From Cupriavidus pauculus (GTDB taxonomy: Bacteria > Pseudomonadota > Gammaproteobacteria > Burkholderiales > Burkholderiaceae): a stretch of DNA of 64,000 nucleotides. Below, one piece after another: positions 1 through 64,000 of this stretch. The stretch is taken from positions 1,922,001-1,986,000 of the forward strand of contig NZ_CP044065.1 of NCBI RefSeq assembly GCF_008693385.1. Direction: 5' to 3'. Position numbers and translations under genes: made by a program. Under the pieces are notes generated by a model that saw only the letters and a program-made list of their open reading frames with translations, searched no databases and was not told the origin of the DNA. Positions within the stretch are counted from its first letter, which is position 1; every line of letters starts with the position of its first letter.

Positions 1-279
1 CGGCCAGGCATCCCCGTGCTGGGCAGCGCGTCCCTGCCCGGATTCTCGGCCGAACCCTGGAATGGGTTGCTCGGCCCCGCCGGCCTGCCGCGCGACATCG
101 TCGGCAAGCTCAATGCCGCGGTCAACGACATCATGGGGAGCGAGCGCGTGGCCACCCGCCTCAGGGAAATGGATCAGTACCCGTTCCCCGGTTCCCCCGG
201 CAGTTTTGCCGATCACATCCGCGTGCAGACGCAACGCACCGCGGACATCGTCCGAACGTCGGGCCTCACGTTCGAGTAA
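1..279 (+). CDS. Bug/TctC-type solute-binding protein, C-terminal end (cut by window start)
   Basis: The reading frame is open from base 1, so only the last 92 residues are present and the start lies outside the window. The segment has the C-terminal pattern of Bug (TctC-like) periplasmic receptors: a WNGLLGPAGLP stretch, then an amphipathic helix (DIVGKLNAAVNDIM), then a terminal segment ending in RTSGLTFE. Such proteins bind small carboxylates for tripartite transporters or act as orphan receptors. It lies 14 bases before the dehydrogenase gene, so it is probably the first visible member of that plus-strand operon. Family assignment is fairly sure; the ligand cannot be read. Confidence 0.82.
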   Translation, partial: RPGIPVLGSASLPGFSAEPWNGLLGPAGLPRDIVGKLNAAVNDIMGSERVATRLREMDQYPFPGSPGSFADHIRVQTQRTADIVRTSGLTFE

Positions 280-293
280 TCAGGAGCATTCAC

Positions 294-1184
294 ATGAAAG
301 CAGGATTCATCGGCCTTGGCCGAATGGGATTCGCATTGGCAACGCATCTGCGACGCAACGACGTGAACGTCGCCGTGTTCGATCTCCATCCGGACCCCGT
401 GGAAAAACTTGCCGCGCTGGGCGCGCGCGCCGGCACCAGTGTCCGGGACGTGGCCGAACAGGCGGATGTCGTCTTCACGATGCTGCCCGGACCGCGGCAA
501 TCGCGCGACGTCGTGCTCGGCGCCGATGGCGTGCTGGCCCATATGCGCCCCGGTGCGCTGTTCGTCGAGCTCAGCACGATCGATATCGATACCGTTGACG
601 ACATCGCCCGCGCCGCCAACGAAAAGGGCATCCGGTTTGCCGACGCCCCGGTCGGCCGGCTCGCGACGAACGCCGATCGCGGAGAGTCGCTGTTCATGGT
701 CGGCGCCAGCGATGCCGACTTCGAAGCCGTGCGGTCCATTCTGCTCAGGATGGGCACCACGGTCCAGCACTGCGGCAATCCGGGCGCCGGCACGCGGATG
801 AAGCTCATCAACAACCTCATGGTGCTGTGCTACTGCCAGCTCAATTCCGAGGCGCTGGTCCTCGCCAGTTCGCTGGGCATGGACGTGAAGAAGACCTTCG
901 ATGTGCTGACGGGCACCACGGCCTCGAATGGCCAGCTCAAGGAGAAGTGGCCCATCAAGGTACTCAAGGGCGACCTCACGCCCGGCTTCGACATTGCCCT
1001 CGGATTCAAGGACCTGACGCTCGCCTGCCAGGCCGCGCAATCCAGCGGCGTCTCGCTGCCCGTCGGCAACCTCGTGCGGAGCATGTTCCAGCTGGCACGC
1101 AACGCCGGCTACGACGGCAACGACACATCGTCGATGACGGAGTTCTGGGCGAATGCCAACGGCATCGCCGCCCCCCGCTGCTAG
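294..1184 (+). CDS. NAD(P)-dependent beta-hydroxyacid dehydrogenase (3-hydroxyisobutyrate dehydrogenase family)
   Basis: This 296-residue protein has the usual length and order of the family. An N-terminal Rossmann domain has GLGRMG at residues 7-12. The substrate loop is DAPVGRL (about 117-123), where the classical members have DAPVSGG. The catalytic lysine and asparagine are in KLINN (K170, N174), followed by the all-helical C-terminal domain. The family oxidises beta-hydroxy acids such as 3-hydroxyisobutyrate or tartronate semialdehyde to the oxo form. The altered substrate loop argues against a plain 3-hydroxyisobutyrate enzyme. An AGGAG ribosome site precedes the ATG. It sits between a Bug receptor and an aldehyde dehydrogenase, so it is inferred to act on an intermediate of the same pathway. 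Confidence 0.9.
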   Translation: MKAGFIGLGRMGFALATHLRRNDVNVAVFDLHPDPVEKLAALGARAGTSVRDVAEQADVVFTMLPGPRQSRDVVLGADGVLAHMRPGALFVELSTIDIDTVDDIARAANEKGIRFADAPVGRLATNADRGESLFMVGASDADFEAVRSILLRMGTTVQHCGNPGAGTRMKLINNLMVLCYCQLNSEALVLASSLGMDVKKTFDVLTGTTASNGQLKEKWPIKVLKGDLTPGFDIALGFKDLTLACQAAQSSGVSLPVGNLVRSMFQLARNAGYDGNDTSSMTEFWANANGIAAPRC

Positions 1185-1228
1185 TCGGCACCGCGACTCT
1201 GGTGTCCCACTTTGTAAAGGCCTGACAA

Positions 1229-2659
1229 TTGAACTACGCACAATTCATCGCCGGCCAGTTCCGGCAAGGCGCCTCCGGCAAGTACATCCACATCTTCAAC
1301 CCGGCCAATGGCCAGCCGCTGGGCGAATACGCCTGCGCGTCCGAAGCGGACGTCGAGCAGGCCATCTCCGCGGCTGCGGATGCCTTCCGCAGCTGGCGGG
1401 TCAGGTCGCCGCTGGAGCGCTCTTCCCTCTTGCGCCGCGTTGCCGAGCTGATGAAAGAACGCGAGGAAGCATTCGCGCGGCAGATCTCGCTGGAACTCGG
1501 CAAGCCCATCGCGGAGTCCCGCAAGGAAGTCGCCACGGCATGGGAGATGTTCGAATGGTCGGCGGAGGAAGCCCGCCGGCTCTACGGGCGCGTCATTCCC
1601 GCGCGCACCCGTGGCACCACGCAGACCATGCTGCTGGAACCCATGGGTCCCGTCGCGGCGTTCGCGGGGTGGAACGCGCCGGCCATCACCCCCGCGCGCA
1701 AGATCAGCGGCGCGCTCGCCGCCGGCTGCACCGTCGTGCTGAAGCCATCGGAGGAGACGGCCGGCGTAGCGCTGCTCCTGGCGCAGGCGATCCAGGACGC
1801 CGGCATTCCCGACGGCGTCGTGAACATGGTGTTTGGCGACGCCGCGGAGATTGCCGGGCAACTGTGCGGCTCGCCGAAGATCGCCATGCTCACCTTCACC
1901 GGGGCGACCGCGGTCGGCAAGACGCTGGGCGCCAAGGCGGCCAGCACGCTGAAACGGGCAACGCTGGAACTGGGCGGCCATGCGCCCGTCATCGTCACGG
2001 CCGACGTCGATGTCGATCGCGTCGTCAAGGCTGCGGTGGCCACGAAGTTCAGGAACTCGGGCCAGTTCTGCGTATGCCCGACGCGGTTCCTGATCGACGA
2101 ACGGATCTTCGCGCGGTTCTCGGCGCAGTTCGCCAGCGCTGCCCAGGCGTGGCGCGTCGGCGACCCGTTCGATCCGGCCACGCAGATGGGCCCGTTGAAA
2201 AACCAGCGCCGTCTCGACGCCGTCGAACGGCTCGTCGACGATGCGCGCGGCCGCGGGCTCGAGATCGCGGCAGGCGGGCAACGCATCGACGCACCGGGCT
2301 TCTACTATCGCCCGACCGTGATCCTCCAGCCTGGCGCGGACAGCGACGTTTCCAATATCGAGCCGTTCGGCCCGATTGCGCTGCTGAGCGCCTTCACGGA
2401 CCTGGACGCGGCGATCGCCGAAGCCAACCGGCTGCCTTTCGGCCTCGCTGCCTACGGCTTCACGAACCATCTGGGTACCGCGGACCGCCTCGCGCACGAG
2501 ATCGAAGCCGGCGCGGTGTGCATCAACGAGTGGCAGGCTTCGCTGCCAGAGACGCCTTTCGGCGGCTACAAGGATAGCGGACTGGGATCCGAGGGCGGCA
2601 TCGAGGGACTTCGCGAGTTCCTGCGCGTCAAGTGCGTTCGCCAGAGCGCAGGCACCTGA
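1229..2659 (+). CDS. NAD(P)-dependent aldehyde dehydrogenase (succinate-semialdehyde dehydrogenase type)
   Basis: A 476-residue aldehyde dehydrogenase oxidising an aldehyde to the acid with NAD(P). The general base is in ELGGH (E247), the nucleophile in QFCVC (C281, with a second cysteine two residues on, common in succinate-semialdehyde enzymes), and the cofactor motif FTGATAVGK is present. The C-terminal PFGGYKDSGLGSEGG segment is complete. The best start is TTG at 1229, since no in-frame ATG gives a full N-terminus (MNYAQFIAGQF). The SSADH-like subfamily covers glutarate, succinate and aromatic semialdehydes, so the substrate is open. Position in the operon after a beta-hydroxyacid dehydrogenase suggests sequential oxidation of the same compound. 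Confidence 0.9.
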   Translation: MNYAQFIAGQFRQGASGKYIHIFNPANGQPLGEYACASEADVEQAISAAADAFRSWRVRSPLERSSLLRRVAELMKEREEAFARQISLELGKPIAESRKEVATAWEMFEWSAEEARRLYGRVIPARTRGTTQTMLLEPMGPVAAFAGWNAPAITPARKISGALAAGCTVVLKPSEETAGVALLLAQAIQDAGIPDGVVNMVFGDAAEIAGQLCGSPKIAMLTFTGATAVGKTLGAKAASTLKRATLELGGHAPVIVTADVDVDRVVKAAVATKFRNSGQFCVCPTRFLIDERIFARFSAQFASAAQAWRVGDPFDPATQMGPLKNQRRLDAVERLVDDARGRGLEIAAGGQRIDAPGFYYRPTVILQPGADSDVSNIEPFGPIALLSAFTDLDAAIAEANRLPFGLAAYGFTNHLGTADRLAHEIEAGAVCINEWQASLPETPFGGYKDSGLGSEGGIEGLREFLRVKCVRQSAGT

Positions 2660-2696
2660 CACGTCGGGCATCCGAGCAGGCATGGAGACAAACAAC

Positions 2697-4007
2697 ATGA
2701 ATACCCTAAGCAATGTCGCGACGGTCCCGGAGACCGTCCGGACGCCGGCGTCCATCCGCAAGGTCGTCTGGGCGGGTGCCATCGGCACGTTGATCGAGTA
2801 CTACGACTACACCGTCTACGCGTTTCTCGCCACGACCCTCGCCACCCTGTTCTTTCCGGACATGGGGGAACTGGCGCTGCTCTACACGTTCGCCGTGTTC
2901 GGCGTCGCATTCGTCGTTCGCCCCCTGGGCGGCATCGTGCTGGGCGCGCTGGCCGACCGCTATGGCCGCAAACCGGCGCTGCTCGTGTCCGTCGTGATGA
3001 TGGTCGCCGCGACCGCCCTGATCGGCCTGCTTCCCGGTTATGCCAGCGCGGGGCTCGTCGCGCCGGTGCTGCTTTGCCTTCTGCGATGCGTGCAGGGCTT
3101 TGCCGCGGGCGGCGAGATGGGCGGCGCGGTGGCATACGTGGCCGAAGTCGCGCCGGCCCCGCGGCGCGCGGCCCTCACGAGCGCGACGCAGATCGGTTGC
3201 CTGGCGGGCACCATGGGCGGCGCGATCGCCGTGGCGCTGCTCAACGCCGCCCTGACCCCCGAAGACCTGCATGCCTGGGGATGGCGCATCCCGTTCCTCG
3301 TCTCCGCGCCCATGGGCGTGATTGCGCTGTTCATCCGCCACCGGATGGAAGAGACGCCCGACTTCATGCGCATGGAGAACCAGAGCAAGCTCGAGAAGGT
3401 GCCGACGCTCGCGCTGCTGCGCGACTATCCGAAAGGCGTGCTGGCCATCGCCTGTATCGGATGCTGCGCGATGGCGGGCTACTACATCCCCTTTACCTAC
3501 TTCGTCACGTATTTCCAGAAGCAGCAGATCATGTCGGCCCAGATGGCGGGCTGGTCCGCGACCCTGTCGATGATCGTCGCGGCAATCGCGATCTATCCGT
3601 TCGGCGTGCTCTCCGACCGCATCGGGCGCAGGCCGATGCTGATCGGCGCGAACCTCTGCTTCATCGCGTTCAGCTATCCGCTGTTCATGGCGATGCAGAC
3701 ATCGCTGTCCTGGGCGATCTTCGCGCAGATCGCGCTCGGACTGTTCGAAGCCGCCTATCTGTCCACGAACTACACGCTGTACTGCGAGCTGCTTCCGACC
3801 AAGGTCCGTACGAGCGGCATCAACCTCGGCATCAGCGTTGCCGCCATCGTCGCGGGCGGTTCCGCGCCGTACCTGGCCACATGGCTGATCGCGACGACGG
3901 GCTCGACCACGTCACCCGCGTGGATACTGATCGGTGCGGCGCTCATCTCCTGCGCCGTCGTCCTCGGCATCGGGGAAACGGCCGGAAAGGCCTTGCGGAC
4001 GGAGTAA
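2697..4007 (+). CDS. MFS transporter, metabolite:H+ symporter (MHS) family
   Basis: A proton-coupled importer with about twelve membrane segments. The N-terminal GTLIEYYDYTVYAF, the loop 2-3 motif LADRYGRKPALL and the second-half repeat LSDRIGRRPMLI are typical of MHS carriers of organic acids, betaines and shikimate-like compounds. Two in-frame ATGs exist (2682 and 2697). The second is preferred because GGAGAC lies seven bases before it, giving 436 residues. It follows the aldehyde dehydrogenase closely and precedes the amidohydrolase by four bases, so it is probably the uptake system for the compound degraded by this operon. The ligand is not predictable from sequence. Confidence 0.88.
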   Translation: MNTLSNVATVPETVRTPASIRKVVWAGAIGTLIEYYDYTVYAFLATTLATLFFPDMGELALLYTFAVFGVAFVVRPLGGIVLGALADRYGRKPALLVSVVMMVAATALIGLLPGYASAGLVAPVLLCLLRCVQGFAAGGEMGGAVAYVAEVAPAPRRAALTSATQIGCLAGTMGGAIAVALLNAALTPEDLHAWGWRIPFLVSAPMGVIALFIRHRMEETPDFMRMENQSKLEKVPTLALLRDYPKGVLAIACIGCCAMAGYYIPFTYFVTYFQKQQIMSAQMAGWSATLSMIVAAIAIYPFGVLSDRIGRRPMLIGANLCFIAFSYPLFMAMQTSLSWAIFAQIALGLFEAAYLSTNYTLYCELLPTKVRTSGINLGISVAAIVAGGSAPYLATWLIATTGSTTSPAWILIGAALISCAVVLGIGETAGKALRTE

Positions 4008-4011
4008 GACC

Positions 4012-5070
4012 ATGACGCTGCGATCGCAAACCCCTGCCGCGGAGGATCCGCCCGTCCTGCACCCTCCCCGGCTGCCCCACGCCTGGTACACGACGGCGCC
4101 TGAAGCGCCGATCGACCCGGAGCGCCCCATCATCGACGCGCACTTTCATTTTTCCGATCACTGGGCCGGCTATCGGCTGGAGGACCAGTTGCGCGACGCG
4201 GCGGCCGGCCATCGCATCGACGCGACGATTTTCATGCAGGTCGGCTGGAAATACCGGACCCGTGGCCCCGAGCATCTTCGGCCCGTAGGCGAAACGGAAG
4301 CCGTCGCGGCACTGGCGGAACAGGCCACATCGCGCCGCACGCCGACGCGGATTGCCGCGGGCATCGTCGGCTATGCGGACCTGTGCCTCGGCGATGCCGT
4401 GACCGAAGTGCTGGACGCGCACGAAGCGGCCGCCCGAGGCCGATTCCGGGGCATCCGGTGCGCCGCGGCACGGCATCCGTCGTTCCGCTTCGGCGTGTTG
4501 CCGCGGCCTCCGGCCGGACTGTACGCCCTGCCCGGCTTCCGGGCAGGATTGCGCCGGCTGTCCGCGCGAAACCTCGTTTTCGATGCCTGGATCTACCACA
4601 CCCAGCTGCAGGAAGTCATCGACCTGGCGCGCGCGGTACCGGACGCCACCATCGTGCTGAATCACGTCGGCGGCATCCTCGGCGTCGGCGATTACGCGGG
4701 GCGGCGTGACGAGGCCTTTCGCGAGTGGATCACGCCGATCCAGACGCTGGCCGCATGCCCGAACGTGTTCGTCAAGATCGGTGGCTACGGCATTGCCACG
4801 TTCGGGTTCCAGACCGAATCGATGCCCGCGCCGCCGTCTTCGGCCACGCTCGCCGAGCTGTGGCGCCCGTCCGCGGAGGTCGTGATCGAAGCATTCGGCG
4901 CCGCCCGATGCATGTTCGAAAGCAATTTCCCCGTCGATCGATCATCGGGCCATTACGCGACGGTGTGGAACGCGTTCAAGAGAATCGCGCAGCTTGCCAC
5001 GGAGGACGAGAAGGACGACCTCTTTCATGGCACGGCCGCGCGCGTGTACCGAATCGGGGCTGCCGCCTAA
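4012..5070 (+). CDS. Amidohydrolase family protein (amidohydrolase 2, PDC-lactonase-like)
   Basis: A 352-residue metal-dependent TIM-barrel hydrolase. The strand-1 metal motif is in DAHFHF (near residue 40), a mid-barrel histidine is in IVLNHVGG, and the terminal aspartate region is MFESNFPVDR. This pattern matches the 2-pyrone-4,6-dicarboxylate lactonase / decarboxylase-like branch. These enzymes hydrolyse lactones or decarboxylate aromatic or ring-derived acids. The ATG at 4012 has GGAG seven bases upstream and begins just after the transporter stop, so the two are translationally linked. Its stop overlaps by four bases the stop of the opposing coxS-like gene. The substrate is unknown; a lactone or ring-cleavage step is my inference. 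Confidence 0.85.
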   Translation: MTLRSQTPAAEDPPVLHPPRLPHAWYTTAPEAPIDPERPIIDAHFHFSDHWAGYRLEDQLRDAAAGHRIDATIFMQVGWKYRTRGPEHLRPVGETEAVAALAEQATSRRTPTRIAAGIVGYADLCLGDAVTEVLDAHEAAARGRFRGIRCAAARHPSFRFGVLPRPPAGLYALPGFRAGLRRLSARNLVFDAWIYHTQLQEVIDLARAVPDATIVLNHVGGILGVGDYAGRRDEAFREWITPIQTLAACPNVFVKIGGYGIATFGFQTESMPAPPSSATLAELWRPSAEVVIEAFGAARCMFESNFPVDRSSGHYATVWNAFKRIAQLATEDEKDDLFHGTAARVYRIGAAA

Positions 5071-5552
5071 CTGACCGAGACGGTCCCGTCATCGCCATCG
5101 TGCGCGGCATGATGGATGGCTTCGACGATTGGCTCGTACGCCGTGCATCGGCAGAGATTGCCGCTGATGGCATGGCGTATCTCGTCTCGCGTGGGAGACG
5201 GATTCCTTCTCAACAGGTCCGCGGCCACGACAAGCATGCCGCTCGTGCAGAACCCGCACTGGAACGCATTGTGGGAAATGAACGCCCGCTGCAGCGCTTC
5301 GATGGCATCGAGGCCCTCGATGGTTCGCACGTCGTTGCCGTCGATCGACGCCGCGAGCACCAGGCATGCTTTCCTGACCTCGCCATCCAGCAGCACACTG
5401 CAGGCCCCGCAGTCCCCTGTCAGGCATCCGACCCGGGTGCCCTTTGCATCGAGCCCGTCACGAATCAGTTCGACGAGCAGCAGCCGGCTATCCGCTTTTG
5501 CCGCGCGCGGCGTGCCATTCAGCACGAGGTTGATCGTCTTCGTCGTTGTCAT
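5067..5552 (-). CDS. Molybdenum hydroxylase small subunit, [2Fe-2S] (CoxS/XdhA-type)
   Basis: The electron-transfer subunit of a three-part xanthine-dehydrogenase-family enzyme, 161 residues. The plant-type cluster is bound by C43, C48, C51 and C63 (GCLTGDCGAC...C). The second cluster is bound by C99, C102, C134 and C136 (CGFC and CRC). Length and both Cys sets are complete. Its ATG overlaps the stop of the FAD subunit (ATGA, 5549-5552), so it is the last gene of the minus-strand transporter-CoxL-CoxM-CoxS operon. The family hydroxylates heteroaromatic rings, aldehydes or activated C-H positions using water as the oxygen source. Confidence 0.95.
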   Translation of the reverse strand: MTTTKTINLVLNGTPRAAKADSRLLLVELIRDGLDAKGTRVGCLTGDCGACSVLLDGEVRKACLVLAASIDGNDVRTIEGLDAIEALQRAFISHNAFQCGFCTSGMLVVAADLLRRNPSPTRDEIRHAISGNLCRCTAYEPIVEAIHHAAHDGDDGTVSVS

Positions 5553-6406
5553 GCGTCTACCTCTTCGATCGCGGCGCGGAGGTTGCGCCTGATTGCCGCT
5601 GGCAATACCGCGCGGCGATAGGAGGCGTCCGCGAGTTCGTCGCTCCAGCCCTCGCCCGCGCCAGCCATGGTCTCCGCGACGATGGCGTCGAGCCATGCAT
5701 CGCCGTGGAGGCCCGCGCCCGGGAAGGCACGAGACACGACGACCGGGCGCGGCGTGGCCGCCCCCACGGCGAGGCGAACGCGCGCGGGCTCGCCCAGTCG
5801 CACCGCGCAGGCCACGGCCACGATGGGCCACGAGCTCGCACACGGCTTGTACTTCTGGTATCGCCAGACCTCCGGGGCCCGCGCAAGCGGAATCTCGATA
5901 TGCGTCAGCAACTCGTCGGGCCGGCGCGCGGTGTGGAACGCGCCAAGGAAGTAATCGCCGGCCGCGACACTGCGCGTGCCATCCGCGGAATGCAGCAGGA
6001 AGGCGGCCTCTAGTGCGCAGAGGCATGCCGGCGCATCGGACGCCGGGTTGGCGAACGCAGCGGAACCGCCCAGCGTGCCCTGGTTCCAGATCGACGGGCC
6101 GCCGGTGACCTGTTCCGCCATCATGCGGAGCAGCGGCAGATGTTCGGCCACGACGGGCGAGGCCAGCAATTGCGCATAGCTCGTCATCGCGCCAATGCGC
6201 ACATGCGTGTCCGTCAGCACGACCGTGTCCAGATGCAGGCGCGACAGGCCGACGACGTGCTTCCAGCGGACCTGATTGGCCGACATTGCCGGAACCAGCA
6301 TGGTGCCGCCGCCGATGACCGTGGCCTCTCCCGCGAATTGCCGCAGCAGCCCGGCGGCCTCCTTCAGGGAGGCCGGCCGATGAAACTCGAAAACCTCGCC
6401 GATCAT
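5549..6406 (-). CDS. Molybdenum hydroxylase medium subunit, FAD-binding (CoxM-type)
   Basis: A 285-residue FAD subunit. The flavin-binding motifs are the VIGGGTMLVP segment near residue 31 and the second motif NQGTLGGSAAFANPASD around residue 109, both characteristic of CO dehydrogenase medium and xanthine dehydrogenase middle chains. The C-terminal CO_deh_flav_C domain is present. The ATG at 6406 overlaps the coxL-like stop (ATGA, 6403-6406), and its own stop overlaps coxS. It passes electrons from the iron-sulfur subunit to NAD or another acceptor. The long in-frame extension upstream is antisense-type read-through and was not included. Confidence 0.94.
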   Translation of the reverse strand: MIGEVFEFHRPASLKEAAGLLRQFAGEATVIGGGTMLVPAMSANQVRWKHVVGLSRLHLDTVVLTDTHVRIGAMTSYAQLLASPVVAEHLPLLRMMAEQVTGGPSIWNQGTLGGSAAFANPASDAPACLCALEAAFLLHSADGTRSVAAGDYFLGAFHTARRPDELLTHIEIPLARAPEVWRYQKYKPCASSWPIVAVACAVRLGEPARVRLAVGAATPRPVVVSRAFPGAGLHGDAWLDAIVAETMAGAGEGWSDELADASYRRAVLPAAIRRNLRAAIEEVDA

Positions 6407-8766
6407 GCATGCCTCCCGCTCAACGCCGCGATCACTCGCGCGGGGGTAGCCGGCACATGCTCGAGCTGCGTCTCGCCGCCCAGTGCATCCGCCACCGCGT
6501 TGGAGACGGCCGCGAGCGCGCCGCCCACGCCCGATTCGCCCGCCCCTTTCATGCCGAGCGGATGAAACGGATTCGGCGTCGTAAGGTGGCCCACACGTAT
6601 GGGGGGAAGGTCCGTCGCGCGCGGCAACAGATAGCTCTTGAATCGGTCGGTGATCATCCGGTGCCCGGCGTCGTACTTCAGTTCCTCGTAGAGCGCCGTG
6701 CCGATCCCCATGGCCACCGCGCCCCGCAATTGCCCCTCCACCAGCTGGGGATTGATCATCACGCCACAGTCGTGGACCACGGCGTAGTCGAGCAGGCGGG
6801 AATTTCCCAGCTCCGTATCGACCTCGATCGCCACCGCATGCACGGAATAGGAGAACGTCGGATATGTCGCGATCCTTCCCTGCGCGTCGGGTTCCACCCG
6901 GACATTGGCGGGCGCGAAGCTGCGCGTGACCTCCAGCGGCAGCTCGACATTCGCGGCCACGGTGAACGGCCGGACGTGCACACCGAGCGCAATGTCCGCG
7001 ATCGACACCTTCCGGTCCGTATTGCCAAGCCATGCAAAGCCGTCCCGCAGCGCGATGTCCGCCTTGCCGCCGCCGAGCATGTTGGCGGCACACTGCGCCA
7101 GCTTGTCGCGCAGGTCGCGCGCGGCAAGCAGCGCGGCCGTTCCGCCATACATCAGTGCCCGGCTGCTCGCATTGCCGGTGCCTACCGGCGTGACATCGGT
7201 GTCGCCCTGCGTGACCATGACCTGGTCGACGCGCAGGCCCAGTTCGCCCGCCACCATCTGCGCGATGCCGGTGTCGCTGCCGCTGCCCGGCGAGGTCACG
7301 CCGGTCAGCACCTGGATATCGCCCGATGGCGTCAGCCGGACCGTCGAGGTTTCGTAACCGTTCGGGAAATTGCCGGGTCGCGCCCCGCCCTCCGGCGTCA
7401 GCTCGAACGCAATGCCGACACCGATGCGGATCGCATCGGCACGGGTCTCGCGCGCGCGGGCTCGCCATGCGTCGTAGCCGAACATCGGCAGCAGCTGTTC
7501 CAGCGCGGCGGGATAGTCGCCGCTATCGACGTTGAGCCCTGAGGGCAGCAGTCGCGGGAGCGCGTCCCTGGGCACGAGGTTGCGCCGGCGAAGCTCGACC
7601 GGATCGATGCCCGTGCGCCGCGCCATCAGGTCGATGGCGCGCTCGATGACGAGGTTGCCGATCTCCTTGCCGTACCCGCGAATCGCCTGCCATGGCGCAT
7701 GATTCGTGATCGCAAGCGCGCACTCCACGTCGCAGTTGTCGATCGTGTAGACGGTCGGGAAGACGGCAGGCGTGACCAGTGCCATGGCCCAGCTGTGGCC
7801 CGCGGCCATGATGCCCACGTCGGCCAGGATGCTGTCGCGCCATCCGATCAGCCGCCCGTTCTCGTCCGCCGCGAGCGCGAAGGTGTGGTGCTGCGACCGC
7901 GCGCCCGCGAGCAGCGTTTCTCTCCGCTCTTCGACCCACGCCACCGGACGCCCGGTGAGCCTGGCGAACAGCGCGACCAGGACTTCCTCCGGATGCCCCG
8001 CCATCTTCAGCCCGAAGGTCCCGCCGATGGCCGGGGCCACGATGCGTACCTGCGTCTCTTTCACGCGCAGGGCGGCCGCAACGAGCCACCGGCTCGTATG
8101 GGGATTCTGGAAGGTGCCGGTCAGCACATAGCACTGCGCCCGCCGGTCCCACTCGCCCACGTAGCAGAGCGGTTCCATGGGCGCACTGGTGGAAGGCGCG
8201 ATGGTCATCGTGCCCTTCACGACATGCGCGGCCCGGGCAAACGCGTCGTCCGCATTGCCCGCACGGATGCGGTCGCGCATGAGCAGATTGGTTTCCCAGC
8301 CCGGCTGGACGATCGGCGCGCCCTCGCGCAACGCGTCGCGGGCATTGACCGTCGGGGCATGCACCGCGTACTCGACCGCCACCTTCGCGACGGCCGCCTG
8401 CGCGGCCTGCACCGAGTCGGCGACGATCGCGGCGACGGGCTGGCCAAAATACACGGCCTGGTCCACGGCCAGGCATCGGCTTTGCAGCGGCCCGCGGGCG
8501 GCGGCCGCGGGCAACGCCATCGCCGCCGGCATGGCATCGCACAATTCGGCAGCCTGGGCGCCCGTCAGTCCCGCAACGACGCCCGGCATCCCGAGCGCCG
8601 CCGTCATGTCGATCGACACGATCGTCGCGCTGGCATGAAGACTGCGCACGATACCGAGGTGAAGCGCGCCAACCGGAATCAGGTCGGCGCTGTAGGCGAT
8701 GCTCCCGGATACGAAACGATCGCCATCGAGGCGCGTGACGCTGGCGCCCGGTACGGTTTCACTCAT
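6403..8766 (-). CDS. Molybdenum hydroxylase large subunit, Mo-pterin-binding (CoxL/XdhB-type)
   Basis: The catalytic subunit, 787 residues, with an N-terminal ferredoxin-like a/b hammerhead domain and a molybdopterin-binding domain. Visible motifs are GGTFGLKM (about 245), RGYGKE (the RGxGxPE position), and KGAGESGVGGA near residue 740, which carries the invariant glutamate. The CO-dehydrogenase active-site loop with selanyl-cysteine was not seen, so this is a general hydroxylase, not CO dehydrogenase. Start chosen at 8766, where ATGA overlaps the transporter stop. The substrate is unknown. In this cluster, hydroxylation of a ring carbon to give a keto or enol product would fit the neighbouring diketone hydrolase. 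Confidence 0.93.
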   Translation of the reverse strand: MSETVPGASVTRLDGDRFVSGSIAYSADLIPVGALHLGIVRSLHASATIVSIDMTAALGMPGVVAGLTGAQAAELCDAMPAAMALPAAAARGPLQSRCLAVDQAVYFGQPVAAIVADSVQAAQAAVAKVAVEYAVHAPTVNARDALREGAPIVQPGWETNLLMRDRIRAGNADDAFARAAHVVKGTMTIAPSTSAPMEPLCYVGEWDRRAQCYVLTGTFQNPHTSRWLVAAALRVKETQVRIVAPAIGGTFGLKMAGHPEEVLVALFARLTGRPVAWVEERRETLLAGARSQHHTFALAADENGRLIGWRDSILADVGIMAAGHSWAMALVTPAVFPTVYTIDNCDVECALAITNHAPWQAIRGYGKEIGNLVIERAIDLMARRTGIDPVELRRRNLVPRDALPRLLPSGLNVDSGDYPAALEQLLPMFGYDAWRARARETRADAIRIGVGIAFELTPEGGARPGNFPNGYETSTVRLTPSGDIQVLTGVTSPGSGSDTGIAQMVAGELGLRVDQVMVTQGDTDVTPVGTGNASSRALMYGGTAALLAARDLRDKLAQCAANMLGGGKADIALRDGFAWLGNTDRKVSIADIALGVHVRPFTVAANVELPLEVTRSFAPANVRVEPDAQGRIATYPTFSYSVHAVAIEVDTELGNSRLLDYAVVHDCGVMINPQLVEGQLRGAVAMGIGTALYEELKYDAGHRMITDRFKSYLLPRATDLPPIRVGHLTTPNPFHPLGMKGAGESGVGGALAAVSNAVADALGGETQLEHVPATPARVIAALSGRHA

Positions 8767-10079
8767 TCGGCCCTCACCCGTTTCACGTTCACGCACAGCA
8801 TCAGGACGGCGCCGCATACGAGCAGCCCCGTCATCAGATAAAGGCCACTGTTGAGCGTACCGGTCCACGTCTTGAGCCAACCCATCGCGAACGGGCTCAC
8901 GAACCCGCCCAGCAAACCGATACTGTTGATGAAGGCAATGGCGCCGGCCGCGGCCGGAGACCCGGCAAGGTAATCCGACGCCATCGACCACAGCAGCGGC
9001 AGCGTCACGAAGACGGTGGTCGATGCCACGGCAAGAAGCACCAGCGTGACCGTCAGGTCGTGGGCGAAAGCGGGCAACAGCGCCAGTGCCGCGGCACCGA
9101 CGATCGCGCACAGCGCGCCGTGGATGCGTCGCTCCAGCAGCCGGTCTGAGCTGCGGCAAATCAGGACCATGCCCACCGCGGCGATCCCATAGGGAATCGC
9201 GGACAGCCAGCCGATATGCACGACATCCGTCGCGCCGGCGGTTTTCAGGACGGTCGGACCCCAGAAGCTCAACGCATACGTCCCGCAGATGAACGTGAAG
9301 TAGGCAAAGCAGATCCGGTACACCTTCGCATCGGTCAGCACCTCGCGCCAGAGCCCGTGCGCGCCGGAGTGAGCGGGCTCGCCATCGGCCTTCAGCGCCG
9401 CGCGCAGTTTGTCCTTTTCGGCCGCGCCGAGCCATCGCGCGCCCTCGAAACTGTCATCGAGCGTGAACCAGACGACGAGCCCGAGCAGGACCGCCGGCGC
9501 CGCTTCGACGATATACAGCCATTGCCATCCCGCAAGGCCCGCGACATCCGCGAGGCGCGACATGGCCCACCCCGATACGGGACCGCCGATCAGGCCGGCG
9601 ATCGGAAACCCGGTCATGAACAGCGCGAGGATCTGTCCGCGGCGGCTACGCGGAAACCAGTTGCTGAGGTAATAGACCACGCCGGGAAAGAATCCCGCCT
9701 CGAATACGCCAAGCAGGAATCGCAGCACGTAGAACTGCGTGGGCGTGGCGACGGTGGCCATGCAGCAACCGATGATCCCCCAGCAAATCATGATGCGCGC
9801 AATCGTCCGTCGCGCGCCGATGCGCTGCAGCAGCAGATTGCTCGGCACTTCGAAGAGAAAGTAGCCGATGAAGAAGATGCCGGCGCCGAGCCCATAGACG
9901 GCGTCGCTGAAGCCCAGTTCCTCCTGCATCTGCAGCTTCGCGAACCCGACATTGATGCGGTCGAGGTAGGCGATCACGTAGCAGACGATCAGAAGCGGTA
10001 TGAGGCGTAGCGCCACCCTGGTGTACAGCGCACGCGGGGACTCCCCCGCGTGCGCGGCGTCAACGCTCAGTTTCATCAT
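8763..10079 (-). CDS. MFS transporter, anion:cation symporter (ACS) family
   Basis: A 438-residue twelve-segment carrier. The N-terminal IPLLIVCYVIAYLDRINVGF and FFIGYFLFEVPSNLLL segments are the hallmark of ACS permeases for tartrate, phthalate, galactarate and similar anions. It is the first gene of the minus-strand operon; its stop overlaps the coxL-like start by four bases. GGAGACAGGAC lies just before the first of two consecutive ATGs. The promoter region upstream carries an 18-base palindrome (10104-10121), so expression is probably repressed by the TetR protein at 12125. It likely imports the substrate of the hydroxylase; identity not readable. Confidence 0.9.
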   Translation of the reverse strand: MMKLSVDAAHAGESPRALYTRVALRLIPLLIVCYVIAYLDRINVGFAKLQMQEELGFSDAVYGLGAGIFFIGYFLFEVPSNLLLQRIGARRTIARIMICWGIIGCCMATVATPTQFYVLRFLLGVFEAGFFPGVVYYLSNWFPRSRRGQILALFMTGFPIAGLIGGPVSGWAMSRLADVAGLAGWQWLYIVEAAPAVLLGLVVWFTLDDSFEGARWLGAAEKDKLRAALKADGEPAHSGAHGLWREVLTDAKVYRICFAYFTFICGTYALSFWGPTVLKTAGATDVVHIGWLSAIPYGIAAVGMVLICRSSDRLLERRIHGALCAIVGAAALALLPAFAHDLTVTLVLLAVASTTVFVTLPLLWSMASDYLAGSPAAAGAIAFINSIGLLGGFVSPFAMGWLKTWTGTLNSGLYLMTGLLVCGAVLMLCVNVKRVRAE

Positions 10080-10089
10080 GTCCTGTCTC

Positions 10090-10125
10090 CGGATATAGTT
10101 AGTTGACTGATCGAACAGTCAGTAG
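10090..10125 (-). promoter_or_regulatory. Predicted promoter and TetR operator for the transporter-coxLMS operon
   Basis: Bases 10104-10121 are a near-perfect palindrome (TGACTGAT, CG, AACAGTCA; one mismatch). On the minus strand it is followed at the right distance by a TAACTATA-type -10 element (about 10094-10101) that lies shortly before the transporter start. The same arrangement occurs in mirror image at 10193-10224, which supports both being functional. Operator role is inferred from symmetry and the nearby TetR gene. Confidence 0.6.
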
Positions 10126-10192
10126 CATAGGCAAGGCCATCCGCCATGGTCAAGCTCGCTCAGCGCAGGGGATTACCCTGAGTTTTTTGAGG

Positions 10193-10224
10193 TTGACTGA
10201 TCAATCAGTCAGCTCCTACTATAT
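10193..10224 (+). promoter_or_regulatory. Predicted promoter and TetR operator for the diketone hydrolase operon
   Basis: TTGACT (10193-10198) and TACTAT (10217-10222), 18 bases apart, form a good sigma-70 promoter. The perfect 18-base palindrome TGACTGATCAATCAGTCA (10194-10211) overlaps the -35 box and spacer, where a bound repressor would block polymerase. It matches the operator at 10104-10121 at 16 of 18 positions. Confidence 0.65.
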
Positions 10225-10301
10225 CCGAACCGGGACGACCTTGCTGGCGTGTGCTTCCAGCGGGTCTCGCGCTCTTCCATCCATCGATTAGGGAATTTCT
10301 C

Positions 10302-11063
10302 GTGAGTACTTTCGACGAATACGCAAACAAGTTCGAGACGATCCGCATGACGCGTCACAACGGCATCCTCGAGATGCACTTTCATACCAACGGCGAGCCG
10401 CTGGTATGGAACCTGACCGCGCACCGCGAGTTCGAACAGGCATTCCTCGACGTGGGACGCGACCGCGAGAACGACGTGGTCATCATGACCGGCACCGGCG
10501 ATGCGTTCAGCGGCCCCGCCATCGCGCCTGGCATGCACCAGAACCGTAACTCGATGACGCCGTCGATCTACGACCCGATCTACTGGGAAGCGAAGCATCT
10601 GCTGATCAACCTGCTGAACATCGAGGCGCCCGTCATCAGCATCATCAACGGGCCGGCCGTGCGCCATTGCGAGATTCCACTGCTCGGCGATATCGTGCTG
10701 GCGTCGGACACTGCGCTGCTGCAGGACACGGCGCACTTCCAGGGTGGCATGGTGCCCGGAGACGGCATGCACCTGATCATGCCCCTGCTGATGGGCCGTG
10801 CGCGTGGCCACTACTTCCTGTACACGGGCCAGTCGATCTCCGCCGGCGAGGCGAAGGAGATGGGGCTCGTCAATGAAGTCATGCCGGCCGCCGACCTGCT
10901 GCCGCGTGCCCGCGAACTTGCCGAGCAGATGCTGCGCCAGCCGCGTCTGGTGCGGCGCTACACGCGTACCTGCCTGAATCAGGAGCTCAAAGGCCGCCTG
11001 CACGACGTCCTTGGATACGGACTCGCCCTTGAAGGCGTCGCGCGCATGAAGGAGCCAGCTTGA
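10302..11063 (+). CDS. Crotonase-superfamily beta-diketone hydrolase, 6-oxocamphor hydrolase-like
   Basis: A 253-residue crotonase fold. Most crotonases bind CoA thioesters, but this one carries the residue set I recall for Rhodococcus 6-oxocamphor hydrolase, which cleaves a C-C bond of a cyclic beta-diketone by a retro-Claisen reaction. That set is a tryptophan in PLVW (W36), H122 in RHCEIP, H145 in TAHF, D154 in VPGDG and E244. Long stretches such as DIVLAS and VPGDG with TGQ also agree. Start is GTG at 10302, with AGGGA before it. It is the first gene of an operon with a Bug receptor overlapping its stop and lies divergent from the molybdenum hydroxylase operon. C-C hydrolysis is strong inference; the exact diketone is unknown. 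Confidence 0.8.
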   Translation: MSTFDEYANKFETIRMTRHNGILEMHFHTNGEPLVWNLTAHREFEQAFLDVGRDRENDVVIMTGTGDAFSGPAIAPGMHQNRNSMTPSIYDPIYWEAKHLLINLLNIEAPVISIINGPAVRHCEIPLLGDIVLASDTALLQDTAHFQGGMVPGDGMHLIMPLLMGRARGHYFLYTGQSISAGEAKEMGLVNEVMPAADLLPRARELAEQMLRQPRLVRRYTRTCLNQELKGRLHDVLGYGLALEGVARMKEPA

Positions 11064-12046
11064 AGCCGCTGGCCCGGCTATGCGTGCTGGCCCCGGTCGC
11101 GTGTCTCGTCATCGCGGGCACCGGGGCGGCGGCCGCCGACAATGACACCGCGTTCCCCGCACGCGTGGTCAAGATCGTCGTGCCTTACACGGCGGGCGGC
11201 GCGACGGATGCCGTCGCGCGGAGCCTCGCCAATCGACTGGGCGCGGTATGGAAGCAGCCCGTCGTCGTGGAGAACCGCGGCGGCGCGTCCGGCATGATCG
11301 GTCTGGACTACGTGGCGAAGGCCGCTCCGGACGGCTACACGCTCGTGCTGAGCGATAGCGCGCCCTTCGTCATCCTGCCGGCGCTGTATCCGAAGATGTC
11401 GTATGCCCCCCAGCGCGACTTCGCGCCGATCACCGTCGTGGCGCGCCAGATCCCGATACTGGCCGTCTCCTCGGCGGTCCCCGCGAAGACCGTCGGCGAG
11501 TTCCTGGCCTATCTGAAGACGCATCCGGACACGGCCTACGCTTCGCTGGGGGCGGGTTCCTATCCGCACGTCGCGATGGAGCAGTTCCTGCAGCGCAGCG
11601 GCGCGCGGATGCTGCACGTCCCGTACAAGGGCACGTCGCAGGTGGTCACCGATATCATCGGCGGTCAGGTCAGTGCGTACATCGGCACGCTCGGCGCCTT
11701 CGAGACGTACGAGAAAGCGGGAAAGGTGCGCATTCTGGCCGTCGCGACGGAAAAGCGCGTGGCCTTCCGGCCTGACCTGCCGACCGTGGCCGAGTCCGGC
11801 GTGCCGGGCTTCGCGGTCAACACCTGGTTCGGACTGGCCGCGCCGAAAGGCACGCCGCAGCCCGTGCTGGACAAGATCCAGCGGGACGTCGGCGCGCTGC
11901 TGGCGGACAAGACCTTCGTCGATCAGGCCCTGACACCGCAAGCCCTGCTGCCCGGCGGGGACTCGCGCCGTGACTTCGGAGAGCTCGTCAAGACCGACAC
12001 GGCGCGCTGGGCCGATGCCGTCAAACGCGCCGGCATCAAACTCTGA
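11060..12046 (+). CDS. Bug/TctC-type periplasmic solute-binding protein
   Basis: A 328-residue Bug receptor with a signal peptide (hydrophobic segment ending near residue 26, TGAAAA). The mature protein begins with the family signature PARVVKIVVPYTAGGATD, and a DYVAKAAPDGYTL segment follows. The start is TTG at 11060, which overlaps the hydrolase stop (TTGA), so translation is coupled. Bug proteins bind small organic acids with high affinity and feed tripartite transporters or sensors. No TctA/TctB partners are in the window, as is usual for orphan Bug genes. Operon position ties it to the diketone hydrolase. Confidence 0.9.
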   Translation: MKPLARLCVLAPVACLVIAGTGAAAADNDTAFPARVVKIVVPYTAGGATDAVARSLANRLGAVWKQPVVVENRGGASGMIGLDYVAKAAPDGYTLVLSDSAPFVILPALYPKMSYAPQRDFAPITVVARQIPILAVSSAVPAKTVGEFLAYLKTHPDTAYASLGAGSYPHVAMEQFLQRSGARMLHVPYKGTSQVVTDIIGGQVSAYIGTLGAFETYEKAGKVRILAVATEKRVAFRPDLPTVAESGVPGFAVNTWFGLAAPKGTPQPVLDKIQRDVGALLADKTFVDQALTPQALLPGGDSRRDFGELVKTDTARWADAVKRAGIKL

Positions 12047-12089
12047 CGTTGACGAAACGGCGACGTGCGCTATCCTTCCACCCCAGAAC

Positions 12090-12107
12090 TGACTGATCAA
12101 CCGACTA
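12090..12107 (+). promoter_or_regulatory. Candidate autoregulatory operator before tetR
   Basis: The half-site TGACTGATCAA, identical to the left half of the 10194-10211 palindrome, stands 18 bases upstream of the TetR start codon. The right half (ACCGACTA) is only partly symmetric. Its sharing between three places around this cluster suggests the TetR protein also controls itself, probably more weakly. Confidence 0.45.
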
Positions 12108-12124
12108 GCACCATCGGAACGACC

Positions 12125-12862
12125 ATGAAAACCACCCGAGCACGCAAGCCCTCCGCCGCCGACGAAGCGCGTCAGGAAGACAGCCGGCCTCAGCCCGGGT
12201 CGCGCATCGCGGCCATTCTCAACGCCGCGGAGCGGGTCTTCGGCACGCATGGGTATGCGGGCGCCAGCATGCGTCAGATCGCGGAAGACGCGGGCGTCGC
12301 GCAGGCGCTGCTCCACTATCACTACGCATCGAAGGACAGGCTGTACGAAGCCGTCTTCGAGCGCCGCTCGGCGGCAATCAACCAGCATCGCGGGCAGTTG
12401 CTCGATGCGCTGTTCGCGGGCACGGAGCCGGCAACCGTCGAGGATGTACTCACGATCGCGTTCACGCCGCTGTCCGAGATGTTCCGGGGGGAGGATGCCG
12501 AGAACCTTGCGCTGTATGTGCAGATGGTCGCCGCCATCAGCCTCGGCAGCGACGAGCGCTCGCGCCGATTGCGCGAGCAATACTACGATCCCATTGCCGA
12601 GCGCTTTATCGACGCGATTCAGACCGTATTGCCCGCCATCTCGCGCGAGGATGCCGTCTGGGCCTACCTGTTCTCGGTGGGCGCAAGACAGCAGGCGCAT
12701 GCACTGAATGGCCGCGCGGAGCGCCTGGGCGCTTCCGTGCGCACGCCGAAATCGACGTCCCACTACTCGGCGCTCGTGCGGTTTGCAGCCGCCGGTATCC
12801 GCGAGATGATCGCGGACGACCACGAGAGTCGTTCGCAGCGGCCCCGCAAGCGCCGCGCCTGA
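12125..12862 (+). CDS. TetR/AcrR-family transcriptional regulator
   Basis: A 245-residue regulator with a long charged N-terminal arm. Its helix-turn-helix (SMRQIAEDAGVAQALLHYHY, about residues 48-67) is followed by the all-alpha ligand-binding domain. ATG at 12125 is preferred over an upstream GTG because the upstream bases hold the putative operator. It sits between the Bug gene and a thiolase in the same direction. Palindromes with a shared TGACTGATCAA half are found before this gene and in the divergent promoter region 10080-10301, so I infer it represses the cluster and responds to a pathway intermediate, perhaps a CoA ester. Confidence 0.9.
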   Translation: MKTTRARKPSAADEARQEDSRPQPGSRIAAILNAAERVFGTHGYAGASMRQIAEDAGVAQALLHYHYASKDRLYEAVFERRSAAINQHRGQLLDALFAGTEPATVEDVLTIAFTPLSEMFRGEDAENLALYVQMVAAISLGSDERSRRLREQYYDPIAERFIDAIQTVLPAISREDAVWAYLFSVGARQQAHALNGRAERLGASVRTPKSTSHYSALVRFAAAGIREMIADDHESRSQRPRKRRA

Positions 12863-12930
12863 CGTCAAAATAGATTAGTATCGTCATGTAAAGTTATCCT
12901 TTTCCGATGTTGATCACGAGGAAACCCGAC

Positions 12931-14112
12931 ATGTCGATACCTGAAGTAGTGCTCTGCCATCCGGTCCGAACGGCCATTGGTGCTTTCCACGGCGCACTGG
13001 CGACCGTCCCCGCGACCGACCTCGGCGCCGCCGTGATCGCCGAGGCCGTCCGTCGGTCGGGCCTGGACCCCGCGGCGTTCGGAAGCGTCACCATGGGCAA
13101 CGTGGTGCAGGCGGGCAATCGAATGAATCCCGCGCGACAGGCCGCCATCCACGGCGGCATACCCGTCCAGGTTCCGGCGCTGACGGTCAATCGGGTCTGC
13201 GGGTCGGGCGCCCAGGCGATTGCGACGGCTGCCGACGAAATTCGTCTCGGCTATCTGCCCGTGGCGATCGCCGGCGGCATGGAGAACATGGACCGCGCCC
13301 CCTACCTCCTGCCCTCCGGACGCTGGGGTAGCCGCATGGGAGACGCCGTCATGCATGACAGCATGCTCCATGACGGCTTGAACGATGCCTTCTCCGGGCA
13401 GGCTTCCGGGTGGCACACCGAAGACCTGGCATCCCGCTACGAACTGACGCGCGAGAGCCAGGACGCATGGGCGCTTCGCTCCCAGCAGCGCTTTGCTTCG
13501 GCCAAGGCCGCGGGACGGTTCGCACGCCAGATCGTCGCCGTCCAGACGCGCGACAAGAAGCCCGTGTCGTTCCAGGAAGACGAAGCGAACCGCCCGGACA
13601 CCACGCTGGACATCCTCGCGAAACTGCGGCCGGCGTTCCGCCCCGAAGGCACGATCACGGCCGGCAATGCGCCGGGCCTGAACAGCGGCGCGGCCGCGTT
13701 GATCGTGTCCGACAGGCAGTATGCCGAGACGCATGGACTGGCCCCGATGGCAAGGCTGGTGGCCTATGGCGTGGGCGCGGTGGAGCCCGGGCTGTTTGGA
13801 CTGGGGCCTGTTCCCGCGGTCCGGCAAGCGCTTGCACGCGCAAACTGGTCGCTGTCCGACGTGGAACGTTTCGAGATCAACGAAGCCTTCGCCGCGGTGC
13901 CGCTGGCGGTGGCCGCGGAGCTCGGCATTCCGCACGACATCGTCAATGTCGACGGCGGCGCCATTGCGCATGGGCACCCGATTGGCGCGACGGGCGCGGT
14001 CCTGACCACTCGCCTTCTCCATTCGATGGCCGATGACGGCATCCGCCGCGGCATCGTCACGCTCTGCATCGGCGGTGGACAAGGCATTGCGCTGGCACTG
14101 GAGATGCTCTGA
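12931..14112 (+). CDS. Thiolase (acetyl-CoA C-acyltransferase)
   Basis: A 393-residue biosynthetic/degradative thiolase of typical length. The nucleophilic cysteine is C90 in NRVCGSG, the catalytic histidine H349 in GHPIG, and the second cysteine C379 in CIGGGQG. An earlier ATG (12907) is possible, but GAGGAAA sits six bases before 12931 and the family length fits better. It could split a 3-oxoacyl-CoA produced from the ring-opened keto acid of this cluster, giving acetyl-CoA. Note the convergent TetR gene ten bases downstream. Confidence 0.93.
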   Translation: MSIPEVVLCHPVRTAIGAFHGALATVPATDLGAAVIAEAVRRSGLDPAAFGSVTMGNVVQAGNRMNPARQAAIHGGIPVQVPALTVNRVCGSGAQAIATAADEIRLGYLPVAIAGGMENMDRAPYLLPSGRWGSRMGDAVMHDSMLHDGLNDAFSGQASGWHTEDLASRYELTRESQDAWALRSQQRFASAKAAGRFARQIVAVQTRDKKPVSFQEDEANRPDTTLDILAKLRPAFRPEGTITAGNAPGLNSGAAALIVSDRQYAETHGLAPMARLVAYGVGAVEPGLFGLGPVPAVRQALARANWSLSDVERFEINEAFAAVPLAVAAELGIPHDIVNVDGGAIAHGHPIGATGAVLTTRLLHSMADDGIRRGIVTLCIGGGQGIALALEML

Positions 14113-14122
14113 GGTCTCTGCG

Positions 14123-14755
14123 CTACCGGGGCGCCGGCTGGTCCAGCGCGGCGTCCCACATTCCCATCGCGTCGTTCACGGCCTTCTCGATGACGGCATA
14201 ACGAACGCGATCGCGGGCGAGCACGGAGAGCCCCTGGAAAAAGCAGTCGAACGCCATCGACAGCGAAACCGGATCCGTGCTCTTGCGCAACTCCCCGCTC
14301 TTGATGCCGCGCTCCACGCAGGCACGAAAGCCGGCGCGCGTGCGGCTACGCACCTCGCGAAGCAACTGGGTGACACTTTCGCTGCCGGTGGAACTGGCCC
14401 CGACAACGCCCAGCGCGACCATACAGCCTTTCGGATGGCCACTCTCGGTCTGCATCTTCGCCGACCGGAGCAGGGCCAGGTACACGCCCTCCCGCGGCGC
14501 AAGCGACGTGTCATGGAGGCTGCGGGTCAGCTTGCCATGAATCTCCATGTATCGCTCCAGCGCCTCCTTGTACAGCGCCTCCTTGGACTCGAAGGCCGCA
14601 TAGAAGCTGGTCGCGGAAATGCCTCCGCCGATCGCCGCCTTCAGTTGCGACAAGGACGTCGACTCATACCCATGCTCCCAGAACAGATGCATCGCCGAAA
14701 CGATCGCCGCATCGCGGTCGAATTCGCGCGGCCGACCCCGCTGAACCATGAACAT
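14123..14755 (-). CDS. TetR/AcrR-family transcriptional regulator
   Basis: A 210-residue TetR protein. It starts with RGRPREFDRDAAIVSAM, a common opening of the TetR group with a C-terminal TetR_C_16-like domain, and has the recognition region SLSQLKAAIGGGISATSFYAAF. It is divergent from a SnoaL-like gene and a DHA2 pump. The intergenic region contains two copies of an 18-base repeat (14838-14855 and 14912-14929) that are candidate binding sites. It probably controls those two genes. Confidence 0.9.
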   Translation of the reverse strand: MFMVQRGRPREFDRDAAIVSAMHLFWEHGYESTSLSQLKAAIGGGISATSFYAAFESKEALYKEALERYMEIHGKLTRSLHDTSLAPREGVYLALLRSAKMQTESGHPKGCMVALGVVGASSTGSESVTQLLREVRSRTRAGFRACVERGIKSGELRKSTDPVSLSMAFDCFFQGLSVLARDRVRYAVIEKAVNDAMGMWDAALDQPAPR

Positions 14756-14837
14756 CTCCGTCAGTAAAAGAAATACAGACTAATCGATACACAATCTTAG
14801 AGCAAGTTGACAAGGCTCGCTTCGCCCCCTTATATTT

Positions 14838-14855
14838 GTACTACTCGGTACGGAA
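14838..14855 (+). promoter_or_regulatory. Direct repeat copy 1, candidate TetR operator
   Basis: GTACTACTCGGTACGGAA, present again at 14912-14929 with a single change. GTAC flanks the core on both sides, giving partial dyad symmetry. It lies in the divergent region between the tetR gene ending transcription leftwards and the SnoaL-like gene. Confidence 0.5.
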
Positions 14856-14911
14856 TTACGGAGAAGCGCGGGGGCACCACACAATCCCTCGCAATTTTTT
14901 TCACTATTTGT

Positions 14912-14929
14912 GTACTACTTGGTACGGAA
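14912..14929 (+). promoter_or_regulatory. Direct repeat copy 2, candidate TetR operator
   Basis: GTACTACTTGGTACGGAA, 74 bases from copy 1 (start to start), ending eight bases before the ATG of the SnoaL-like gene. A protein bound here would block transcription or translation initiation of that gene. Confidence 0.5.
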
Positions 14930-14937
14930 AACAGCCA

Positions 14938-15411
14938 ATGTCCAAAGAACTCGAAGCACGTCTTGACGCCATCGAAAGCCGCTTCGCCATCGATGCGCTG
15001 ATCGCCAACTACGCCGAGGCGTTCGACACCATGAACATGGAGCTGCTGGCGACGCTCTGGCATCCCGACTCGCGCCTGCTGCTGGGCGCGAACGGCAATT
15101 CCGAGGGCCTGGAAGCCATCCTCGCGCAAGCACGCGTGAACATGAAGCGCATGCCCCACATGCATCATTGGATGGCGAATGCGCTGATCACGGTGGACGG
15201 GGACAACGGCCACGGCCTCGTGGCGGCCGACTGTCTTTTCTACGACGTCGAGCAGGGTCCGCTACAGGTGAGCGGCCAGTACCGCGACGTCTATCAGCGA
15301 CGTGAAGGCCGCTGGGCATTCGTGGAGCGCGTCTTCACAATGCACTACGCCACGCCGCTCCAGAACTGGCATCCCATCATGGGAACGGAACGCTTCGGCC
15401 GTCCGGCCTGA
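14938..15411 (+). CDS. Nuclear transport factor 2 / SnoaL-like domain protein
   Basis: A 157-residue single-domain cone-shaped fold protein. The helical start LEARLDAIESRFAIDALIANYA is followed by the beta sheet with HHWMANALITVDG and a terminal RREGRWAFVERVF strand, the pattern of the SnoaL_4-like group. Members include polyketide cyclases, dehydratases and small isomerases, and many have no known reaction. The start is ATG 14938, after the second repeat; the longer frame upstream runs through the operator region. It is followed 25 bases later by a DHA2 pump and is probably co-transcribed with it. Confidence 0.8.
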   Translation: MSKELEARLDAIESRFAIDALIANYAEAFDTMNMELLATLWHPDSRLLLGANGNSEGLEAILAQARVNMKRMPHMHHWMANALITVDGDNGHGLVAADCLFYDVEQGPLQVSGQYRDVYQRREGRWAFVERVFTMHYATPLQNWHPIMGTERFGRPA

Positions 15412-15436
15412 CACTGCCCCCTAGCCGCCGAAACTT

Positions 15437-16918
15437 ATGTCTACGACAGCCCTGACAACCTCTTCCACGCGTCGATGGTCGGCGTTCGCGGTATTGCTGG
15501 TGGGCGCATTTCTGCCTCCGCTGGACTTCTTCATCGTGAACGTTGCCCTGCCCTCCATCCAAAGCGACCTCCACACGAGCGCCGCAGAACTGCAACTCGT
15601 CATTTCCGGATACGCTGCGGCCTACGCGGTTTTCCTGATCACAGGAGGACGGCTGGGCGATCTCTTCGGACGTCGGAAGATCTTCCTGCTCGGCGTCGCG
15701 GGCTTCGGACTGACATCGGTGATCTGCGGCCTGGCAACGTCACCCCTCCTGCTGATCCTCGGGCGTGTGGTCCAGGGCTTGAGCGCCGCCGCCATGGCGC
15801 CGCAAGGACTGGCCTCCATCCACGCCCTGTTCCCCGAGAAAGAGCGCGCACGCGCGCTGGGCCTCTACGGCGCCGCCGTGGGATTGGCCGCCGTCGCCGC
15901 GCAGGCGCTCGGCGGCGCGTTGATCTCCGCGGATATCTTCCATCTGGAGTGGCGCATCATCTTTCTCATCAACTTGCCCGTGGTCGTCGGCGTCCTGATC
16001 TTCGGGCTGCCGTTGCTGCCCGACGTTCGCGGTGACAGCCCCGCACCGGTAGACCGCATCGGCGTGCTGCTCTGCGCGCTCGCGCTGGGCTTGCTCATCG
16101 TGCCCCTGATCGAAGGGCGGGAGCTGGGCTGGCCGTGGTGGGCCTGCGCAATGTTGGTCGCGTGCCCCGTCGCCGCGGTGGCCTTCTGCCGATACGAGGT
16201 AGCCTACGCCCGCCGAGGCGGCGTGCCCCTGATCAGCATGGACCTGATCCGCAGGCCGGGCCTGATGAGCGGGCTGACGGGCGTCCTCTTCTTCTACGTC
16301 GTCTCTGCATTCTTCCTCACGTTCTCCGTCTACCTTCAGGGGGCGCTTGGGATGAGCCCATTGGAGACCGGGCTGGTGTTCCTGCCGTTCGGGGTCGGCG
16401 CCTTTATCGGGCCGCTGACGACCCCACTGGCCATTCGCCTCTTCGGCGACCGCGTCCCCGCCATCGGCATGATGCTCGAGGTCGCCGGCTGCGCACTGCT
16501 CGCCGCCCTCGTGGCCGGCGCGCCCGGGCAGATGCCGGCTCATCTTCCGTTGATCGCGGCGGTGGGACTTCTGGGGTTCGGTCAGGGCTGGGCGTTGCCC
16601 ACGCTGGTGCGCGCGATCATCAATCGCGCACCGGCGAGCGGCTCCGGGATGATCGCGGGCATTACGAACTCGGCGTTGCAGATCAGCGCGGCACTCGGTG
16701 TCGCGGTCATCGGCGGCATCTTCTTCAGTGTCGCGGGCACTACACCGAGTCCGGCGACCCTGGCCAGGGCGCTGGTCGTCGCCATGTCGTGCGTGGGCGG
16801 CAGTCTGATCGTTGCCGCCGTCCTGTCCATGGTCGCTTCGAGATCGAGCATCCATGCGGCCTCGAGACCGGCCTCGGTGGCGCAAGGTCCGCTCGAGGTC
16901 CGTTCAGGGTCCGACTAG
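15437..16918 (+). CDS. MFS drug:H+ antiporter, DHA2 family (14 membrane segments)
   Basis: A 493-residue exporter of the EmrB/QacA type. The N-terminal FLPPLDFFIVNVALPSIQ is motif D1-like, GGRLGDLFGRRKIFL is motif A, and the LIGVSAAAMAPQ-type motif C region appears as GLSAAAMAPQGLAS. The last residues overlap by 15 bases the end of the opposing decarboxylase-like gene. Together with the divergent TetR and the SnoaL-like gene it looks like an efflux unit induced by an aromatic or lipophilic compound. Confidence 0.92.
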   Translation: MSTTALTTSSTRRWSAFAVLLVGAFLPPLDFFIVNVALPSIQSDLHTSAAELQLVISGYAAAYAVFLITGGRLGDLFGRRKIFLLGVAGFGLTSVICGLATSPLLLILGRVVQGLSAAAMAPQGLASIHALFPEKERARALGLYGAAVGLAAVAAQALGGALISADIFHLEWRIIFLINLPVVVGVLIFGLPLLPDVRGDSPAPVDRIGVLLCALALGLLIVPLIEGRELGWPWWACAMLVACPVAAVAFCRYEVAYARRGGVPLISMDLIRRPGLMSGLTGVLFFYVVSAFFLTFSVYLQGALGMSPLETGLVFLPFGVGAFIGPLTTPLAIRLFGDRVPAIGMMLEVAGCALLAALVAGAPGQMPAHLPLIAAVGLLGFGQGWALPTLVRAIINRAPASGSGMIAGITNSALQISAALGVAVIGGIFFSVAGTTPSPATLARALVVAMSCVGGSLIVAAVLSMVASRSSIHAASRPASVAQGPLEVRSGSD

Positions 16919-17956
16919 CGTGTGAAACAAGACGGAAGGGCTCGATTCCCATCGGGCCATCTCCGCTGCCTGCATGATGGCCTGCAGGGCGAGTTCCATG
17001 TCCGCATCGGTGGATACCCAGGCAGGAACGCCCACGCGCATCGTCAACTGCCCTTTCCACACGATGCCATCGCACCAGCTGGCGAACTCGGTCTGAAGCG
17101 TGTCGATCACAGCGCGCGAGGTGTCGTCAGAGCCGAAGGAGACGAGGACATACTCGAGCAGCACGTCGCTCTGTATCGTGTATCCGACGCGCGAGAGACG
17201 CTCCGCAAGCATGCGAGCAAAGCGCCTCGATCGTTCAATGCGCTTCACAATGCCGTCACGCCCCGCATTGAGCAGTGCAGCCGAGACCTCGACACCGCTC
17301 GCTCGCAGCGCATGACTCGCCGGGCTGGCGGCTTCGAGATCCGATGCGCTTCGGGTCAGAACGATTGCGCTGTCGTGAGGAACGCCGAGCCACCGGTTGG
17401 CGTCCGTGGTCCAGGAGTCTGCTTCGGCAAAGCCGTGGGTCAGCGTATCGAAACCGCGATGCGATAGCGCCAACAGACCGAGCGTTCCATCCACGTGCAC
17501 CCATGCGCCTGCCATTCTTGCCAGACGGCAGATTTCGGCGGCGAAATCGAAGTCCCCGGTTTTCGGGGTGCCCGCATGCATACAAACGATCGTCAGATGA
17601 TCGAGCTGGGGAAGACATTCCGTCTTCATCCGCCCGCGATGATCGGTTGGTACAAAGACGATGCGATGACGCCCCAGGCCCAGAAGTAACAGCGCGTCAA
17701 CGATGCTGGCGCGGACGTCTTCGCTGACGACCACCGTCAGTTCGGGCGCGCCATACAGCCCACTGGCATTGACGTCCCACCCGGCCCGGCCAAGCAGGGC
17801 GTGCCTCGCCGAGGCCAGCGCGATGACGTCGGCCGCCGACACGCTGCCTGCCGAAACGCCAACGACGTCCGATGGCAGCCGCAGCAGGTTACATAGCCAT
17901 CGCAACGCGACGGTGTCTTGCAATGGGAGGTCCGCGCAGAAATTTTCCAATGCCAT
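16904..17956 (-). CDS. Shortened PLP decarboxylase-like protein lacking the cofactor lysine
   Basis: The sequence resembles group II (glutamate/aromatic amino acid decarboxylase-like) PLP enzymes: VHVDGTLG with the cofactor-contacting D156, and ADSWTTDANRW at 179-189. In active members that last stretch reads HKW, the lysine forming the Schiff base with PLP. Here it is N187-R188-W189, so the lysine is replaced by arginine. The protein is 350 residues, about 100 shorter than the family. The N-terminal region is missing, with an in-frame TAG and an AGGGA ribosome site just upstream of the ATG, and a segment after residue 205 is also missing. It is translated as far as can be seen, but is probably catalytically dead or repurposed. 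Confidence 0.7.
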   Translation of the reverse strand: MALENFCADLPLQDTVALRWLCNLLRLPSDVVGVSAGSVSAADVIALASARHALLGRAGWDVNASGLYGAPELTVVVSEDVRASIVDALLLLGLGRHRIVFVPTDHRGRMKTECLPQLDHLTIVCMHAGTPKTGDFDFAAEICRLARMAGAWVHVDGTLGLLALSHRGFDTLTHGFAEADSWTTDANRWLGVPHDSAIVLTRSASDLEAASPASHALRASGVEVSAALLNAGRDGIVKRIERSRRFARMLAERLSRVGYTIQSDVLLEYVLVSFGSDDTSRAVIDTLQTEFASWCDGIVWKGQLTMRVGVPAWVSTDADMELALQAIMQAAEMARWESSPSVLFHTLVGP

Positions 17957-18042
17957 TTCTGATTCCCTGGCGACGTGCCTCTATATTACCAACTCGAAAA
18001 CAATAAAATCGTTCATAACGGCCAATACGATTATTCAGATAC

Positions 18043-18058
18043 CATCGATCCATCGATG
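18043..18058. promoter_or_regulatory. Perfect palindrome in divergent promoter region
   Basis: CATCGAT-CC-ATCGATG, seven-base arms. A candidate operator for an unidentified regulator; no nearby regulator gene is intact, the LysR fragment at 19982 being the closest. Confidence 0.35.
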
Positions 18059-18135
18059 ACGACTATCTTCTCGTCAGCTGGGCAAAGCGTGTTTCATAAA
18101 AGAACGACGGCATAAGCATCGACCCCGCCGAACTT

Positions 18136-18153
18136 ATCGGTCAATCAACCGAT
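18136..18153. promoter_or_regulatory. Inverted repeat upstream of aldehyde dehydrogenase
   Basis: ATCGGT-CAATCA-ACCGAT, six-base arms with a six-base spacer. The size is right for a dimeric repressor or activator. It lies about 300 bases before the aldehyde dehydrogenase ATG. Confidence 0.35.
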
Positions 18154-18454
18154 GGCGCTTCGCGAATCGATACCGATCGAGGCATCGCCGGCGCGCCCTC
18201 TGTGCCTTCTTCCCGGCGCCATGAATCGCCCGCAATGGCGCGCCAGCGCGCGGTTTGCGCACGTCTTCCCGCCGCCCTCGCATGCCCTGTCATGCCGGTT
18301 TTTTCCGGCCCCGCGATGCCGCGTCCCTTGCCTTGACGGCCCCGAGGCGGCGGGCATAGTCTCCGCGCTACCGGATTTCACCGATGTTTTCGCAACGATA
18401 TTTCCGATTCAGTCCAGCAAGTCTTTATTCAGCAATGCCTGCGGAGCGCAAGCC

Positions 18455-19915
18455 ATGGAAAATAGTGTTAAAGCGATATGGGAAGGTCGAATTTATTCGA
18501 ATGGCTGGCGAGCCGGGACGGGATATGTCACCGATGTCGTCGAACCCGCGACAGGCGAGACGCTCGCCACGCTCGGGACGGGTTTCATCGAGGACATCGA
18601 CCACGCGGCGGCATCGGCCGGCGCCGCGCAGCCGGCATGGGGCGCGACGAGCTTCGACCGCCGTGCCGAGATCATCCGCGAGGCGGCGCGGCTGTTGAAA
18701 TCGCGGGCCGCCGACATCCATGCATGGAACATCCGGGAGTGTGGCTCGACGCCGGCAAAGGCGGAGTGGGAGCTTCATGCCGCGTATGAGCAGTTGCAGA
18801 TGGCGGCGGCCATGCCGATGCAGCCGGAAGGCGCACTGTATGCGTCGTCGATACCTGGCCGCCTCAATCTGAGCCGACGCGTGCCGATCGGTGTCGTCGG
18901 TGTGATCGCGCCGTGGAATTTTCCGCTCCTCCTCGCCATTCGCTCGGTCGCGCCGGCGTTGGCGATGGGCAACACGGTCATCCTGAAGCCCGATCCGATG
19001 AGCGCCGTCACGGGCGGCCTGCTTCTGCCCGAGATTTTCGAGGAGGCCGGTCTCCCGGCAGGCGTGTTCCATGTGATTCCCGGTGGCCCAGCCGCGGGCG
19101 AGGCCATGGTTCGTCATCCTGGGATCGACATGATCTCCTTTACCGGATCGACGGCCGTGGGGCGCGCCATCGGCGAAGCGTGCGGACGAACGCTCAAGAA
19201 AGTCGCGCTGGAACTCGGCGGCAACAACGCGATGATCGTACTCGACGATGCCGACCTCGATGCCGCGGCGTCCAGTGGCGCATGGGGATCGTTCCTGCAT
19301 CAGGGGCAAATCTGCATGCAGACCGGGCGTCATCTCGTGCATCGCTCGATCGCCAGCGCATATGCCGCCAAACTGGCCGAGCGCGCGCGCAACCTGAAGG
19401 TGGGCGATCCGCATCGGCAGGCGGTACATCTCGGGCCGCTGATCAGCGAACGGCAGCGCGACCGCGTCGATGACATCGTCAGACAAAGCCTCGCGTCCGG
19501 TGCCACGCTGCTGACCGGCGGCCGCTATGAGCGCCTGTTCTACGAACCGACCGTACTGACCGGCGTGACACCGCATATGCCGGCGTTCACGCAAGAAGTC
19601 TTTGGACCCGTCGCCCCCATCACCGTGTTCGACGACGAAGATGAAGCCGTCGCGCTGGCGAACGCTTCCGACTACGGGCTGGCTGCCGCCATTCACACCG
19701 GGTCGCTGGGCCGGGGCCTTGCGCTCGCTTCGCGCATCCGGGCGGGGATGGTCCACATCAACGATCAGACCGTCAACAACGAATTCCATGTGCCATTCGG
19801 CGGCATGGGGGCATCGGGCAACAGCAGCAGGTTTGGCGGACCGGCCAACTTCGACGCATTCACGCAGACGCAGTGGGTCAGCGCCCGCGACGAGCCGATC
19901 CTCTATCCGTTCTGA
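18455..19915 (+). CDS. Aldehyde dehydrogenase, benzaldehyde dehydrogenase (XylC) type
   Basis: A 486-residue NAD-dependent aldehyde dehydrogenase. The WEGRIYSNGW opening and the PWNFPLLLAIRSVAPAL stretch are those of benzaldehyde and vanillin dehydrogenases. E253 in ELGGNN and the nucleophile C287 in GQICMQTG are present, and the C-terminal VPFGGMGASGNSSRFGGPAN is characteristic of the aromatic branch. The ATG at 18455 gives the family start; the longer frame upstream is not supported. It stands alone between the PLP-like gene and a recombination scar. Oxidation of an aromatic aldehyde to the acid is likely. Confidence 0.9.
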   Translation: MENSVKAIWEGRIYSNGWRAGTGYVTDVVEPATGETLATLGTGFIEDIDHAAASAGAAQPAWGATSFDRRAEIIREAARLLKSRAADIHAWNIRECGSTPAKAEWELHAAYEQLQMAAAMPMQPEGALYASSIPGRLNLSRRVPIGVVGVIAPWNFPLLLAIRSVAPALAMGNTVILKPDPMSAVTGGLLLPEIFEEAGLPAGVFHVIPGGPAAGEAMVRHPGIDMISFTGSTAVGRAIGEACGRTLKKVALELGGNNAMIVLDDADLDAAASSGAWGSFLHQGQICMQTGRHLVHRSIASAYAAKLAERARNLKVGDPHRQAVHLGPLISERQRDRVDDIVRQSLASGATLLTGGRYERLFYEPTVLTGVTPHMPAFTQEVFGPVAPITVFDDEDEAVALANASDYGLAAAIHTGSLGRGLALASRIRAGMVHINDQTVNNEFHVPFGGMGASGNSSRFGGPANFDAFTQTQWVSARDEPILYPF

Positions 19916-19981
19916 CGGCGCGACACAGGCGAGCGATCGTGCCGAACCCGCGCGACGGGGACCCGGCAGTGCGCCCGTCTG

Positions 19982-20212
19982 TCAGCATTCGGAGCCCGCC
20001 ATCTCCGCCGCAACGGCCATCACCTGAGCGCGAAGCCACGTGATGGCCGCATCGCCCGCGGCCCGTTTACTCCACACCATATCGATACTGAACCGGTCCG
20101 GCCCGAGATCGGCGGGCAAAGGGTGCACGGTCAGGCCTTCGGTGACGGCCAGCCGAACCGCGGCGCGCCCTGCCAATGTGGCAATCAGATCCGTGCCGGC
20201 AAGGTCGGTCAG
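19982..20212 (-). pseudogene. LysR-family regulator, C-terminal fragment
   Basis: The frame encodes only the end of a LysR effector domain: TDLIATLAGRAA, then a PLPADLGPDRFSIDMVWSKR segment equivalent to the usual domain-II return strand, then the DAAITWLRAQVMAVA helix. The DNA-binding domain and about two thirds of the effector domain are absent. Homology stops near 20212, exactly where a class II aldolase fragment begins on the other strand. It is a gene remnant made by a deletion or rearrangement. Confidence 0.72.
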
Positions 20213-20485
20213 GTGCCGCTCGTCCCCTACCACCGGCCGGGGGATCCGGCCGTGGGCGAATGGGTCGCCCGGTGCATCGTCGCGCGGCGCAACGCTGGAA
20301 AGCCGATCCGCGCGGTCATGCTCGAACGGCTAGGCCCCAACGTCTGGCATGACTCGCCGGCGCAGGCCAGCGGCGTGCTCGAGGAGCTGGAGGAGACTGC
20401 ACGACTCTGGCTGATGACCCGACCCGCGCCGCTCGACGACGCCAGCCTCGAAGAACTCCGGACAACCTTCCGCGCGATCTGGTAG
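20213..20485 (+). pseudogene. Class II aldolase (OtnC-like), C-terminal fragment
   Basis: From VPLVPYHRPGDPAVGEW to the end the frame matches the C-terminal part of class II aldolase/adducin proteins of the 3-oxo-tetronate-4-phosphate decarboxylase type. It includes MLERLGPNVWHDS at the place of the usual NHGP strand and the LEELEETARLWL helix. The N-terminal zinc-binding half is missing. Upstream codons in the same frame belong to the antisense of the LysR fragment. It has no start of its own and is almost certainly inactive. Confidence 0.68.
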
Positions 20486-20648
20486 GTCGCGATCGGGCCC
20501 CACGGCTGTTCTCGCCGAACTTTAGCCCTACTGAAGTCGGGTTGAGGACGTCGCCGGCGCTGCCGTTCTGGTGGCGACAGTGCGCATCTTGCTCGCGAAC
20601 CACGCGGCAGGGGCCGACAAATATCAAACGGGAAACGGGGGAGAAGGT

Positions 20649-22235
20649 ATGGGGAAAGGTACAGGGTTCATCGGCAACATGAAAATCGGCAGGCGACTCG
20701 CGCTTGGCTTTTCATTGATTCTGGTATTTTCGATTGCGATTACCGCGATCGCCATCTGGCGACTCGAAAACGTTGCCACCGCGACGCGCGAGATGATGTC
20801 GGTGCCGCTCCTCAAGGAAAGGCTCATCGGCGACTGGTATGCGAACCTGGCATCGGGCATCCGGCGCACGAGCGCCATTGCAAAGAGCAGCGATCCCGCG
20901 TTGGGTCCCTATTTCGCCGAAGAGGCCGCGGCTTCGTCCAAGAGCTCGGGCGAACTGCAGAAGCGTGTAGAGGCCCTGCTCTCCACGGACGAAGAAAAGG
21001 CGCTATTCAGCAAGCTCGGCGAATCGCGGAAGGCTTACCTGAGCTCTCGCGACGACATCAACAAGGCCAAGGCGGCCGGTAATGTCGAGGAAGCCATGCG
21101 CCTTCTGGACAAGGTCTTCACGCCGGCGGCAAACGCCTATCAGGGCGCCATGCGCGAACTGGTCGAGATGCAGCGCCGGTCCATCGACGATACCGCCCGG
21201 AAGATCGATGGCGTTTCCGCCCAGAGCCGCACGCTGCTGCTCGTGCTCGAAGCCCTTGTGCTGGTCCTGGGCATCCTCTGCGCGTACTTCCTGACGCGCA
21301 GCATCAGCGGTCCGCTGGCGCTGGCTGTCGGCGTCTCACGTCGCGTGGCCGACGGGGACTTGTCCAGCGAGATCGTCGTGACGTCCAGCGACGAGACCGG
21401 CGAGTTGCTGCAGGCGCTGAAGGACATGAACGACAAGCTCGGCGGCACGGTCGGCAATATCCGCGCCGCCAGCGTGGCGGTCGCCAGTGCGGCCGGTCAG
21501 ATCGCCTCCGGCAATCTCGATCTGTCTTCCCGCACCGAGGAGCAGGCTGCCTCGATCGAGCAGACGGCGGCCAGCATGGTCCAGCTCACGGAAACGGTGA
21601 ATCAGAATGCCGACCATGCGCGCCAGGCAACGTCCCTCGCGGGCAATGCCAGAGAGATGACGGAGTCCGGCCGCTCCGACGTGGCCGCGATGGTGCAGAC
21701 CGTCAGCGAGGTGAGCGCCGGGTCGGCGAAGATTGCCGAGATCACCGGCATGATCGAAGGCATCGCATTCCAGACCAATATCCTCGCGCTCAATGCCGCG
21801 GTCGAAGCGGCACGTGCGGGGGAGCAAGGCCGAGGTTTCGCGGTCGTTGCCGGCGAGGTACGCTCGCTCGCGCAACGGGCATCGGGCGCGGCCAAGGAAA
21901 TCAAGGAACTGATCGAGACCTCGACCGTCAAGGTGCAGGTGGGGGCTCAGCAGGCCCAGGGGGTCAGCGCCGCGATGGAGCGGATCAGCACGGCCATTGC
22001 GCACGTCTCGGATATCATCCGCGAGATTTCCGCGGCCTCCGACGAGCAAAGCAAGAATCTCGAGCAGGTGAGCCTTGCCATTGCCCAGATCGATCAGGTG
22101 ACCCAGCAGAACGCGGCGCTGGTCGAGGAATCGTCCGCGGCCGCGCAGGCGCTGCGCGAGCAGGCAGTCGGCATGAAGGACGATGTCATGTACTTCAAGA
22201 CCGCAGGCCAGTTCGCGCTAGCGCACATCGGCTGA
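20649..22235 (+). CDS. Methyl-accepting chemotaxis protein
   Basis: A 528-residue transmembrane chemoreceptor. A first membrane helix ([20 protein letters not shown], about 16-35) is followed by a 4-helix-bundle ligand domain, a second helix (about 198-220), a HAMP domain ([20 protein letters not shown]), and a long coiled-coil signalling domain. The highly conserved tip is [20 protein letters not shown]. The ATG at 20649 follows a purine-rich GGGGGAGAAGG stretch. No C-terminal CheR-tether pentapeptide is seen. It is monocistronic; its ligand is unknown but its position among catabolic genes suggests an organic acid. Confidence 0.93.
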
Positions 22236-23678
22236 TCGTCCCGCCCACACCAGTGGCCGGCGATCCTTCCAGGGCCGGGCGCGTTCGAGTTGCCCGGCAA
22301 GGCTGAGCAACGTGTCCTCCCGCCCGAACCCCGCTGCGAACTGCATGCCGATCGGCAGCCCGGTTGCCGGATGCGTTTCGAGCGGAACGGACGCGGCCGG
22401 GACGCCGGCGACGTTGAACGGTGGCGTGAACGGCGAATGCCGGAACACCCGCTGCGTCCAGTCGAGGCCGCTCATCGATCCGGCCCCCTCTCCATAGGCG
22501 CCGATCGCGAGTGGCATCTGCGGCAATGTGGGGGTCAGCAACACGTCGACGTCCCCAAACCACGCACCGACCGATCGCGAGACCACGTTGCGCATCGCCA
22601 GCGCCGCGGCAAACTCCGACGCCTTCTCCTCCTTGCCATAGCGGAAACAGGCCAGCGTGGCGGGCTCGAGCATGGTGTCGTCGATCGGACGGCCGGTCGC
22701 GGACGCCAGGCCCTCGATCCAGCCGACGAGCGTGGCAGTCCATATCGTTGCATTCATCCGCACGAAGGCGTCCCAGGAGAGGCCGAGCGTCGGCTGGAGC
22801 TCGATGACCGTATGGCCAAGGTCTTCAAGAAGATGCACGGTCGATAGCGTCGCGGCCGAAATCACGGGATCGGTGCGCTCGCCGTTCCACGGGTCGAGCA
22901 TCAGGCCGATGGTCAGCTTGCCGGGCTCACGGCTGACTTCGGACAGGAAGCTTCGTGCCGGCGCCGCGGTGACATAGGGATCGCCGATCGCGTGGCCATG
23001 GATGGCATCGAGTAGCGCGGCGCTGTCCCGCACGCTGCGGCTCACGCCCAGTTGCACACCGAACCCCGCGAAGACTTCATCAAGCGACGGTCCATTCGAG
23101 CTGCGGCCACGTGTCGGCTTGAGCCCGAACAGGCCGGTGGACGCGGCCGGCACGCGAATGGAACCCGCGGCATCCGTCGCATGGGCGAGCGGGACAACGC
23201 CCGCCGCGACGGCCGCGGCCGCCCCGCCGCTCGAGCCGCCAGCACTCAGCTCCGGCAGCCACGGGTTACGGGTCGCGCCTTGCAGCACGGATTCGGTAGT
23301 CGTGCTGAACGCCATCTCGGGCGTTGCCGTGCGTCCGACGGTGACGAGTCCCGCCGCGCGAAAGCGCGACATCAACCACGAATCCTCCGCGGCGACGACG
23401 CCTCTCGCCAGCCGGCTTCCCAGCTCCAGCTTCTTGCCTTGCATGCTGACCGCGAGATCCTTGATCAGGAACGGCACGCCGGCAAGCGGCCCGCCCCGCG
23501 GATTTGCGCTCCCGCTTTCGGCCGCGGGCCAGCATTCGATGACGGCGTTGAGCGCCGGGTTGACGGCCTCGTTGGCCTCGCGCGCGAGGTCGGCAAGTTC
23601 GACGGCCGTGACATCGCCGTTTGCGACCAACGCAGCCAGCCCCATCGCATCGTATGCCGTGTATTCGCTGAGCTTCAT
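22218..23678 (-). CDS. Amidase (amidase-signature family)
   Basis: A 486-residue amidase-signature enzyme. The catalytic triad is visible as K73 in FLIKDL, the cis-serine S149 in GGSSGG and the nucleophile S173 in [11 protein letters not shown], spaced as in fatty-acid amide hydrolase. It hydrolyses an amide, possibly an aryl or short acyl amide. The C-terminal part runs complete to the end (GRSADVR). It is divergently transcribed from a LysR gene, with about 140 bases between the two, so that LysR is the likely regulator. Its 3' end overlaps the chemoreceptor end by 18 bases. Confidence 0.92.
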
Positions 23679-23821
23679 ATTTCCTCCGTGTCATGTGAAG
23701 GAAACGATAGGGCAGATCGCTCGCGTCGATTAGTGGGCCTGCGTGGCAAGGATTGCGCCATTAATGAGACAATGCCGCGAAGCCTTGCATGCCGAATCAT
23801 CCCAGCGAGTACCACGGTCCG

Positions 23822-24730
23822 ATGATCAGAGATCTGAACGACACCCTCATCTTTGTCCGCGTCGTGCAGTCGGGTAGCTTCACCGCTGCCGCGAGCGCAC
23901 TGCAGATTCCCAAGGCGACGGTAAGCAGGCGCGTGCGGGCACTCGAGACGCATCTCGGCGCATCGCTACTGCATCGGACGACGCGCAAGCTGCGCGTGAC
24001 AGAGGCCGGCGCCGCGTATTTCGAGCGATGCAACGGCATCGCCCAACAACTTGCCGAGGCAGAGAACGCCGTCCAACGCATTCGCGGCGCGCCCGGTGGC
24101 TGGCTGCGCGTGACCCTTCCCTATTCGTTTGGCGCCACGTGGGTTGCGCCGTTGATCTCCGGCTTCTGCACGCGATACCCCGATGTACGCGTCGAGATTG
24201 TCGCGACGCATGTGCCGCTCGACTTGTTCGGCGAGAACGTGGATGTCGCGCTGCGTCTGGGTGCGCTGCCGGATTCGAGCCTGGTCGCGCAGCGACTCGG
24301 CAGTTTCCCGACGTCCCTTTACGCGAGCCCCGCATTCATCGAGGCGCATGGCGCGCTCGAGAGTCCGGACGATCTGCATCGGCTTCCCGCGCTCGCGCTG
24401 CATCAGGCGCGCACCGACAGCGGCTACGCATGGCCATTGCGCAAGGCGGGGCGCAAGCCAAAACACTTCATCGTGGATCCCGTGATCGTCGCAAGCGACC
24501 CGATACTGCTACTGGACGCCGCGCGCGCCGGTAACGGGGTGCTGCTCGCGATGGACGCCAGCATGGCGGAGGAAGTCGAAGCCGGGCGCCTGCGCAAAGT
24601 GCTGCCCGAATGGATCGGCCCCCAGCAAGATCTCAATGCGCTCTATCCACGCGAGCGCGTGTCATCGCCAAAGCTTCGCGCGTTCCTGAGCTACCTGAAG
24701 ACGCAGCTGCGTTTTACGCGTACGGCGTAA
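23822..24730 (+). CDS. LysR-family transcriptional regulator
   Basis: About 302 residues: a winged helix-turn-helix (FVRVVQSGSFTAAASAL and IPKATVSRRVRALE) followed by the two-lobed effector domain (LPYSFGATWVAPLISGF). The start at 23822 gives the usual family N-terminus; ATG 23789 in the same frame is possible. It is divergent from the amidase gene, the standard arrangement for LysR control of a neighbour. It ends 60 bases from the convergent Bug gene across a stem-loop. Confidence 0.9.
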   Translation: MIRDLNDTLIFVRVVQSGSFTAAASALQIPKATVSRRVRALETHLGASLLHRTTRKLRVTEAGAAYFERCNGIAQQLAEAENAVQRIRGAPGGWLRVTLPYSFGATWVAPLISGFCTRYPDVRVEIVATHVPLDLFGENVDVALRLGALPDSSLVAQRLGSFPTSLYASPAFIEAHGALESPDDLHRLPALALHQARTDSGYAWPLRKAGRKPKHFIVDPVIVASDPILLLDAARAGNGVLLAMDASMAEEVEAGRLRKVLPEWIGPQQDLNALYPRERVSSPKLRAFLSYLKTQLRFTRTA

Positions 24731-24758
24731 GCGCTGGCTCGAGTTCATCGGCGCCGAC

Positions 24759-24786
24759 GGATGCGTGGATCGCCCTCCACGCATCC
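24759..24786. terminator. Stem-loop between convergent genes
   Basis: Ten-base perfect arms GGATGCGTGG / CCACGCATCC with an eight-base loop lie between the ends of the LysR and Bug genes. There is no strong T-run, so it would be a weak bidirectional terminator or a transcript-end protector. Confidence 0.4.
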
Positions 24787-24790
24787 CCTC

Positions 24791-25762
24791 TCAGTCCACC
24801 GATATCTGAAGCTTTTCCACGATCGGCTTGTTGCGCTTCAATTCCTCCTTGATGAAAGGAATGATCGCGGCCTGCTCCATCGCAAGAGGCTGCACGCCCT
24901 GGCGTCGCATCGTGGCGATCATTTCCGGCTGAGCCAGTGCCTGCAAGACTTCCTTGCGCCGTGCCGCAACGTCTTCAGGCTTCAGCCCGCCAGGCCCCAT
25001 GATGGCGAGCCAGACATCCACGTTATAGCGCGGGAAGCCGCTTTCCCTGAGCGTGGGGACCTGTGGGGCCACGTCGCTGCGCACGGCGCCCGTCATCGCC
25101 AGGGCTTTCAGCTTGCCCGTCGCCACCAATGGCGCCACGGCCTGCGCCGCCACAAAGGCAATATCGATCGTGCCCCCCAGCAGGTCCGTGATGATCTGCG
25201 TCGAGCCCTTGTAAGGAATCGGACTCGTCGTGATCCCGGCTTGCTCCTTGAACACCTCGCTCGCCAGGTGATAACTGGTTCCCGCGACCACACCTTCCAC
25301 GAGCGATTGCCTCGATGACCTGGCGAGCGCCACCAGTTCCGTTGCCGAGTTTGCCGTCACGCGGTTGTTGGCAACCAACATCGACGGCACCGTGCCGATC
25401 ATGGCAATCGGCGTGAAGTCGGCAATCGGGTCATAGGGCAAATGCTTGTAGAGCCACGGATTGATCGTGTGGTTGGAGCTCATGACCCCGAGTGTCAATC
25501 CATCCTTTGCCGCGCGCGCGATCTGGCGCGTGCCGATCGTGGTCCCCGCGCCGGCATAGTTCTCCACCACGATCGGATGCCCGCTCGCGCTTCCCCACGG
25601 CGTCGCCAACGCACGCGCGAGCGCGTCGGACGCGGACCCGGGAGGCGTGGGAACGATCAGTCGAATCGGACGGCCATCCTCGGCCGCGTGCGCGCCCGCA
25701 CAGGTCAACGCAAGCGCCAGCCCCGCAAGACAAGCCCGCAATGGAAGTGAAAAGATCATCAT
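24791..25762 (-). CDS. Bug/TctC-type periplasmic solute-binding protein
   Basis: A 323-residue receptor with a clear signal peptide (ACLAGLALALTCAGAHA). The mature part has the family motifs IRLIVPTPPGSASD and VVENYAGAGTTIG. ATG at 25762 has GGAGTT in front. It lies between two LysR genes. The divergent or adjacent LysR (25910-26899, same strand, upstream) may control it. Bug receptors for orphan ligands often sit near hydrolases, here the amidase and the M81 peptidase, whose products they may help import. Confidence 0.9.
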   Translation of the reverse strand: MMIFSLPLRACLAGLALALTCAGAHAAEDGRPIRLIVPTPPGSASDALARALATPWGSASGHPIVVENYAGAGTTIGTRQIARAAKDGLTLGVMSSNHTINPWLYKHLPYDPIADFTPIAMIGTVPSMLVANNRVTANSATELVALARSSRQSLVEGVVAGTSYHLASEVFKEQAGITTSPIPYKGSTQIITDLLGGTIDIAFVAAQAVAPLVATGKLKALAMTGAVRSDVAPQVPTLRESGFPRYNVDVWLAIMGPGGLKPEDVAARRKEVLQALAQPEMIATMRRQGVQPLAMEQAAIIPFIKEELKRNKPIVEKLQISVD

Positions 25763-25909
25763 GCAACTCCTAGTGTTGTCACCCGCCGCGCGCTCCCCGG
25801 CGCACCACCATATTGCAGTGCGGCAGGGGCAGGAAACAACATCGCTGTAGTTGCAGGCACCGAAGTAAAACTTTATTCGCTCCCGCGCGGCCGGCAGCGC
25901 AGCCAACCG

Positions 25910-26899
25910 CTAGACCGTCTCCACATGCTCGCTGTCGAAGAGCGAGTCGCGCTGCGCGACAAACACATCGGCCTCGCCGCGCAGCCAGCTGCGGATCGTC
26001 GACGCCTCCGGATGCTGCGCATTGATAATCATCCGATAGCTGGCATCGAGCCGGACACGTTGCCGGAACGGCGTGACGAGCCTGCCTTGCAGGAGATATC
26101 TGAGGACCAGGGCGACCCTGCCCATGGCCACACCCTGCCCTCCAAGCGCCGCCTGCATCGCGAGCAGCGAATGATTGAACTGGGTGCCGCGGCGCAAGTT
26201 GGCCGCCGGCATGTCGTGACCGATCGCGGATAGCCATGTCGCCCACTCCTGTGCGGGCTCGGTACCCTCCGAAGGATCCGCGGCGTGCAGCAGATGCTCG
26301 CCACGGAGATCGCCGACAGATTGCACCTCCGGATGCGCCTGCATGAACGCAGGCGTGGCCACGGGCACGAGCCATTCATCGAACAGAACGTCGTCGTCGG
26401 TTGCCTGGTTGCGGGGCAGCTCGAAGCGAATGGCGGCCGCAAGACTCTCCTGAGAGATTCGCACGCCTTCCGGGTGCTGTGAGTCTCCCACGACCCGAAG
26501 CGTCAGATGGGGATATGCCCGGTAGAAGTTGTCGAGCCGTAGCGTCAGCCAGAACATCGCGAACGACGGAGAGCAACTGACGTTGACCGGCTCCCCGATG
26601 CGGGCAACATGCAATCGATGGACTGCCGACTCCAGCCCCCGGAACGATTCGCGCGTCGCCGCGAACAGCTGCTCACCCTCCCGCGTCAGCCTGAGACCTG
26701 CCTGCGTACGCAAGACCAGTGGATGCCCCAGCCGCTCTTCGAGCTTCTTCACTTGCTGGCCTACGGCACTTTGCGAGATGTGAAGCTCGCTGGCTGCCTT
26801 GGTGAAACTCGCGCACCGGGCCGCGGCGTCGAAGCAGCGCAACCAGGCAAGTTCGGAGGCAGACAACGCGGGCGGATCACCGGGGGACAATAGTTTCAT
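25910..26899 (-). CDS. LysR-family transcriptional regulator (GcvA-like)
   Basis: A 329-residue LysR. The N-terminal stretch has LAWLRCFDAAARCASFTKAA, then LHISQSAVGQQVKKLE, characteristic of the GcvA-like group. The effector domain includes PSFAMFWLTLRL and the late GQGVAMGRVALV strand. ATG 26899 was chosen as the start of the domain; the much longer frame upstream is antisense to the M81 peptidase gene. It is divergent from that peptidase with 84 bases between start codons, so it probably regulates it. Confidence 0.9.
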   Translation of the reverse strand: MKLLSPGDPPALSASELAWLRCFDAAARCASFTKAASELHISQSAVGQQVKKLEERLGHPLVLRTQAGLRLTREGEQLFAATRESFRGLESAVHRLHVARIGEPVNVSCSPSFAMFWLTLRLDNFYRAYPHLTLRVVGDSQHPEGVRISQESLAAAIRFELPRNQATDDDVLFDEWLVPVATPAFMQAHPEVQSVGDLRGEHLLHAADPSEGTEPAQEWATWLSAIGHDMPAANLRRGTQFNHSLLAMQAALGGQGVAMGRVALVLRYLLQGRLVTPFRQRVRLDASYRMIINAQHPEASTIRSWLRGEADVFVAQRDSLFDSEHVETV

Positions 26900-26983
26900 T
26901 ACGGGCCACCGTACTAAGAAGCGATTGTGCATCAGTGTATTCACGACAAGAATCCTGTCAACGAAACCCTTATCGAGCTCAAC

Positions 26984-28480
26984 ATGCGCGTACTCGTCGC
27001 AGGCTTCAAGCACGAAACGAATACCTTCGCCGAGAATCTGGCCGACTGGGCCGCATTCGAGCGCGGCGAGACGTTTCCGAAACCGACCCATGGTCAGGCC
27101 ACGCTCGACATGATCGCCAGCGTCGAGGTCTCCGCCACGGGCTTTGCGAGGCAAGCGCGGCAACGTGGCTGGACACTGGTCCCCAGTCTCTGGTGCGGCG
27201 CCGTTCCTTCCTCGTATGTCACCGACGAAGCGTTCGCGCGCATCTGCACGACCATCGCCGCGGATGTGCGACGGCTCGACTTCGATGCGATCTATCTCGA
27301 GTTGCATGGCGCGGCGCTGACGCAATCCCACGACGATGCGGAAGGCGAGTTGTTGTCGGTCATCCGTGCAATCGTGGGCAAGGATATGCCCATCGTCGTC
27401 AGCCTCGACCTTCACGCGAACGTCACCCGCACCATGCTCGATATGGCGGACGCCATGGTCGCGTTCCGCACTTATCCTCACATCGACTACGTCAAAACCG
27501 GGGAGCGCGCAGCGGAGCTGCTCGAGCGACTGGTTGCGAACGGCGGCGCGGAGAAAACAAGCTCGCATCGGCTTCCCTATCTCATCTCCATCAATTCGCA
27601 GGGCACATCTTCCCAGCCAGCGAAGGGCTGCTACGAGCTTGTCGCCGAAGTCGATCGCGAATTTGGCACCGTATCGAGCTTTTGCATGGGCTTTCCGGCA
27701 TCCGACTTCGACGAGTGCGCGCCGGTCATCTGGTCTCACGGAGACCGTGCCGAGGCCGCCGCCGCCAGACTCTTCGCGCATATCTCGGAGCCGACCCAGT
27801 GGCAGCTCACCGCGCAGACCGCGGACGACGCCGTGAAGGCCGCGCTGGCACGCGCCGCCGTGACCAAAGGCACCGTCATGGTTGCGGACACCCAGGACAA
27901 CCCGGGCATCGGCGGAACGGGCTCGACAACGGGCGTATTGCATGCGCTCGTCAAGGCAGGCGCGGGGACCGCGTTGCCGCGGCGCGTGGCACTCGGGGTG
28001 CTCTACGACCCGGTTGCCGCGGACGCGGCGCATCGCGCCGGTGTCGGCGAGTACCTCGACATGGCAATCGGCGAATCGGTGTGTACCCCGGCGGGACCGA
28101 GCGAGCCGCCCGTGCAGGGTCGCTTTCTGGTCCGCGCGTTGTCCGACGGCATCACGACCTTCAAGGGTCCGAAGATGACGGGATTCCAGACCCAGCTGGG
28201 CAAGACTGCGTGCCTCGAACTGGAGGGCATCCTGATCGTGGTGGCGAGCGGCAGGATTGGCGCTCAGGACCGCGAGCTTTTCCGGATGGTCGATATCGAA
28301 CCGGAAGCGATGAAGATCATCGTGGTCAAGAGCTCCCACCACTTCCGCGCGGATTTCGATCGCCTGGTGGAGAACCCGGAGCGGGACATCCTGTTCGCGT
28401 TGGCGCGCGGACAGCTGCTTGTCGACCCCGCCGAGCTCCCGTGGAAAAAGATCTCCCCGTCAACGCGTCTGCGACCCTGA
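26984..28480 (+). CDS. M81 family metallopeptidase (microcystinase C, MlrC-like)
   Basis: A 498-residue protein of the MlrC family, named for the last enzyme of microcystin breakdown but common in proteobacteria with unknown peptide or amide substrates. Motifs are AGFKHETNTFA at the start (about residues 6-16), the SLDLHANVT metal-site segment, the RTYPHIDY motif, and DNPGIGGTGSTT in the second half. ATG 26984 starts the domain exactly. It is divergent from a LysR gene. Zinc-dependent hydrolysis in the cytoplasm is expected; the natural substrate is not known. Confidence 0.9.
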   Translation: MRVLVAGFKHETNTFAENLADWAAFERGETFPKPTHGQATLDMIASVEVSATGFARQARQRGWTLVPSLWCGAVPSSYVTDEAFARICTTIAADVRRLDFDAIYLELHGAALTQSHDDAEGELLSVIRAIVGKDMPIVVSLDLHANVTRTMLDMADAMVAFRTYPHIDYVKTGERAAELLERLVANGGAEKTSSHRLPYLISINSQGTSSQPAKGCYELVAEVDREFGTVSSFCMGFPASDFDECAPVIWSHGDRAEAAAARLFAHISEPTQWQLTAQTADDAVKAALARAAVTKGTVMVADTQDNPGIGGTGSTTGVLHALVKAGAGTALPRRVALGVLYDPVAADAAHRAGVGEYLDMAIGESVCTPAGPSEPPVQGRFLVRALSDGITTFKGPKMTGFQTQLGKTACLELEGILIVVASGRIGAQDRELFRMVDIEPEAMKIIVVKSSHHFRADFDRLVENPERDILFALARGQLLVDPAELPWKKISPSTRLRP

Positions 28481-28622
28481 ACAAGAAACGCATTGCCACG
28501 GCGCGCATCGCCGCGGATCCGTTGGGTGCGGTGCAGTTATCACAGAAAGTTTAAGGTTTGGCGAGGACTTGGCGACACACAAGCGCGTACGCTTGCCCGG
28601 ATCGAATCAGGCTTGAGTGACC

Positions 28623-29735
28623 ATGGATCAGGACAAGCGGAACCCTCCGGGGCTTCCCCCCAGACTCGGCCCTGCCGCGCTGGCGATACGCCTCGGCGCG
28701 ATCGGACTTGCAACGCTGTGCCTCGCCGGCGCGTTTGCCTACACGGGCGGATGGCTGACACCGGAGCGGCTCTCGCCCCATCGCGTGGTCGATGGCTTCG
28801 AGGCCACCAGCGGCCGACATATCGGCTTTCGCCGCAACCACGCCAAGGGCGTCTGTGCCACGGGCTGGTTCGACGCCTCCGGCGATGGCGCGCCGTTCAG
28901 CCGGGCCGATCTGCTGAAACCCGGTCACTACCCCGTGACAGGCCGCTTCGCCTTTGCCGGTGGCATGCCGTACGTGTCCGATGGCCCGGCGCTGGTCCGC
29001 AGCCTGGCGCTGCAGATCAAGCCCCCGGGTGGCGAGGAATGGCGCATGGCCATGATCGATATTCCGGTCTTCCCGGTCGCCGATGCCGACACGTTCTACG
29101 CGCAGATGATGACGCGCGTGCCGGACCCCAGGACCGGCAAGCCCGATCCCGAGAAGATGAAGGCCTTCGCGGCCGCCCATCCCGAGGTGCTCACGGCGAT
29201 GGGCATCGTCGGCAAGCGCCGGCAATCGTCCGGCTTTGCCAACACCACCTACAACGGCCTGAACACGTTCCTGTTCGTGAACCGCGACGGTGCCTCGGCA
29301 CCGGTGCGCTGGTCGTTCGTCCCCGAGCAGGCGTTTGCTCCGGTCGGCCCGCAGCAGGCGGACAAGAACTATCTGCTCGATGCGCTGATCGCGGACGCGG
29401 CCAGGCCGCTCAAATGGAAGGTCATCGTGACGATCGGCAATCCCGACGATCCGGTGCGCCCGGATCTGCCCTGGCCCGAAGGTCGAAAGCAGGTCGATAT
29501 CGGCACCGTCACGCTCGATACGCTCGCGAGCGAGGACAGTGCCGGCGGGAGCTGCACCGATATCACGTTCGACCCCACCGTGCTGCCGGCCGGCATTCGC
29601 GTATCGGCCGATGGCATCCCGAGCGCGCGTTCGGCCGCCTATGCGCGATCCTTCCAGTTGCGCGAGCACGAGCGCGGGGCCAAGCCGCCCAGCGCCATCA
29701 CCGAATCCGACGTGAAAGCCGGAGGCAAATCATGA
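28623..29735 (+). CDS. Catalase-family peroxidase (SrpA-like)
   Basis: A 370-residue haem protein of the reduced catalase family. After an N-terminal membrane or signal segment (AIGLATLCLAGAFAYTG), the distal histidine region is RRNHAKGVCATGWF and the proximal side is SGFANTTYNGLNTF. The catalase core is shorter than in true catalases, as in SrpA peroxidases. ATG 28623 or GTG 28617 can start it. Its stop overlaps the cytochrome b561 ATG (ATGA), so the two are coupled. This pair is probably a membrane-linked peroxidase that uses quinol electrons through the b-type cytochrome. Confidence 0.9.
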   Translation: MDQDKRNPPGLPPRLGPAALAIRLGAIGLATLCLAGAFAYTGGWLTPERLSPHRVVDGFEATSGRHIGFRRNHAKGVCATGWFDASGDGAPFSRADLLKPGHYPVTGRFAFAGGMPYVSDGPALVRSLALQIKPPGGEEWRMAMIDIPVFPVADADTFYAQMMTRVPDPRTGKPDPEKMKAFAAAHPEVLTAMGIVGKRRQSSGFANTTYNGLNTFLFVNRDGASAPVRWSFVPEQAFAPVGPQQADKNYLLDALIADAARPLKWKVIVTIGNPDDPVRPDLPWPEGRKQVDIGTVTLDTLASEDSAGGSCTDITFDPTVLPAGIRVSADGIPSARSAAYARSFQLREHERGAKPPSAITESDVKAGGKS

Positions 29736-30274
29736 GCGACCGTGTCCAGGGCTTTTCCTTCCTCTCGCGTCTGCTGCACTGGGTCATGGCCGTGCTGATC
29801 GTGGCCATGCTGTTTATCGGTATCGGCATGGTCTCGACGGTATCCGGCCGTTACACCACGTTGCTGACGTTGCACCGCCCCATCGGCATCGCGATCCTGC
29901 TGCTTGCCGTGCTGCGCCTGGTCAACCGGCTGACGCACCGGCCGCCGCCGCTGCCCGCCTCCCTCCCGGCACCGCAGCGCATCGCCGCGCATGCGTCGCA
30001 TCTGCTGCTGTATGCGCTGATGATCGCCATGCCGCTGGTGGGCTGGGGCATGCAGTCGGCGGGCGCATTCCCGATCGTGCTGTGGGGCACGACCGAACTG
30101 CCGCCGATCCTGCCGCACGATCCGCAGCTTTACGCGTCCCTGCGGCAACTGCACACGACAGGCGCGTTCGCGTTGTTCCTCGCCCTGCTGTTGCACTTCG
30201 CCGCGGCGCTGTTTCACGGACTGATTCGCCGTGATGGCGTGCTGGCGTCGATGACGACGGGCAAGGCGCGGTAG
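29732..30274 (+). CDS. Cytochrome b561-type membrane protein
   Basis: A 180-residue four-helix membrane cytochrome. Candidate haem histidines are in LLHWVMAV (helix 1), TLHRPIG (helix 2), HASHLLLYALM (helix 3) and LLLHFAAALFH (helix 4). Length and pattern match the bacterial b561 family. Its start overlaps the stop of the catalase-like gene, and it probably supplies electrons to that periplasmic peroxidase. Confidence 0.92.
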   Translation: MSDRVQGFSFLSRLLHWVMAVLIVAMLFIGIGMVSTVSGRYTTLLTLHRPIGIAILLLAVLRLVNRLTHRPPPLPASLPAPQRIAAHASHLLLYALMIAMPLVGWGMQSAGAFPIVLWGTTELPPILPHDPQLYASLRQLHTTGAFALFLALLLHFAAALFHGLIRRDGVLASMTTGKAR

Positions 30275-30285
30275 CGTCCCGGAGC

Positions 30286-30528
30286 TTACTTCCCCTCTTC
30301 CGGCACGTTGTAAGCCGCGCGCAGCTGCGTCACGTACGGCTGGATCGCCGCCAGGCAGGCGGCGCAGTTGCCACCTTCCATCGTCGACAGCTTCCAGTTG
30401 CAGCCTTCGTCATCGGCCGCGTGCCAGCAGACATCGCCGAAGCACGACCCTTCGCATTCCGGATGCCTGGCCTGTTCGGCACGCAGCATGGCGCGCAGTT
30501 CGGCCTTGTTCTTGATCTGTCTTGACAT
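30286..30528 (-). CDS. Small cysteine-rich hypothetical protein
   Basis: An 80-residue protein with several cysteines in close pairs (CEGSCFGDVCWH near 25-36, then CNW, then CAACL), suggesting a metal site or disulfides. There is no signal peptide, so zinc or iron binding is more likely than disulfides. It begins MSRQIKNKAELRAML. GGAGACAT sits just before the ATG. It is convergent with the b561 gene and divergent from the next small gene. I do not recognise a named family. Confidence 0.7.
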   Translation of the reverse strand: MSRQIKNKAELRAMLRAEQARHPECEGSCFGDVCWHAADDEGCNWKLSTMEGGNCAACLAAIQPYVTQLRAAYNVPEEGK

Positions 30529-30698
30529 GATGTCTCCCTCTCGCTGTGGCGAAGCAATACCTGCGACGACCCGCTGTCGCTATCGAGCATACGCCCATAT
30601 TGGGCCTGCGGGCTGATAGTCTTACTATCGCGGGAAGCCCATACTGGGTCGCCCTCGTCAATGGCGCGTCAAGTTTGCTCAACGATCCGGAGGATACG

Positions 30699-30961
30699 GT
30701 GCCAAAACTGCTGGACAAGTCGTGGGTGGTTTTTGAAAGCCTGGAGAACCCGGAAGGGAATCGCTGCGTCGACCTTTTCACGCGTCCAGACCGGACGTTC
30801 GGCTTCGAGGAATTCCGAAAGGACCCCGAGGACGGCGGCGTCTGGACATCGGTTCGGCATTTCGCCAATCAGTCCTTCGCTTCGCGTGCGGAAGCACTCG
30901 CGGCAGCCCGCCGCGTCGTCCCGTGGCTCATCGCTTCGATGGCGCCGGACGGCCAGCGCTC

Positions 30962-30965
<4 letters not shown>
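30699..30965 (+). CDS. Small hypothetical protein
   Basis: An 88-residue protein, start GTG with GGAGG five bases upstream. It has WVVFESLENPEG, a FGFEEFRKDPEDGGVW stretch and a terminal helix ARRVVPWLIASM. It looks like a small conserved cytoplasmic protein of Burkholderiaceae without a known role. A longer frame exists upstream (from 30546) but lacks a ribosome site. Its end overlaps the glycosyltransferase end by four bases. Confidence 0.6.
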
Positions 30966-33586
<2,621 letters not shown>

Positions 33587-33622
33587 GGTCCCCTCCTTTT
33601 GGCTCCTGGCAGCGCAAATGGC

Positions 33623-33655
33623 AAGGCCGCCCCACTCTGTCGGGCGGCCTTTTTG
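33623..33655 (+). terminator. Rho-independent terminator
   Basis: A ten-base stem AAGGCCGCCC / GGGCGGCCTT with a nine-base loop runs into TTTTT, 37 bases after the collagen-like gene. It is a textbook intrinsic terminator. Confidence 0.9.
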
Positions 33656-33715
33656 TCGCTGTCGTGACCATCGCCCCGGCGCATCCAATCCGCCTGGAAG
33701 GCAGAGCGCGCGCCA

Positions 33716-34600
33716 TCACCCCTTGCCGCCGCATCCGCTGCCGCTCAGCACGAACGCCGACACGTCGTCGCTGACGGGAGACAGCCAGCGCAATGGCGTG
33801 GAAAACACGCCGATGAGCAGCGTGTGCGAGAGATGGCCGTATTCGCGATGGGTCACCGGCACGCCGGCCGCGCGCAACTTTTGCGTCATCTGCCGCGAAT
33901 TGCGCTCGGGATCCACGAGCCGGTCGCCGATGTCGACACCGATGAACGAAGGCGGCGATTGCCGGGTGACGAGGTCGATCGGCTGCGAGTCGGCTGGATA
34001 GTTCGGATGATGGAAAACCGGTTGCGCATCGGGATTGACGATCGGCAGGAAGTCGTAAGGCCCCGCGAGGCCGATCCACCCGCGCAGCTGCGTCGGCGAC
34101 GCCCCCGCCGCCGTCAGCCACCGCTTGTCGAGCGCGATCATCGCGGCGTTGTAGGCGCCCGCGCTGTGGCCCATGACGAAGACCCGCGAGGGATCGCCAC
34201 GGTAGGCCGCGATGCTGCGCAGTGTCCATGCCACGGCCTGCGCGCTGTCGGTCAGGAAATCCGGATAGGTGACCTCGGGATAGAGCCGGTAATCGGCGAT
34301 GACCGTCAGAATGCCGTGGCGCGCGAGATTGGCGCCCACGAACGCATAGTCCGCGCGCGACCCGGAATTCCACGTGCCGCCGTAGAAGAACACGACGACG
34401 GGCGCCTTGTCGCCACAGGCCGGTTCACGCGGCACATAGACGTCTAGCTGCCCGCGATCGCCTGCCGCGTAGGCGATGTCCTTCAGGTGGATGTAGTCGC
34501 CCGACGGCGTCAATGCATTCAGCGCATCGACCGTCGAGCATCCACCGATGGACAGCAGGAACGCCGTCGCCGCCACGCGCCACATCGCTCTCGCGCTCAT
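33716..34600 (-). CDS. Alpha/beta hydrolase lipoprotein (BD-FAE/carboxylesterase type)
   Basis: A 294-residue esterase-like protein. A lipoprotein signal is seen (AATAFLLSIGGC), and the fold has the oxyanion motif FFYGGTWNSG in place of the common HGGxW, the nucleophile elbow GHSAGAYNA, and the late H in GHLSHTLLIG. The Asp lies in IGDRLVDP. The start at 34600 overlaps the stop of the SnoaL-like gene (ATGA). It is the last gene of the nine-gene minus-strand operon, so it may deacylate a lipid made or transported by the others. Confidence 0.85.
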   Translation of the reverse strand: MSARAMWRVAATAFLLSIGGCSTVDALNALTPSGDYIHLKDIAYAAGDRGQLDVYVPREPACGDKAPVVVFFYGGTWNSGSRADYAFVGANLARHGILTVIADYRLYPEVTYPDFLTDSAQAVAWTLRSIAAYRGDPSRVFVMGHSAGAYNAAMIALDKRWLTAAGASPTQLRGWIGLAGPYDFLPIVNPDAQPVFHHPNYPADSQPIDLVTRQSPPSFIGVDIGDRLVDPERNSRQMTQKLRAAGVPVTHREYGHLSHTLLIGVFSTPLRWLSPVSDDVSAFVLSGSGCGGKG

Positions 34601-35040
34601 CGGGTCGGGGGCGCGGCAAAGTGCCGCTGAAGCCAGCGTACGGGCGCGCCGATCACCGGGAGCTGCCGCCACAACGCGGCGGCGTCCCAGTAATCGCAAT
34701 GCATGCACACGCGCCCATCGTCGTCGAATTGCAGATGCGTGCTGCCGGGCACGACGAACGCATGGCCACGCACCGCGCCCGTGAACACCCATGTGGCGAA
34801 GGCTTCCTGGTCGCCCATGACCTGGCGCTCGATCGCGAAGCGGGGAGCGTCGACGGTCTCGAACATATGCGCGAACAACGCCTGAATGGCCGCGTGGCCC
34901 CGCACGCTGTTGAAGGGATCGGTAAAGCGCGCATCGTCCGCGTAGTAGCGCGGGAGGTCGTACAGCGACTGGGGCGTCAGCGAGGCGTACCAGTCGAGCA
35001 GCGCCGAAAGCGTTTGCGAATCTCGGGTGGCGGTAGTCAT
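34597..35040 (-). CDS. SnoaL-like/NTF2 fold protein
   Basis: A 147-residue nuclear-transport-factor-2-like protein: LSALLDWYASLTPQSLYDL, then YYADDARFTDPFNSVRG and the strand VMGDQEAFATWVFTGAVRG. Its function is unknown. In lipid-modification clusters of this type a similar small protein accompanies the FAD oxidoreductase and Cfa enzyme. Stop overlaps the esterase start. Confidence 0.85.
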   Translation of the reverse strand: MTTATRDSQTLSALLDWYASLTPQSLYDLPRYYADDARFTDPFNSVRGHAAIQALFAHMFETVDAPRFAIERQVMGDQEAFATWVFTGAVRGHAFVVPGSTHLQFDDDGRVCMHCDYWDAAALWRQLPVIGAPVRWLQRHFAAPPTR

Positions 35041-35052
35041 GTCATGCCATGT

Positions 35053-35838
35053 TCAGGAAGAGTTCATCAATCGTTGCAGCAGCGAAAGCCGCAACCGATA
35101 CGGCAGCATGCTGAGCAGGCGCATGACCGAGGTGAATCGCGACGGGAATGCGATCTCGAACCGGCCGCGCGCGAGGCCGGACAGGATCGACGCCGCGGCC
35201 TCCTCGGTGGTCTGCAGGGCCGGCATCGTGAAGTCGTTGCGCGCCGTGAGCCGCGTGCTCACGAACCCGGGGTTGACGAGGTACACGCCGATGCCGTGCG
35301 GATGCAGCTCCGCGTATAGCAGCTCCGCCAGGTTGATCATGGCGGCCTTCGTCGGTCCGTAGATGGTGGCGTTCGGCAGGCCGAGGTAGCCTGCCACGCT
35401 GGCGAGCATCACCAGGCTGCCGCCACGGCGCGACATCATCGCCGGCAGCACGGCGGCCAGACCGTAGTAGACGCTCGACAGGTTCGTCTCGATCGTATTG
35501 CTCGCCTCGGCCGCGTCGATTTCCCACGGACGCAGCGGCCGGTAGTCGGCGGCGCAGAAGACGATCATGTCTACCGCGCCCCACGCCTGGCACAAGGCAT
35601 CGTGCGCGGTCACCCAGTCGGACGGGACGCGCGCGTCCATCGGCGCGACCAGGCCGCATGGATGACCGTCGATCACGGCAGCCAGGGCGCCGGCCCGCCG
35701 CGCGGAGACCGCGACGCGCGCGCCCCGCGCCAGCAGCGCCTGCGCCAGCGCCGCGCCGATGCCGCTGGAAGCGCCGACGATCCAGACGCGCTTTCCGGCC
35801 CAGTCCGTCCAGCGAGGGTTCATGGAAAAGCCATGCAT
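35053..35838 (-). CDS. Short-chain dehydrogenase/reductase
   Basis: A 261-residue SDR. The cofactor motif GASSGIGAALAQALL begins near residue 23, with NLSSVYYGL, the catalytic serine segment LVMLASVAG, and the YGPTKAAM site (Y and K). It reduces or oxidises a carbonyl/hydroxyl using NAD(P). Start could also be ATG 35823. It follows DUF3833 and is the seventh gene of the operon. Confidence 0.92.
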   Translation of the reverse strand: MHGFSMNPRWTDWAGKRVWIVGASSGIGAALAQALLARGARVAVSARRAGALAAVIDGHPCGLVAPMDARVPSDWVTAHDALCQAWGAVDMIVFCAADYRPLRPWEIDAAEASNTIETNLSSVYYGLAAVLPAMMSRRGGSLVMLASVAGYLGLPNATIYGPTKAAMINLAELLYAELHPHGIGVYLVNPGFVSTRLTARNDFTMPALQTTEEAAASILSGLARGRFEIAFPSRFTSVMRLLSMLPYRLRLSLLQRLMNSS

Positions 35839-35855
35839 GGCGACATCCGCCTGAT

Positions 35856-36392
35856 TCAGGGAGCGGGACGGCGGAAGAACACCGTCACCTGGCCGACTTC
35901 GAAACCGAACTTGGTGACACGCGCGCGATTGATCAGCGTGCGGTCGTCCACGAGCACCATCCAGTCGTCGAACTGCACGTCATAGGTCTTGTCATCGACG
36001 GGCAATTGCAGCGTGTACCGCCACCGCAGGACGTTGCCAGCGGCCTGGCCGCTCGCGCTGCCCACGACATCGGGCGCGGTGCCTTGCCAGCTGCCATCGG
36101 CGGCCCGCGTCAGCGTCCATGTGCGATGCTGCGTCGTGCCGTCGCTGTAGCGGAAATCCTCGTCGAGCACGAAGCGCCCATCGCGCTCCTGCCCCTGCAG
36201 GTCGACGTAAAAGCGCTTGACGATCTCGCCGCTCCGCTTCTGGAACATGCCCCACGCCTCCGTGCGTCCCGCGAAGAAGCGGGCAACGTCGAGGGCCGGC
36301 TTCTGGTCGGCGTAGTGGGCGACGTCCGGCGCGGAGCATGCCGTGCAGAGCGCGGCGACGGCGATGGCGCCCAGAGTGGCAACGAATTTCAT
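35856..36392 (-). CDS. DUF3833 family lipoprotein
   Basis: A 178-residue lipoprotein with a signal ending in LCTAC. The body is a beta-rich, lipocalin-like domain (FFAGRTEAWGMFQKRSGEIV, then DFRYSDGTTQHRTW) typical of DUF3833. The family accompanies Cfa/DUF1365/FAD genes and may carry a lipid or sterol-like ligand in the periplasm. Its start overlaps the MFS stop (ATGA). Confidence 0.88.
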   Translation of the reverse strand: MKFVATLGAIAVAALCTACSAPDVAHYADQKPALDVARFFAGRTEAWGMFQKRSGEIVKRFYVDLQGQERDGRFVLDEDFRYSDGTTQHRTWTLTRAADGSWQGTAPDVVGSASGQAAGNVLRWRYTLQLPVDDKTYDVQFDDWMVLVDDRTLINRARVTKFGFEVGQVTVFFRRPAP

Positions 36393-37660
36393 GAGGACAT
36401 CTCCTGCGCCGGATACCGGGCGGAACGAAGCAGCGCCATCGCGGCAAGTTTGAGAACGCAAGGAAGACCGGCATACATGAACGCCAGCGCGTGCCCCGTC
36501 GCGCCGATGGCCGGCGTTCCCGGCTGGTAGCCCAGCCATGCGAGGACGGGCAACGTGAGCCCTGCGATCGCCAGGCATAGCTTGGTCAGCAGCGTCCAGA
36601 CGCCGTAATAGACGGCGGGTCCCTCGCCCGCGGGAATGCGCGTGGCCAGCAGGACCGGTGGCAGCGCGAGGTCGGCGCCCACCGCCAGACCCGACATGGC
36701 GCAGATGAGCAGGAACGGCAGGACGCCGCCGGGCTCGAGCAACGCCGCCCACACGAACGCAACGATGGCGAGCGCCATGGCCAGCCGCCACGCATGCATG
36801 GCGCCGATGCGGTACGCGATGTGCACCCACGCCGGCAGGCCGGCCGCGCCCGCCACGAAATACAGCGTCAGGCAGGGGGCGACCCACTGCGGCGCCATCA
36901 ATCGGTCTTCGATGAAGAAGATCGCAAGGGTAGCGGGAATGGCGACGGCGATGCCATTCAGGAAGTAAGGGGCCAGCAGCGCGCGAAAGGCGCGGTTGTG
37001 GCGCACGGCATGCCATGGCCCTGGCGCGGCGCCCGCCAGGGCGGCTTTCGCATTCCACGGCGGGGCCAGCCGAAAAAGCAGCCACAGCGCGGCGACGAGC
37101 AGCGCGGCGAATAGCGACGCAAAGGCGGTCATCGCCAGGCGCGCGTCGGTGCCGGCGATCGTGATCAGCGTGGCCGGAATCGCGGTGGCAAGCAGCACGC
37201 CAACGAGGCCCGCACCCTCGCGCCATGCGGCGGCGCGCGCGAGCGTATCGTCATCGCCGAGACGCGCGGCCCATGCCAGGTAGGCGATGTTGATCAGGCT
37301 ATGGGCAAGGTAGACCGCGACGAGCGTCGCGCCCAGCCATGCCGCCAGCCAGGCGTCGCCCGAAACAGGCGGCAGCCACAACGCGGCGAAGGCCACGGCG
37401 AGGCAGAGCGCGGCGCCTCCCATGACCGGAGTCAACGCATGGCGGCGCGCCAGCTTGTCCACCCACAATCCAAGCAGCGGGTCTTGCGCGGTATCGATCA
37501 GCCGCGCGGCGAACAGGACGATACCCGCCAGCGACAGCGACATGCCCATTCGCGTGGTGTAGTACGCCGGCGCCTGAATGTAGACGGGCAGAGCCACCAT
37601 GGCGAGGGGCAATCCCAGGGCGCCATAAGCGGCAAGTCGGCTGGCGGTGGGCGCGGTCAT
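36389..37660 (-). CDS. MFS transporter, GPH sugar/lipid-like
   Basis: A 423-residue carrier of the MFS_2/GPH branch: YGALGLPLAMVALPVYI at the start, the DTAQDPLLGLWVDK motif of that group, and twelve predicted membrane helices. GPH proteins also include lysophospholipid carriers (Mfsd2-like). The operon context of lipid genes makes a lipid-type substrate attractive, as inference only. Start ATG 37660 overlaps the stop of the chalcone isomerase-like gene. Confidence 0.85.
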   Translation of the reverse strand: MTAPTASRLAAYGALGLPLAMVALPVYIQAPAYYTTRMGMSLSLAGIVLFAARLIDTAQDPLLGLWVDKLARRHALTPVMGGAALCLAVAFAALWLPPVSGDAWLAAWLGATLVAVYLAHSLINIAYLAWAARLGDDDTLARAAAWREGAGLVGVLLATAIPATLITIAGTDARLAMTAFASLFAALLVAALWLLFRLAPPWNAKAALAGAAPGPWHAVRHNRAFRALLAPYFLNGIAVAIPATLAIFFIEDRLMAPQWVAPCLTLYFVAGAAGLPAWVHIAYRIGAMHAWRLAMALAIVAFVWAALLEPGGVLPFLLICAMSGLAVGADLALPPVLLATRIPAGEGPAVYYGVWTLLTKLCLAIAGLTLPVLAWLGYQPGTPAIGATGHALAFMYAGLPCVLKLAAMALLRSARYPAQEMSS

Positions 37661-38220
37661 GACGGCAGGCCCAGCAGGTGCCTGCGCAGCGCCGGCGCGC
37701 GCGTGGACGGATCGAGCCAGATCGAGAAGAATGCGCGGGCGAGCATGGGGTCCTCCAGTGCGCCAAGGGCGCGATCCCCCGCGTAGAAGCGCGCCCCCTG
37801 GCCGGGCAGATAGACGCCGGTCAGCACGTCGCCGGCGCGCACATCGGGCAGCACGCGCGACAGCGCGGCGCGCCACTGGTCCAGCGTGGCTTCCGGGATC
37901 GTCACCGCGGCGAGGCGTTTGATCTCGTCCATGCTGGTATCGGTGAGCCGTTCGCCCGAGATGCCGCGGGCGTAAGTCAGTCGCAGCGCCAGCGGCGTAT
38001 CGAGCGTGACCGGGGTCTGTGCCGCCCAGAGCTGCGCGGTGTAGATGCGGATGCCGAACCAGCGGAAGTCGCCTTCGCCTACCATCCGGACGTCGGCGGT
38101 ACCCGGCCATGCGTCCCGCCACGCCTCCGCTCGCGCGGCGGTCACCGTCGCCATCATCGCGATCGTCGCCATCGTGGCAAGCAGAGCGATCGCCATGCGC
38201 TGTGGCCGGGTATTTCGCAC
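37657..38220 (-). CDS. Chalcone isomerase-like domain protein
   Basis: A 187-residue secreted protein: hydrophobic N-terminus (ALLATMATIAMMATVTAARA) then the chalcone-isomerase-like core (RIYTAQLWAA, then MDEIKRLA and a DPSTRAPALRRHLLG end). GTG 38220 is preferred as start because GAGG lies before it; ATG 38196 is possible. Bacterial proteins of this group do not isomerise flavonoids and may bind fatty acids, as plant FAP proteins do. Confidence 0.8.
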   Translation of the reverse strand: MRNTRPQRMAIALLATMATIAMMATVTAARAEAWRDAWPGTADVRMVGEGDFRWFGIRIYTAQLWAAQTPVTLDTPLALRLTYARGISGERLTDTSMDEIKRLAAVTIPEATLDQWRAALSRVLPDVRAGDVLTGVYLPGQGARFYAGDRALGALEDPMLARAFFSIWLDPSTRAPALRRHLLGLPS

Positions 38221-38221
38221 G

Positions 38222-39478
38222 TCAGGCCTCGCGCGTGAGCAGGAACTGCATGACGTCGGTGCGGCCTTCGTCGAAGCCCGCTTCGCAGTAGCAGAAGTAC
38301 AGATGCCAGAGCCGCAGGAAAGCCGCGTCGAAGCCCTGCGCGGAGACATCGTCGCGCCGCGCCTGGAACGCGTGGCGCCAGCGCCGAAGCGTCTCCGCGT
38401 AGTCGGGACCGAAGGCCAGCACGCTGCGCGCCGTCAGCCCGGCCCGCGCCGCGACGCGCGATAGCCGCTCGGGGCTCGGCAGCATGCCGCCCGGGAAAAT
38501 GAATTCGCGAATGAAATCGCTGCTGGCGCGATACGCGTCGAAATGCGCATCGGCGATCGTGATGGTCTGGATCACGGCCCGGCCGCCGGGACGCAGGCAG
38601 GCGCGAACGATGTCGAAGTACTTGCGCCAGTAGGCCTCGCCGACGGCTTCGAACATCTCGATCGAGACAACCGCGTCATAGTGGTCGCCGCGCGCGGGGA
38701 GGTCGCGGTAGTCGCACAATGCCAGATCGATATGGCCACCGATATGGCCGCCAATATCGCCACCGATGCCCGCCTGCGCGACACGCTCGCGCGCCAGCGC
38801 CAGTTGCGCGTTCGAGATCGTGACGCCATGCACGTGAATGCCGCGGCGTGCCGCGTGCATCGCGAAGCCGCCCCACCCGCAGCCGATCTCGAGCACGCGC
38901 ATGCCGGGCCGCAGTTGCAGCGTGTCGACGATATGGGCGTACTTGGCCTCCTGCGCGTCGTGCAGCGTCCGGCCGGAATCGCCGTCGAACAGCGCCGCGG
39001 AGTAGGACCACGTGTCGTCCAGCCACAGCGCGTAGAAGGGATTGCCGAGGTCGTAGTGCGCATGGATATTGCGGCGGCTGCCGCGCGGCGTATTCCGGCG
39101 CAGCAGATGGCGCAGCTGATACCAGCGGCGGGACAGCCATGTGCCGACGATCGTGCGCGGCAGCACGGACTGGTTGCGCATGGCCAGGCGCAGCAGCGCC
39201 GTGACGTCGGGACTATCGACCCACTCGTCCCGCCACGCCTCGGCAAAGCCGATGTCCCCGGCACGCAGGATCTTGCCGCAGGCGCGCCAGTCCCGCAGCG
39301 TGAGCCGCGCCCCGGGCGCGGCATGCGGATCCCCGAAGATCGTCTCGCGGCCGTCGGGCAGCGTGACCACGAGGTGCCCGATGGTCAGGCGACTGAGCAT
39401 GGCCAGGAATGCGCCGGCGGCGATCGGCATGTCGCCGAGGCGAGACTGCACGCGGAGGCCGGAGGAGGAACGGTTCAT
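38222..39478 (-). CDS. Cyclopropane-fatty-acyl-phospholipid synthase-family methyltransferase
   Basis: A 418-residue SAM-dependent enzyme that methylates the double bond of membrane phospholipid acyl chains. The N-terminal lipid-binding part is followed by IHAHYDLGNPFYALWLDD, the SAM motif VLEIGCGWGGFAMHAA, DAVVSIEMFEAVGE with the catalytic Glu, and FIFPGGMLPS. All landmarks are intact. A short glycine-rich insert (GIGGDIGGHIGGHI) is unusual. Its stop lies two bases from the next gene's start. Third gene of the operon after the FAD oxidoreductase and DUF1365. Confidence 0.92.
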   Translation of the reverse strand: MNRSSSGLRVQSRLGDMPIAAGAFLAMLSRLTIGHLVVTLPDGRETIFGDPHAAPGARLTLRDWRACGKILRAGDIGFAEAWRDEWVDSPDVTALLRLAMRNQSVLPRTIVGTWLSRRWYQLRHLLRRNTPRGSRRNIHAHYDLGNPFYALWLDDTWSYSAALFDGDSGRTLHDAQEAKYAHIVDTLQLRPGMRVLEIGCGWGGFAMHAARRGIHVHGVTISNAQLALARERVAQAGIGGDIGGHIGGHIDLALCDYRDLPARGDHYDAVVSIEMFEAVGEAYWRKYFDIVRACLRPGGRAVIQTITIADAHFDAYRASSDFIREFIFPGGMLPSPERLSRVAARAGLTARSVLAFGPDYAETLRRWRHAFQARRDDVSAQGFDAAFLRLWHLYFCYCEAGFDEGRTDVMQFLLTREA

Positions 39479-40359
39479 GGGCGGATATCGTTGGGCAGGA
39501 GATCGGACAGGGGTTCGGCTGCGGAAGCTGGCGCGGATAGGGGCGCCGTCGGGGGCATGGCGGCCATCGCGGCCTCGGGATGCGCGGGCGGCGCGGCGCG
39601 CGATGCGGGCGGCTCGCTGCCATGGAACGGCACACCGCGCACCCACAGCCGCAAAGCCTGCCAATGGATGCGCGCCGTGACGGACAGCGTCACCCAGGGC
39701 TGCCGCAGCAGCGCGGCAAACATCGCGCCACCGGTCAGCGGGCGCTTCCATCCGGCAATCGACGTGCGGAGCAGCAGCCCGTCATCGTCGAAGTAATCGA
39801 TTCCGACGAAGGACGTATCGGCCGTCTCGCGCAGATGAAACCCGTAGTGTCCGCGCACGTCGTTGAACGGCGACACATGCAGGCACTTGCGCGTGGCGAG
39901 CACGGTCGACTCGTCGATCGGTCCCAGATTCGGCGCCGTGACGAGGTAAGCGTGCCGTCCGCCGAACGTGTTGGTCACCTCGGCGACCAGCGCGCGCAAC
40001 GCGCCATCGCGATCGTGGCAATACCAGAAGCTGACCGGATTGAACGCATACCCGAAGATGCGCGGAAACGTCTGCAGCCAGATCTCGCCGTCCTCCGGCA
40101 GCCCCGCCTCACGCAGCCCCGCCTCACGCAGGCGCGCGCGCATCCAGGTTGCGAGGTCGGTACCATCGCGCGGGCCATAGTCGGCCGTGCGCAGGCTCAC
40201 GATGCGCGCGCGGTTCACGCCGAACCACCAGCGCTCGAGCCCGGGCAACGCATCGAGATTCACGCGCAGGCAGAACACCGGATAGACGAAGCGGTTCCGC
40301 ACCGGCCGCAGGCGGTCGTGCATCACGCGGGAGGCAAGGAGCCATGCGATGGGCGTCAT
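39475..40359 (-). CDS. DUF1365 domain-containing protein
   Basis: A 294-residue DUF1365 protein: ASRVMHDRLRPVRNRFVYPVFCL at the start, then YAFNPVSFWYCHD, and CLHVSPFNDVRGHY. The family is almost always next to an FAD oxidoreductase and Cfa-like methyltransferase and is needed for modified fatty acids in related systems, though its reaction is unknown. The start at 40359 overlaps the FAD oxidoreductase stop. A 15-base direct duplication gives LREAGLREAG near residue 80. Confidence 0.9.
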   Translation of the reverse strand: MTPIAWLLASRVMHDRLRPVRNRFVYPVFCLRVNLDALPGLERWWFGVNRARIVSLRTADYGPRDGTDLATWMRARLREAGLREAGLPEDGEIWLQTFPRIFGYAFNPVSFWYCHDRDGALRALVAEVTNTFGGRHAYLVTAPNLGPIDESTVLATRKCLHVSPFNDVRGHYGFHLRETADTSFVGIDYFDDDGLLLRTSIAGWKRPLTGGAMFAALLRQPWVTLSVTARIHWQALRLWVRGVPFHGSEPPASRAAPPAHPEAAMAAMPPTAPLSAPASAAEPLSDLLPNDIRP

Positions 40360-41648
40360 AGCCGTGCCCACGCAGGCAGCAGGCCGAAGTCATCGACCAC
40401 GCGCAGTGCGGATTTCAGGCCGTCTTCATGGAACCCATAACCGGTCCATGCCCCCGCGTACCACGTACGGCGCTCGCCCTGCAATGCGGGCAACGCGCGC
40501 TGGGCGGCGATCGCCTGCAGGTCGAATAGCGGATGCTGATAGTGGAAGCGGCGCAGCTCCGTGCCCGGCGCGGGCTCGCGGAATGCGTTGAGCGTGACGA
40601 CCACCGGCGTTCGGAACGGCAGCGGCTGCAGCTGGTTCACGAGATAACTGACGCAGACCGCGCGCGAGGACGCGTCGCGCTGGCCGCCCAGGTAGTTCCA
40701 GGCGGACCACACGCGCTGCCGCCGCGGCAGCAGCGTGGGGTCGGTATGGAGGATGGCGACGTTCGGCGCGTAGCGCACGGCGCCGAGCACCTCGCGCTCC
40801 GCGTCGCTCGCATCGGCCAGCATGCGGAGCGTGTCGGGCGCATGGGTGGCCATGACGATGGCATCGAACCTGGACGTCCCTTCGTCCGTCATCACGCTGA
40901 CGCCCTCCTCATCGCGCCGGATCGCGCGCACGGGCGTCCGCAGCCGGATGTCGCCGAGCTCGGCCGCGATGCGCCGCACGTAGGCACGACCGCCGCCGGC
41001 GACCGTGCGCCATTGCGGGCGGTTGGCGATCTGCAGCAGCGCGTGGTTCAGGCAGAACCGCAGGAACGTGGCCGCGGGAAAGCGCAGCACGTCGGCGGCG
41101 GCGCACGACCAGATCGCGGCGGCCATCGGCAACAGGTAGTGCTGCTGGAACGGCTGGCCATAATTGCCCGCCACGAGCAGGTCGCCAAGCGAGCAGTGCG
41201 TGGTCTCCGCATCCGCAAGGTGGCGCCGCGCAGCGCCGTTGAAACGGACGATGTCGCGCAGCATGCCGAGGAACGTCGGAGAGAACGCGTTACCGCGCTG
41301 GGCGAACACGGTGTTGAGGTTCGTGCCGGCCCATTCCATGCGGCCATGGTCCATCGACACCGAGAACGACATGTCGCTCGCATGGGAGGCTATGCCAAGC
41401 TCGTCGAACATGGCGATGAGGTTGGGGTAGGTGCGCTCGTTGAACACGAGGAAGCCCGTATCCACGGGCGCGGTGTGCCCATCGAGCGTGACGTCTACCG
41501 TGTTCGTATGCCCGCCCAGGTAGTCGCCTGCCTCGAACAGCGTGACGCGATGGCGACGCGACAGCAGCCATGCGCTGGCCAACCCTGAAATGCCGGCGCC
41601 CACAACCGCGACGCTTTGTCCCTGTTCTGTGCTTTTAAAGGCTCTCAC
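40356..41648 (-). CDS. FAD-dependent oxidoreductase (amine oxidase-like) of lipid-modification operon
   Basis: A 430-residue flavoprotein. The dinucleotide motif is VAVVGAGISGLASAW (about 13-27), then FEAGDYLGGHTNTVDV, DTGFLVFNERTYPNL, and a C-terminal FAD segment YAGAWTGYGFHEDGLKSA. This set belongs to the branch that, with a Cfa-like methyltransferase and DUF1365, is linked to membrane fatty acid desaturation or furan formation in alphaproteobacteria. It is first in the operon, and its promoter region holds a palindrome (41735-41748) shared with the divergent TetR gene. Confidence 0.9.
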   Translation of the reverse strand: MRAFKSTEQGQSVAVVGAGISGLASAWLLSRRHRVTLFEAGDYLGGHTNTVDVTLDGHTAPVDTGFLVFNERTYPNLIAMFDELGIASHASDMSFSVSMDHGRMEWAGTNLNTVFAQRGNAFSPTFLGMLRDIVRFNGAARRHLADAETTHCSLGDLLVAGNYGQPFQQHYLLPMAAAIWSCAAADVLRFPAATFLRFCLNHALLQIANRPQWRTVAGGGRAYVRRIAAELGDIRLRTPVRAIRRDEEGVSVMTDEGTSRFDAIVMATHAPDTLRMLADASDAEREVLGAVRYAPNVAILHTDPTLLPRRQRVWSAWNYLGGQRDASSRAVCVSYLVNQLQPLPFRTPVVVTLNAFREPAPGTELRRFHYQHPLFDLQAIAAQRALPALQGERRTWYAGAWTGYGFHEDGLKSALRVVDDFGLLPAWARL

Positions 41649-41734
41649 GACCCACCATCCTCTCTGCTTTTGTTCTTTCTGGCGCCCTTGGGCACTGCGA
41701 GTGCTAAGATGAGGCTACCGCTTCGGAAAGAAGA

Positions 41735-41748
41735 CTACTACATAGTAG
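41735..41748. promoter_or_regulatory. Palindromic operator candidate between FAD oxidoreductase and tetR
   Basis: CTACTA-CA-TAGTAG, a perfect palindrome 12 bases before the TetR start codon and in the shared region with the divergent nine-gene operon. It is likely the binding site of that TetR; the surrounding bases add weak extra symmetry. Confidence 0.55.
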
Positions 41749-41760
41749 CGAGATTTACTA

Positions 41761-42384
41761 ATGAGTATTTTCGGCAGGCTCAATTTCAAGGATCAGGCGT
41801 TTCAATTGCGCGAGGACGCGATCCTCGACGCGGCGACGCGCATCCTGGCTGGCAAGGGGTTCGATCTGATGACCATGGACGACGTGGCCACGGAGGTCGG
41901 CATTTCCAAACCGAGTCTCTACAAGCACTTCAAGTCGAAAGATGCGCTGGTGGGCGCGGCGATGATCCGCCTGATCGACGGAGCGCTGTCGTTCCTCGAG
42001 GAACTGCCGGCCGATCTCGATGCGGTGGGACGCCTGCGGGCGTTGCTGGAGTGGGCGCTGCGCGTGCGGCTTCAGGGAGGGCTGCCGTTCCTGCCCTCGA
42101 CGAGTCCCGGTGTGCGGGACATGCTCACGCGCAACCTGGGCTATGTCACGCGGGTGCTGAAACTGAACGGCCAGTTGAAGGGACTCGTCGCCAAGGCAAA
42201 GGCGGCCGGCGCGCTCGACGCGAGCCTGCCCGACGACGTGATCCTGTTCAGCTATTACTCACGGACCTGCGATCCGGCAGTGGAGTACCTCCGGATCTAT
42301 GCGAAGCTCGACGACGAGGCCATCGTCTCGCACATGCTGGACGTGTGCTTCGGCGGTATCGGCGCCGTAAAGCGGGCGCCGTAA
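41761..42384 (+). CDS. TetR-family transcriptional regulator
   Basis: A 207-residue regulator: an N-terminal helix-turn-helix (DDVATEVGISKPSLYKHF, about 41-58) and a ligand domain of the TetR_C_11-like group. It is divergent from the FAD oxidoreductase operon, and the shared 112-base region contains one clear palindrome. In other genomes such lipid operons are controlled by ECF sigma factor and anti-sigma ChrR; here no such pair is in view, so TetR control is proposed. The stop lies in a short tandem repeat of GGCGCCGTAAAGCG. Confidence 0.9.
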   Translation: MSIFGRLNFKDQAFQLREDAILDAATRILAGKGFDLMTMDDVATEVGISKPSLYKHFKSKDALVGAAMIRLIDGALSFLEELPADLDAVGRLRALLEWALRVRLQGGLPFLPSTSPGVRDMLTRNLGYVTRVLKLNGQLKGLVAKAKAAGALDASLPDDVILFSYYSRTCDPAVEYLRIYAKLDDEAIVSHMLDVCFGGIGAVKRAP

Positions 42385-42546
42385 AGCGCGCTCGATAGCT
42401 GACCGCCCTGCTCGGCCAGCAGGCGCTGGTTCTCCGTGGTCTGTTCTTCGGTAGAGACAGGCGCGGCCCTTGGTGCGGACGCTTATCGGCGCGTGAGGTG
42501 CCTGGGGACACGGCGGCGAATGTGTACGTACCGGAAACCCGCGCCC

Positions 42547-42585
42547 AAAAAACAAAACCCCGGAAGACCGCGATCTTCCGGGGTT
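42547..42585 (-). terminator. Rho-independent terminator, minus-strand orientation
   Basis: A 12-base perfect stem AACCCCGGAAGA / TCTTCCGGGGTT with a six-base loop. On the minus strand it runs into a T-rich tract (42547-42557). No minus-strand gene ends here now, which suggests its gene was lost. Confidence 0.75.
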
Positions 42586-42656
42586 CGCCGCCATTACTCC
42601 CTCGTACAGGCTCGCCGGACAATGCACCCATGGTGATGCGCATATTCCGGTAGCCA

Positions 42657-43115
42657 TTGATGGGCCCGTGCGTGACAGTTTCCCAGCGAGATGGTGGATG
42701 CACGTTTGAGCGGGGACTCTATCGGGTTCTGCGACTCACAGACGTTCCGAAAGTGAAGATGCTGGTCGACGCGGGATTCCCGTTCTTGGCAAGACGAATC
42801 CTGCCGTTTTCTACTGACTGGCTCGGCCGCGTTTTCGCCGCTGACGCCGGCAGGCTCGACAGATGGGAGCCGATGGTGCTTATGCTGGAGCCCGGGACAG
42901 GGGAAGCGCTAGAGATCCCTTGCACCATTAAGAGCTTCCACGACCGCGAGCTGATCGAAAATAGGGATGCCGCACTTGCTGCCACGCCAAAGTCCTGCCA
43001 GCGGTCCTTCACCCAACTCGGCGCAGTCGTCCGAGGACGGCCAGGAGCGGCCGTTCAATCGCCCAATGAAAATGGCAAGTGTGTGTTGTTTGCGCGACAC
43101 CCCTCGTCAGCATAG
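42657..43115 (+). pseudogene. Remnant of immunity-type protein (WLG...EPGTGE...FH family)
   Basis: The middle of this frame (about 42718-42985) reads FSTDWLGRVFAADAG, VLMLEPGTGEALEIP and SFHDRELIENRDAAL. That pattern is known from immunity-type proteins of polymorphic toxin or type VI secretion systems. Both ends are unlike the family: the N-terminal domain is lacking and the frame continues into unrelated Ser/Pro-rich codons. No clear ribosome site. It is best seen as a decayed immunity gene; the family link rests on motif memory. Confidence 0.5.
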
Positions 43116-43125
43116 GGGGAGCGGC

Positions 43126-43773
43126 GTGGCGGTTTTGCTAAATTCCCTGCCACGTGAGCCAGCGACACATTCCTCCGCGGGACCAAGCAACAAAAAACTC
43201 GTTCATCTCCCCCTGAGGTATATCAACCTTCCAATCGCGAGCGAGGTTCCGCTCGTAGCGCCCGCTGATTCGTGCTGCAACTGCGGATCCATATCGAAGA
43301 TCAGCCCGATGGCTACGGACCTGCGCCGCATGCCTTTGATGGGACTGGCCGGCACCGAGATTACGGTGGTGCTTCCGTTCCCCTATTGCGACGTGTGTGC
43401 CGTTACAGCGCGCCGGCGGAGGCCATCTCCGCTCGGGGTCATGGCCATTACTTGCTTGTTATCGCTTTGCTTCGGAATGACCTGGCTTTTCTTCGGCCCT
43501 CTACTTTCGGAAGCAATGACAACGTATGTCCTTGGTCCGATTGTCGTTAGCATGAGTTTGGCCTTAGTAGTGATCTACTATCGCCTGCGTAAGCCGAACT
43601 CTGGTCAGACCAGCTACTACCAGCCTGTGAAACTCAAACATACAGGCCACAAGTGGCCAGCGGATATTAGCGGGCTCGAATTGGCATTCACGAACCACGC
43701 ATACGCAACTGCCTTTGCTACTGCGAACCAAGCTGCGATCGCGGTCAAGAAGCTGAAGGTCTCTCTCGAGTGA
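43126..43773 (+). CDS. Membrane protein with zinc-ribbon-like cysteines, unknown function
   Basis: A 215-residue protein starting at GTG with a strong AGGGGGAG site. Residues 45-92 contain SCCNCGS and PFPYCDVC, a likely four-cysteine metal site. Two membrane helices follow (LGVMAITCLLSLCFGMTWLF and YVLGPIVVSMSLALVVIYY, about 103-155), then a soluble end. GC content is clearly lower than the genome. It is followed by another orphan gene and preceded by an immunity-like remnant, so an accessory toxin-related origin is possible. I do not recognise a named family. Confidence 0.65.
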   Translation: MAVLLNSLPREPATHSSAGPSNKKLVHLPLRYINLPIASEVPLVAPADSCCNCGSISKISPMATDLRRMPLMGLAGTEITVVLPFPYCDVCAVTARRRRPSPLGVMAITCLLSLCFGMTWLFFGPLLSEAMTTYVLGPIVVSMSLALVVIYYRLRKPNSGQTSYYQPVKLKHTGHKWPADISGLELAFTNHAYATAFATANQAAIAVKKLKVSLE

Positions 43774-43951
43774 CGTCTTCGGTGATGTTGTCCGAAGTCG
43801 AGCGTCCGGCGGTCCGCCATCGGCTCAGCCTCGTGGGCCGAGGCCAGCAAATAGCAGTCGCCCGGTACACCTCTGCCCGAGGTGCAACGCTCGCCAGCCA
43901 AGCGAACGGTATCTTTTCCCTGTCTTTCGAACAGAGGTTTAGGAGTGGGAT
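43774..43951. other. Short intergenic region
   Basis: A 61-codon open frame (43770-43955) overlaps both neighbours but has no ribosome site or family resemblance. The bases are higher in GC than either flanking gene, and may be a remnant of inserted DNA. Confidence 0.4.
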
Positions 43952-44461
43952 ATGAAATTCAGTTACTCGTTTACGATTACGGCCCCGCCCGCACCGCCAA
44001 AAAAATCACCGGAGAAGCTCATTGAGTATTCTTACAGTGAATTCCTTCTTGATCTGCCTGAGCATTGGGAGCAGATGGGCACATCCGAAGATGCCTCCCT
44101 GACTTGGCAATCTGACGTTGACGGTGCGGCGATTACTGTAAGTTGCGATTTTTACGAAGTGCCAAACGAAAAATTTTCTAAATTGGCTGAAGTATGCCTG
44201 CATGCACGGCATGAAGCCATGGCAGTGCAAGCACCAGGTCAAGTAACGGTGCTGTCCCGAAGTGTCAAACCATACTCTGGAGGCGGCGGGCTGGAGATGA
44301 GCTACTCGGCTCAGATTCCCGGCAGCACCTATCTTTACTTGGGCTATGTAACATCGAGAAAGGTCTTCAACTTTGCTCTTACCTATGGCCCGGACAGGTT
44401 TGCCGCGGCTAACCTGTACAACCTCATCATGAAAGAACGTCTGCGCGTCAAGATTCCTTGA
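43952..44461 (+). CDS. Hypothetical protein, DcrB-like
   Basis: A 169-residue protein with an AGGAG site. It has a beta-rich pattern (YSYSEFLLDLPEHWEQMG, then SLTWQSDVDGAAITVSCDF, with a C-terminal AANLYNLIMKERLRVKIP helix), like the DcrB/DUF1795 fold that accompanies Rhs and VgrG toxins. There is no signal peptide. GC is low for this window. With the preceding gene it forms a small orphan accessory pair. Role unknown; chaperone or immunity to a toxin is one option. Confidence 0.6.
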   Translation: MKFSYSFTITAPPAPPKKSPEKLIEYSYSEFLLDLPEHWEQMGTSEDASLTWQSDVDGAAITVSCDFYEVPNEKFSKLAEVCLHARHEAMAVQAPGQVTVLSRSVKPYSGGGGLEMSYSAQIPGSTYLYLGYVTSRKVFNFALTYGPDRFAAANLYNLIMKERLRVKIP

Positions 44462-44887
44462 TGTCCAAAGCCGGATGCGAATCTGTCCAAGAGCGGCCAG
44501 AAGCGGTCATGTTAGGTCCGCACTCGATTGTATGCAATCGCCGTCGAAAGTACGCTTTGGGGGCGGTGTGCCCCAGGAGCGTCGGGCCATAGACGGTCGA
44601 ACCAACAAATGAGATTGTGATGGCACGCGGCCACGTGATGTCGTTCGGATATCCGCGATGCCAACAAGATCAGCCACTTATACGGCGCCTGCCGGGATTC
44701 CGTGACGGTCATTGCGATGACAAGTACCGATCTAGAGGGCCGCGCTCAGGTGGCGGTTCGCCGGGAGTGGAGCAGATACGGCTTTAGTCCCCAAAGTTTG
44801 AAAGCACAAAACGGAGTGCGCGGAGCGGGTTGCCTTCTTAAACTTGCGGTAGTTTGCTATCTACCACCAGGAAACGAGGATCCGTTC
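44462..44887. other. Intergenic region before SnoaL-like gene
   Basis: Nothing recognised. It contains only short frames on either strand without family resemblance and must include the promoter of the next gene. Composition is lower in GC than the core genome, as in the neighbouring genes. Confidence 0.5.
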
Positions 44888-45295
44888 ATGTCACCCTATT
44901 CCCTGTCCACAACGCCAGAAGGCATTGTTGATTCGCTGCTTGCCCACATCAACTCCCTAAATGTGGACGTAATGCTCGAGTTTTACGATCCCGAAGGGAT
45001 GCTAATCGACGCGGCAGGTGTACCGCAGATCGGACGCGAGGCCATTGCCGTGGAACTGGAGAAGTATTTCCAGCTCGGCCTGAAGATGCAAATTGTCCAA
45101 AGGCATCTGTTCGTGGCAGGCGACATTGCTTCACTTGTACTCGACTGGTCTCTCATTGGAAAGGCGCTCGACGGCCAAACCGTGCATATGGTGGCCACTG
45201 CGAATGACATTGCACGCCGTGGAGCAGACGGCTACTGGCGGTACCTGATCGACAATCCGTTCGGAACGCAATTGCGCATGCTGGGCGCAGCTTGA
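44888..45295 (+). CDS. SnoaL-like/NTF2 fold protein
   Basis: A 135-residue protein: PEGIVDSLLAHINSLNVDVML at the start, then FYDPEGMLIDAAGVPQIGREA, the pattern of the DUF4440/SnoaL group of ring-handling or unknown proteins. ATG 44888 has GAGG upstream. It lies 13 bases before ada, so the two may be co-transcribed. Its relation to alkylation repair is not known. Confidence 0.75.
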   Translation: MSPYSLSTTPEGIVDSLLAHINSLNVDVMLEFYDPEGMLIDAAGVPQIGREAIAVELEKYFQLGLKMQIVQRHLFVAGDIASLVLDWSLIGKALDGQTVHMVATANDIARRGADGYWRYLIDNPFGTQLRMLGAA

Positions 45296-45308
45296 GATTC
45301 CGCCGTTC

Positions 45309-46442
45309 ATGAAGTCCAAACCGCCCGACCTAACCGAATCGATTGCTAGCATTGATTGTCGTTCCGATCTATCAGCCACCGCGCGCGATCCTCGCTGGCA
45401 GTTGGTGCTGAAGCGAGACGCGTCTGTGGACGGGCGGTTTTGGTGCTCCGTCAGCACCACGGGAGTGTATTGCCGTCCGTCTTGTCCGAGCCGACATGCG
45501 CGCCCGGAGCATGTACGCATACACGACACACTTGAAGAGGCTCGAGCGACGGGCTGTCGGCCTTGTCGCCGCTGCGACCCAGACGGTCCAACCCTGCGCA
45601 GTCGCAATGCCCGATTGGTTGCAGAGGTTTGTCGCATGATCGAACAGCGTATCGATCGGGACAATGCCGAACCAGCGTTGGCAACGCTAGCTGCGAACGT
45701 GAACAGAAGCACTCGTTACCTGCATCATCTCTTCAAATCACTCACGGGACTGACGCCCAAGGCCTATGCCGCAGCCCATCGCGCGATGAAGTTACGAGGC
45801 TCCCTGGAACATTCGGAAAGCGTGACCGAGTCTCTCTACGAGGCTGGGTTCAACTCGAGCGGTCGCTTCTACGAGAACGCGACTCGCATGCTGGGGATGA
45901 CGCCCACGAGCTATCGCGCGGGAGGCAAGAATGAAGAGATTCATTTCGCCTTGGGACAGTGCTCCCTAGGCGCAATCCTCGTGGCTGCCAGTCGCAAGGG
46001 AATCGTATCCATCCTTCTGGGCGATGATGCCGAAGCTCTCTTGCAAGGTTTGCAGGATCGCTTTCCTCAAGCCCATCTGATCGGTGCCGATCAAGAGTTT
46101 GAAGCGTTGGTGGCAAACGTCGTCGGTATGATCGAGCAGCCCGCTATCGACAAGAACCTCCCCCTCGATATTCGAGGCACCGCTTTCCAACAGCGTGTTT
46201 GGCAAGTGCTTCGCAAAATTCCGGTGGGAAGCACACTGAGCTATGCGCAGGTCGCGCGCCTCGTTGGAACTGACGTGTCGGAGCTTGATATTGCCAGCGC
46301 TTGCGCTGGCAACCCGCTAGCCGTTGCGATCCCTTGCCATCGCGTAGTCAGAACTGATGGAAGGTTTTGGGGCTATGCATGGGGCATTGACCGCAAGCAG
46401 GCGCTGCTTGACCGTGAACGTTGCACTCACGTGCAATCGTGA
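45309..46442 (+). CDS. ada: Ada: bifunctional methylphosphotriester/O6-methylguanine methyltransferase and regulator
   Basis: A 377-residue Ada protein with all three parts. The N-terminal zinc site and acceptor cysteine are in STTGVYCRPSCPSRHA plus GCRPCRRC. The AraC helix-turn-helix covers the middle (LATLAANVNRSTRYLHHLF and SSGRFYENATRMLGMTP). The C-terminal methyltransferase has AIPCHRVVR with the acceptor cysteine. It repairs alkylated DNA and, when methylated, activates its own gene and other alkylation genes. Base use resembles its lower-GC neighbours, so it may have come with them. Confidence 0.95.
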   Translation: MKSKPPDLTESIASIDCRSDLSATARDPRWQLVLKRDASVDGRFWCSVSTTGVYCRPSCPSRHARPEHVRIHDTLEEARATGCRPCRRCDPDGPTLRSRNARLVAEVCRMIEQRIDRDNAEPALATLAANVNRSTRYLHHLFKSLTGLTPKAYAAAHRAMKLRGSLEHSESVTESLYEAGFNSSGRFYENATRMLGMTPTSYRAGGKNEEIHFALGQCSLGAILVAASRKGIVSILLGDDAEALLQGLQDRFPQAHLIGADQEFEALVANVVGMIEQPAIDKNLPLDIRGTAFQQRVWQVLRKIPVGSTLSYAQVARLVGTDVSELDIASACAGNPLAVAIPCHRVVRTDGRFWGYAWGIDRKQALLDRERCTHVQS

Positions 46443-46547
46443 GCGACGATAATCATGAACGATTGCCGTGCCTCCGGTTTGAAGCGTCCGGCATAACGCA
46501 GCCCAGAGAGGCTCGGCAAAACGATTTCAGGGTACGCGCCGCGTTAA

Positions 46548-46994
46548 TTACGCCACGGCAGCAACAGGCACCCGGAAAGGCGCACCGAGACGATTGAACG
46601 CGTTCATCGCGGCGATGGCGATCGTGAGGTCAACCAGGTCCTTCGGCGAAAATGCCGCCGCAGCAGCGGCATAGGCTTCATCCGATGCATGCGTTTCGCT
46701 GACACGCGTGACTTCCTCAGACCAGGCCAGCGCGGCACGCTCCTGATCGGTGAACAAGTGCGCAACCTCATCCCACACTGGCACCAGCGTAATTTTGTCG
46801 ACGGACATGGTTTTTCTGAGATCGCGGCTATGCATGTCGATGCAATGCGCGCACCCGTTGATTTGCGAGACGCGGAGAAACACGAGGTGGACAAGTTCCT
46901 CGGGGAGATTCGTCTTCTTCGTGACGTAGTGGTGGATACCAAAAAGCGCCTTTGCGCCGTCCGGTGCGGTCTCTTGCCAGTTCATGCGGGTCAT
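46548..46994 (-). CDS. Carboxymuconolactone decarboxylase/AhpD-family protein
   Basis: A 148-residue helical protein with the redox pair C-A-H-C in INGCAHCIDMHSRDLR (about residues 47-62). This is the AhpD-like signature of alkylhydroperoxidase proteins that use a CxxC and a histidine. The remaining helices match (FSPKDLVDLTIAIAAMNAFNR). It is divergent from a MocR-type regulator, a frequent pairing, so the regulator probably controls it. Antioxidant role is likely. Confidence 0.9.
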   Translation of the reverse strand: MTRMNWQETAPDGAKALFGIHHYVTKKTNLPEELVHLVFLRVSQINGCAHCIDMHSRDLRKTMSVDKITLVPVWDEVAHLFTDQERAALAWSEEVTRVSETHASDEAYAAAAAAFSPKDLVDLTIAIAAMNAFNRLGAPFRVPVAAVA

Positions 46995-47145
46995 CTCGGT
47001 CCTTCTCCGTGGGTGATGCGAATAGTGTCGCCGTCGCGTCCAAGCCGCCTATCGACTTGCGCCGCGATCCATGTCATAACGCAACGTTACTCCGCTGGGC
47101 ATTAGAGAAACAGGCCCAAAAACTGGCGAAACGACTGGCCCAAAA

Positions 47146-48639
47146 ATGAATCAACCGAATTCGCCCGCTGCGCTGTCCATCCTGGTGGACCGTGCCATCG
47201 CCGAGCCGATCGGCGACCAGATCCATGCGAGCCTGCGCCAGGCAATCGTCGAGGGCCGGCTCGTACCCGGACAGCGCCTGCCTTCCGGCCGGGACCTCGC
47301 TGCGCAACTTGGCGTCGCCCGCGGCACCGTCCGCGTGGCCTACGATCGGTTGATCGCCGAGAATCTGGTATTCGGTGCAGGCTCCTCGGGCACACACGTT
47401 TGCGCGCGGCTGCCCGCGGAGCGAGCGGATGGCGAGGCTTCCCTTGACGGGCCTCTAGCGGATTTCACCCGCCCATTTTCGAGCGCCCCGCTTCCATTCC
47501 AGATGGGCGTACCGGCCCACGACGCATTCCCAGCCAAGCTCTGGGCCCGCATGCGCACGCGTGCCGTACGCGCCGATGCCTTCGCTTACACGGCCTATGC
47601 CGATCCGCGCGGCGAACCTGCCCTGCGAGCCCAGATCGCGAGCCACCTGGCCGTAAGCCGGCAGATGCAATGTCATCCCGATCAGGTCATCGTCACCAGC
47701 GGATACCGGCAAAGCCTGATGCTGGCACTGACCGCACTGCGCGCGCATGGACGCAAGGCGTGGCTCGAGGAGCCAGGCTATCCACTGGGAAGACGCGCGC
47801 TGGAAATCATCGGTGCAGCGGTCATACCCGTACCTGTCGATGCCGATGGGCTGCGAGTGGAGGCTGGCGTCGCCAGCGCGCCAGATGCTTTGCTGGCGTT
47901 GGTCACGCCGGGCCAGCATGCCCCGCTCGGCGTGACCCTGTCGCCGGCACGAAGGCATGCGCTGCTCGACTGGGCGGCGACAAGGGGTGCCTGGATCATC
48001 GAAGACGACTATCTCGGAGAACTACAGCTCGAAGGCCGCGCCGCACCGGCCCTTGCTGCAGGCGAAGGTGCCGAGTGTGTGGTTCACATCGGCGCGTTCA
48101 GCAAGACGATCAGCCCGGGGCTCGGCCTGGGTTTCGTCGTTGCCCCACGCTCAGTGGCGGAGCGTCTGGTTGAGGTAGCCGCCGTGTTGTCCCCAGCTCC
48201 GAACCGGACCACCCAATTGGCGGTGACGGAGTTTCTGAGGAATGGACACTACCTGCGGCACCTGCGACAGATGAAGGCGCTCTATGCGGAGCGCCGACGC
48301 CTGACGCTGGCGCATGTCAACAAGTTTCTGCCGGGCACCATGATGGCGGGCCTGGGGGTGATCGCACCGCTGCCACAAACCGCCGACGACCGCATGGTTG
48401 TCGGCATTGCCCGGGCGCATGGCCTCGCGCCTTCGGCACTCTCCGCCTGGTACCTTCGCCGCAGCAACGCACAAGGTGGCTTGCTACTCAGCGCGACAAA
48501 CCTCCGCCCAGACAACATCGAGACCGTCTGCGCGACGCTTGCGTGTATCGTTGCGTCATCAAGTCGTAGCCCACATGAGTCCAACGGTCGCCAACGCGGC
48601 GTCGAACGTCCGCTTTCTAGAAATATCGACGGCCGCTAA
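47146..48639 (+). CDS. MocR/PdxR-type regulator: GntR DNA-binding plus aminotransferase fold
   Basis: A 497-residue two-domain regulator. The N-terminal GntR winged helix (RLPSGRDLAAQLGVARGTVRVAYDRLIAE) is joined to a fold type I aminotransferase domain, with QVIVTSGYRQSLML, IIEDDYLGEL and the PLP lysine in IGAFSKTISPGLGLGF. MocR proteins use PLP or its adduct as effector. The last residues are basic and extended. It is divergent from the AhpD-like gene, 151 bases away. Confidence 0.92.
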   Translation: MNQPNSPAALSILVDRAIAEPIGDQIHASLRQAIVEGRLVPGQRLPSGRDLAAQLGVARGTVRVAYDRLIAENLVFGAGSSGTHVCARLPAERADGEASLDGPLADFTRPFSSAPLPFQMGVPAHDAFPAKLWARMRTRAVRADAFAYTAYADPRGEPALRAQIASHLAVSRQMQCHPDQVIVTSGYRQSLMLALTALRAHGRKAWLEEPGYPLGRRALEIIGAAVIPVPVDADGLRVEAGVASAPDALLALVTPGQHAPLGVTLSPARRHALLDWAATRGAWIIEDDYLGELQLEGRAAPALAAGEGAECVVHIGAFSKTISPGLGLGFVVAPRSVAERLVEVAAVLSPAPNRTTQLAVTEFLRNGHYLRHLRQMKALYAERRRLTLAHVNKFLPGTMMAGLGVIAPLPQTADDRMVVGIARAHGLAPSALSAWYLRRSNAQGGLLLSATNLRPDNIETVCATLACIVASSSRSPHESNGRQRGVERPLSRNIDGR

Positions 48640-49060
48640 GGGTTGGAAACGGCCACCGCCGGCGGCTTCCCGAACGCCTGTCAAGGGTCGATCGCGGACC
48701 GTTGCAGGGCTGCAGCCGCTCCCGGGCGGCCCTTCAACTAAATTGCATCAATTTGGCATCAACGCCCCATCGCTATCTCCCTTCGAGCCGCCCTCCCCGC
48801 ACAAACCGCACGCTCGTGCCGACATTTGAGTTTGCCGCGCACTCCGACATCTGAGAACGACCTAGACATTGGGATGGGGCCAAATCAATGGCGTGGCTGC
48901 AGAGCGTCCTCGCCGGCGGGCGAGGCGATGCCGGAAAACCATACGCGGCTTACATAACTGTTAGATGAATCCGAGGTCTACTGACGGGTCGGATCGCTCC
49001 TATCTTCGAAGTCTGCGACGCAGTTCGTGTCGCATTGAAGACAGAATGGAGCACATCAGC
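48640..49060. other. Intergenic region before SDR gene
   Basis: No gene is supported. A small stem-loop CCTCGCC / GGCGAGG lies at 48908-48925 without a T-run. The rest has no repeat or frame of note apart from the likely promoter of the SDR gene. Confidence 0.5.
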
Positions 49061-49798
49061 ATGACTCGTAAGCTTGAAGGAAAAATCGCCCTGGTCACGG
49101 GCGCTAGTGAAGGCATTGGATTCTCGATCGCTCAGCATTTCGCAGAACAAGGGGCGCGCGTGTTTTTGACCGGTCGCCGTCAGGCACAACTCGATGCGGC
49201 CGTCGAGAGGATCGGGCACGGTGTCGTCGGCATTCGCGGCGATGTTGGCAATCTCGACGACCTCGATCACCTCTATCGCGAGATCCAGGTTCAGGCGGGA
49301 AGGCTCGACATCGTTGTGGCCAATGCCGCTGTGTATGAGTTCGGTAAGTTTGGGGATATCTCCGAAACCCATTTCGACAAGATCTTCGATATCAACGTAC
49401 GGGGCACGCTGTTCTCGGTACAGAAGGCACTTCCCTTGCTGGTCGACGGTGGATCGGTCATCCTCGTCGGCTCGATCGCCTCGAACAAGGGGTATGACCA
49501 GTTCTCTGTCTACAACGCGTCGAAGAGCGCCATCCGTTCGTTTGCGCGAGGCTGGACCAACGACCTGCGTGACCGCAAGATCCGCGTCAATTCGCTGGCG
49601 CCTGGCCACACGCAGACGCCGGGTCTTGATGTGCTGATCACGCCCGAGCATAAGGCGCAGATGATCGCCGTTGCGCCGTTGGATCGCCTTGCAACCGGCG
49701 ATGATCTCGCTAAGGCAGCACTGTTCCTCGCGTCTGACGATAGCGCCTTCATCACGGGCGTCGAACTTTACGTTGACGGCGGCGCCGCGCAAGTCTGA
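49061..49798 (+). CDS. Short-chain dehydrogenase/reductase
   Basis: A 245-residue classical SDR: VTGASEGIGFSIAQHFA (cofactor), NAAVYEFGKF, the catalytic serine in LVGSIASNKG, and YNASKSA with Y and K; LAPGHTQTPG follows. The glycine motif TGASEGIG and R in TGRR suggest NADPH preference. ATG 49061 is preferred to 49046 because GGAG stands nine bases before it. It is monocistronic; substrate unknown. Confidence 0.92.
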   Translation: MTRKLEGKIALVTGASEGIGFSIAQHFAEQGARVFLTGRRQAQLDAAVERIGHGVVGIRGDVGNLDDLDHLYREIQVQAGRLDIVVANAAVYEFGKFGDISETHFDKIFDINVRGTLFSVQKALPLLVDGGSVILVGSIASNKGYDQFSVYNASKSAIRSFARGWTNDLRDRKIRVNSLAPGHTQTPGLDVLITPEHKAQMIAVAPLDRLATGDDLAKAALFLASDDSAFITGVELYVDGGAAQV

Positions 49799-49810
49799 TT
49801 TGCATGGCCG

Positions 49811-49852
49811 CGAGCCGGAGCAACGCGCGGAAATGTGCGCGACTCCGGCTCG
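49811..49852. terminator. Stem-loop after SDR gene
   Basis: Ten-base perfect arms CGAGCCGGAG / CTCCGGCTCG with a 22-base loop, 12 bases past the SDR stop. It lacks a T-run, so function as a terminator is uncertain; it lies between convergent reading frames. Confidence 0.4.
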
Positions 49853-49868
49853 AGAATTGCCAACCTTG

Positions 49869-50128
49869 TTACATGGCCCGCTCGGCCTTCATCCGCTCCA
49901 GCGTCGGCAGCAGTTCGCTGGGGTCGGGCCGATGGGTATAGTCGGGGTTGATTTCTGCATAGGCAATCAAGCCATCCTCGCGAACGATGTAGCGGGCGGG
50001 CATGGGCAGCGTTCGACGTTGCAGTATGGGCACCAGACGCCGCGGTAGAACGTCAGTACGGCGGGGCCGCGTGCTAGCACGGTTGCCAATGCGACGGGCT
50101 CACCCGAAGTATCGGATAAATAAGGGGG
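49869..50128 (-). pseudogene. Peroxiredoxin (AhpC/TSA family) with internal deletion
   Basis: Two pieces of one protein remain on the minus strand. The first, upstream piece reads PYLSDTSGEPVALATVLARG, then VLTFYRGVWCPYCN with the peroxidatic-site CxxC. The second reads TLPMPARYIVREDGLIAYAE, then HRPDPSELLPTLERMKAE, ending in TAA. They are joined near 50012 with a change of frame. About 100 residues between them and the N-terminus are missing. It cannot make an active peroxiredoxin. The LysR gene starts immediately on the other side. Confidence 0.75.
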
Positions 50129-50131
50129 CTT

Positions 50132-51013
50132 ATGATCGAGAACCTGGCCGCATTGAGAGTCTTCGTTCGCGTTGCGCGAAAAAGGAGCTTCTCCGCTGGC
50201 GCGCGGGACATGAATCTGCCGCAGCCTACCGTGTCGCGCATGATCGCCGCACTCGAGCGCGAGATCGGTACGCCGCTGTTGACACGCACCACACGCGCCG
50301 TGGTCCTGACTGATGCTGGCATCGAGTTTCTCTCGCGCGTGGAGTCGATCCTCGCGCAACTCGATGAAGCCGAGCAGGCCGCGCGCGGTACGCATGCGCT
50401 GCGGGGTGTGCTACGCGTTGGCACGTCGGCAAGCTTCGCGTCCCGTGAACTCTTGCCGGCGTTGCCAGTATTCCGTGCGCGTCACCCACAGTTGTCGATC
50501 GAGTTGCTCGTCGATGACTATCGGCAAGACCTGGTCACCGAGAACGTAGATGTGGCATTCCGCTTCGGTGTGTTGCCCAACTCCTCGGCGATGGCGCGCA
50601 GGCTGGCCGTGTGGCCATGCATTCTGGTGGCAAGTCCCGTATATCTTGCCCACCGCGGAATGCCGGCGACGCCAGCCGATCTAGGAGCGCATGAAGTCAT
50701 TGTCGGCCCGGCGCCGGCAGGGCGAACCTGGACTTTCACGCAGGGCGGAAAGCAGGTGTCGGTCGAAGTGAAAGGTAGCCTGGCCGTGACGAATGCCGAG
50801 GTTGGCATCCAAGCCGCGCTGGCCGGGCAAGGCATCGTGGCGGCGGCCTCGCATGCATTCGAACCCGATTTATCAGAAGGCCGACTCATCCAGCTATTGC
50901 CCTCCTGGCAGATGGCCATGCTCGAACTTAATGCTGTATTTGCTGCGGGCAAGCGTGCACGGCCTGCAGCCAAGGCGCTTGCCGATCATATCGCAGGGCG
51001 ACTCACGACGTGA
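50132..51013 (+). CDS. LysR-family transcriptional regulator
   Basis: A 293-residue LysR. The winged helix spans FVRVARKRSFSAGARDMN and PQPTVSRMIAALEREI; the effector domain is complete with GTSASFASRELLPALP and GIVAAASHAFE. Its start codon abuts the peroxiredoxin remnant, whose intact form was probably its former divergent target. Confidence 0.9.
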   Translation: MIENLAALRVFVRVARKRSFSAGARDMNLPQPTVSRMIAALEREIGTPLLTRTTRAVVLTDAGIEFLSRVESILAQLDEAEQAARGTHALRGVLRVGTSASFASRELLPALPVFRARHPQLSIELLVDDYRQDLVTENVDVAFRFGVLPNSSAMARRLAVWPCILVASPVYLAHRGMPATPADLGAHEVIVGPAPAGRTWTFTQGGKQVSVEVKGSLAVTNAEVGIQAALAGQGIVAAASHAFEPDLSEGRLIQLLPSWQMAMLELNAVFAAGKRARPAAKALADHIAGRLTT

Positions 51014-51091
51014 GCAATGACCGGTAATGGCCGGTCTCGGCCTGCTGCAAGCGCTACGCAGCGCGTTCATGTACACCTGATAGGCGCTCCG

Positions 51092-51310
51092 TCAGACGAA
51101 TCGCGGGATGGGTCCTCGCTGCGGCGTCTGGTCCGGGAGCGCGACCACTTCCTGATCGATGTAGCACCACCCCCAACCCTCAGGGGGATCATAACCCTCG
51201 ATGATTGGATGTCCAGTCTCCTCGAAATGCGCGCGGGCATGCATGAGAGGCGAGGCATCGCAGCAGCCAACGTGACCGCAGATTCGACACAATCGAAGGT
51301 GCACCCACGG
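51092..51310 (-). pseudogene. UBP-type zinc-finger protein, C-terminal fragment
   Basis: About 70 codons encode HLRLCRICGHVGCCDASP, then HARAHFEETGHPIIEGYDPP and WGWCYIDQEV. This is the end of the small bacterial UBP-type (ZnF-UBP) zinc-finger protein, including most metal ligands. The N-terminal part with the first ligands is missing and the frame runs straight into a formaldehyde dehydrogenase fragment. It is a remnant. Confidence 0.78.
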
Positions 51311-52178
51311 GCTGAATCAGCGTGTTGATGACCGCCTCCGAGTGCTCGTTGTTCGCCTCCGGGCCGCTGCCGTGCGCTTCGAGCCCGACGCAATCCACGC
51401 CGCAATCGACTTCCCGCTTGCCCAGGATCGCTTCGATCTGGTCGGGCACCGGCGTGTCGCTGGTGAGATCGACAATCTCGCAACCATTGTTCTTCACCAG
51501 GTCCAGCCGCTCCCGATTACTATCGGCCACGATGATGCAGGACGCGCCGATCAGGCGGGCCCCCGCCGCGGCACACCGGCCCACGGGCCCGGCCCCGGCG
51601 ATATAGACCGTCGAGCCGACTCTGGCCCCAGCCTCCATCAGGCCATGGAAGCCAGTCGGCAGGATGTCCGACAGCAGCGTGAGATCGCGGATCTTCTCCA
51701 TCGCCTGATCCTTGTCCGGGAAAGGCAGCAGGTTCCAGTCGGCGTAAGGCACCATGAGGTAGTCGGACTGGCCGCCCTGCCAGCCGCCGAGATTGAAGCC
51801 ATACGCGCCGCAATCGACGGCGTCGTTGACGTTCATGCACACATCGGTGTGCCGCTCCTTGCAATTGCGACAACGCCCGCAGGAGACGTTGAACGGCACC
51901 GAGCACAGGTCGCCCACCTTGATGTACTCGACCCCCTTCCCGACCTCGATGACCTCCCCCGTCATCTCGTGACCCATCACCATCCCCTTGGGCGCGGCAA
52001 AGCGGCCCCGGTAGATGTGTTGGTCGCTGCCACAGATGTTCGTCGTCACGATCTTGAGGATGGCGCCGTGTTCGGCTTTCTTGCCCGTCGGGGTGATCAG
52101 CTTTGGATAGTCGAAGGTCTGAAGCTCCATCTTCATCGGACCCATGAACGTGATTACGCGATTGCCGCTCGCAGCCAT
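51189..52178 (-). pseudogene. Glutathione-independent formaldehyde dehydrogenase (FdhA-like), truncated
   Basis: The first about 291 residues are a good FdhA-type zinc alcohol dehydrogenase: VTTNICGSDQHIYRGRF (catalytic zinc), VMGHEMTGEV, the structural-zinc cysteines in CGRCRNCKERHTDVC, and AGAGPVGRCAAAGARL for NAD. Full-length relatives have about 395-400 residues. Here the protein loses its last about 100 residues at 51305 and then reads out of frame through the UBP fragment for 38 codons. The missing region includes NAD and substrate contacts, so activity is unlikely. The upstream part and ribosome-site region look intact. Confidence 0.82.
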
Positions 52179-52280
52179 GATTCAACTCCTTGTGTTTGTG
52201 ATGACAGTGACCTCAAAGCCAGGCGCTTGGGGGTGGTACCTCTTCCGTATTCCTGCAAAGACTTGTTGCCTCTCCGCGGC

Positions 52281-53462
52281 CTACCTCCAGCGCCCGTCGG
52301 TGACGGAGCGAGGGGATTCCCCGCGCTCCTGCGCGAGCGTCGGATAGTCGGTATATCCGCGCTCGCCGCCGCCGTAGAAGGTGGTGGGATCCGGCGAATT
52401 GAGCGCCGCGTGTAGCCGCAAGCGTTCAGGCAGGTCGGGGTTGGCAATGAACAATCGTCCGAACGCAATCAGATCCGCGTTGCCATCCTCGATCCATTTT
52501 TCCGCATCGCGCCCGTCGAACCCGCCGGCGACCATCAGCACACCGCGATACGTGCGGCGTATCATCTGGCTCATGCGTTTCGCGCGCTCGATGGCGGCCA
52601 CATCCTCTCCCGTCGACGCCAACGCGGGGTTCACGATGTGCAAGTAAGCCAGGCCGTATCGATTCAGCTTCTCCACGACGTAAGAGAAGGTGGCCTCCGG
52701 ATCGTCATCGTGCATGTCGTTGAAGGTGCCAAGCGGCGAGAGCCTGACGCCCACTCTGTCTGGCCCCCACACTTCGCAAACCGTCTCGACGACCTCGAGC
52801 AACAACCTGGCCCGGCGCTCGATCGATCCGCCGTATTCGTCCGCGCGGCTGTTCGTGCCCGACAGCAGGAACTGGTCGAGCAGATAACCGTTCGCGCCAT
52901 GGACCTCGACGCCATCCATGCCCGCGGCCTTCGCGTTGCGCGCACCGCGGAAGTACTGGCGCACGACATACGGCATCTCTTCGGGCTGCAGTGCGCGAGG
53001 CTTGACGCAAGGCGCGATGACCCCTTCGCCCCGCTCGTTCTCGATGAACGCCTCGGCTTTCGGCTGGAGCGCGCAGGGCGCGACGGGCAGCATCTCATCG
53101 GGTTGCAGCGACGGGTGCGAGATCCGTCCTACGTGCCACAGCTGCATGAACATCAGCCCTTGCGCCTCGTGCACGGCGTCCGCCACGAGCCGCCAGCCTT
53201 CGACCTGCGCCGGGCTGTGTATGCCCGGCGTCCATGCATAGCCCTGCCCCTGCATCGATACCTGGGTCGCCTCGCTGACGATGAGCGCGGCCGTCGCGCG
53301 TTGGGCGTAATAGCAAGCGTTGAGCTGCGACGGAATGTTGCCCGGCCGGAGTGCGCGCGAACGCGTCAACGGACCCATCACGACGCGATGAGGCAGCTTG
53401 TACGGGCCGACCTTTATAGGCTTGAACAGCTTGTACAGGGGGCCGGCTTCCTTATCGGGCAT
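52281..53462 (-). CDS. Alkene reductase, old yellow enzyme family
   Basis: A 393-residue FMN enzyme reducing activated C=C bonds, nitrate esters or enones with NADPH. The barrel landmarks are HRVVMGPLTRSRA, LWHVGRISHPSL, EVHGANGYLLDQFL with the H-x-x-N pair, GGSIERRARLLLEV, and LIAFGRLFIANPDLP. The tail ends FYGGGERGYTDYPTL as in NemA/XenB proteins. It is monocistronic and follows the truncated FdhA gene on the same strand. Confidence 0.93.
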   Translation of the reverse strand: MPDKEAGPLYKLFKPIKVGPYKLPHRVVMGPLTRSRALRPGNIPSQLNACYYAQRATAALIVSEATQVSMQGQGYAWTPGIHSPAQVEGWRLVADAVHEAQGLMFMQLWHVGRISHPSLQPDEMLPVAPCALQPKAEAFIENERGEGVIAPCVKPRALQPEEMPYVVRQYFRGARNAKAAGMDGVEVHGANGYLLDQFLLSGTNSRADEYGGSIERRARLLLEVVETVCEVWGPDRVGVRLSPLGTFNDMHDDDPEATFSYVVEKLNRYGLAYLHIVNPALASTGEDVAAIERAKRMSQMIRRTYRGVLMVAGGFDGRDAEKWIEDGNADLIAFGRLFIANPDLPERLRLHAALNSPDPTTFYGGGERGYTDYPTLAQERGESPRSVTDGRWR

Positions 53463-53742
53463 ATTCGTTCCTTGTGTGATCGACTTGGGCCGAGAGAGAC
53501 GAGGCCCCTAGCTCTATACGCAGTCTAGCCGCGACACTGCGCGCGGTTCTTGTCGGTTACTGCTCCACGATGTCACGTTCCTGCTGTCATCGGCGCGATG
53601 CGAGGGCCATGAGACACGATGGCAGAAGGCCAACAAAACACGGCAGAATCGCGACAGACATCCCTCCGGCGTGGGTCTAGCCTTGGCACAGGAAGTCCTC
53701 GTGGTCTCTGGTTGTCCTGGTGTCTTGGTGAGGGGGATGCAG

Positions 53743-54744
53743 ATGTTCCAGCCCAGTACTGTTCCTTACCAGCGGCATCGGGGTTTCGAACGTGCCTTCT
53801 CGCCAGGGACGCTCAGCCTTGGATTGTTTTTTCCCATTGAAGCGTTCGAGGGAGATCGGCCAACGATGCTCAACCAGGTCGCGCTGGCCAAGCGAGCCGA
53901 GGCGGCCGGTTTTGCGGCGTTATGGTTTCGCGATGTGCCACTGAGAGATCCGAGCTTTGGCGATGTGGGCCAGGTGTTCGATCCGTGGGTCTATATGGGA
54001 TTTATCGCCGCCCACACTTCGAACATCGCCCTCGGCACGGCGTCGATCGTGCTACCGCTGCGCAATCCCCTCCATACGGCCAAGGCGGTCGCGAGCGTCG
54101 ATCAACTGAGTCATGGCCGGCTGCTTCTGGGGGTGGCCTCCGGCGATCGCCCAGTCGAGTTCCCGGCATTCAACATCGACCCGGAAAAGCGAGCCGATAT
54201 CTTCCGCGAAAGGATAGCGGTGATCCGACAGGTGCAGCGCACGAGCTTCGAGCCCGTGCGCTGGAGCGAAGGCGAGCTGATCGGGGCCGACCTGATTCCA
54301 AAGCCCACGACGAACGAGATTCCGCTGTTCGTGACCGGGCATAGCCGCCAATCGCTCGACTGGATCGCCAGGCACAGCTGTGGGTGGATCACTTATCCCC
54401 GCCCGCCTCACCTCCAGCGAACGAGCGTCGACAAATGGCGGCAGGAAGTGATCGCGCAATCCGGTAGCGTGTACAAGCCGTTCATGCAGTCGCTGTATGT
54501 CGACCTCGATGCATCGCCGACGGCCGCGCCATCACCGATTCACCTCGGGTTCAGGCTTGGTAGAAGCCATCTGATCGACTTGCTGGATGTCCTGCAGGCC
54601 ATCGGCGTCGATCATGTCATCCTGAATTTGAAGTACGGAGGCCGCGGCGCAGCCGAGGTCGTCGAGGAGCTTGGCACGCATGTGGTGCCGCGCTTTCCCG
54701 CGCGGAATGCTACCGGCGCGGGAGCCGATACACGCGTCTGGTGA
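53743..54744 (+). CDS. LLM-class flavin-dependent oxidoreductase
   Basis: A 333-residue luciferase-like (bacterial LLM) flavoprotein with a TIM barrel: SLGLFFPIEAFEGD, AKRAEAAGFAALWFRDVPLR, IALGTASIVLPLRNPLHTAK and GRLLLGVASGDRPVEFPAF. ATG 53743 is preferred as AGGGGG lies six bases before it. Such enzymes use FMN or F420; FMN is assumed here. It stands first in a plus-strand series that ends with the ClpK-like ATPase, and homologues occur beside stress genes. Reaction unknown. Confidence 0.88.
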   Translation: MFQPSTVPYQRHRGFERAFSPGTLSLGLFFPIEAFEGDRPTMLNQVALAKRAEAAGFAALWFRDVPLRDPSFGDVGQVFDPWVYMGFIAAHTSNIALGTASIVLPLRNPLHTAKAVASVDQLSHGRLLLGVASGDRPVEFPAFNIDPEKRADIFRERIAVIRQVQRTSFEPVRWSEGELIGADLIPKPTTNEIPLFVTGHSRQSLDWIARHSCGWITYPRPPHLQRTSVDKWRQEVIAQSGSVYKPFMQSLYVDLDASPTAAPSPIHLGFRLGRSHLIDLLDVLQAIGVDHVILNLKYGGRGAAEVVEELGTHVVPRFPARNATGAGADTRVW

Positions 54745-54792
54745 GGCGTTCGTGCCAGGGCGCCCCGCATAAGCTAACGATACGAGTTGACC

Positions 54793-55992
54793 ATGGAAGC
54801 GATCACGGATCCCGTCCAGCTGAGCGCCAGCCGACTGCTCGACTGGGTCTGCCAACCGCGCAGGAACGGCGATAGCTTCAACCTGCTACCCGACCCATCG
54901 CGGCTGTCCGCGCGTGCGCTCACGGCGCGCGCCCAGCATCGTTTGCCCGGCGCGCTCGGCGAGGTCCAGATCGTCTCGGCGATACGCCGGCAATACCGTA
55001 TCGAGCGCTTCAGGCAGCCGCTTGCCGATTGCTTCGTCCTGGTTCCCATGCGGACCACCCTTGCTGTCCACGCCAACACCATCCTCGGCCTTCAGGGCTC
55101 GCTCGATGCCGGTTTGGGTCAGACCATCGCCGATGCGTTTCTGGCCTATTCCCCTGCGCGCCACGGTGCGGCGCTGCCCTATCTGGCGGCACGGCTCGGT
55201 GACTTCAATCGTGATCATCCACCGGGACTCAGCGGCGAGGAGTTCGGCCTCTTTCTGGATCCCACGTTCACCTGGCGCGGCGTACAGAAGAAGTTCGACG
55301 ACGTGGAATGGCTTCATGCCGTCTATGAGGGCAACGCGCAATCCATCATCCCCGAGCTATGTCCGGAACGCGAAAAAAATCTTGGCGATGACGGTTACCG
55401 ACTCGTCTTTATCGGGGAGGAATACTTGCAGGGCATTCCCCCCGCGATGGCGTCGAAGAACGTCGTGACGATCCTGCACGGAGAGTCCGAAGACCAGGCC
55501 GTGGCGACACGCGCGCAGGAACTCGCTCGCGTCAAGAAGAGCGATTGCCAGTTCATGGATTTGCACAAGAGCCGTATCACGTCCATCCGGCTGATGGACG
55601 AAAAGAGATGCGTGCACGAACTCGGGTATCTGAGGCACCCCAGCTGTGGCGTCCATGTGTCCATGCCGACGCTACACACGAGGTCGGCGCAGAACTTTCT
55701 CTATGCGACGGTCATATGGCCGCACCGGCATGACGATATGAAGCGGATCTTTACGGAAAGCGCCCATGAGGCGGCCATCCTGGCCGCGCCCGTTGCGTTG
55801 GTCAATTTCGAGGCGGGGCTTGCAATCTTCAAAGTCGAGTTCTGGAGACTCGTCAAGGACCGGGCGCTCCATAGCTTCGACTGCCTGATTCCCGAACTCA
55901 TTCTGGTCAGGCAGGCAGGCGGATGGCAGCCTGCCGGCTGGCCGGAACCCAACGAGTCCGAAGATGAGGCCGACCACTCCCTTGAATCTTGA
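54793..55992 (+). CDS. Hypothetical protein of stress locus, unknown function
   Basis: A 399-residue protein I do not recognise. It has no signal peptide or clear membrane helices and is rich in charged residues. Distinct stretches are FVLVPMRTTLAVHANTIL, DDVEWLHAVYEGNA, VVTILHGESEDQAV, VHVSMPTLHTRSAQNF and a C-terminal AAPVALVNFEAGLAIFKVEF. It has four-residue steps of acidic end (ESEDEADHSLES). Its end overlaps the PsiE start by 29 bases and it follows an LLM gene by about 50, so it belongs to the same operon as the heat/acid stress genes. Confidence 0.7.
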   Translation: MEAITDPVQLSASRLLDWVCQPRRNGDSFNLLPDPSRLSARALTARAQHRLPGALGEVQIVSAIRRQYRIERFRQPLADCFVLVPMRTTLAVHANTILGLQGSLDAGLGQTIADAFLAYSPARHGAALPYLAARLGDFNRDHPPGLSGEEFGLFLDPTFTWRGVQKKFDDVEWLHAVYEGNAQSIIPELCPEREKNLGDDGYRLVFIGEEYLQGIPPAMASKNVVTILHGESEDQAVATRAQELARVKKSDCQFMDLHKSRITSIRLMDEKRCVHELGYLRHPSCGVHVSMPTLHTRSAQNFLYATVIWPHRHDDMKRIFTESAHEAAILAAPVALVNFEAGLAIFKVEFWRLVKDRALHSFDCLIPELILVRQAGGWQPAGWPEPNESEDEADHSLES

Positions 55993-56473
55993 CAAACTGC
56001 GGTTGCAATGGCGCATGCTGACGTTCTATGAGCGCTTCGAGCAGATCATCTCCCACATCTTGAGCCTCGTGATCTCGGTGGTCATTCTCGTATCGCTCTG
56101 GCAGCTGATTCGCGCCGTCATCGCACTGCTGTTTTCGGGAGCCATCGATATTCTCGACCATGCGGTCTTCCAGGCGGTCTTCGGGATGGTGATGACGCTC
56201 CTGATCGCGATGGAGTTCAAGCATTCGATTACCCACGTCGTACTACGGCGAGGTCACATCGTACAGGTCAAGACGGTGATCCTCGTTGCGATACTGGCGA
56301 TCGCGCGCAAGTTCATCATCCTCGACCCGGCCACGGACCCGCCTCACATCGTCGCACTCGCCGCGGGACTACTCGCGCTCGGCAGCGTCTACTGGCTGAT
56401 GCGGCAACGCGACGACGCGGTCGATGCGGTGGCCGCCGAGCTGGCCGCGCGGGAGAACGAGGAGCGCGGGTGA
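55964..56473 (+). CDS. psiE: PsiE-family phosphate-starvation-inducible membrane protein
   Basis: A 169-residue membrane protein with four predicted helices: ISHILSLVISVVILVSLWQL, then IAMEFKHSITHVVL and VKTVILVAILAIARKFIIL, the signature of PsiE. The role is unknown, but PsiE genes are standard members of transmissible heat-resistance loci. The start overlaps the end of the preceding gene; a basic N-terminus leads into the first helix. Confidence 0.9.
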   Translation: MRPTTPLNLDKLRLQWRMLTFYERFEQIISHILSLVISVVILVSLWQLIRAVIALLFSGAIDILDHAVFQAVFGMVMTLLIAMEFKHSITHVVLRRGHIVQVKTVILVAILAIARKFIILDPATDPPHIVALAAGLLALGSVYWLMRQRDDAVDAVAAELAARENEERG

Positions 56474-56622
56474 TGCCCGGGGGCGCAGGATTCCGAAACC
56501 TCTGCGCAGAAACCCGGAAGAACCGCATGACGCCCGGACATAAGCTTGAGGACAGTCACGGCTCACCCATCCCGCCTGCCTTGCCAGCCGGGCCCCTGTC
56601 GACTCGACCGAGGTACCCAACA

Positions 56623-57195
56623 ATGGAAGAACTGCTCGGACGTGCATGGTGGATGCTGGCGCTGCGCGGCGCCGCAGGCATCGTGTTTGGTGTCCTCGCG
56701 CTTCTCTGGCCTGGTCTCACGCTGCTGGTGCTCGGCGCGATGTTCGCGGCTTATGTCGTTATCGCAGGCGCCGCGGCAGTCAGCGCGGCGGTGCGACATC
56801 GCGCAATACGCTCGGACTGGTGGATCCCTTTGCTGCTGGGCCTGTGCAGTATTGCCGCGGGCGTGATCGCCATCGCCGTGCCAGGTCTGCCGACGCTCGT
56901 GCTGATCGCTGTCATGGGCGCGAACGCCATCGTCACGGGCGTGCTCGATCTCACCGCCGCAATGCGGCTGAAGCGGCGCGGGCGCAACCACTGGCTGCTG
57001 TTTGCCATCGGCATCCTGTCGGTGCTGTTCGGCGTCGTCGTGTTGCTGGCCCCCGGTGCCGGCGCACTCGCCCTCGTCTGGATGGTCAGCACCTACGCGA
57101 TTGTCACGGGCGTGATGCTCCTCGTCCTGGGCCTTGGCGCGCGGAACTGGCGGTCCGTCCTTCGCAACCGGCGGAACGTCCCACTGCACTCGTGA
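56623..57195 (+). CDS. hdeD: HdeD-family acid-resistance membrane protein
   Basis: A 190-residue membrane protein with about six helices in three pairs, each carrying the GIVFGVLALLWPGLT or VLFGVVVLLAPGAG type repeat of HdeD. HdeD protects against acid and heat by an unknown route. ATG 56623, with GAGG upstream, fits the usual family start; an earlier GTG/ATG at 56470-56473 would add 50 disordered residues. It belongs to the operon leading to ClpK. Confidence 0.88.
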   Translation: MEELLGRAWWMLALRGAAGIVFGVLALLWPGLTLLVLGAMFAAYVVIAGAAAVSAAVRHRAIRSDWWIPLLLGLCSIAAGVIAIAVPGLPTLVLIAVMGANAIVTGVLDLTAAMRLKRRGRNHWLLFAIGILSVLFGVVVLLAPGAGALALVWMVSTYAIVTGVMLLVLGLGARNWRSVLRNRRNVPLHS

Positions 57196-57247
57196 GGGCG
57201 CCGCACGCCCGGCGTCCATCCTCCCTGTGCGCATATCGGAGAACACC

Positions 57248-57670
57248 ATGAAGACCCGCCTGACTTCAGTCGCAAAGCTGTCAACGCTTGTGCTCGCGCT
57301 ATCCGCTGGGGGCCTGTTGACCGGCACCGCGACCGCGCAGGATCCGCCCATCGCCGGCAAGGCGACGCTCGGGGTAACCGTCACCGAGGCCCAACTGGTG
57401 GCAACGGGCTGGCGTGCATCGAAGATGATCCACACCGATGTCTATAACGAAAAGAACGAGAAGATCGGCCGGGTCGATGACCTCATCGTGGCACCGGACG
57501 GTTCGCTTTCGACCGCGGTCATCGATGTCGGTGGCTTTCTCGGCGTGGCCACGCATCGTGTCGCGATCCCCGTTCAGCATTTCAAACAGATCGCACCGAA
57601 GGCCATTCTCCCCGGCGCAAGCAAGGACGCGCTGAAGAAGCTGCCCGTGTTCGAGTACGCCAAGGGCTGA
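57248..57670 (+). CDS. PRC-barrel domain protein with signal peptide
   Basis: A 140-residue exported protein: signal ending LLTGTATAQD, then a PRC-barrel (ASKMIHTDVYNEKNEKIGRV, DDLIVAPDGSLSTAVIDVGG) and the KLPVFEYAKG tail. PRC-barrel proteins of this kind are periplasmic and appear beside HdeD and heat-resistance genes. GGAGAACACC precedes the ATG. Function unknown; a structural or binding role is likely. Confidence 0.88.
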   Translation: MKTRLTSVAKLSTLVLALSAGGLLTGTATAQDPPIAGKATLGVTVTEAQLVATGWRASKMIHTDVYNEKNEKIGRVDDLIVAPDGSLSTAVIDVGGFLGVATHRVAIPVQHFKQIAPKAILPGASKDALKKLPVFEYAKG

Positions 57671-57745
57671 CAGCCCTGCACCTCGAGGGCTCTTTAGCAG
57701 GCCCTCTCCCTCAATCCTCAACTGCCCTCTTCAACGGAGATCATC

Positions 57746-60574
<2,829 letters not shown>

Positions 60575-60902
60575 CCGACGTGCGCAGGGGCGTGAAGCCG
60601 GTTTCGCCACCATTCAGGCTACCGATCAGGGGCGTAGCGGGGTTCCAGCGAGCGCGGCTGACAGGGAGGTCGCGGTGCAACGGGTAGCGTTCCAGCGCTG
60701 CCCGCGCCTGACCCTGGCGGCCGCGGCTTGCCAGCCGTAAGACCACTCACGGGCGGCTCGTCGCCTTCCGAGTACGGTGCCGACTGCCGCGACGCTGCGC
60801 GCGCAAGCGGTACCGCGCCAGCCAACTCTCGGGCAAACAGGATGACGCAGGGTACTTAACCGCCATTGGCGCGGTGGTCCGCGCTCGCCGCCTGGAGTTC
60901 GC
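60575..60902. other. Region after clpK with no supported gene
   Basis: High-GC sequence with only weak, fragmentary frames. No terminator with a T-run was found directly after clpK. It runs into pieces of XRE regulators and looks like degraded DNA. Confidence 0.45.
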
Positions 60903-61061
60903 GTGTCTCAGGAAGCGCTGGCCCTTGCGACGGGCATCGACCGCAGCCATATGGGCCGCATCGAGCGCGGCGAGCGCAATCTGTCCGTGCTCAATCTCAT
61001 CCGGATTTCGGCCGCGCTCGATATCGCCCCCTCCCAACTCCTCAAGAGATCCGGCCTGTAG
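60903..61061 (+). pseudogene. XRE-family helix-turn-helix fragment
   Basis: A 52-codon frame encoding VSQEALALATGIDRSHMGRI, then ERGERNLSVLNLIRISAALD, ending IAPSQLLKRSGL. This is the C-terminal two thirds of an XRE/Cro helix-turn-helix. The first helix is lacking. GTG 60903 could start it, but without a good ribosome site. It is a remnant beside a second broken XRE gene. Confidence 0.6.
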
Positions 61062-61075
61062 GCTGTCACACTGCC

Positions 61076-61306
61076 ATGGCGAGACAGATCACGACGATCG
61101 AGCAGGCCTTTGGCAAGTCGGTACGTATCCGACGCAAGATGCTCGGCTGAAATCAAAGCGAACTCGCCCGGCATGCGGGCCTGCAGACGTCCGCCGTGAG
61201 TCGCATCGAACGCGGCGAGGGCGCCCCCACCCTGCACACCCTGGCACGCATCGCCGTGGCACTCAGCGTCCCGCTGGCTTCGCTGATGCAGCGAGCGCCA
61301 CGGTGA
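61076..61306 (+). pseudogene. XRE-family regulator with in-frame nonsense codon
   Basis: MARQITTIEQAFGKSVRIRR leads to MLG, a TGA stop at 61148-61150, and then in the same frame NQSELARHAGLQTSAVSRIE, with the rest of the XRE domain to 61306. The reading frame is unbroken apart from that single codon, which sits where relatives often have tryptophan (TGG). So it is a 76-residue regulator inactivated by one point change, or it needs readthrough. Confidence 0.72.
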
Positions 61307-61369
61307 GCGGCCCAACTTCGTTTATTTCGACTGGGCAGCACGCCTTCGATCGCAAGCCGCACGCCCTCG

Positions 61370-62035
61370 CTAAAGCGGGAAACCTTTGATCACCAGCTTG
61401 TCCATCCAATATGCCCGCGTTTCTATGGGCGTGTGGCCATACTTGGCGCCAACCGAGCCCAGGGCATGCCCGTCGATCACGAAACGGACGGGCTCGTCCA
61501 GCCGACGTATTCGCCAGTTTGTAGCGAAGCCATGCCGAAACGAGTGAAACGTCTTTCGCGTATCCGTGATGCCAATCTCATGACGCAGAAATTTCGCGAA
61601 CCATGCCCCCCAGCTGCCGCTGAGCTTCCCCAGCTTGCTCAGCTTGAGGAGGGGAAACAGAGGCGCGTCTGGGCTCGGCAGCGATGCCACATAGTCGAGC
61701 AGTCCAAGCCGAGTCAGTACCGGATGAACAGGGACTGCGCGATTGGACGCTTTATTTTTCGTACTACCTTTCGCGTTGTGGATCGCGAAATAGTCGGCCC
61801 CGGACTCCCTCTTAAAGTCTTCCCGCCTGAGTTGCGCGATTTCTTCCAGTCGTGCCTTAGAGAAACAGGCGATCAACGGCATCCAGTGGGCCGCGATGCC
61901 TCCCGCTGCGCCTTGGGCGGGCGTCGCGTGCGTTGTAAAGGTAGGATGACTGAAAATTTTCTGATAGTCCTCGGGATCGAAGCTGACGCGCGGGTCGTCA
62001 ATGTTAATCATGCGATGCCTGTTAAGCCTTGCCAC
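61370..62035 (-). pseudogene. Tyrosine-recombinase integrase, C-terminal catalytic part
   Basis: A 221-residue frame with the catalytic landmarks of phage-type integrases: an R-bearing SKARLEEIAQLRREDF segment, a K-bearing HNAKGSTKNKASNR strand, HSFRHGFAT with H-x-x-R, and GHALGSVGAKYG. The N-terminal arm- and core-binding domains are missing upstream, and a tyrosine at the usual end position is ambiguous (RAYWMDKLVI). It is probably an integrase cut off at its N-terminus. Confidence 0.72.
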
Positions 62036-62234
62036 GCCAAGGGATGCCCCGCGCAGAGCGTGACCTGTGGCCGTGCTACTAGCTCCGGGACTGGTGCCCC
62101 GGTCATGCTAGAGGGTTGTTGCGCGTGGGATGCGCGGGGGCGTACGGGGGAGCGCGCGAGTCATTTGATTTCACAACTGCGCGCGGATTAGCAAAACGGA
62201 TTTTTTGCCCGAACCAAAATGCAGATTATTCAAA

Positions 62235-62254
62235 GTGTGATAGGATTTTCACAC
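62235..62254. promoter_or_regulatory. Inverted repeat in promoter region of DUF4145 gene
   Basis: GTGTGA-TAGGATTT-TCACAC, six-base arms with an eight-base spacer, 29 bases before the start codon, within an AT-rich stretch that likely holds the promoter. Candidate operator for an unknown regulator. It resembles a CRP site but the spacer is two bases too long. Confidence 0.4.
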
Positions 62255-62282
62255 CACGCCAATTCTCTAAGAAAGGGAAATG

Positions 62283-63095
62283 ATGTCTGATTCGTATTCT
62301 TGGCAATGTCCTTTCTGCGGTCACCACGCAACCATTACCATAAACAATCGGTCTGTTGATCATCATGTTTTCGACAAGGGCAATAAGGATGGCAACTCGG
62401 TCCTAGTTACTACCGTCATCACTTGCCCCAACCCGGCGTGCCGAGAGTATGAACTAAAGGCTGCTCTCTACAGGTATGCGACCCCGCCTGGAGGTGGCTC
62501 GTATGCCCCTAGGGGCGCGGCCAGGCAGACTTGGACTCTGCGCCCAGCTTCCGCTGCCAAGCCAATGCCAGACTATGTTCCTCATCCGATCGTTGAGGAC
62601 TACAACGAAGCCTGCCTGATTCAGAGCCTCAGCCCGAAAGCGTCGGCAACCCTATCAAGGCGATGCCTGCAAGGAATTATTCGCGATTTCTTTGGAATAA
62701 GTAAGGGGACTCTCGCTGAGGAGATTAAGGCAATCGAAGATAAAGTCGATGCCGAGACGTGGAAGTCGATCGATGCCGTGCGCAGCATTGGCAATATCGG
62801 CGCACATATGGAAAAGGATATCAACGTTATCGTCGAGGTTGACGCAGACGAGGCGGCACACCTTGTTTGGCTAATTGAACTCCTAGTAGAGGACTGGTAC
62901 GTTGCCCGCCACGAAAGACAGCTAAAGCACCAAAGCATCCGTGCCATTCGGGACAAGATGAACGCGGCCAAGAAGGCAAAGCCGTCAAACGTTGACAGCG
63001 AAAGCGCGGGAAATGCTAGCCAAGACGACATAGCAGGTATCGCCTCCTTAGCAGCACAGAAAGGAATTCGATTCGTTGAAGACGATAAATTCTAG
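62283..63095 (+). CDS. DUF4145 domain-containing protein
   Basis: A 270-residue protein. The N-terminal 50 residues carry a zinc-ribbon (CPFCGHH and CPNPAC). The DUF4145 domain follows (LSRRCLQGIIRDFFGISKGT, DAVRSIGNIGAHMEKDI), and the C-terminus is a charged helix. DUF4145 is common in mobile islands, often fused to restriction or defence proteins, and may act as an RNA- or nucleotide-sensing HEPN-like domain. It has AAAGGG upstream. It is flanked by two damaged integrases, so it is cargo of an island. Confidence 0.85.
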   Translation: MSDSYSWQCPFCGHHATITINNRSVDHHVFDKGNKDGNSVLVTTVITCPNPACREYELKAALYRYATPPGGGSYAPRGAARQTWTLRPASAAKPMPDYVPHPIVEDYNEACLIQSLSPKASATLSRRCLQGIIRDFFGISKGTLAEEIKAIEDKVDAETWKSIDAVRSIGNIGAHMEKDINVIVEVDADEAAHLVWLIELLVEDWYVARHERQLKHQSIRAIRDKMNAAKKAKPSNVDSESAGNASQDDIAGIASLAAQKGIRFVEDDKF

Positions 63096-63096
63096 T

Positions 63097-64000
63097 CTAC
63101 CGACTGATTTGATTTATCGCTTCGAGTAACCGTGTGGCAGGCATTCCATCGCCTGCCCCATAGGCGGCAGATACTCCCTGTTCAGCGTGCCCCATCAGGG
63201 CCATTCGCACGTCCGGCGTAACACCAGCGGTCCGACACATGTCGGCGAACCCATGCCGCCAAGAATGGAAGGTGATGCGCTTGTCCGTGATCTTGAGGGT
63301 ATTGCGCAGCAATCGCCCGTACCGCTTCGAAAAGGCGGCGGATACGATGCCGTGCATATCCGCCTTGGCGGGGAATAGCGGACCATCCTGCCGAGCCTGC
63401 GCCCATTCCACGAAGTCTCGCACTGGCTCGGCCAGTGGCACCCATCGGCGGCTACCTTGATTCTTGAGGCGCATTGCCGCACCCTCGTCGTGCTCACCCT
63501 CATCGGCAATCATGAGGCCAGGCATTTCCCTCGCGGGTCTGCAAATCCTCGCGGCGTAGCTGGTGCAATTCGTTCAGCCGGGCACCTGTCCAGCGGGCCA
63601 GTCGTGGTAGCCAGTACATAGCCGGGTCCGATTCGCGCATGCCCTTGGTGGCATCCATGACGGCCTCCGCCTGCTCGGGGCTGTAGGGCAGACGTAGCTC
63701 GACCGCGCGCTTAGGCGGCGGCAGTTCTGCACCCTCTGCGTGGTTCGCTTCGATCAAGCCGCGAGACTTGGCGACACCCAGCAGCAGACGGATAAATCCA
63801 ATTGTCTTGTTCGTCGTGGCGACACTGTTGCCCGCCTCAATCCAGCGATAACGCATGGCGATGATGGCCGCTCGCGTAATGGTGTGGATATCGGGGTCTC
63901 TCGCCTCTCGCACGGCGCGCGTCACTGCGTCCACAGTCTTGGCCGTGGGCTGTCTGTCGCGCTGCCAGAGCGGGATGATTTGCTCAAGCGTGAGGCCCGA
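63097..64000 (-). pseudogene. Tyrosine-recombinase integrase with frameshift, extends past window end
   Basis: Two frames together make one integrase. The upstream part (63500-64000, open to the window edge) has LARWTGARLNELHQLRREDL with the catalytic arginine. The downstream part (63097-63525) has RRWVPLAEPVRDFVEWAQA, HSWRHGFAD with H-x-x-R, and MGHAEQGVSAAYG. They overlap at a GGGAAA run near 63517-63522, where one fewer A would join them in frame. It is either an inactivating +1 shift or a sequencing slip. The N-terminus is outside the window. Confidence 0.75.

What the first reader, a model, noticed from the sequence alone, without database searches (positions are those of the whole stretch)
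1..14112. Possible new catabolic route: molybdenum hydroxylase plus oxocamphor-hydrolase-like C-C hydrolase
The hydrolase at 10302 keeps W36, H122, H145, D154 and E244 of 6-oxocamphor hydrolase, an uncommon crotonase that breaks a C-C bond of a cyclic 1,3-diketone. It is divergent from a CoxLMS-type hydroxylase operon with its own importer, and in line with a Bug receptor and a thiolase. A pathway of ring hydroxylation/oxidation, retro-Claisen opening and thiolysis would explain the set, and the plus-strand dehydrogenases and amidohydrolase could finish the carboxylate. I do not know a described pathway with this gene set.
Basis: partly seen in the sequence, partly recalled or inferred. Interest (0 to 1): 0.75.

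Follow-up and report, generated by a model that had tools for sequence, protein, structure and literature searches.

The report
Co-regulated ring-opening gene module, substrate unknown
A set of soil-bacterium genes under one shared switch appears to oxidise an unknown cyclic acid with a molybdenum enzyme and then break it by an unusual carbon-carbon hydrolase; the same set recurs in distant bacteria, so it looks like a real breakdown pathway whose food compound is still to be found.

Summary
The core observation holds. The 10302-11063 protein is a close homologue (45-47% identity) of 6-oxocamphor hydrolase (OCH) and Anabaena beta-diketone hydrolase (ABDH), with all six active-site residues kept, divergent from a CoxLMS molybdenum hydroxylase operon.

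The pairing is no local accident. CoxL lies beside OCH in 26 of the 30 closest loci, from Cupriavidus to Streptomyces, and in 0 of 44 more distant ones. The 27 linked CoxL form one clade, 100/100. A palindrome on both divergent promoters occurs in 20 of 20 loci with the local TetR and 0 of 54 without. Its only other exact copy in the genome fronts a cupin gene just 5' of the window. One of SMP-30, PF04199 cyclase, MBL or cupin accompanies OCH in 29 of 30 loci.

The thiolase stays possible but unproven.

Best reading: a TetR-controlled pathway for a cyclic organic acid: molybdenum hydroxylation, hydrolysis, CoA-independent retro-Claisen cleavage. Substrate unknown. Closest known logic: MhyADH/AtcABC plus a diketone hydrolase.

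The parts
5067..5549 (-). CoxS-type [2Fe-2S] small subunit of the molybdenum hydroxylase
   Evidence: PF01799 104.5 bits; conserved beside OCH
5549..6406 (-). CoxM-type FAD medium subunit
   Evidence: PF00941 140 bits
6403..8766 (-). CoxL-type molybdopterin large subunit with loop RGYGKE and the GAGESG loop that holds the catalytic-type Glu (role recalled)
   Evidence: PF02738/PF20256; 1t3q 349 bits; OCH-linked clade 100/100 and RG[YF]GK[ED] in 27 of 27 linked versus 0 of 29 other rows
8763..10079 (-). MFS importer of the anion:cation symporter type (HpaX/galactonate-like)
   Evidence: PF07690; NCBIfam 2A0114 313 bits and HpaX 305 bits, both below cut-off
10104..10121 (.). operator 1, palindrome TGACTGATCGAACAGTCA, next to the leftward promoter
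10124..10153 (-). sigma-70-like promoter of the MFS-CoxLMS operon (TTGACC-18-TATGCT)
   Evidence: consensus match only
10193..10222 (+). sigma-70-like promoter of the OCH operon (TTGACT-18-TACTAT)
   Evidence: consensus match only
10194..10211 (.). operator 2, palindrome TGACTGATCAATCAGTCA, inside the rightward promoter
10302..11063 (+). OCH/ABDH-type crotonase (beta-diketone hydrolase), 253 aa
11060..12046 (+). Bug/TctC periplasmic solute receptor, start overlapping the OCH stop by 4 bp
   Evidence: PF03401 203 bits; beside OCH in C. plantarum (85%) and three Pigmentiphaga-type loci (65-70%)
12125..12862 (+). TetR-family regulator of the module (TetR1)
   Evidence: PF00440/PF17939; presence agrees with operator presence in 74 of 74 loci

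Best explanation
This is a TetR-controlled catabolic module for a cyclic, probably heterocyclic, organic acid. Import is by the MFS permease or Bug receptor (inferred from families). The CoxLMS hydroxylase puts a water-derived oxygen on the ring (inferred from family). A metal-dependent hydrolase, in Cupriavidus apparently the co-regulated cupin and elsewhere SMP-30, PF04199 cyclase or an MBL-fold enzyme, hydrolyses the product, most simply a lactone or lactam (inferred). The OCH-type crotonase then cuts a 1,3-dicarbonyl by CoA-independent retro-Claisen hydrolysis (active site shown, reaction inferred). One product is a 3-oxo acid passed to CoA-transferase, thiolase or BKACE (inferred from other genomes). 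Shown by sequence: a shared operator, a conserved partnership and a hydrolase slot. My lead for the chemistry is a 4-pyranone- or 4-pyridone-type carboxylate hydroxylated next to the ring heteroatom, giving a beta-oxo lactone or lactam (about 0.25). The stated confidence is for the module-level claim, not for the substrate.
For: Sequence and fold match OCH/ABDH with all six residues kept. CoxL of one clade lies beside OCH in 26 of 30 loci at 64% or more OCH identity and in 0 of 44 below; chance proximity is about 4% in this genome, from 15 such large subunits in 7.06 Mb (my arithmetic). In 8 genomes whose OCH has no CoxL neighbour, no CoxL match at 1e-60 exceeds 37% identity, against 40-89% in the 4 linked genomes searched. 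Operator and TetR1 co-occur in 20 of 20 and 0 of 54 loci, and both divergent promoters carry the operator. The genome has three exact operators: two here and one before the cupin, plus one 1-mismatch site elsewhere; C. plantarum repeats the three. One slot enzyme in 29 of 30 loci, the exception cut by the contig end. 3-Oxoacid CoA-transferase, thiolase or BKACE lie near OCH in L034, L035, L046, L052, L060. Importers are of ACS, MHS, AAHS and Bug type, the MFS ones below their subfamily cut-offs.
Against: Three Pigmentiphaga-type loci (OCH 81-84% identical) keep SMP-30, Bug and OCH without this hydroxylase anywhere in the genome, so the Mo step is not obligatory or is replaced. No evidence names a substrate. 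The cupin's slot role rests on co-regulation in two Cupriavidus and one distant adjacency (L057, 44%). SMP-30, cyclase, MBL and cupin need not do the same reaction, and the MBL of L034/L035 and that of L052/L060 are not recognisably related to each other. L046's CoA-transferase and thiolase may be an ordinary pca cluster (PcaF above cut-off). The module is rare and patchy.
Confidence: 0.6

Rival explanations
1. Cyclic-enone route: the molybdenum enzyme works like MhyADH or AtcABC, adding oxygen at the beta carbon of a ring enone to give a cyclic 1,3-dione, and OCH itself opens the ring to an oxo acid. The slot enzyme then acts later or is a second ring opener.
For: Known logic for cyclohexanol (PMC3692508) and for steroid ring A (PMC6208644; Jacoby 2025 title seen in a reference list). 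ABDH is solved with a 3-oxocyclohexyl product (titles). Chelativorans L048 has a FAD_binding_2 protein beside OCH. The cyclase family includes DPGC, a retro-Claisen ring opener.
Against: With the L048 protein as the only query, 1 of 74 loci has it next to OCH and L081 has a 30% match starting 3.4 kb before OCH. SMP-30 and MBL lactonase-type partners are not needed in this route. The importers suggest acids, not neutral ketones. The hydratase activity of MhyADH is itself disputed (PMC4052635).
Confidence: 0.25
2. One reading: ring oxidation, retro-Claisen opening and thiolysis of a terpenoid or cyclic ketone, completed by the window's thiolase, HIBADH, ALDH and amidohydrolase.
For: The genes lie close together; the thiolase starts 68 bp after TetR1 and a 93-94% identical copy is in the same region of C. 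plantarum; thiolases occur near OCH in L034, L035 and L046.
Against: The left operon is not at the C. plantarum locus and its amidohydrolase is nowhere in that genome at 1e-20. No operators stand before it; LysR is divergent from it. In C. plantarum the thiolase is about 11 kb away, among unrelated genes and without an operator.
Confidence: 0.1
3. The crotonase is an ordinary CoA-thioester enzyme and the CoxLMS neighbour an unrelated aldehyde oxidoreductase.
For: Pfam and NCBIfam see only generic enoyl-CoA hydratase homology; thiolase and CoA-transferase neighbours handle thioesters.
Against: All six OCH residues kept and OCH/ABDH far ahead of any thioester crotonase; no enoyl-CoA hydratase cut-off reached among the 25 NCBIfam rows shown of 64; no acyl-CoA ligase among the module genes; conserved co-regulation with CoxLMS.
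Confidence: 0.07

Closest known systems
6-oxocamphor hydrolase of Rhodococcus (PDB 1o8u, 1szo; host recalled) and Anabaena beta-diketone hydrolase (2j5g, 2j5s)
   Same: Fold, 44-47% identity, six active-site residues (ABDH has F for W36), CoA-independent class by the title of the ABDH paper.
   Different: R121 next to catalytic H122 is invariant in the 18 closest sequences (N in OCH, L in ABDH) and a HxNRxxMTP loop is longer; here the gene belongs to an operon system with a molybdenum hydroxylase; natural substrate unknown.
MhyADH cyclohexanol pathway of Alicycliphilus denitrificans and AtcABC steroid 2,3-seco pathway
   Same: Three-subunit xanthine-oxidase-family molybdoenzyme followed by hydrolysis of a 1,3-dione.
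   Different: No OCH-type crotonase is named in the passages I read. Substrates there are neutral alicyclic ketones or steroids; here importers are of organic-acid types and a TetR regulon is present.
Phloroglucinol degradation of Clostridium scatologenes (DPGC, TfD, TAL; PMC10470551)
   Same: Retro-Claisen C-C hydrolysis of a cyclic 1,3-dione; DPGC is of the cyclase family, as is the gene before OCH in 13 loci; TAL is a BKACE, as found beside OCH in L052 and L060.
   Different: Pathway described without a molybdenum hydroxylase or OCH-type enzyme in the passages read; the window's genome has no match to the module cyclase.
Quinoline 2-oxidoreductase (1t3q) and 6-hydroxypseudooxynicotine dehydrogenase (7dqx)
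   Same: Same enzyme family and subunit plan; among the best PDB matches of CoxL.
   Different: No specific affiliation: Qor, a CODH CoxL and KDH score 349, 347 and 321 bits.

Membership tests
OCH/ABDH-type CoA-independent beta-diketone hydrolase | Active-site set W/F40, H45, H122, H145, D154, E244 (OCH numbering; roles recalled; ABDH catalytic H43, H144, D153, E243 read in PMC3584854) | tested here: met
OCH/ABDH-type CoA-independent beta-diketone hydrolase | Closest fold match is OCH/ABDH, well ahead of thioester crotonases | tested here: met
OCH/ABDH-type CoA-independent beta-diketone hydrolase | Hydrolysis of a non-CoA 1,3-diketone | not testable with these tools
   needs the purified protein
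Enoyl-CoA hydratase (crotonase proper) | Reaches a curated enoyl-CoA hydratase family score | tested here: not met
   best NCBIfam 116.5 bits against cut-off 354, none of the 25 rows shown of 64 reached; Pfam's superfamily model ECH_1 is passed
Xanthine-oxidase-family molybdenum hydroxylase | Three subunits with 2Fe-2S, FAD and Moco domains, catalytic Glu in the GxGE loop | tested here: met
   (loop identity recalled)
Aerobic CO dehydrogenase, form I | AYxCSFR active-site loop (recalled) | tested here: not met
   no match by pattern; aligned loop reads QAIRGYGKE
MhyADH/AtcABC hydratase-dehydrogenases | Sequence relationship of large subunits | not tested
Phloroglucinol-type cyclase (PF04199, DPGC family) step | A relative of the module cyclase in the same genome | tested here: not met
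   no match at 1e-6 in the window's genome or C. plantarum, while the control genome gives 635 bits; present in 13 other loci

The most novel reading that the evidence does not exclude
An undescribed, O2-independent ring-degradation pathway shared by Pseudomonadota and Actinomycetota. A dedicated clade of molybdenum hydroxylases converts a heterocyclic acid into a beta-oxo lactone or lactam, one of several interchangeable metal-dependent hydrolases opens it, and an OCH-type crotonase cuts the resulting 1,3-dicarbonyl acid without CoA, giving a natural role to a crotonase class best known from camphor.
Probability: 0.3. Interest if true: 0.8.

Novelty: new variant of a known kind. Interest (0 to 1): 0.56.

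Why it matters
OCH-type crotonases belong to the few enzyme classes that break C-C bonds of free 1,3-diketones (recalled). The window protein has 3871 relatives at E 1e-20 or better among 4837 candidates (the list also takes in other crotonases), and I know of no natural substrate beyond camphor-type diketones. This locus ties one large clade to a specific hydroxylase, regulator, operator and hydrolase slot. The substrate question thereby becomes testable: the TetR inducer, the CoxLMS substrate and the OCH substrate should lie on one pathway. It would also show a reusable hydroxylate-hydrolyse-retro-Claisen logic outside steroid and cyclohexanol metabolism.

Tried and rejected
Substrate ideas considered from memory and not supported by any tool evidence: camphor/cineole, barbiturate/uracil oxidation, tropinone, phloroglucinol, ascorbate, furoate (no CoA ligase among the module genes), isatin, quinoline-type, riboflavin (PMC12746152 passages: the word crotonase does not occur). 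Kojic/comenic acid was searched (12 of 69 papers listed): none of those listed was about its bacterial breakdown by title.

Papers. Full-text searches (open-licence PMC only; listings capped at the best 10 to 30 of up to 433 papers) showed no paper describing an OCH-type crotonase with a molybdenum hydroxylase cluster; one search returned none. Seen as passages: PMC10470551, PMC3584854, PMC12746152, PMC9980454, PMC3692508, PMC6208644, PMC4052635, PMC12981152, PMC12507874. Jacoby 2025 (PMC11780191, steroid ring A beta-diketone hydrolase) and Hashimoto 2024 (PMC11407993, CurH) were seen only as reference titles; not held. I cannot say whether the Jacoby enzyme belongs to this OCH family; if it does, the novelty shrinks.

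Corrected on re-check. I first took the thiolase to be missing in C. plantarum because it is not in the fetched 20.8 kb. A genome-wide search found a 94% copy, about 11 kb beyond TetR1, same strand, between a 550-aa gene and a gene that looks like aspartate kinase (by eye), no operator within 3 mismatches in that stretch. The empty cyclase result had no control; supplies one.

A first CoxL tree gave weak joint support (83/31). Four of its 20 paralogue rows (L119, L127, L132, L135) had been translated on the wrong strand by my longest-frame rule. One search repeats it with the right strands and supersedes it (100/100). The outgroup of 29 rows is 7 of the own genome's other large subunits, 20 from other genomes, and L076, L086. 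Own paralogues with an extracted fragment of 550 aa or less, or with no tblastn hit at 1e-5, were left out. Regular-expression motif counts missed loops of the form RGFG; the aligned loops replace them.

Limits of the counts. L045 (cyclase, OCH rounded 64%) falls just under the 64% cut, into the group of 44. L036 begins 99 bp before OCH and L047's contig ends 148 bp after OCH, so absences there mean little. 9 of the 44 distant loci are on contigs under 10 kb. Loci are related, so the Fisher value overstates independence. The OCH tree used 59 of the 74 loci plus window, OCH and ABDH; left out are L021, L023, L025, L027, L043, L054, L063, L070, L072, L073, L084, L085, L087, L089 and L092. Some long branches near its root may be misplaced. 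L092 is only 27% identical.

The first AlphaFold model (pLDDT 75.8) was replaced by the deeper one. A sample of 396 genomes of the phylum of L033 found 4 with a match at 1e-70, one of them L033's own. In the window's own genus 2 genomes (G000 and G027) of 60 searched carry the close orthologue.
Full report
What was checked. The window lies in contig C1 of a 7.06 Mb, three-contig genome. Its crotonase is 98% identical to the one in Cupriavidus plantarum and the tool's same-genus set holds a genome with a 98% copy, so I take the genome to be a Cupriavidus (inference). Gene calls: HIBADH 294-1184, ALDH 1229-2659, MHS-type MFS 2682-4007, PF04909 amidohydrolase 4012-5070 on the plus strand; CoxS, CoxM, CoxL and an ACS-type MFS at 5067-10079 on the minus strand; OCH-like crotonase 10302-11063, Bug receptor 11060-12046, TetR1 12125-12862 and thiolase 12931-14112 on the plus strand.

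The partnership with CoxLMS. A genome-collection scan gave 74 loci. With the thresholds, 30 loci have OCH at 64% identity or more. 26 of these carry an orthologous CoxL within the fetched stretch (L030, L031, L032 and L047 do not; L047's contig ends just after OCH); 0 of the 44 other loci do, 9 of which are on contigs under 10 kb. The arrangements differ: divergent in Burkholderiales; cyclase-OCH-CoxLMS in Rhizobium, Methylobacterium, Xanthobacter, Mycobacterium, Amycolatopsis and Actinomycetospora; OCH-MBL-CoxLMS in Streptomyces; OCH-Bug-Bug-Bug-CoxLMS in Roseomonas; CoxL about 6 kb from OCH in Chelativorans. The window's genome has 15 such large-subunit genes (17 matches, one gene split in two and one below cut-off), so chance proximity within 10 kb is about 4% (my arithmetic; relatives are not independent). 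In the genomes of eight loci without a neighbouring CoxL (L030, L031, L032, L045, L047, L050, L052, L055) no CoxL match at 1e-60 exceeds 37% identity. In the four linked genomes searched the neighbour is 89, 72, 58 and 40% identical. All 27 linked CoxL proteins (26 loci and the window) form one side of a branch against 29 other xanthine-oxidase-family rows (100/100). All 27 share the loop RG[YF]GK[ED] at CoxL residues 363-368, which none of the 29 others has. In three MAG loci named Comamonadaceae or Hylemonella (L051, L056, L058) a different, two-subunit IorAB-type molybdenum enzyme stands in front of OCH.

Regulation. The 222 bp between the divergent operons holds two palindromes, TGACTGATCGAACAGTCA at 10104-10121 and TGACTGATCAATCAGTCA at 10194-10211; the chance expectation for the whole window is 0.08 matches at up to 2 mismatches. 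One lies in the rightward sigma-70-like promoter, the other next to the leftward one (3 promoter-like sites found, 0.6 expected). Two sites stand in the same intergenic region in 12 of 12 other divergent loci, the first with up to 2 mismatches (L019-L029, L043). Across the 74 loci the operator, at 2 mismatches or fewer, is present in 20 of 20 loci with a TetR1 homologue and in 0 of 54 without (Fisher p 1.7e-18, related loci not independent). In Alphaproteobacteria it fronts the cyclase-OCH, the MFS or the TetR gene. The whole genome has three exact copies, these two and one at C1:1919566-1919583, and one further site with one mismatch at C1:2727414 that was not followed up. The third exact copy is 40 bp before a 198-aa cupin gene at C1:1919624-1920220, just 5' of the window. 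C. plantarum has the same cupin, 95% identical, with the same operator in front, about 2 kb beyond its CoxS with an MFS gene between.

The hydrolase slot. Among the 30 close loci exactly one of four families is present in 29: SMP-30 in 14, PF04199 cyclase in 12, MBL in 2, cupin in 1 (C. plantarum). The exception, L036, begins 99 bp before OCH. Among the 44 others SMP-30 occurs in L055, an MBL protein in L052 and L060, cyclase in L045 and a 44% cupin directly before OCH in L057. The MBL proteins of L034/L035 and of L052/L060 did not find each other at 1e-8. On the OCH tree SMP-30, MBL and cupin each appear on separate branches. I read this as one step served by different folds; that is an inference. 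The window's genome has no cyclase match, with a positive control, and only a 41% SMP-30, so the cupin is the candidate there.

Downstream chemistry. A 3-oxoacid CoA-transferase lies near OCH in L034, L035, L046 and L052, with a thiolase in L034, L035 and L046; a BKACE lies beside OCH in L052 (Pfam) and L060 (68% to it). This fits a 3-oxo acid product. L046 may be an ordinary pca cluster, since its thiolase passes the PcaF cut-off. Importers are ACS, MHS, AAHS-like MFS or Bug types, families that usually carry organic-acid anions (established knowledge).

What does not belong, and what is open. In C. plantarum the left plus-strand genes are not between cupin and CoxS, although the flanking TetR, MFS and cupin genes on one side and CoxS on the other are shared, and the amidohydrolase is nowhere in that genome at 1e-20. 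In the window's genome these left genes start with a second Bug gene and have a divergent LysR. They look like a separate organic-acid cassette. The thiolase is open: 68 bp after TetR1 here, a 93-94% copy about 11 kb further on in C. plantarum without an operator, and no close copy in the other loci.

Mechanism and novelty. The module-level reading is given at 0.6. Two chemistries compete: hydroxylation next to a ring heteroatom, hydrolysis and retro-Claisen cleavage of the opened diketo acid (about 0.25), and an enone-to-1,3-dione route like MhyADH and AtcABC (0.25). The second logic is published for cyclohexanol (PMC3692508, passages) and steroid ring A (PMC6208644, passages), with the hydratase part disputed (PMC4052635, passages). 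DPGC of the phloroglucinol pathway shows that the cyclase family can do a retro-Claisen ring opening (PMC10470551, passages). So the kind is known; the conserved gene set, its regulator and its OCH-type enzyme are, as far as the listed searches go, a new variant with an unknown substrate.

Noticed in passing
window 1-5070 and L141 6237-8279: A LysR gene divergent from a plus-strand Bug2-HIBADH-ALDH-MHS permease-amidohydrolase operon lies between the module's cupin and CoxS; it is not at that place in C. plantarum, so probably an inserted (or there lost) organic-acid cassette.
   Followed up: partly
window 14123-16918: TetR2, a SnoaL-like protein and an MFS protein follow the module and are 89-93% identical to the same trio placed right after TetR1 in loci L025, L027 and L043, more similar than TetR1 itself (74%).
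   Followed up: partly
L051 1191-4594, L056 2476-5913, L058 7368-10768: A two-subunit IorAB-type molybdenum enzyme stands in front of an OCH-type gene in three MAGs.
   Followed up: partly
L052 6709-12200, L060 8995-12600: Alpha/beta hydrolase, MBL hydrolase and BKACE genes around OCH in two Hyphomicrobiales-type loci, in L052 also a 3-oxoacid CoA-transferase pair.
   Followed up: partly
L065, L067, L074, L077, L081 around OCH: A more distant OCH clade has an acetolactate-synthase-like TPP enzyme upstream and a HIBADH-family gene directly downstream, a different recurring context.
   Followed up: no
L020-L023, L025, L043 about 1 kb beyond CoxS; L040 14677: A HIBADH-family gene follows CoxS in six Caballeronia/Burkholderia-type loci and one Methylobacterium.
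   Followed up: no
L048 10797-12272: A FAD_binding_2 protein directly follows OCH in Chelativorans.
   Followed up: partly
G104 C69:232479-234815 (L028): The CoxL frame of Paraburkholderia graminis C4D1M holds two in-frame TGA codons; pseudogene or draft-sequence error.
   Followed up: no
G000:C1:2727414-2727431: A fourth operator-like site with one mismatch elsewhere in the genome.
   Followed up: no
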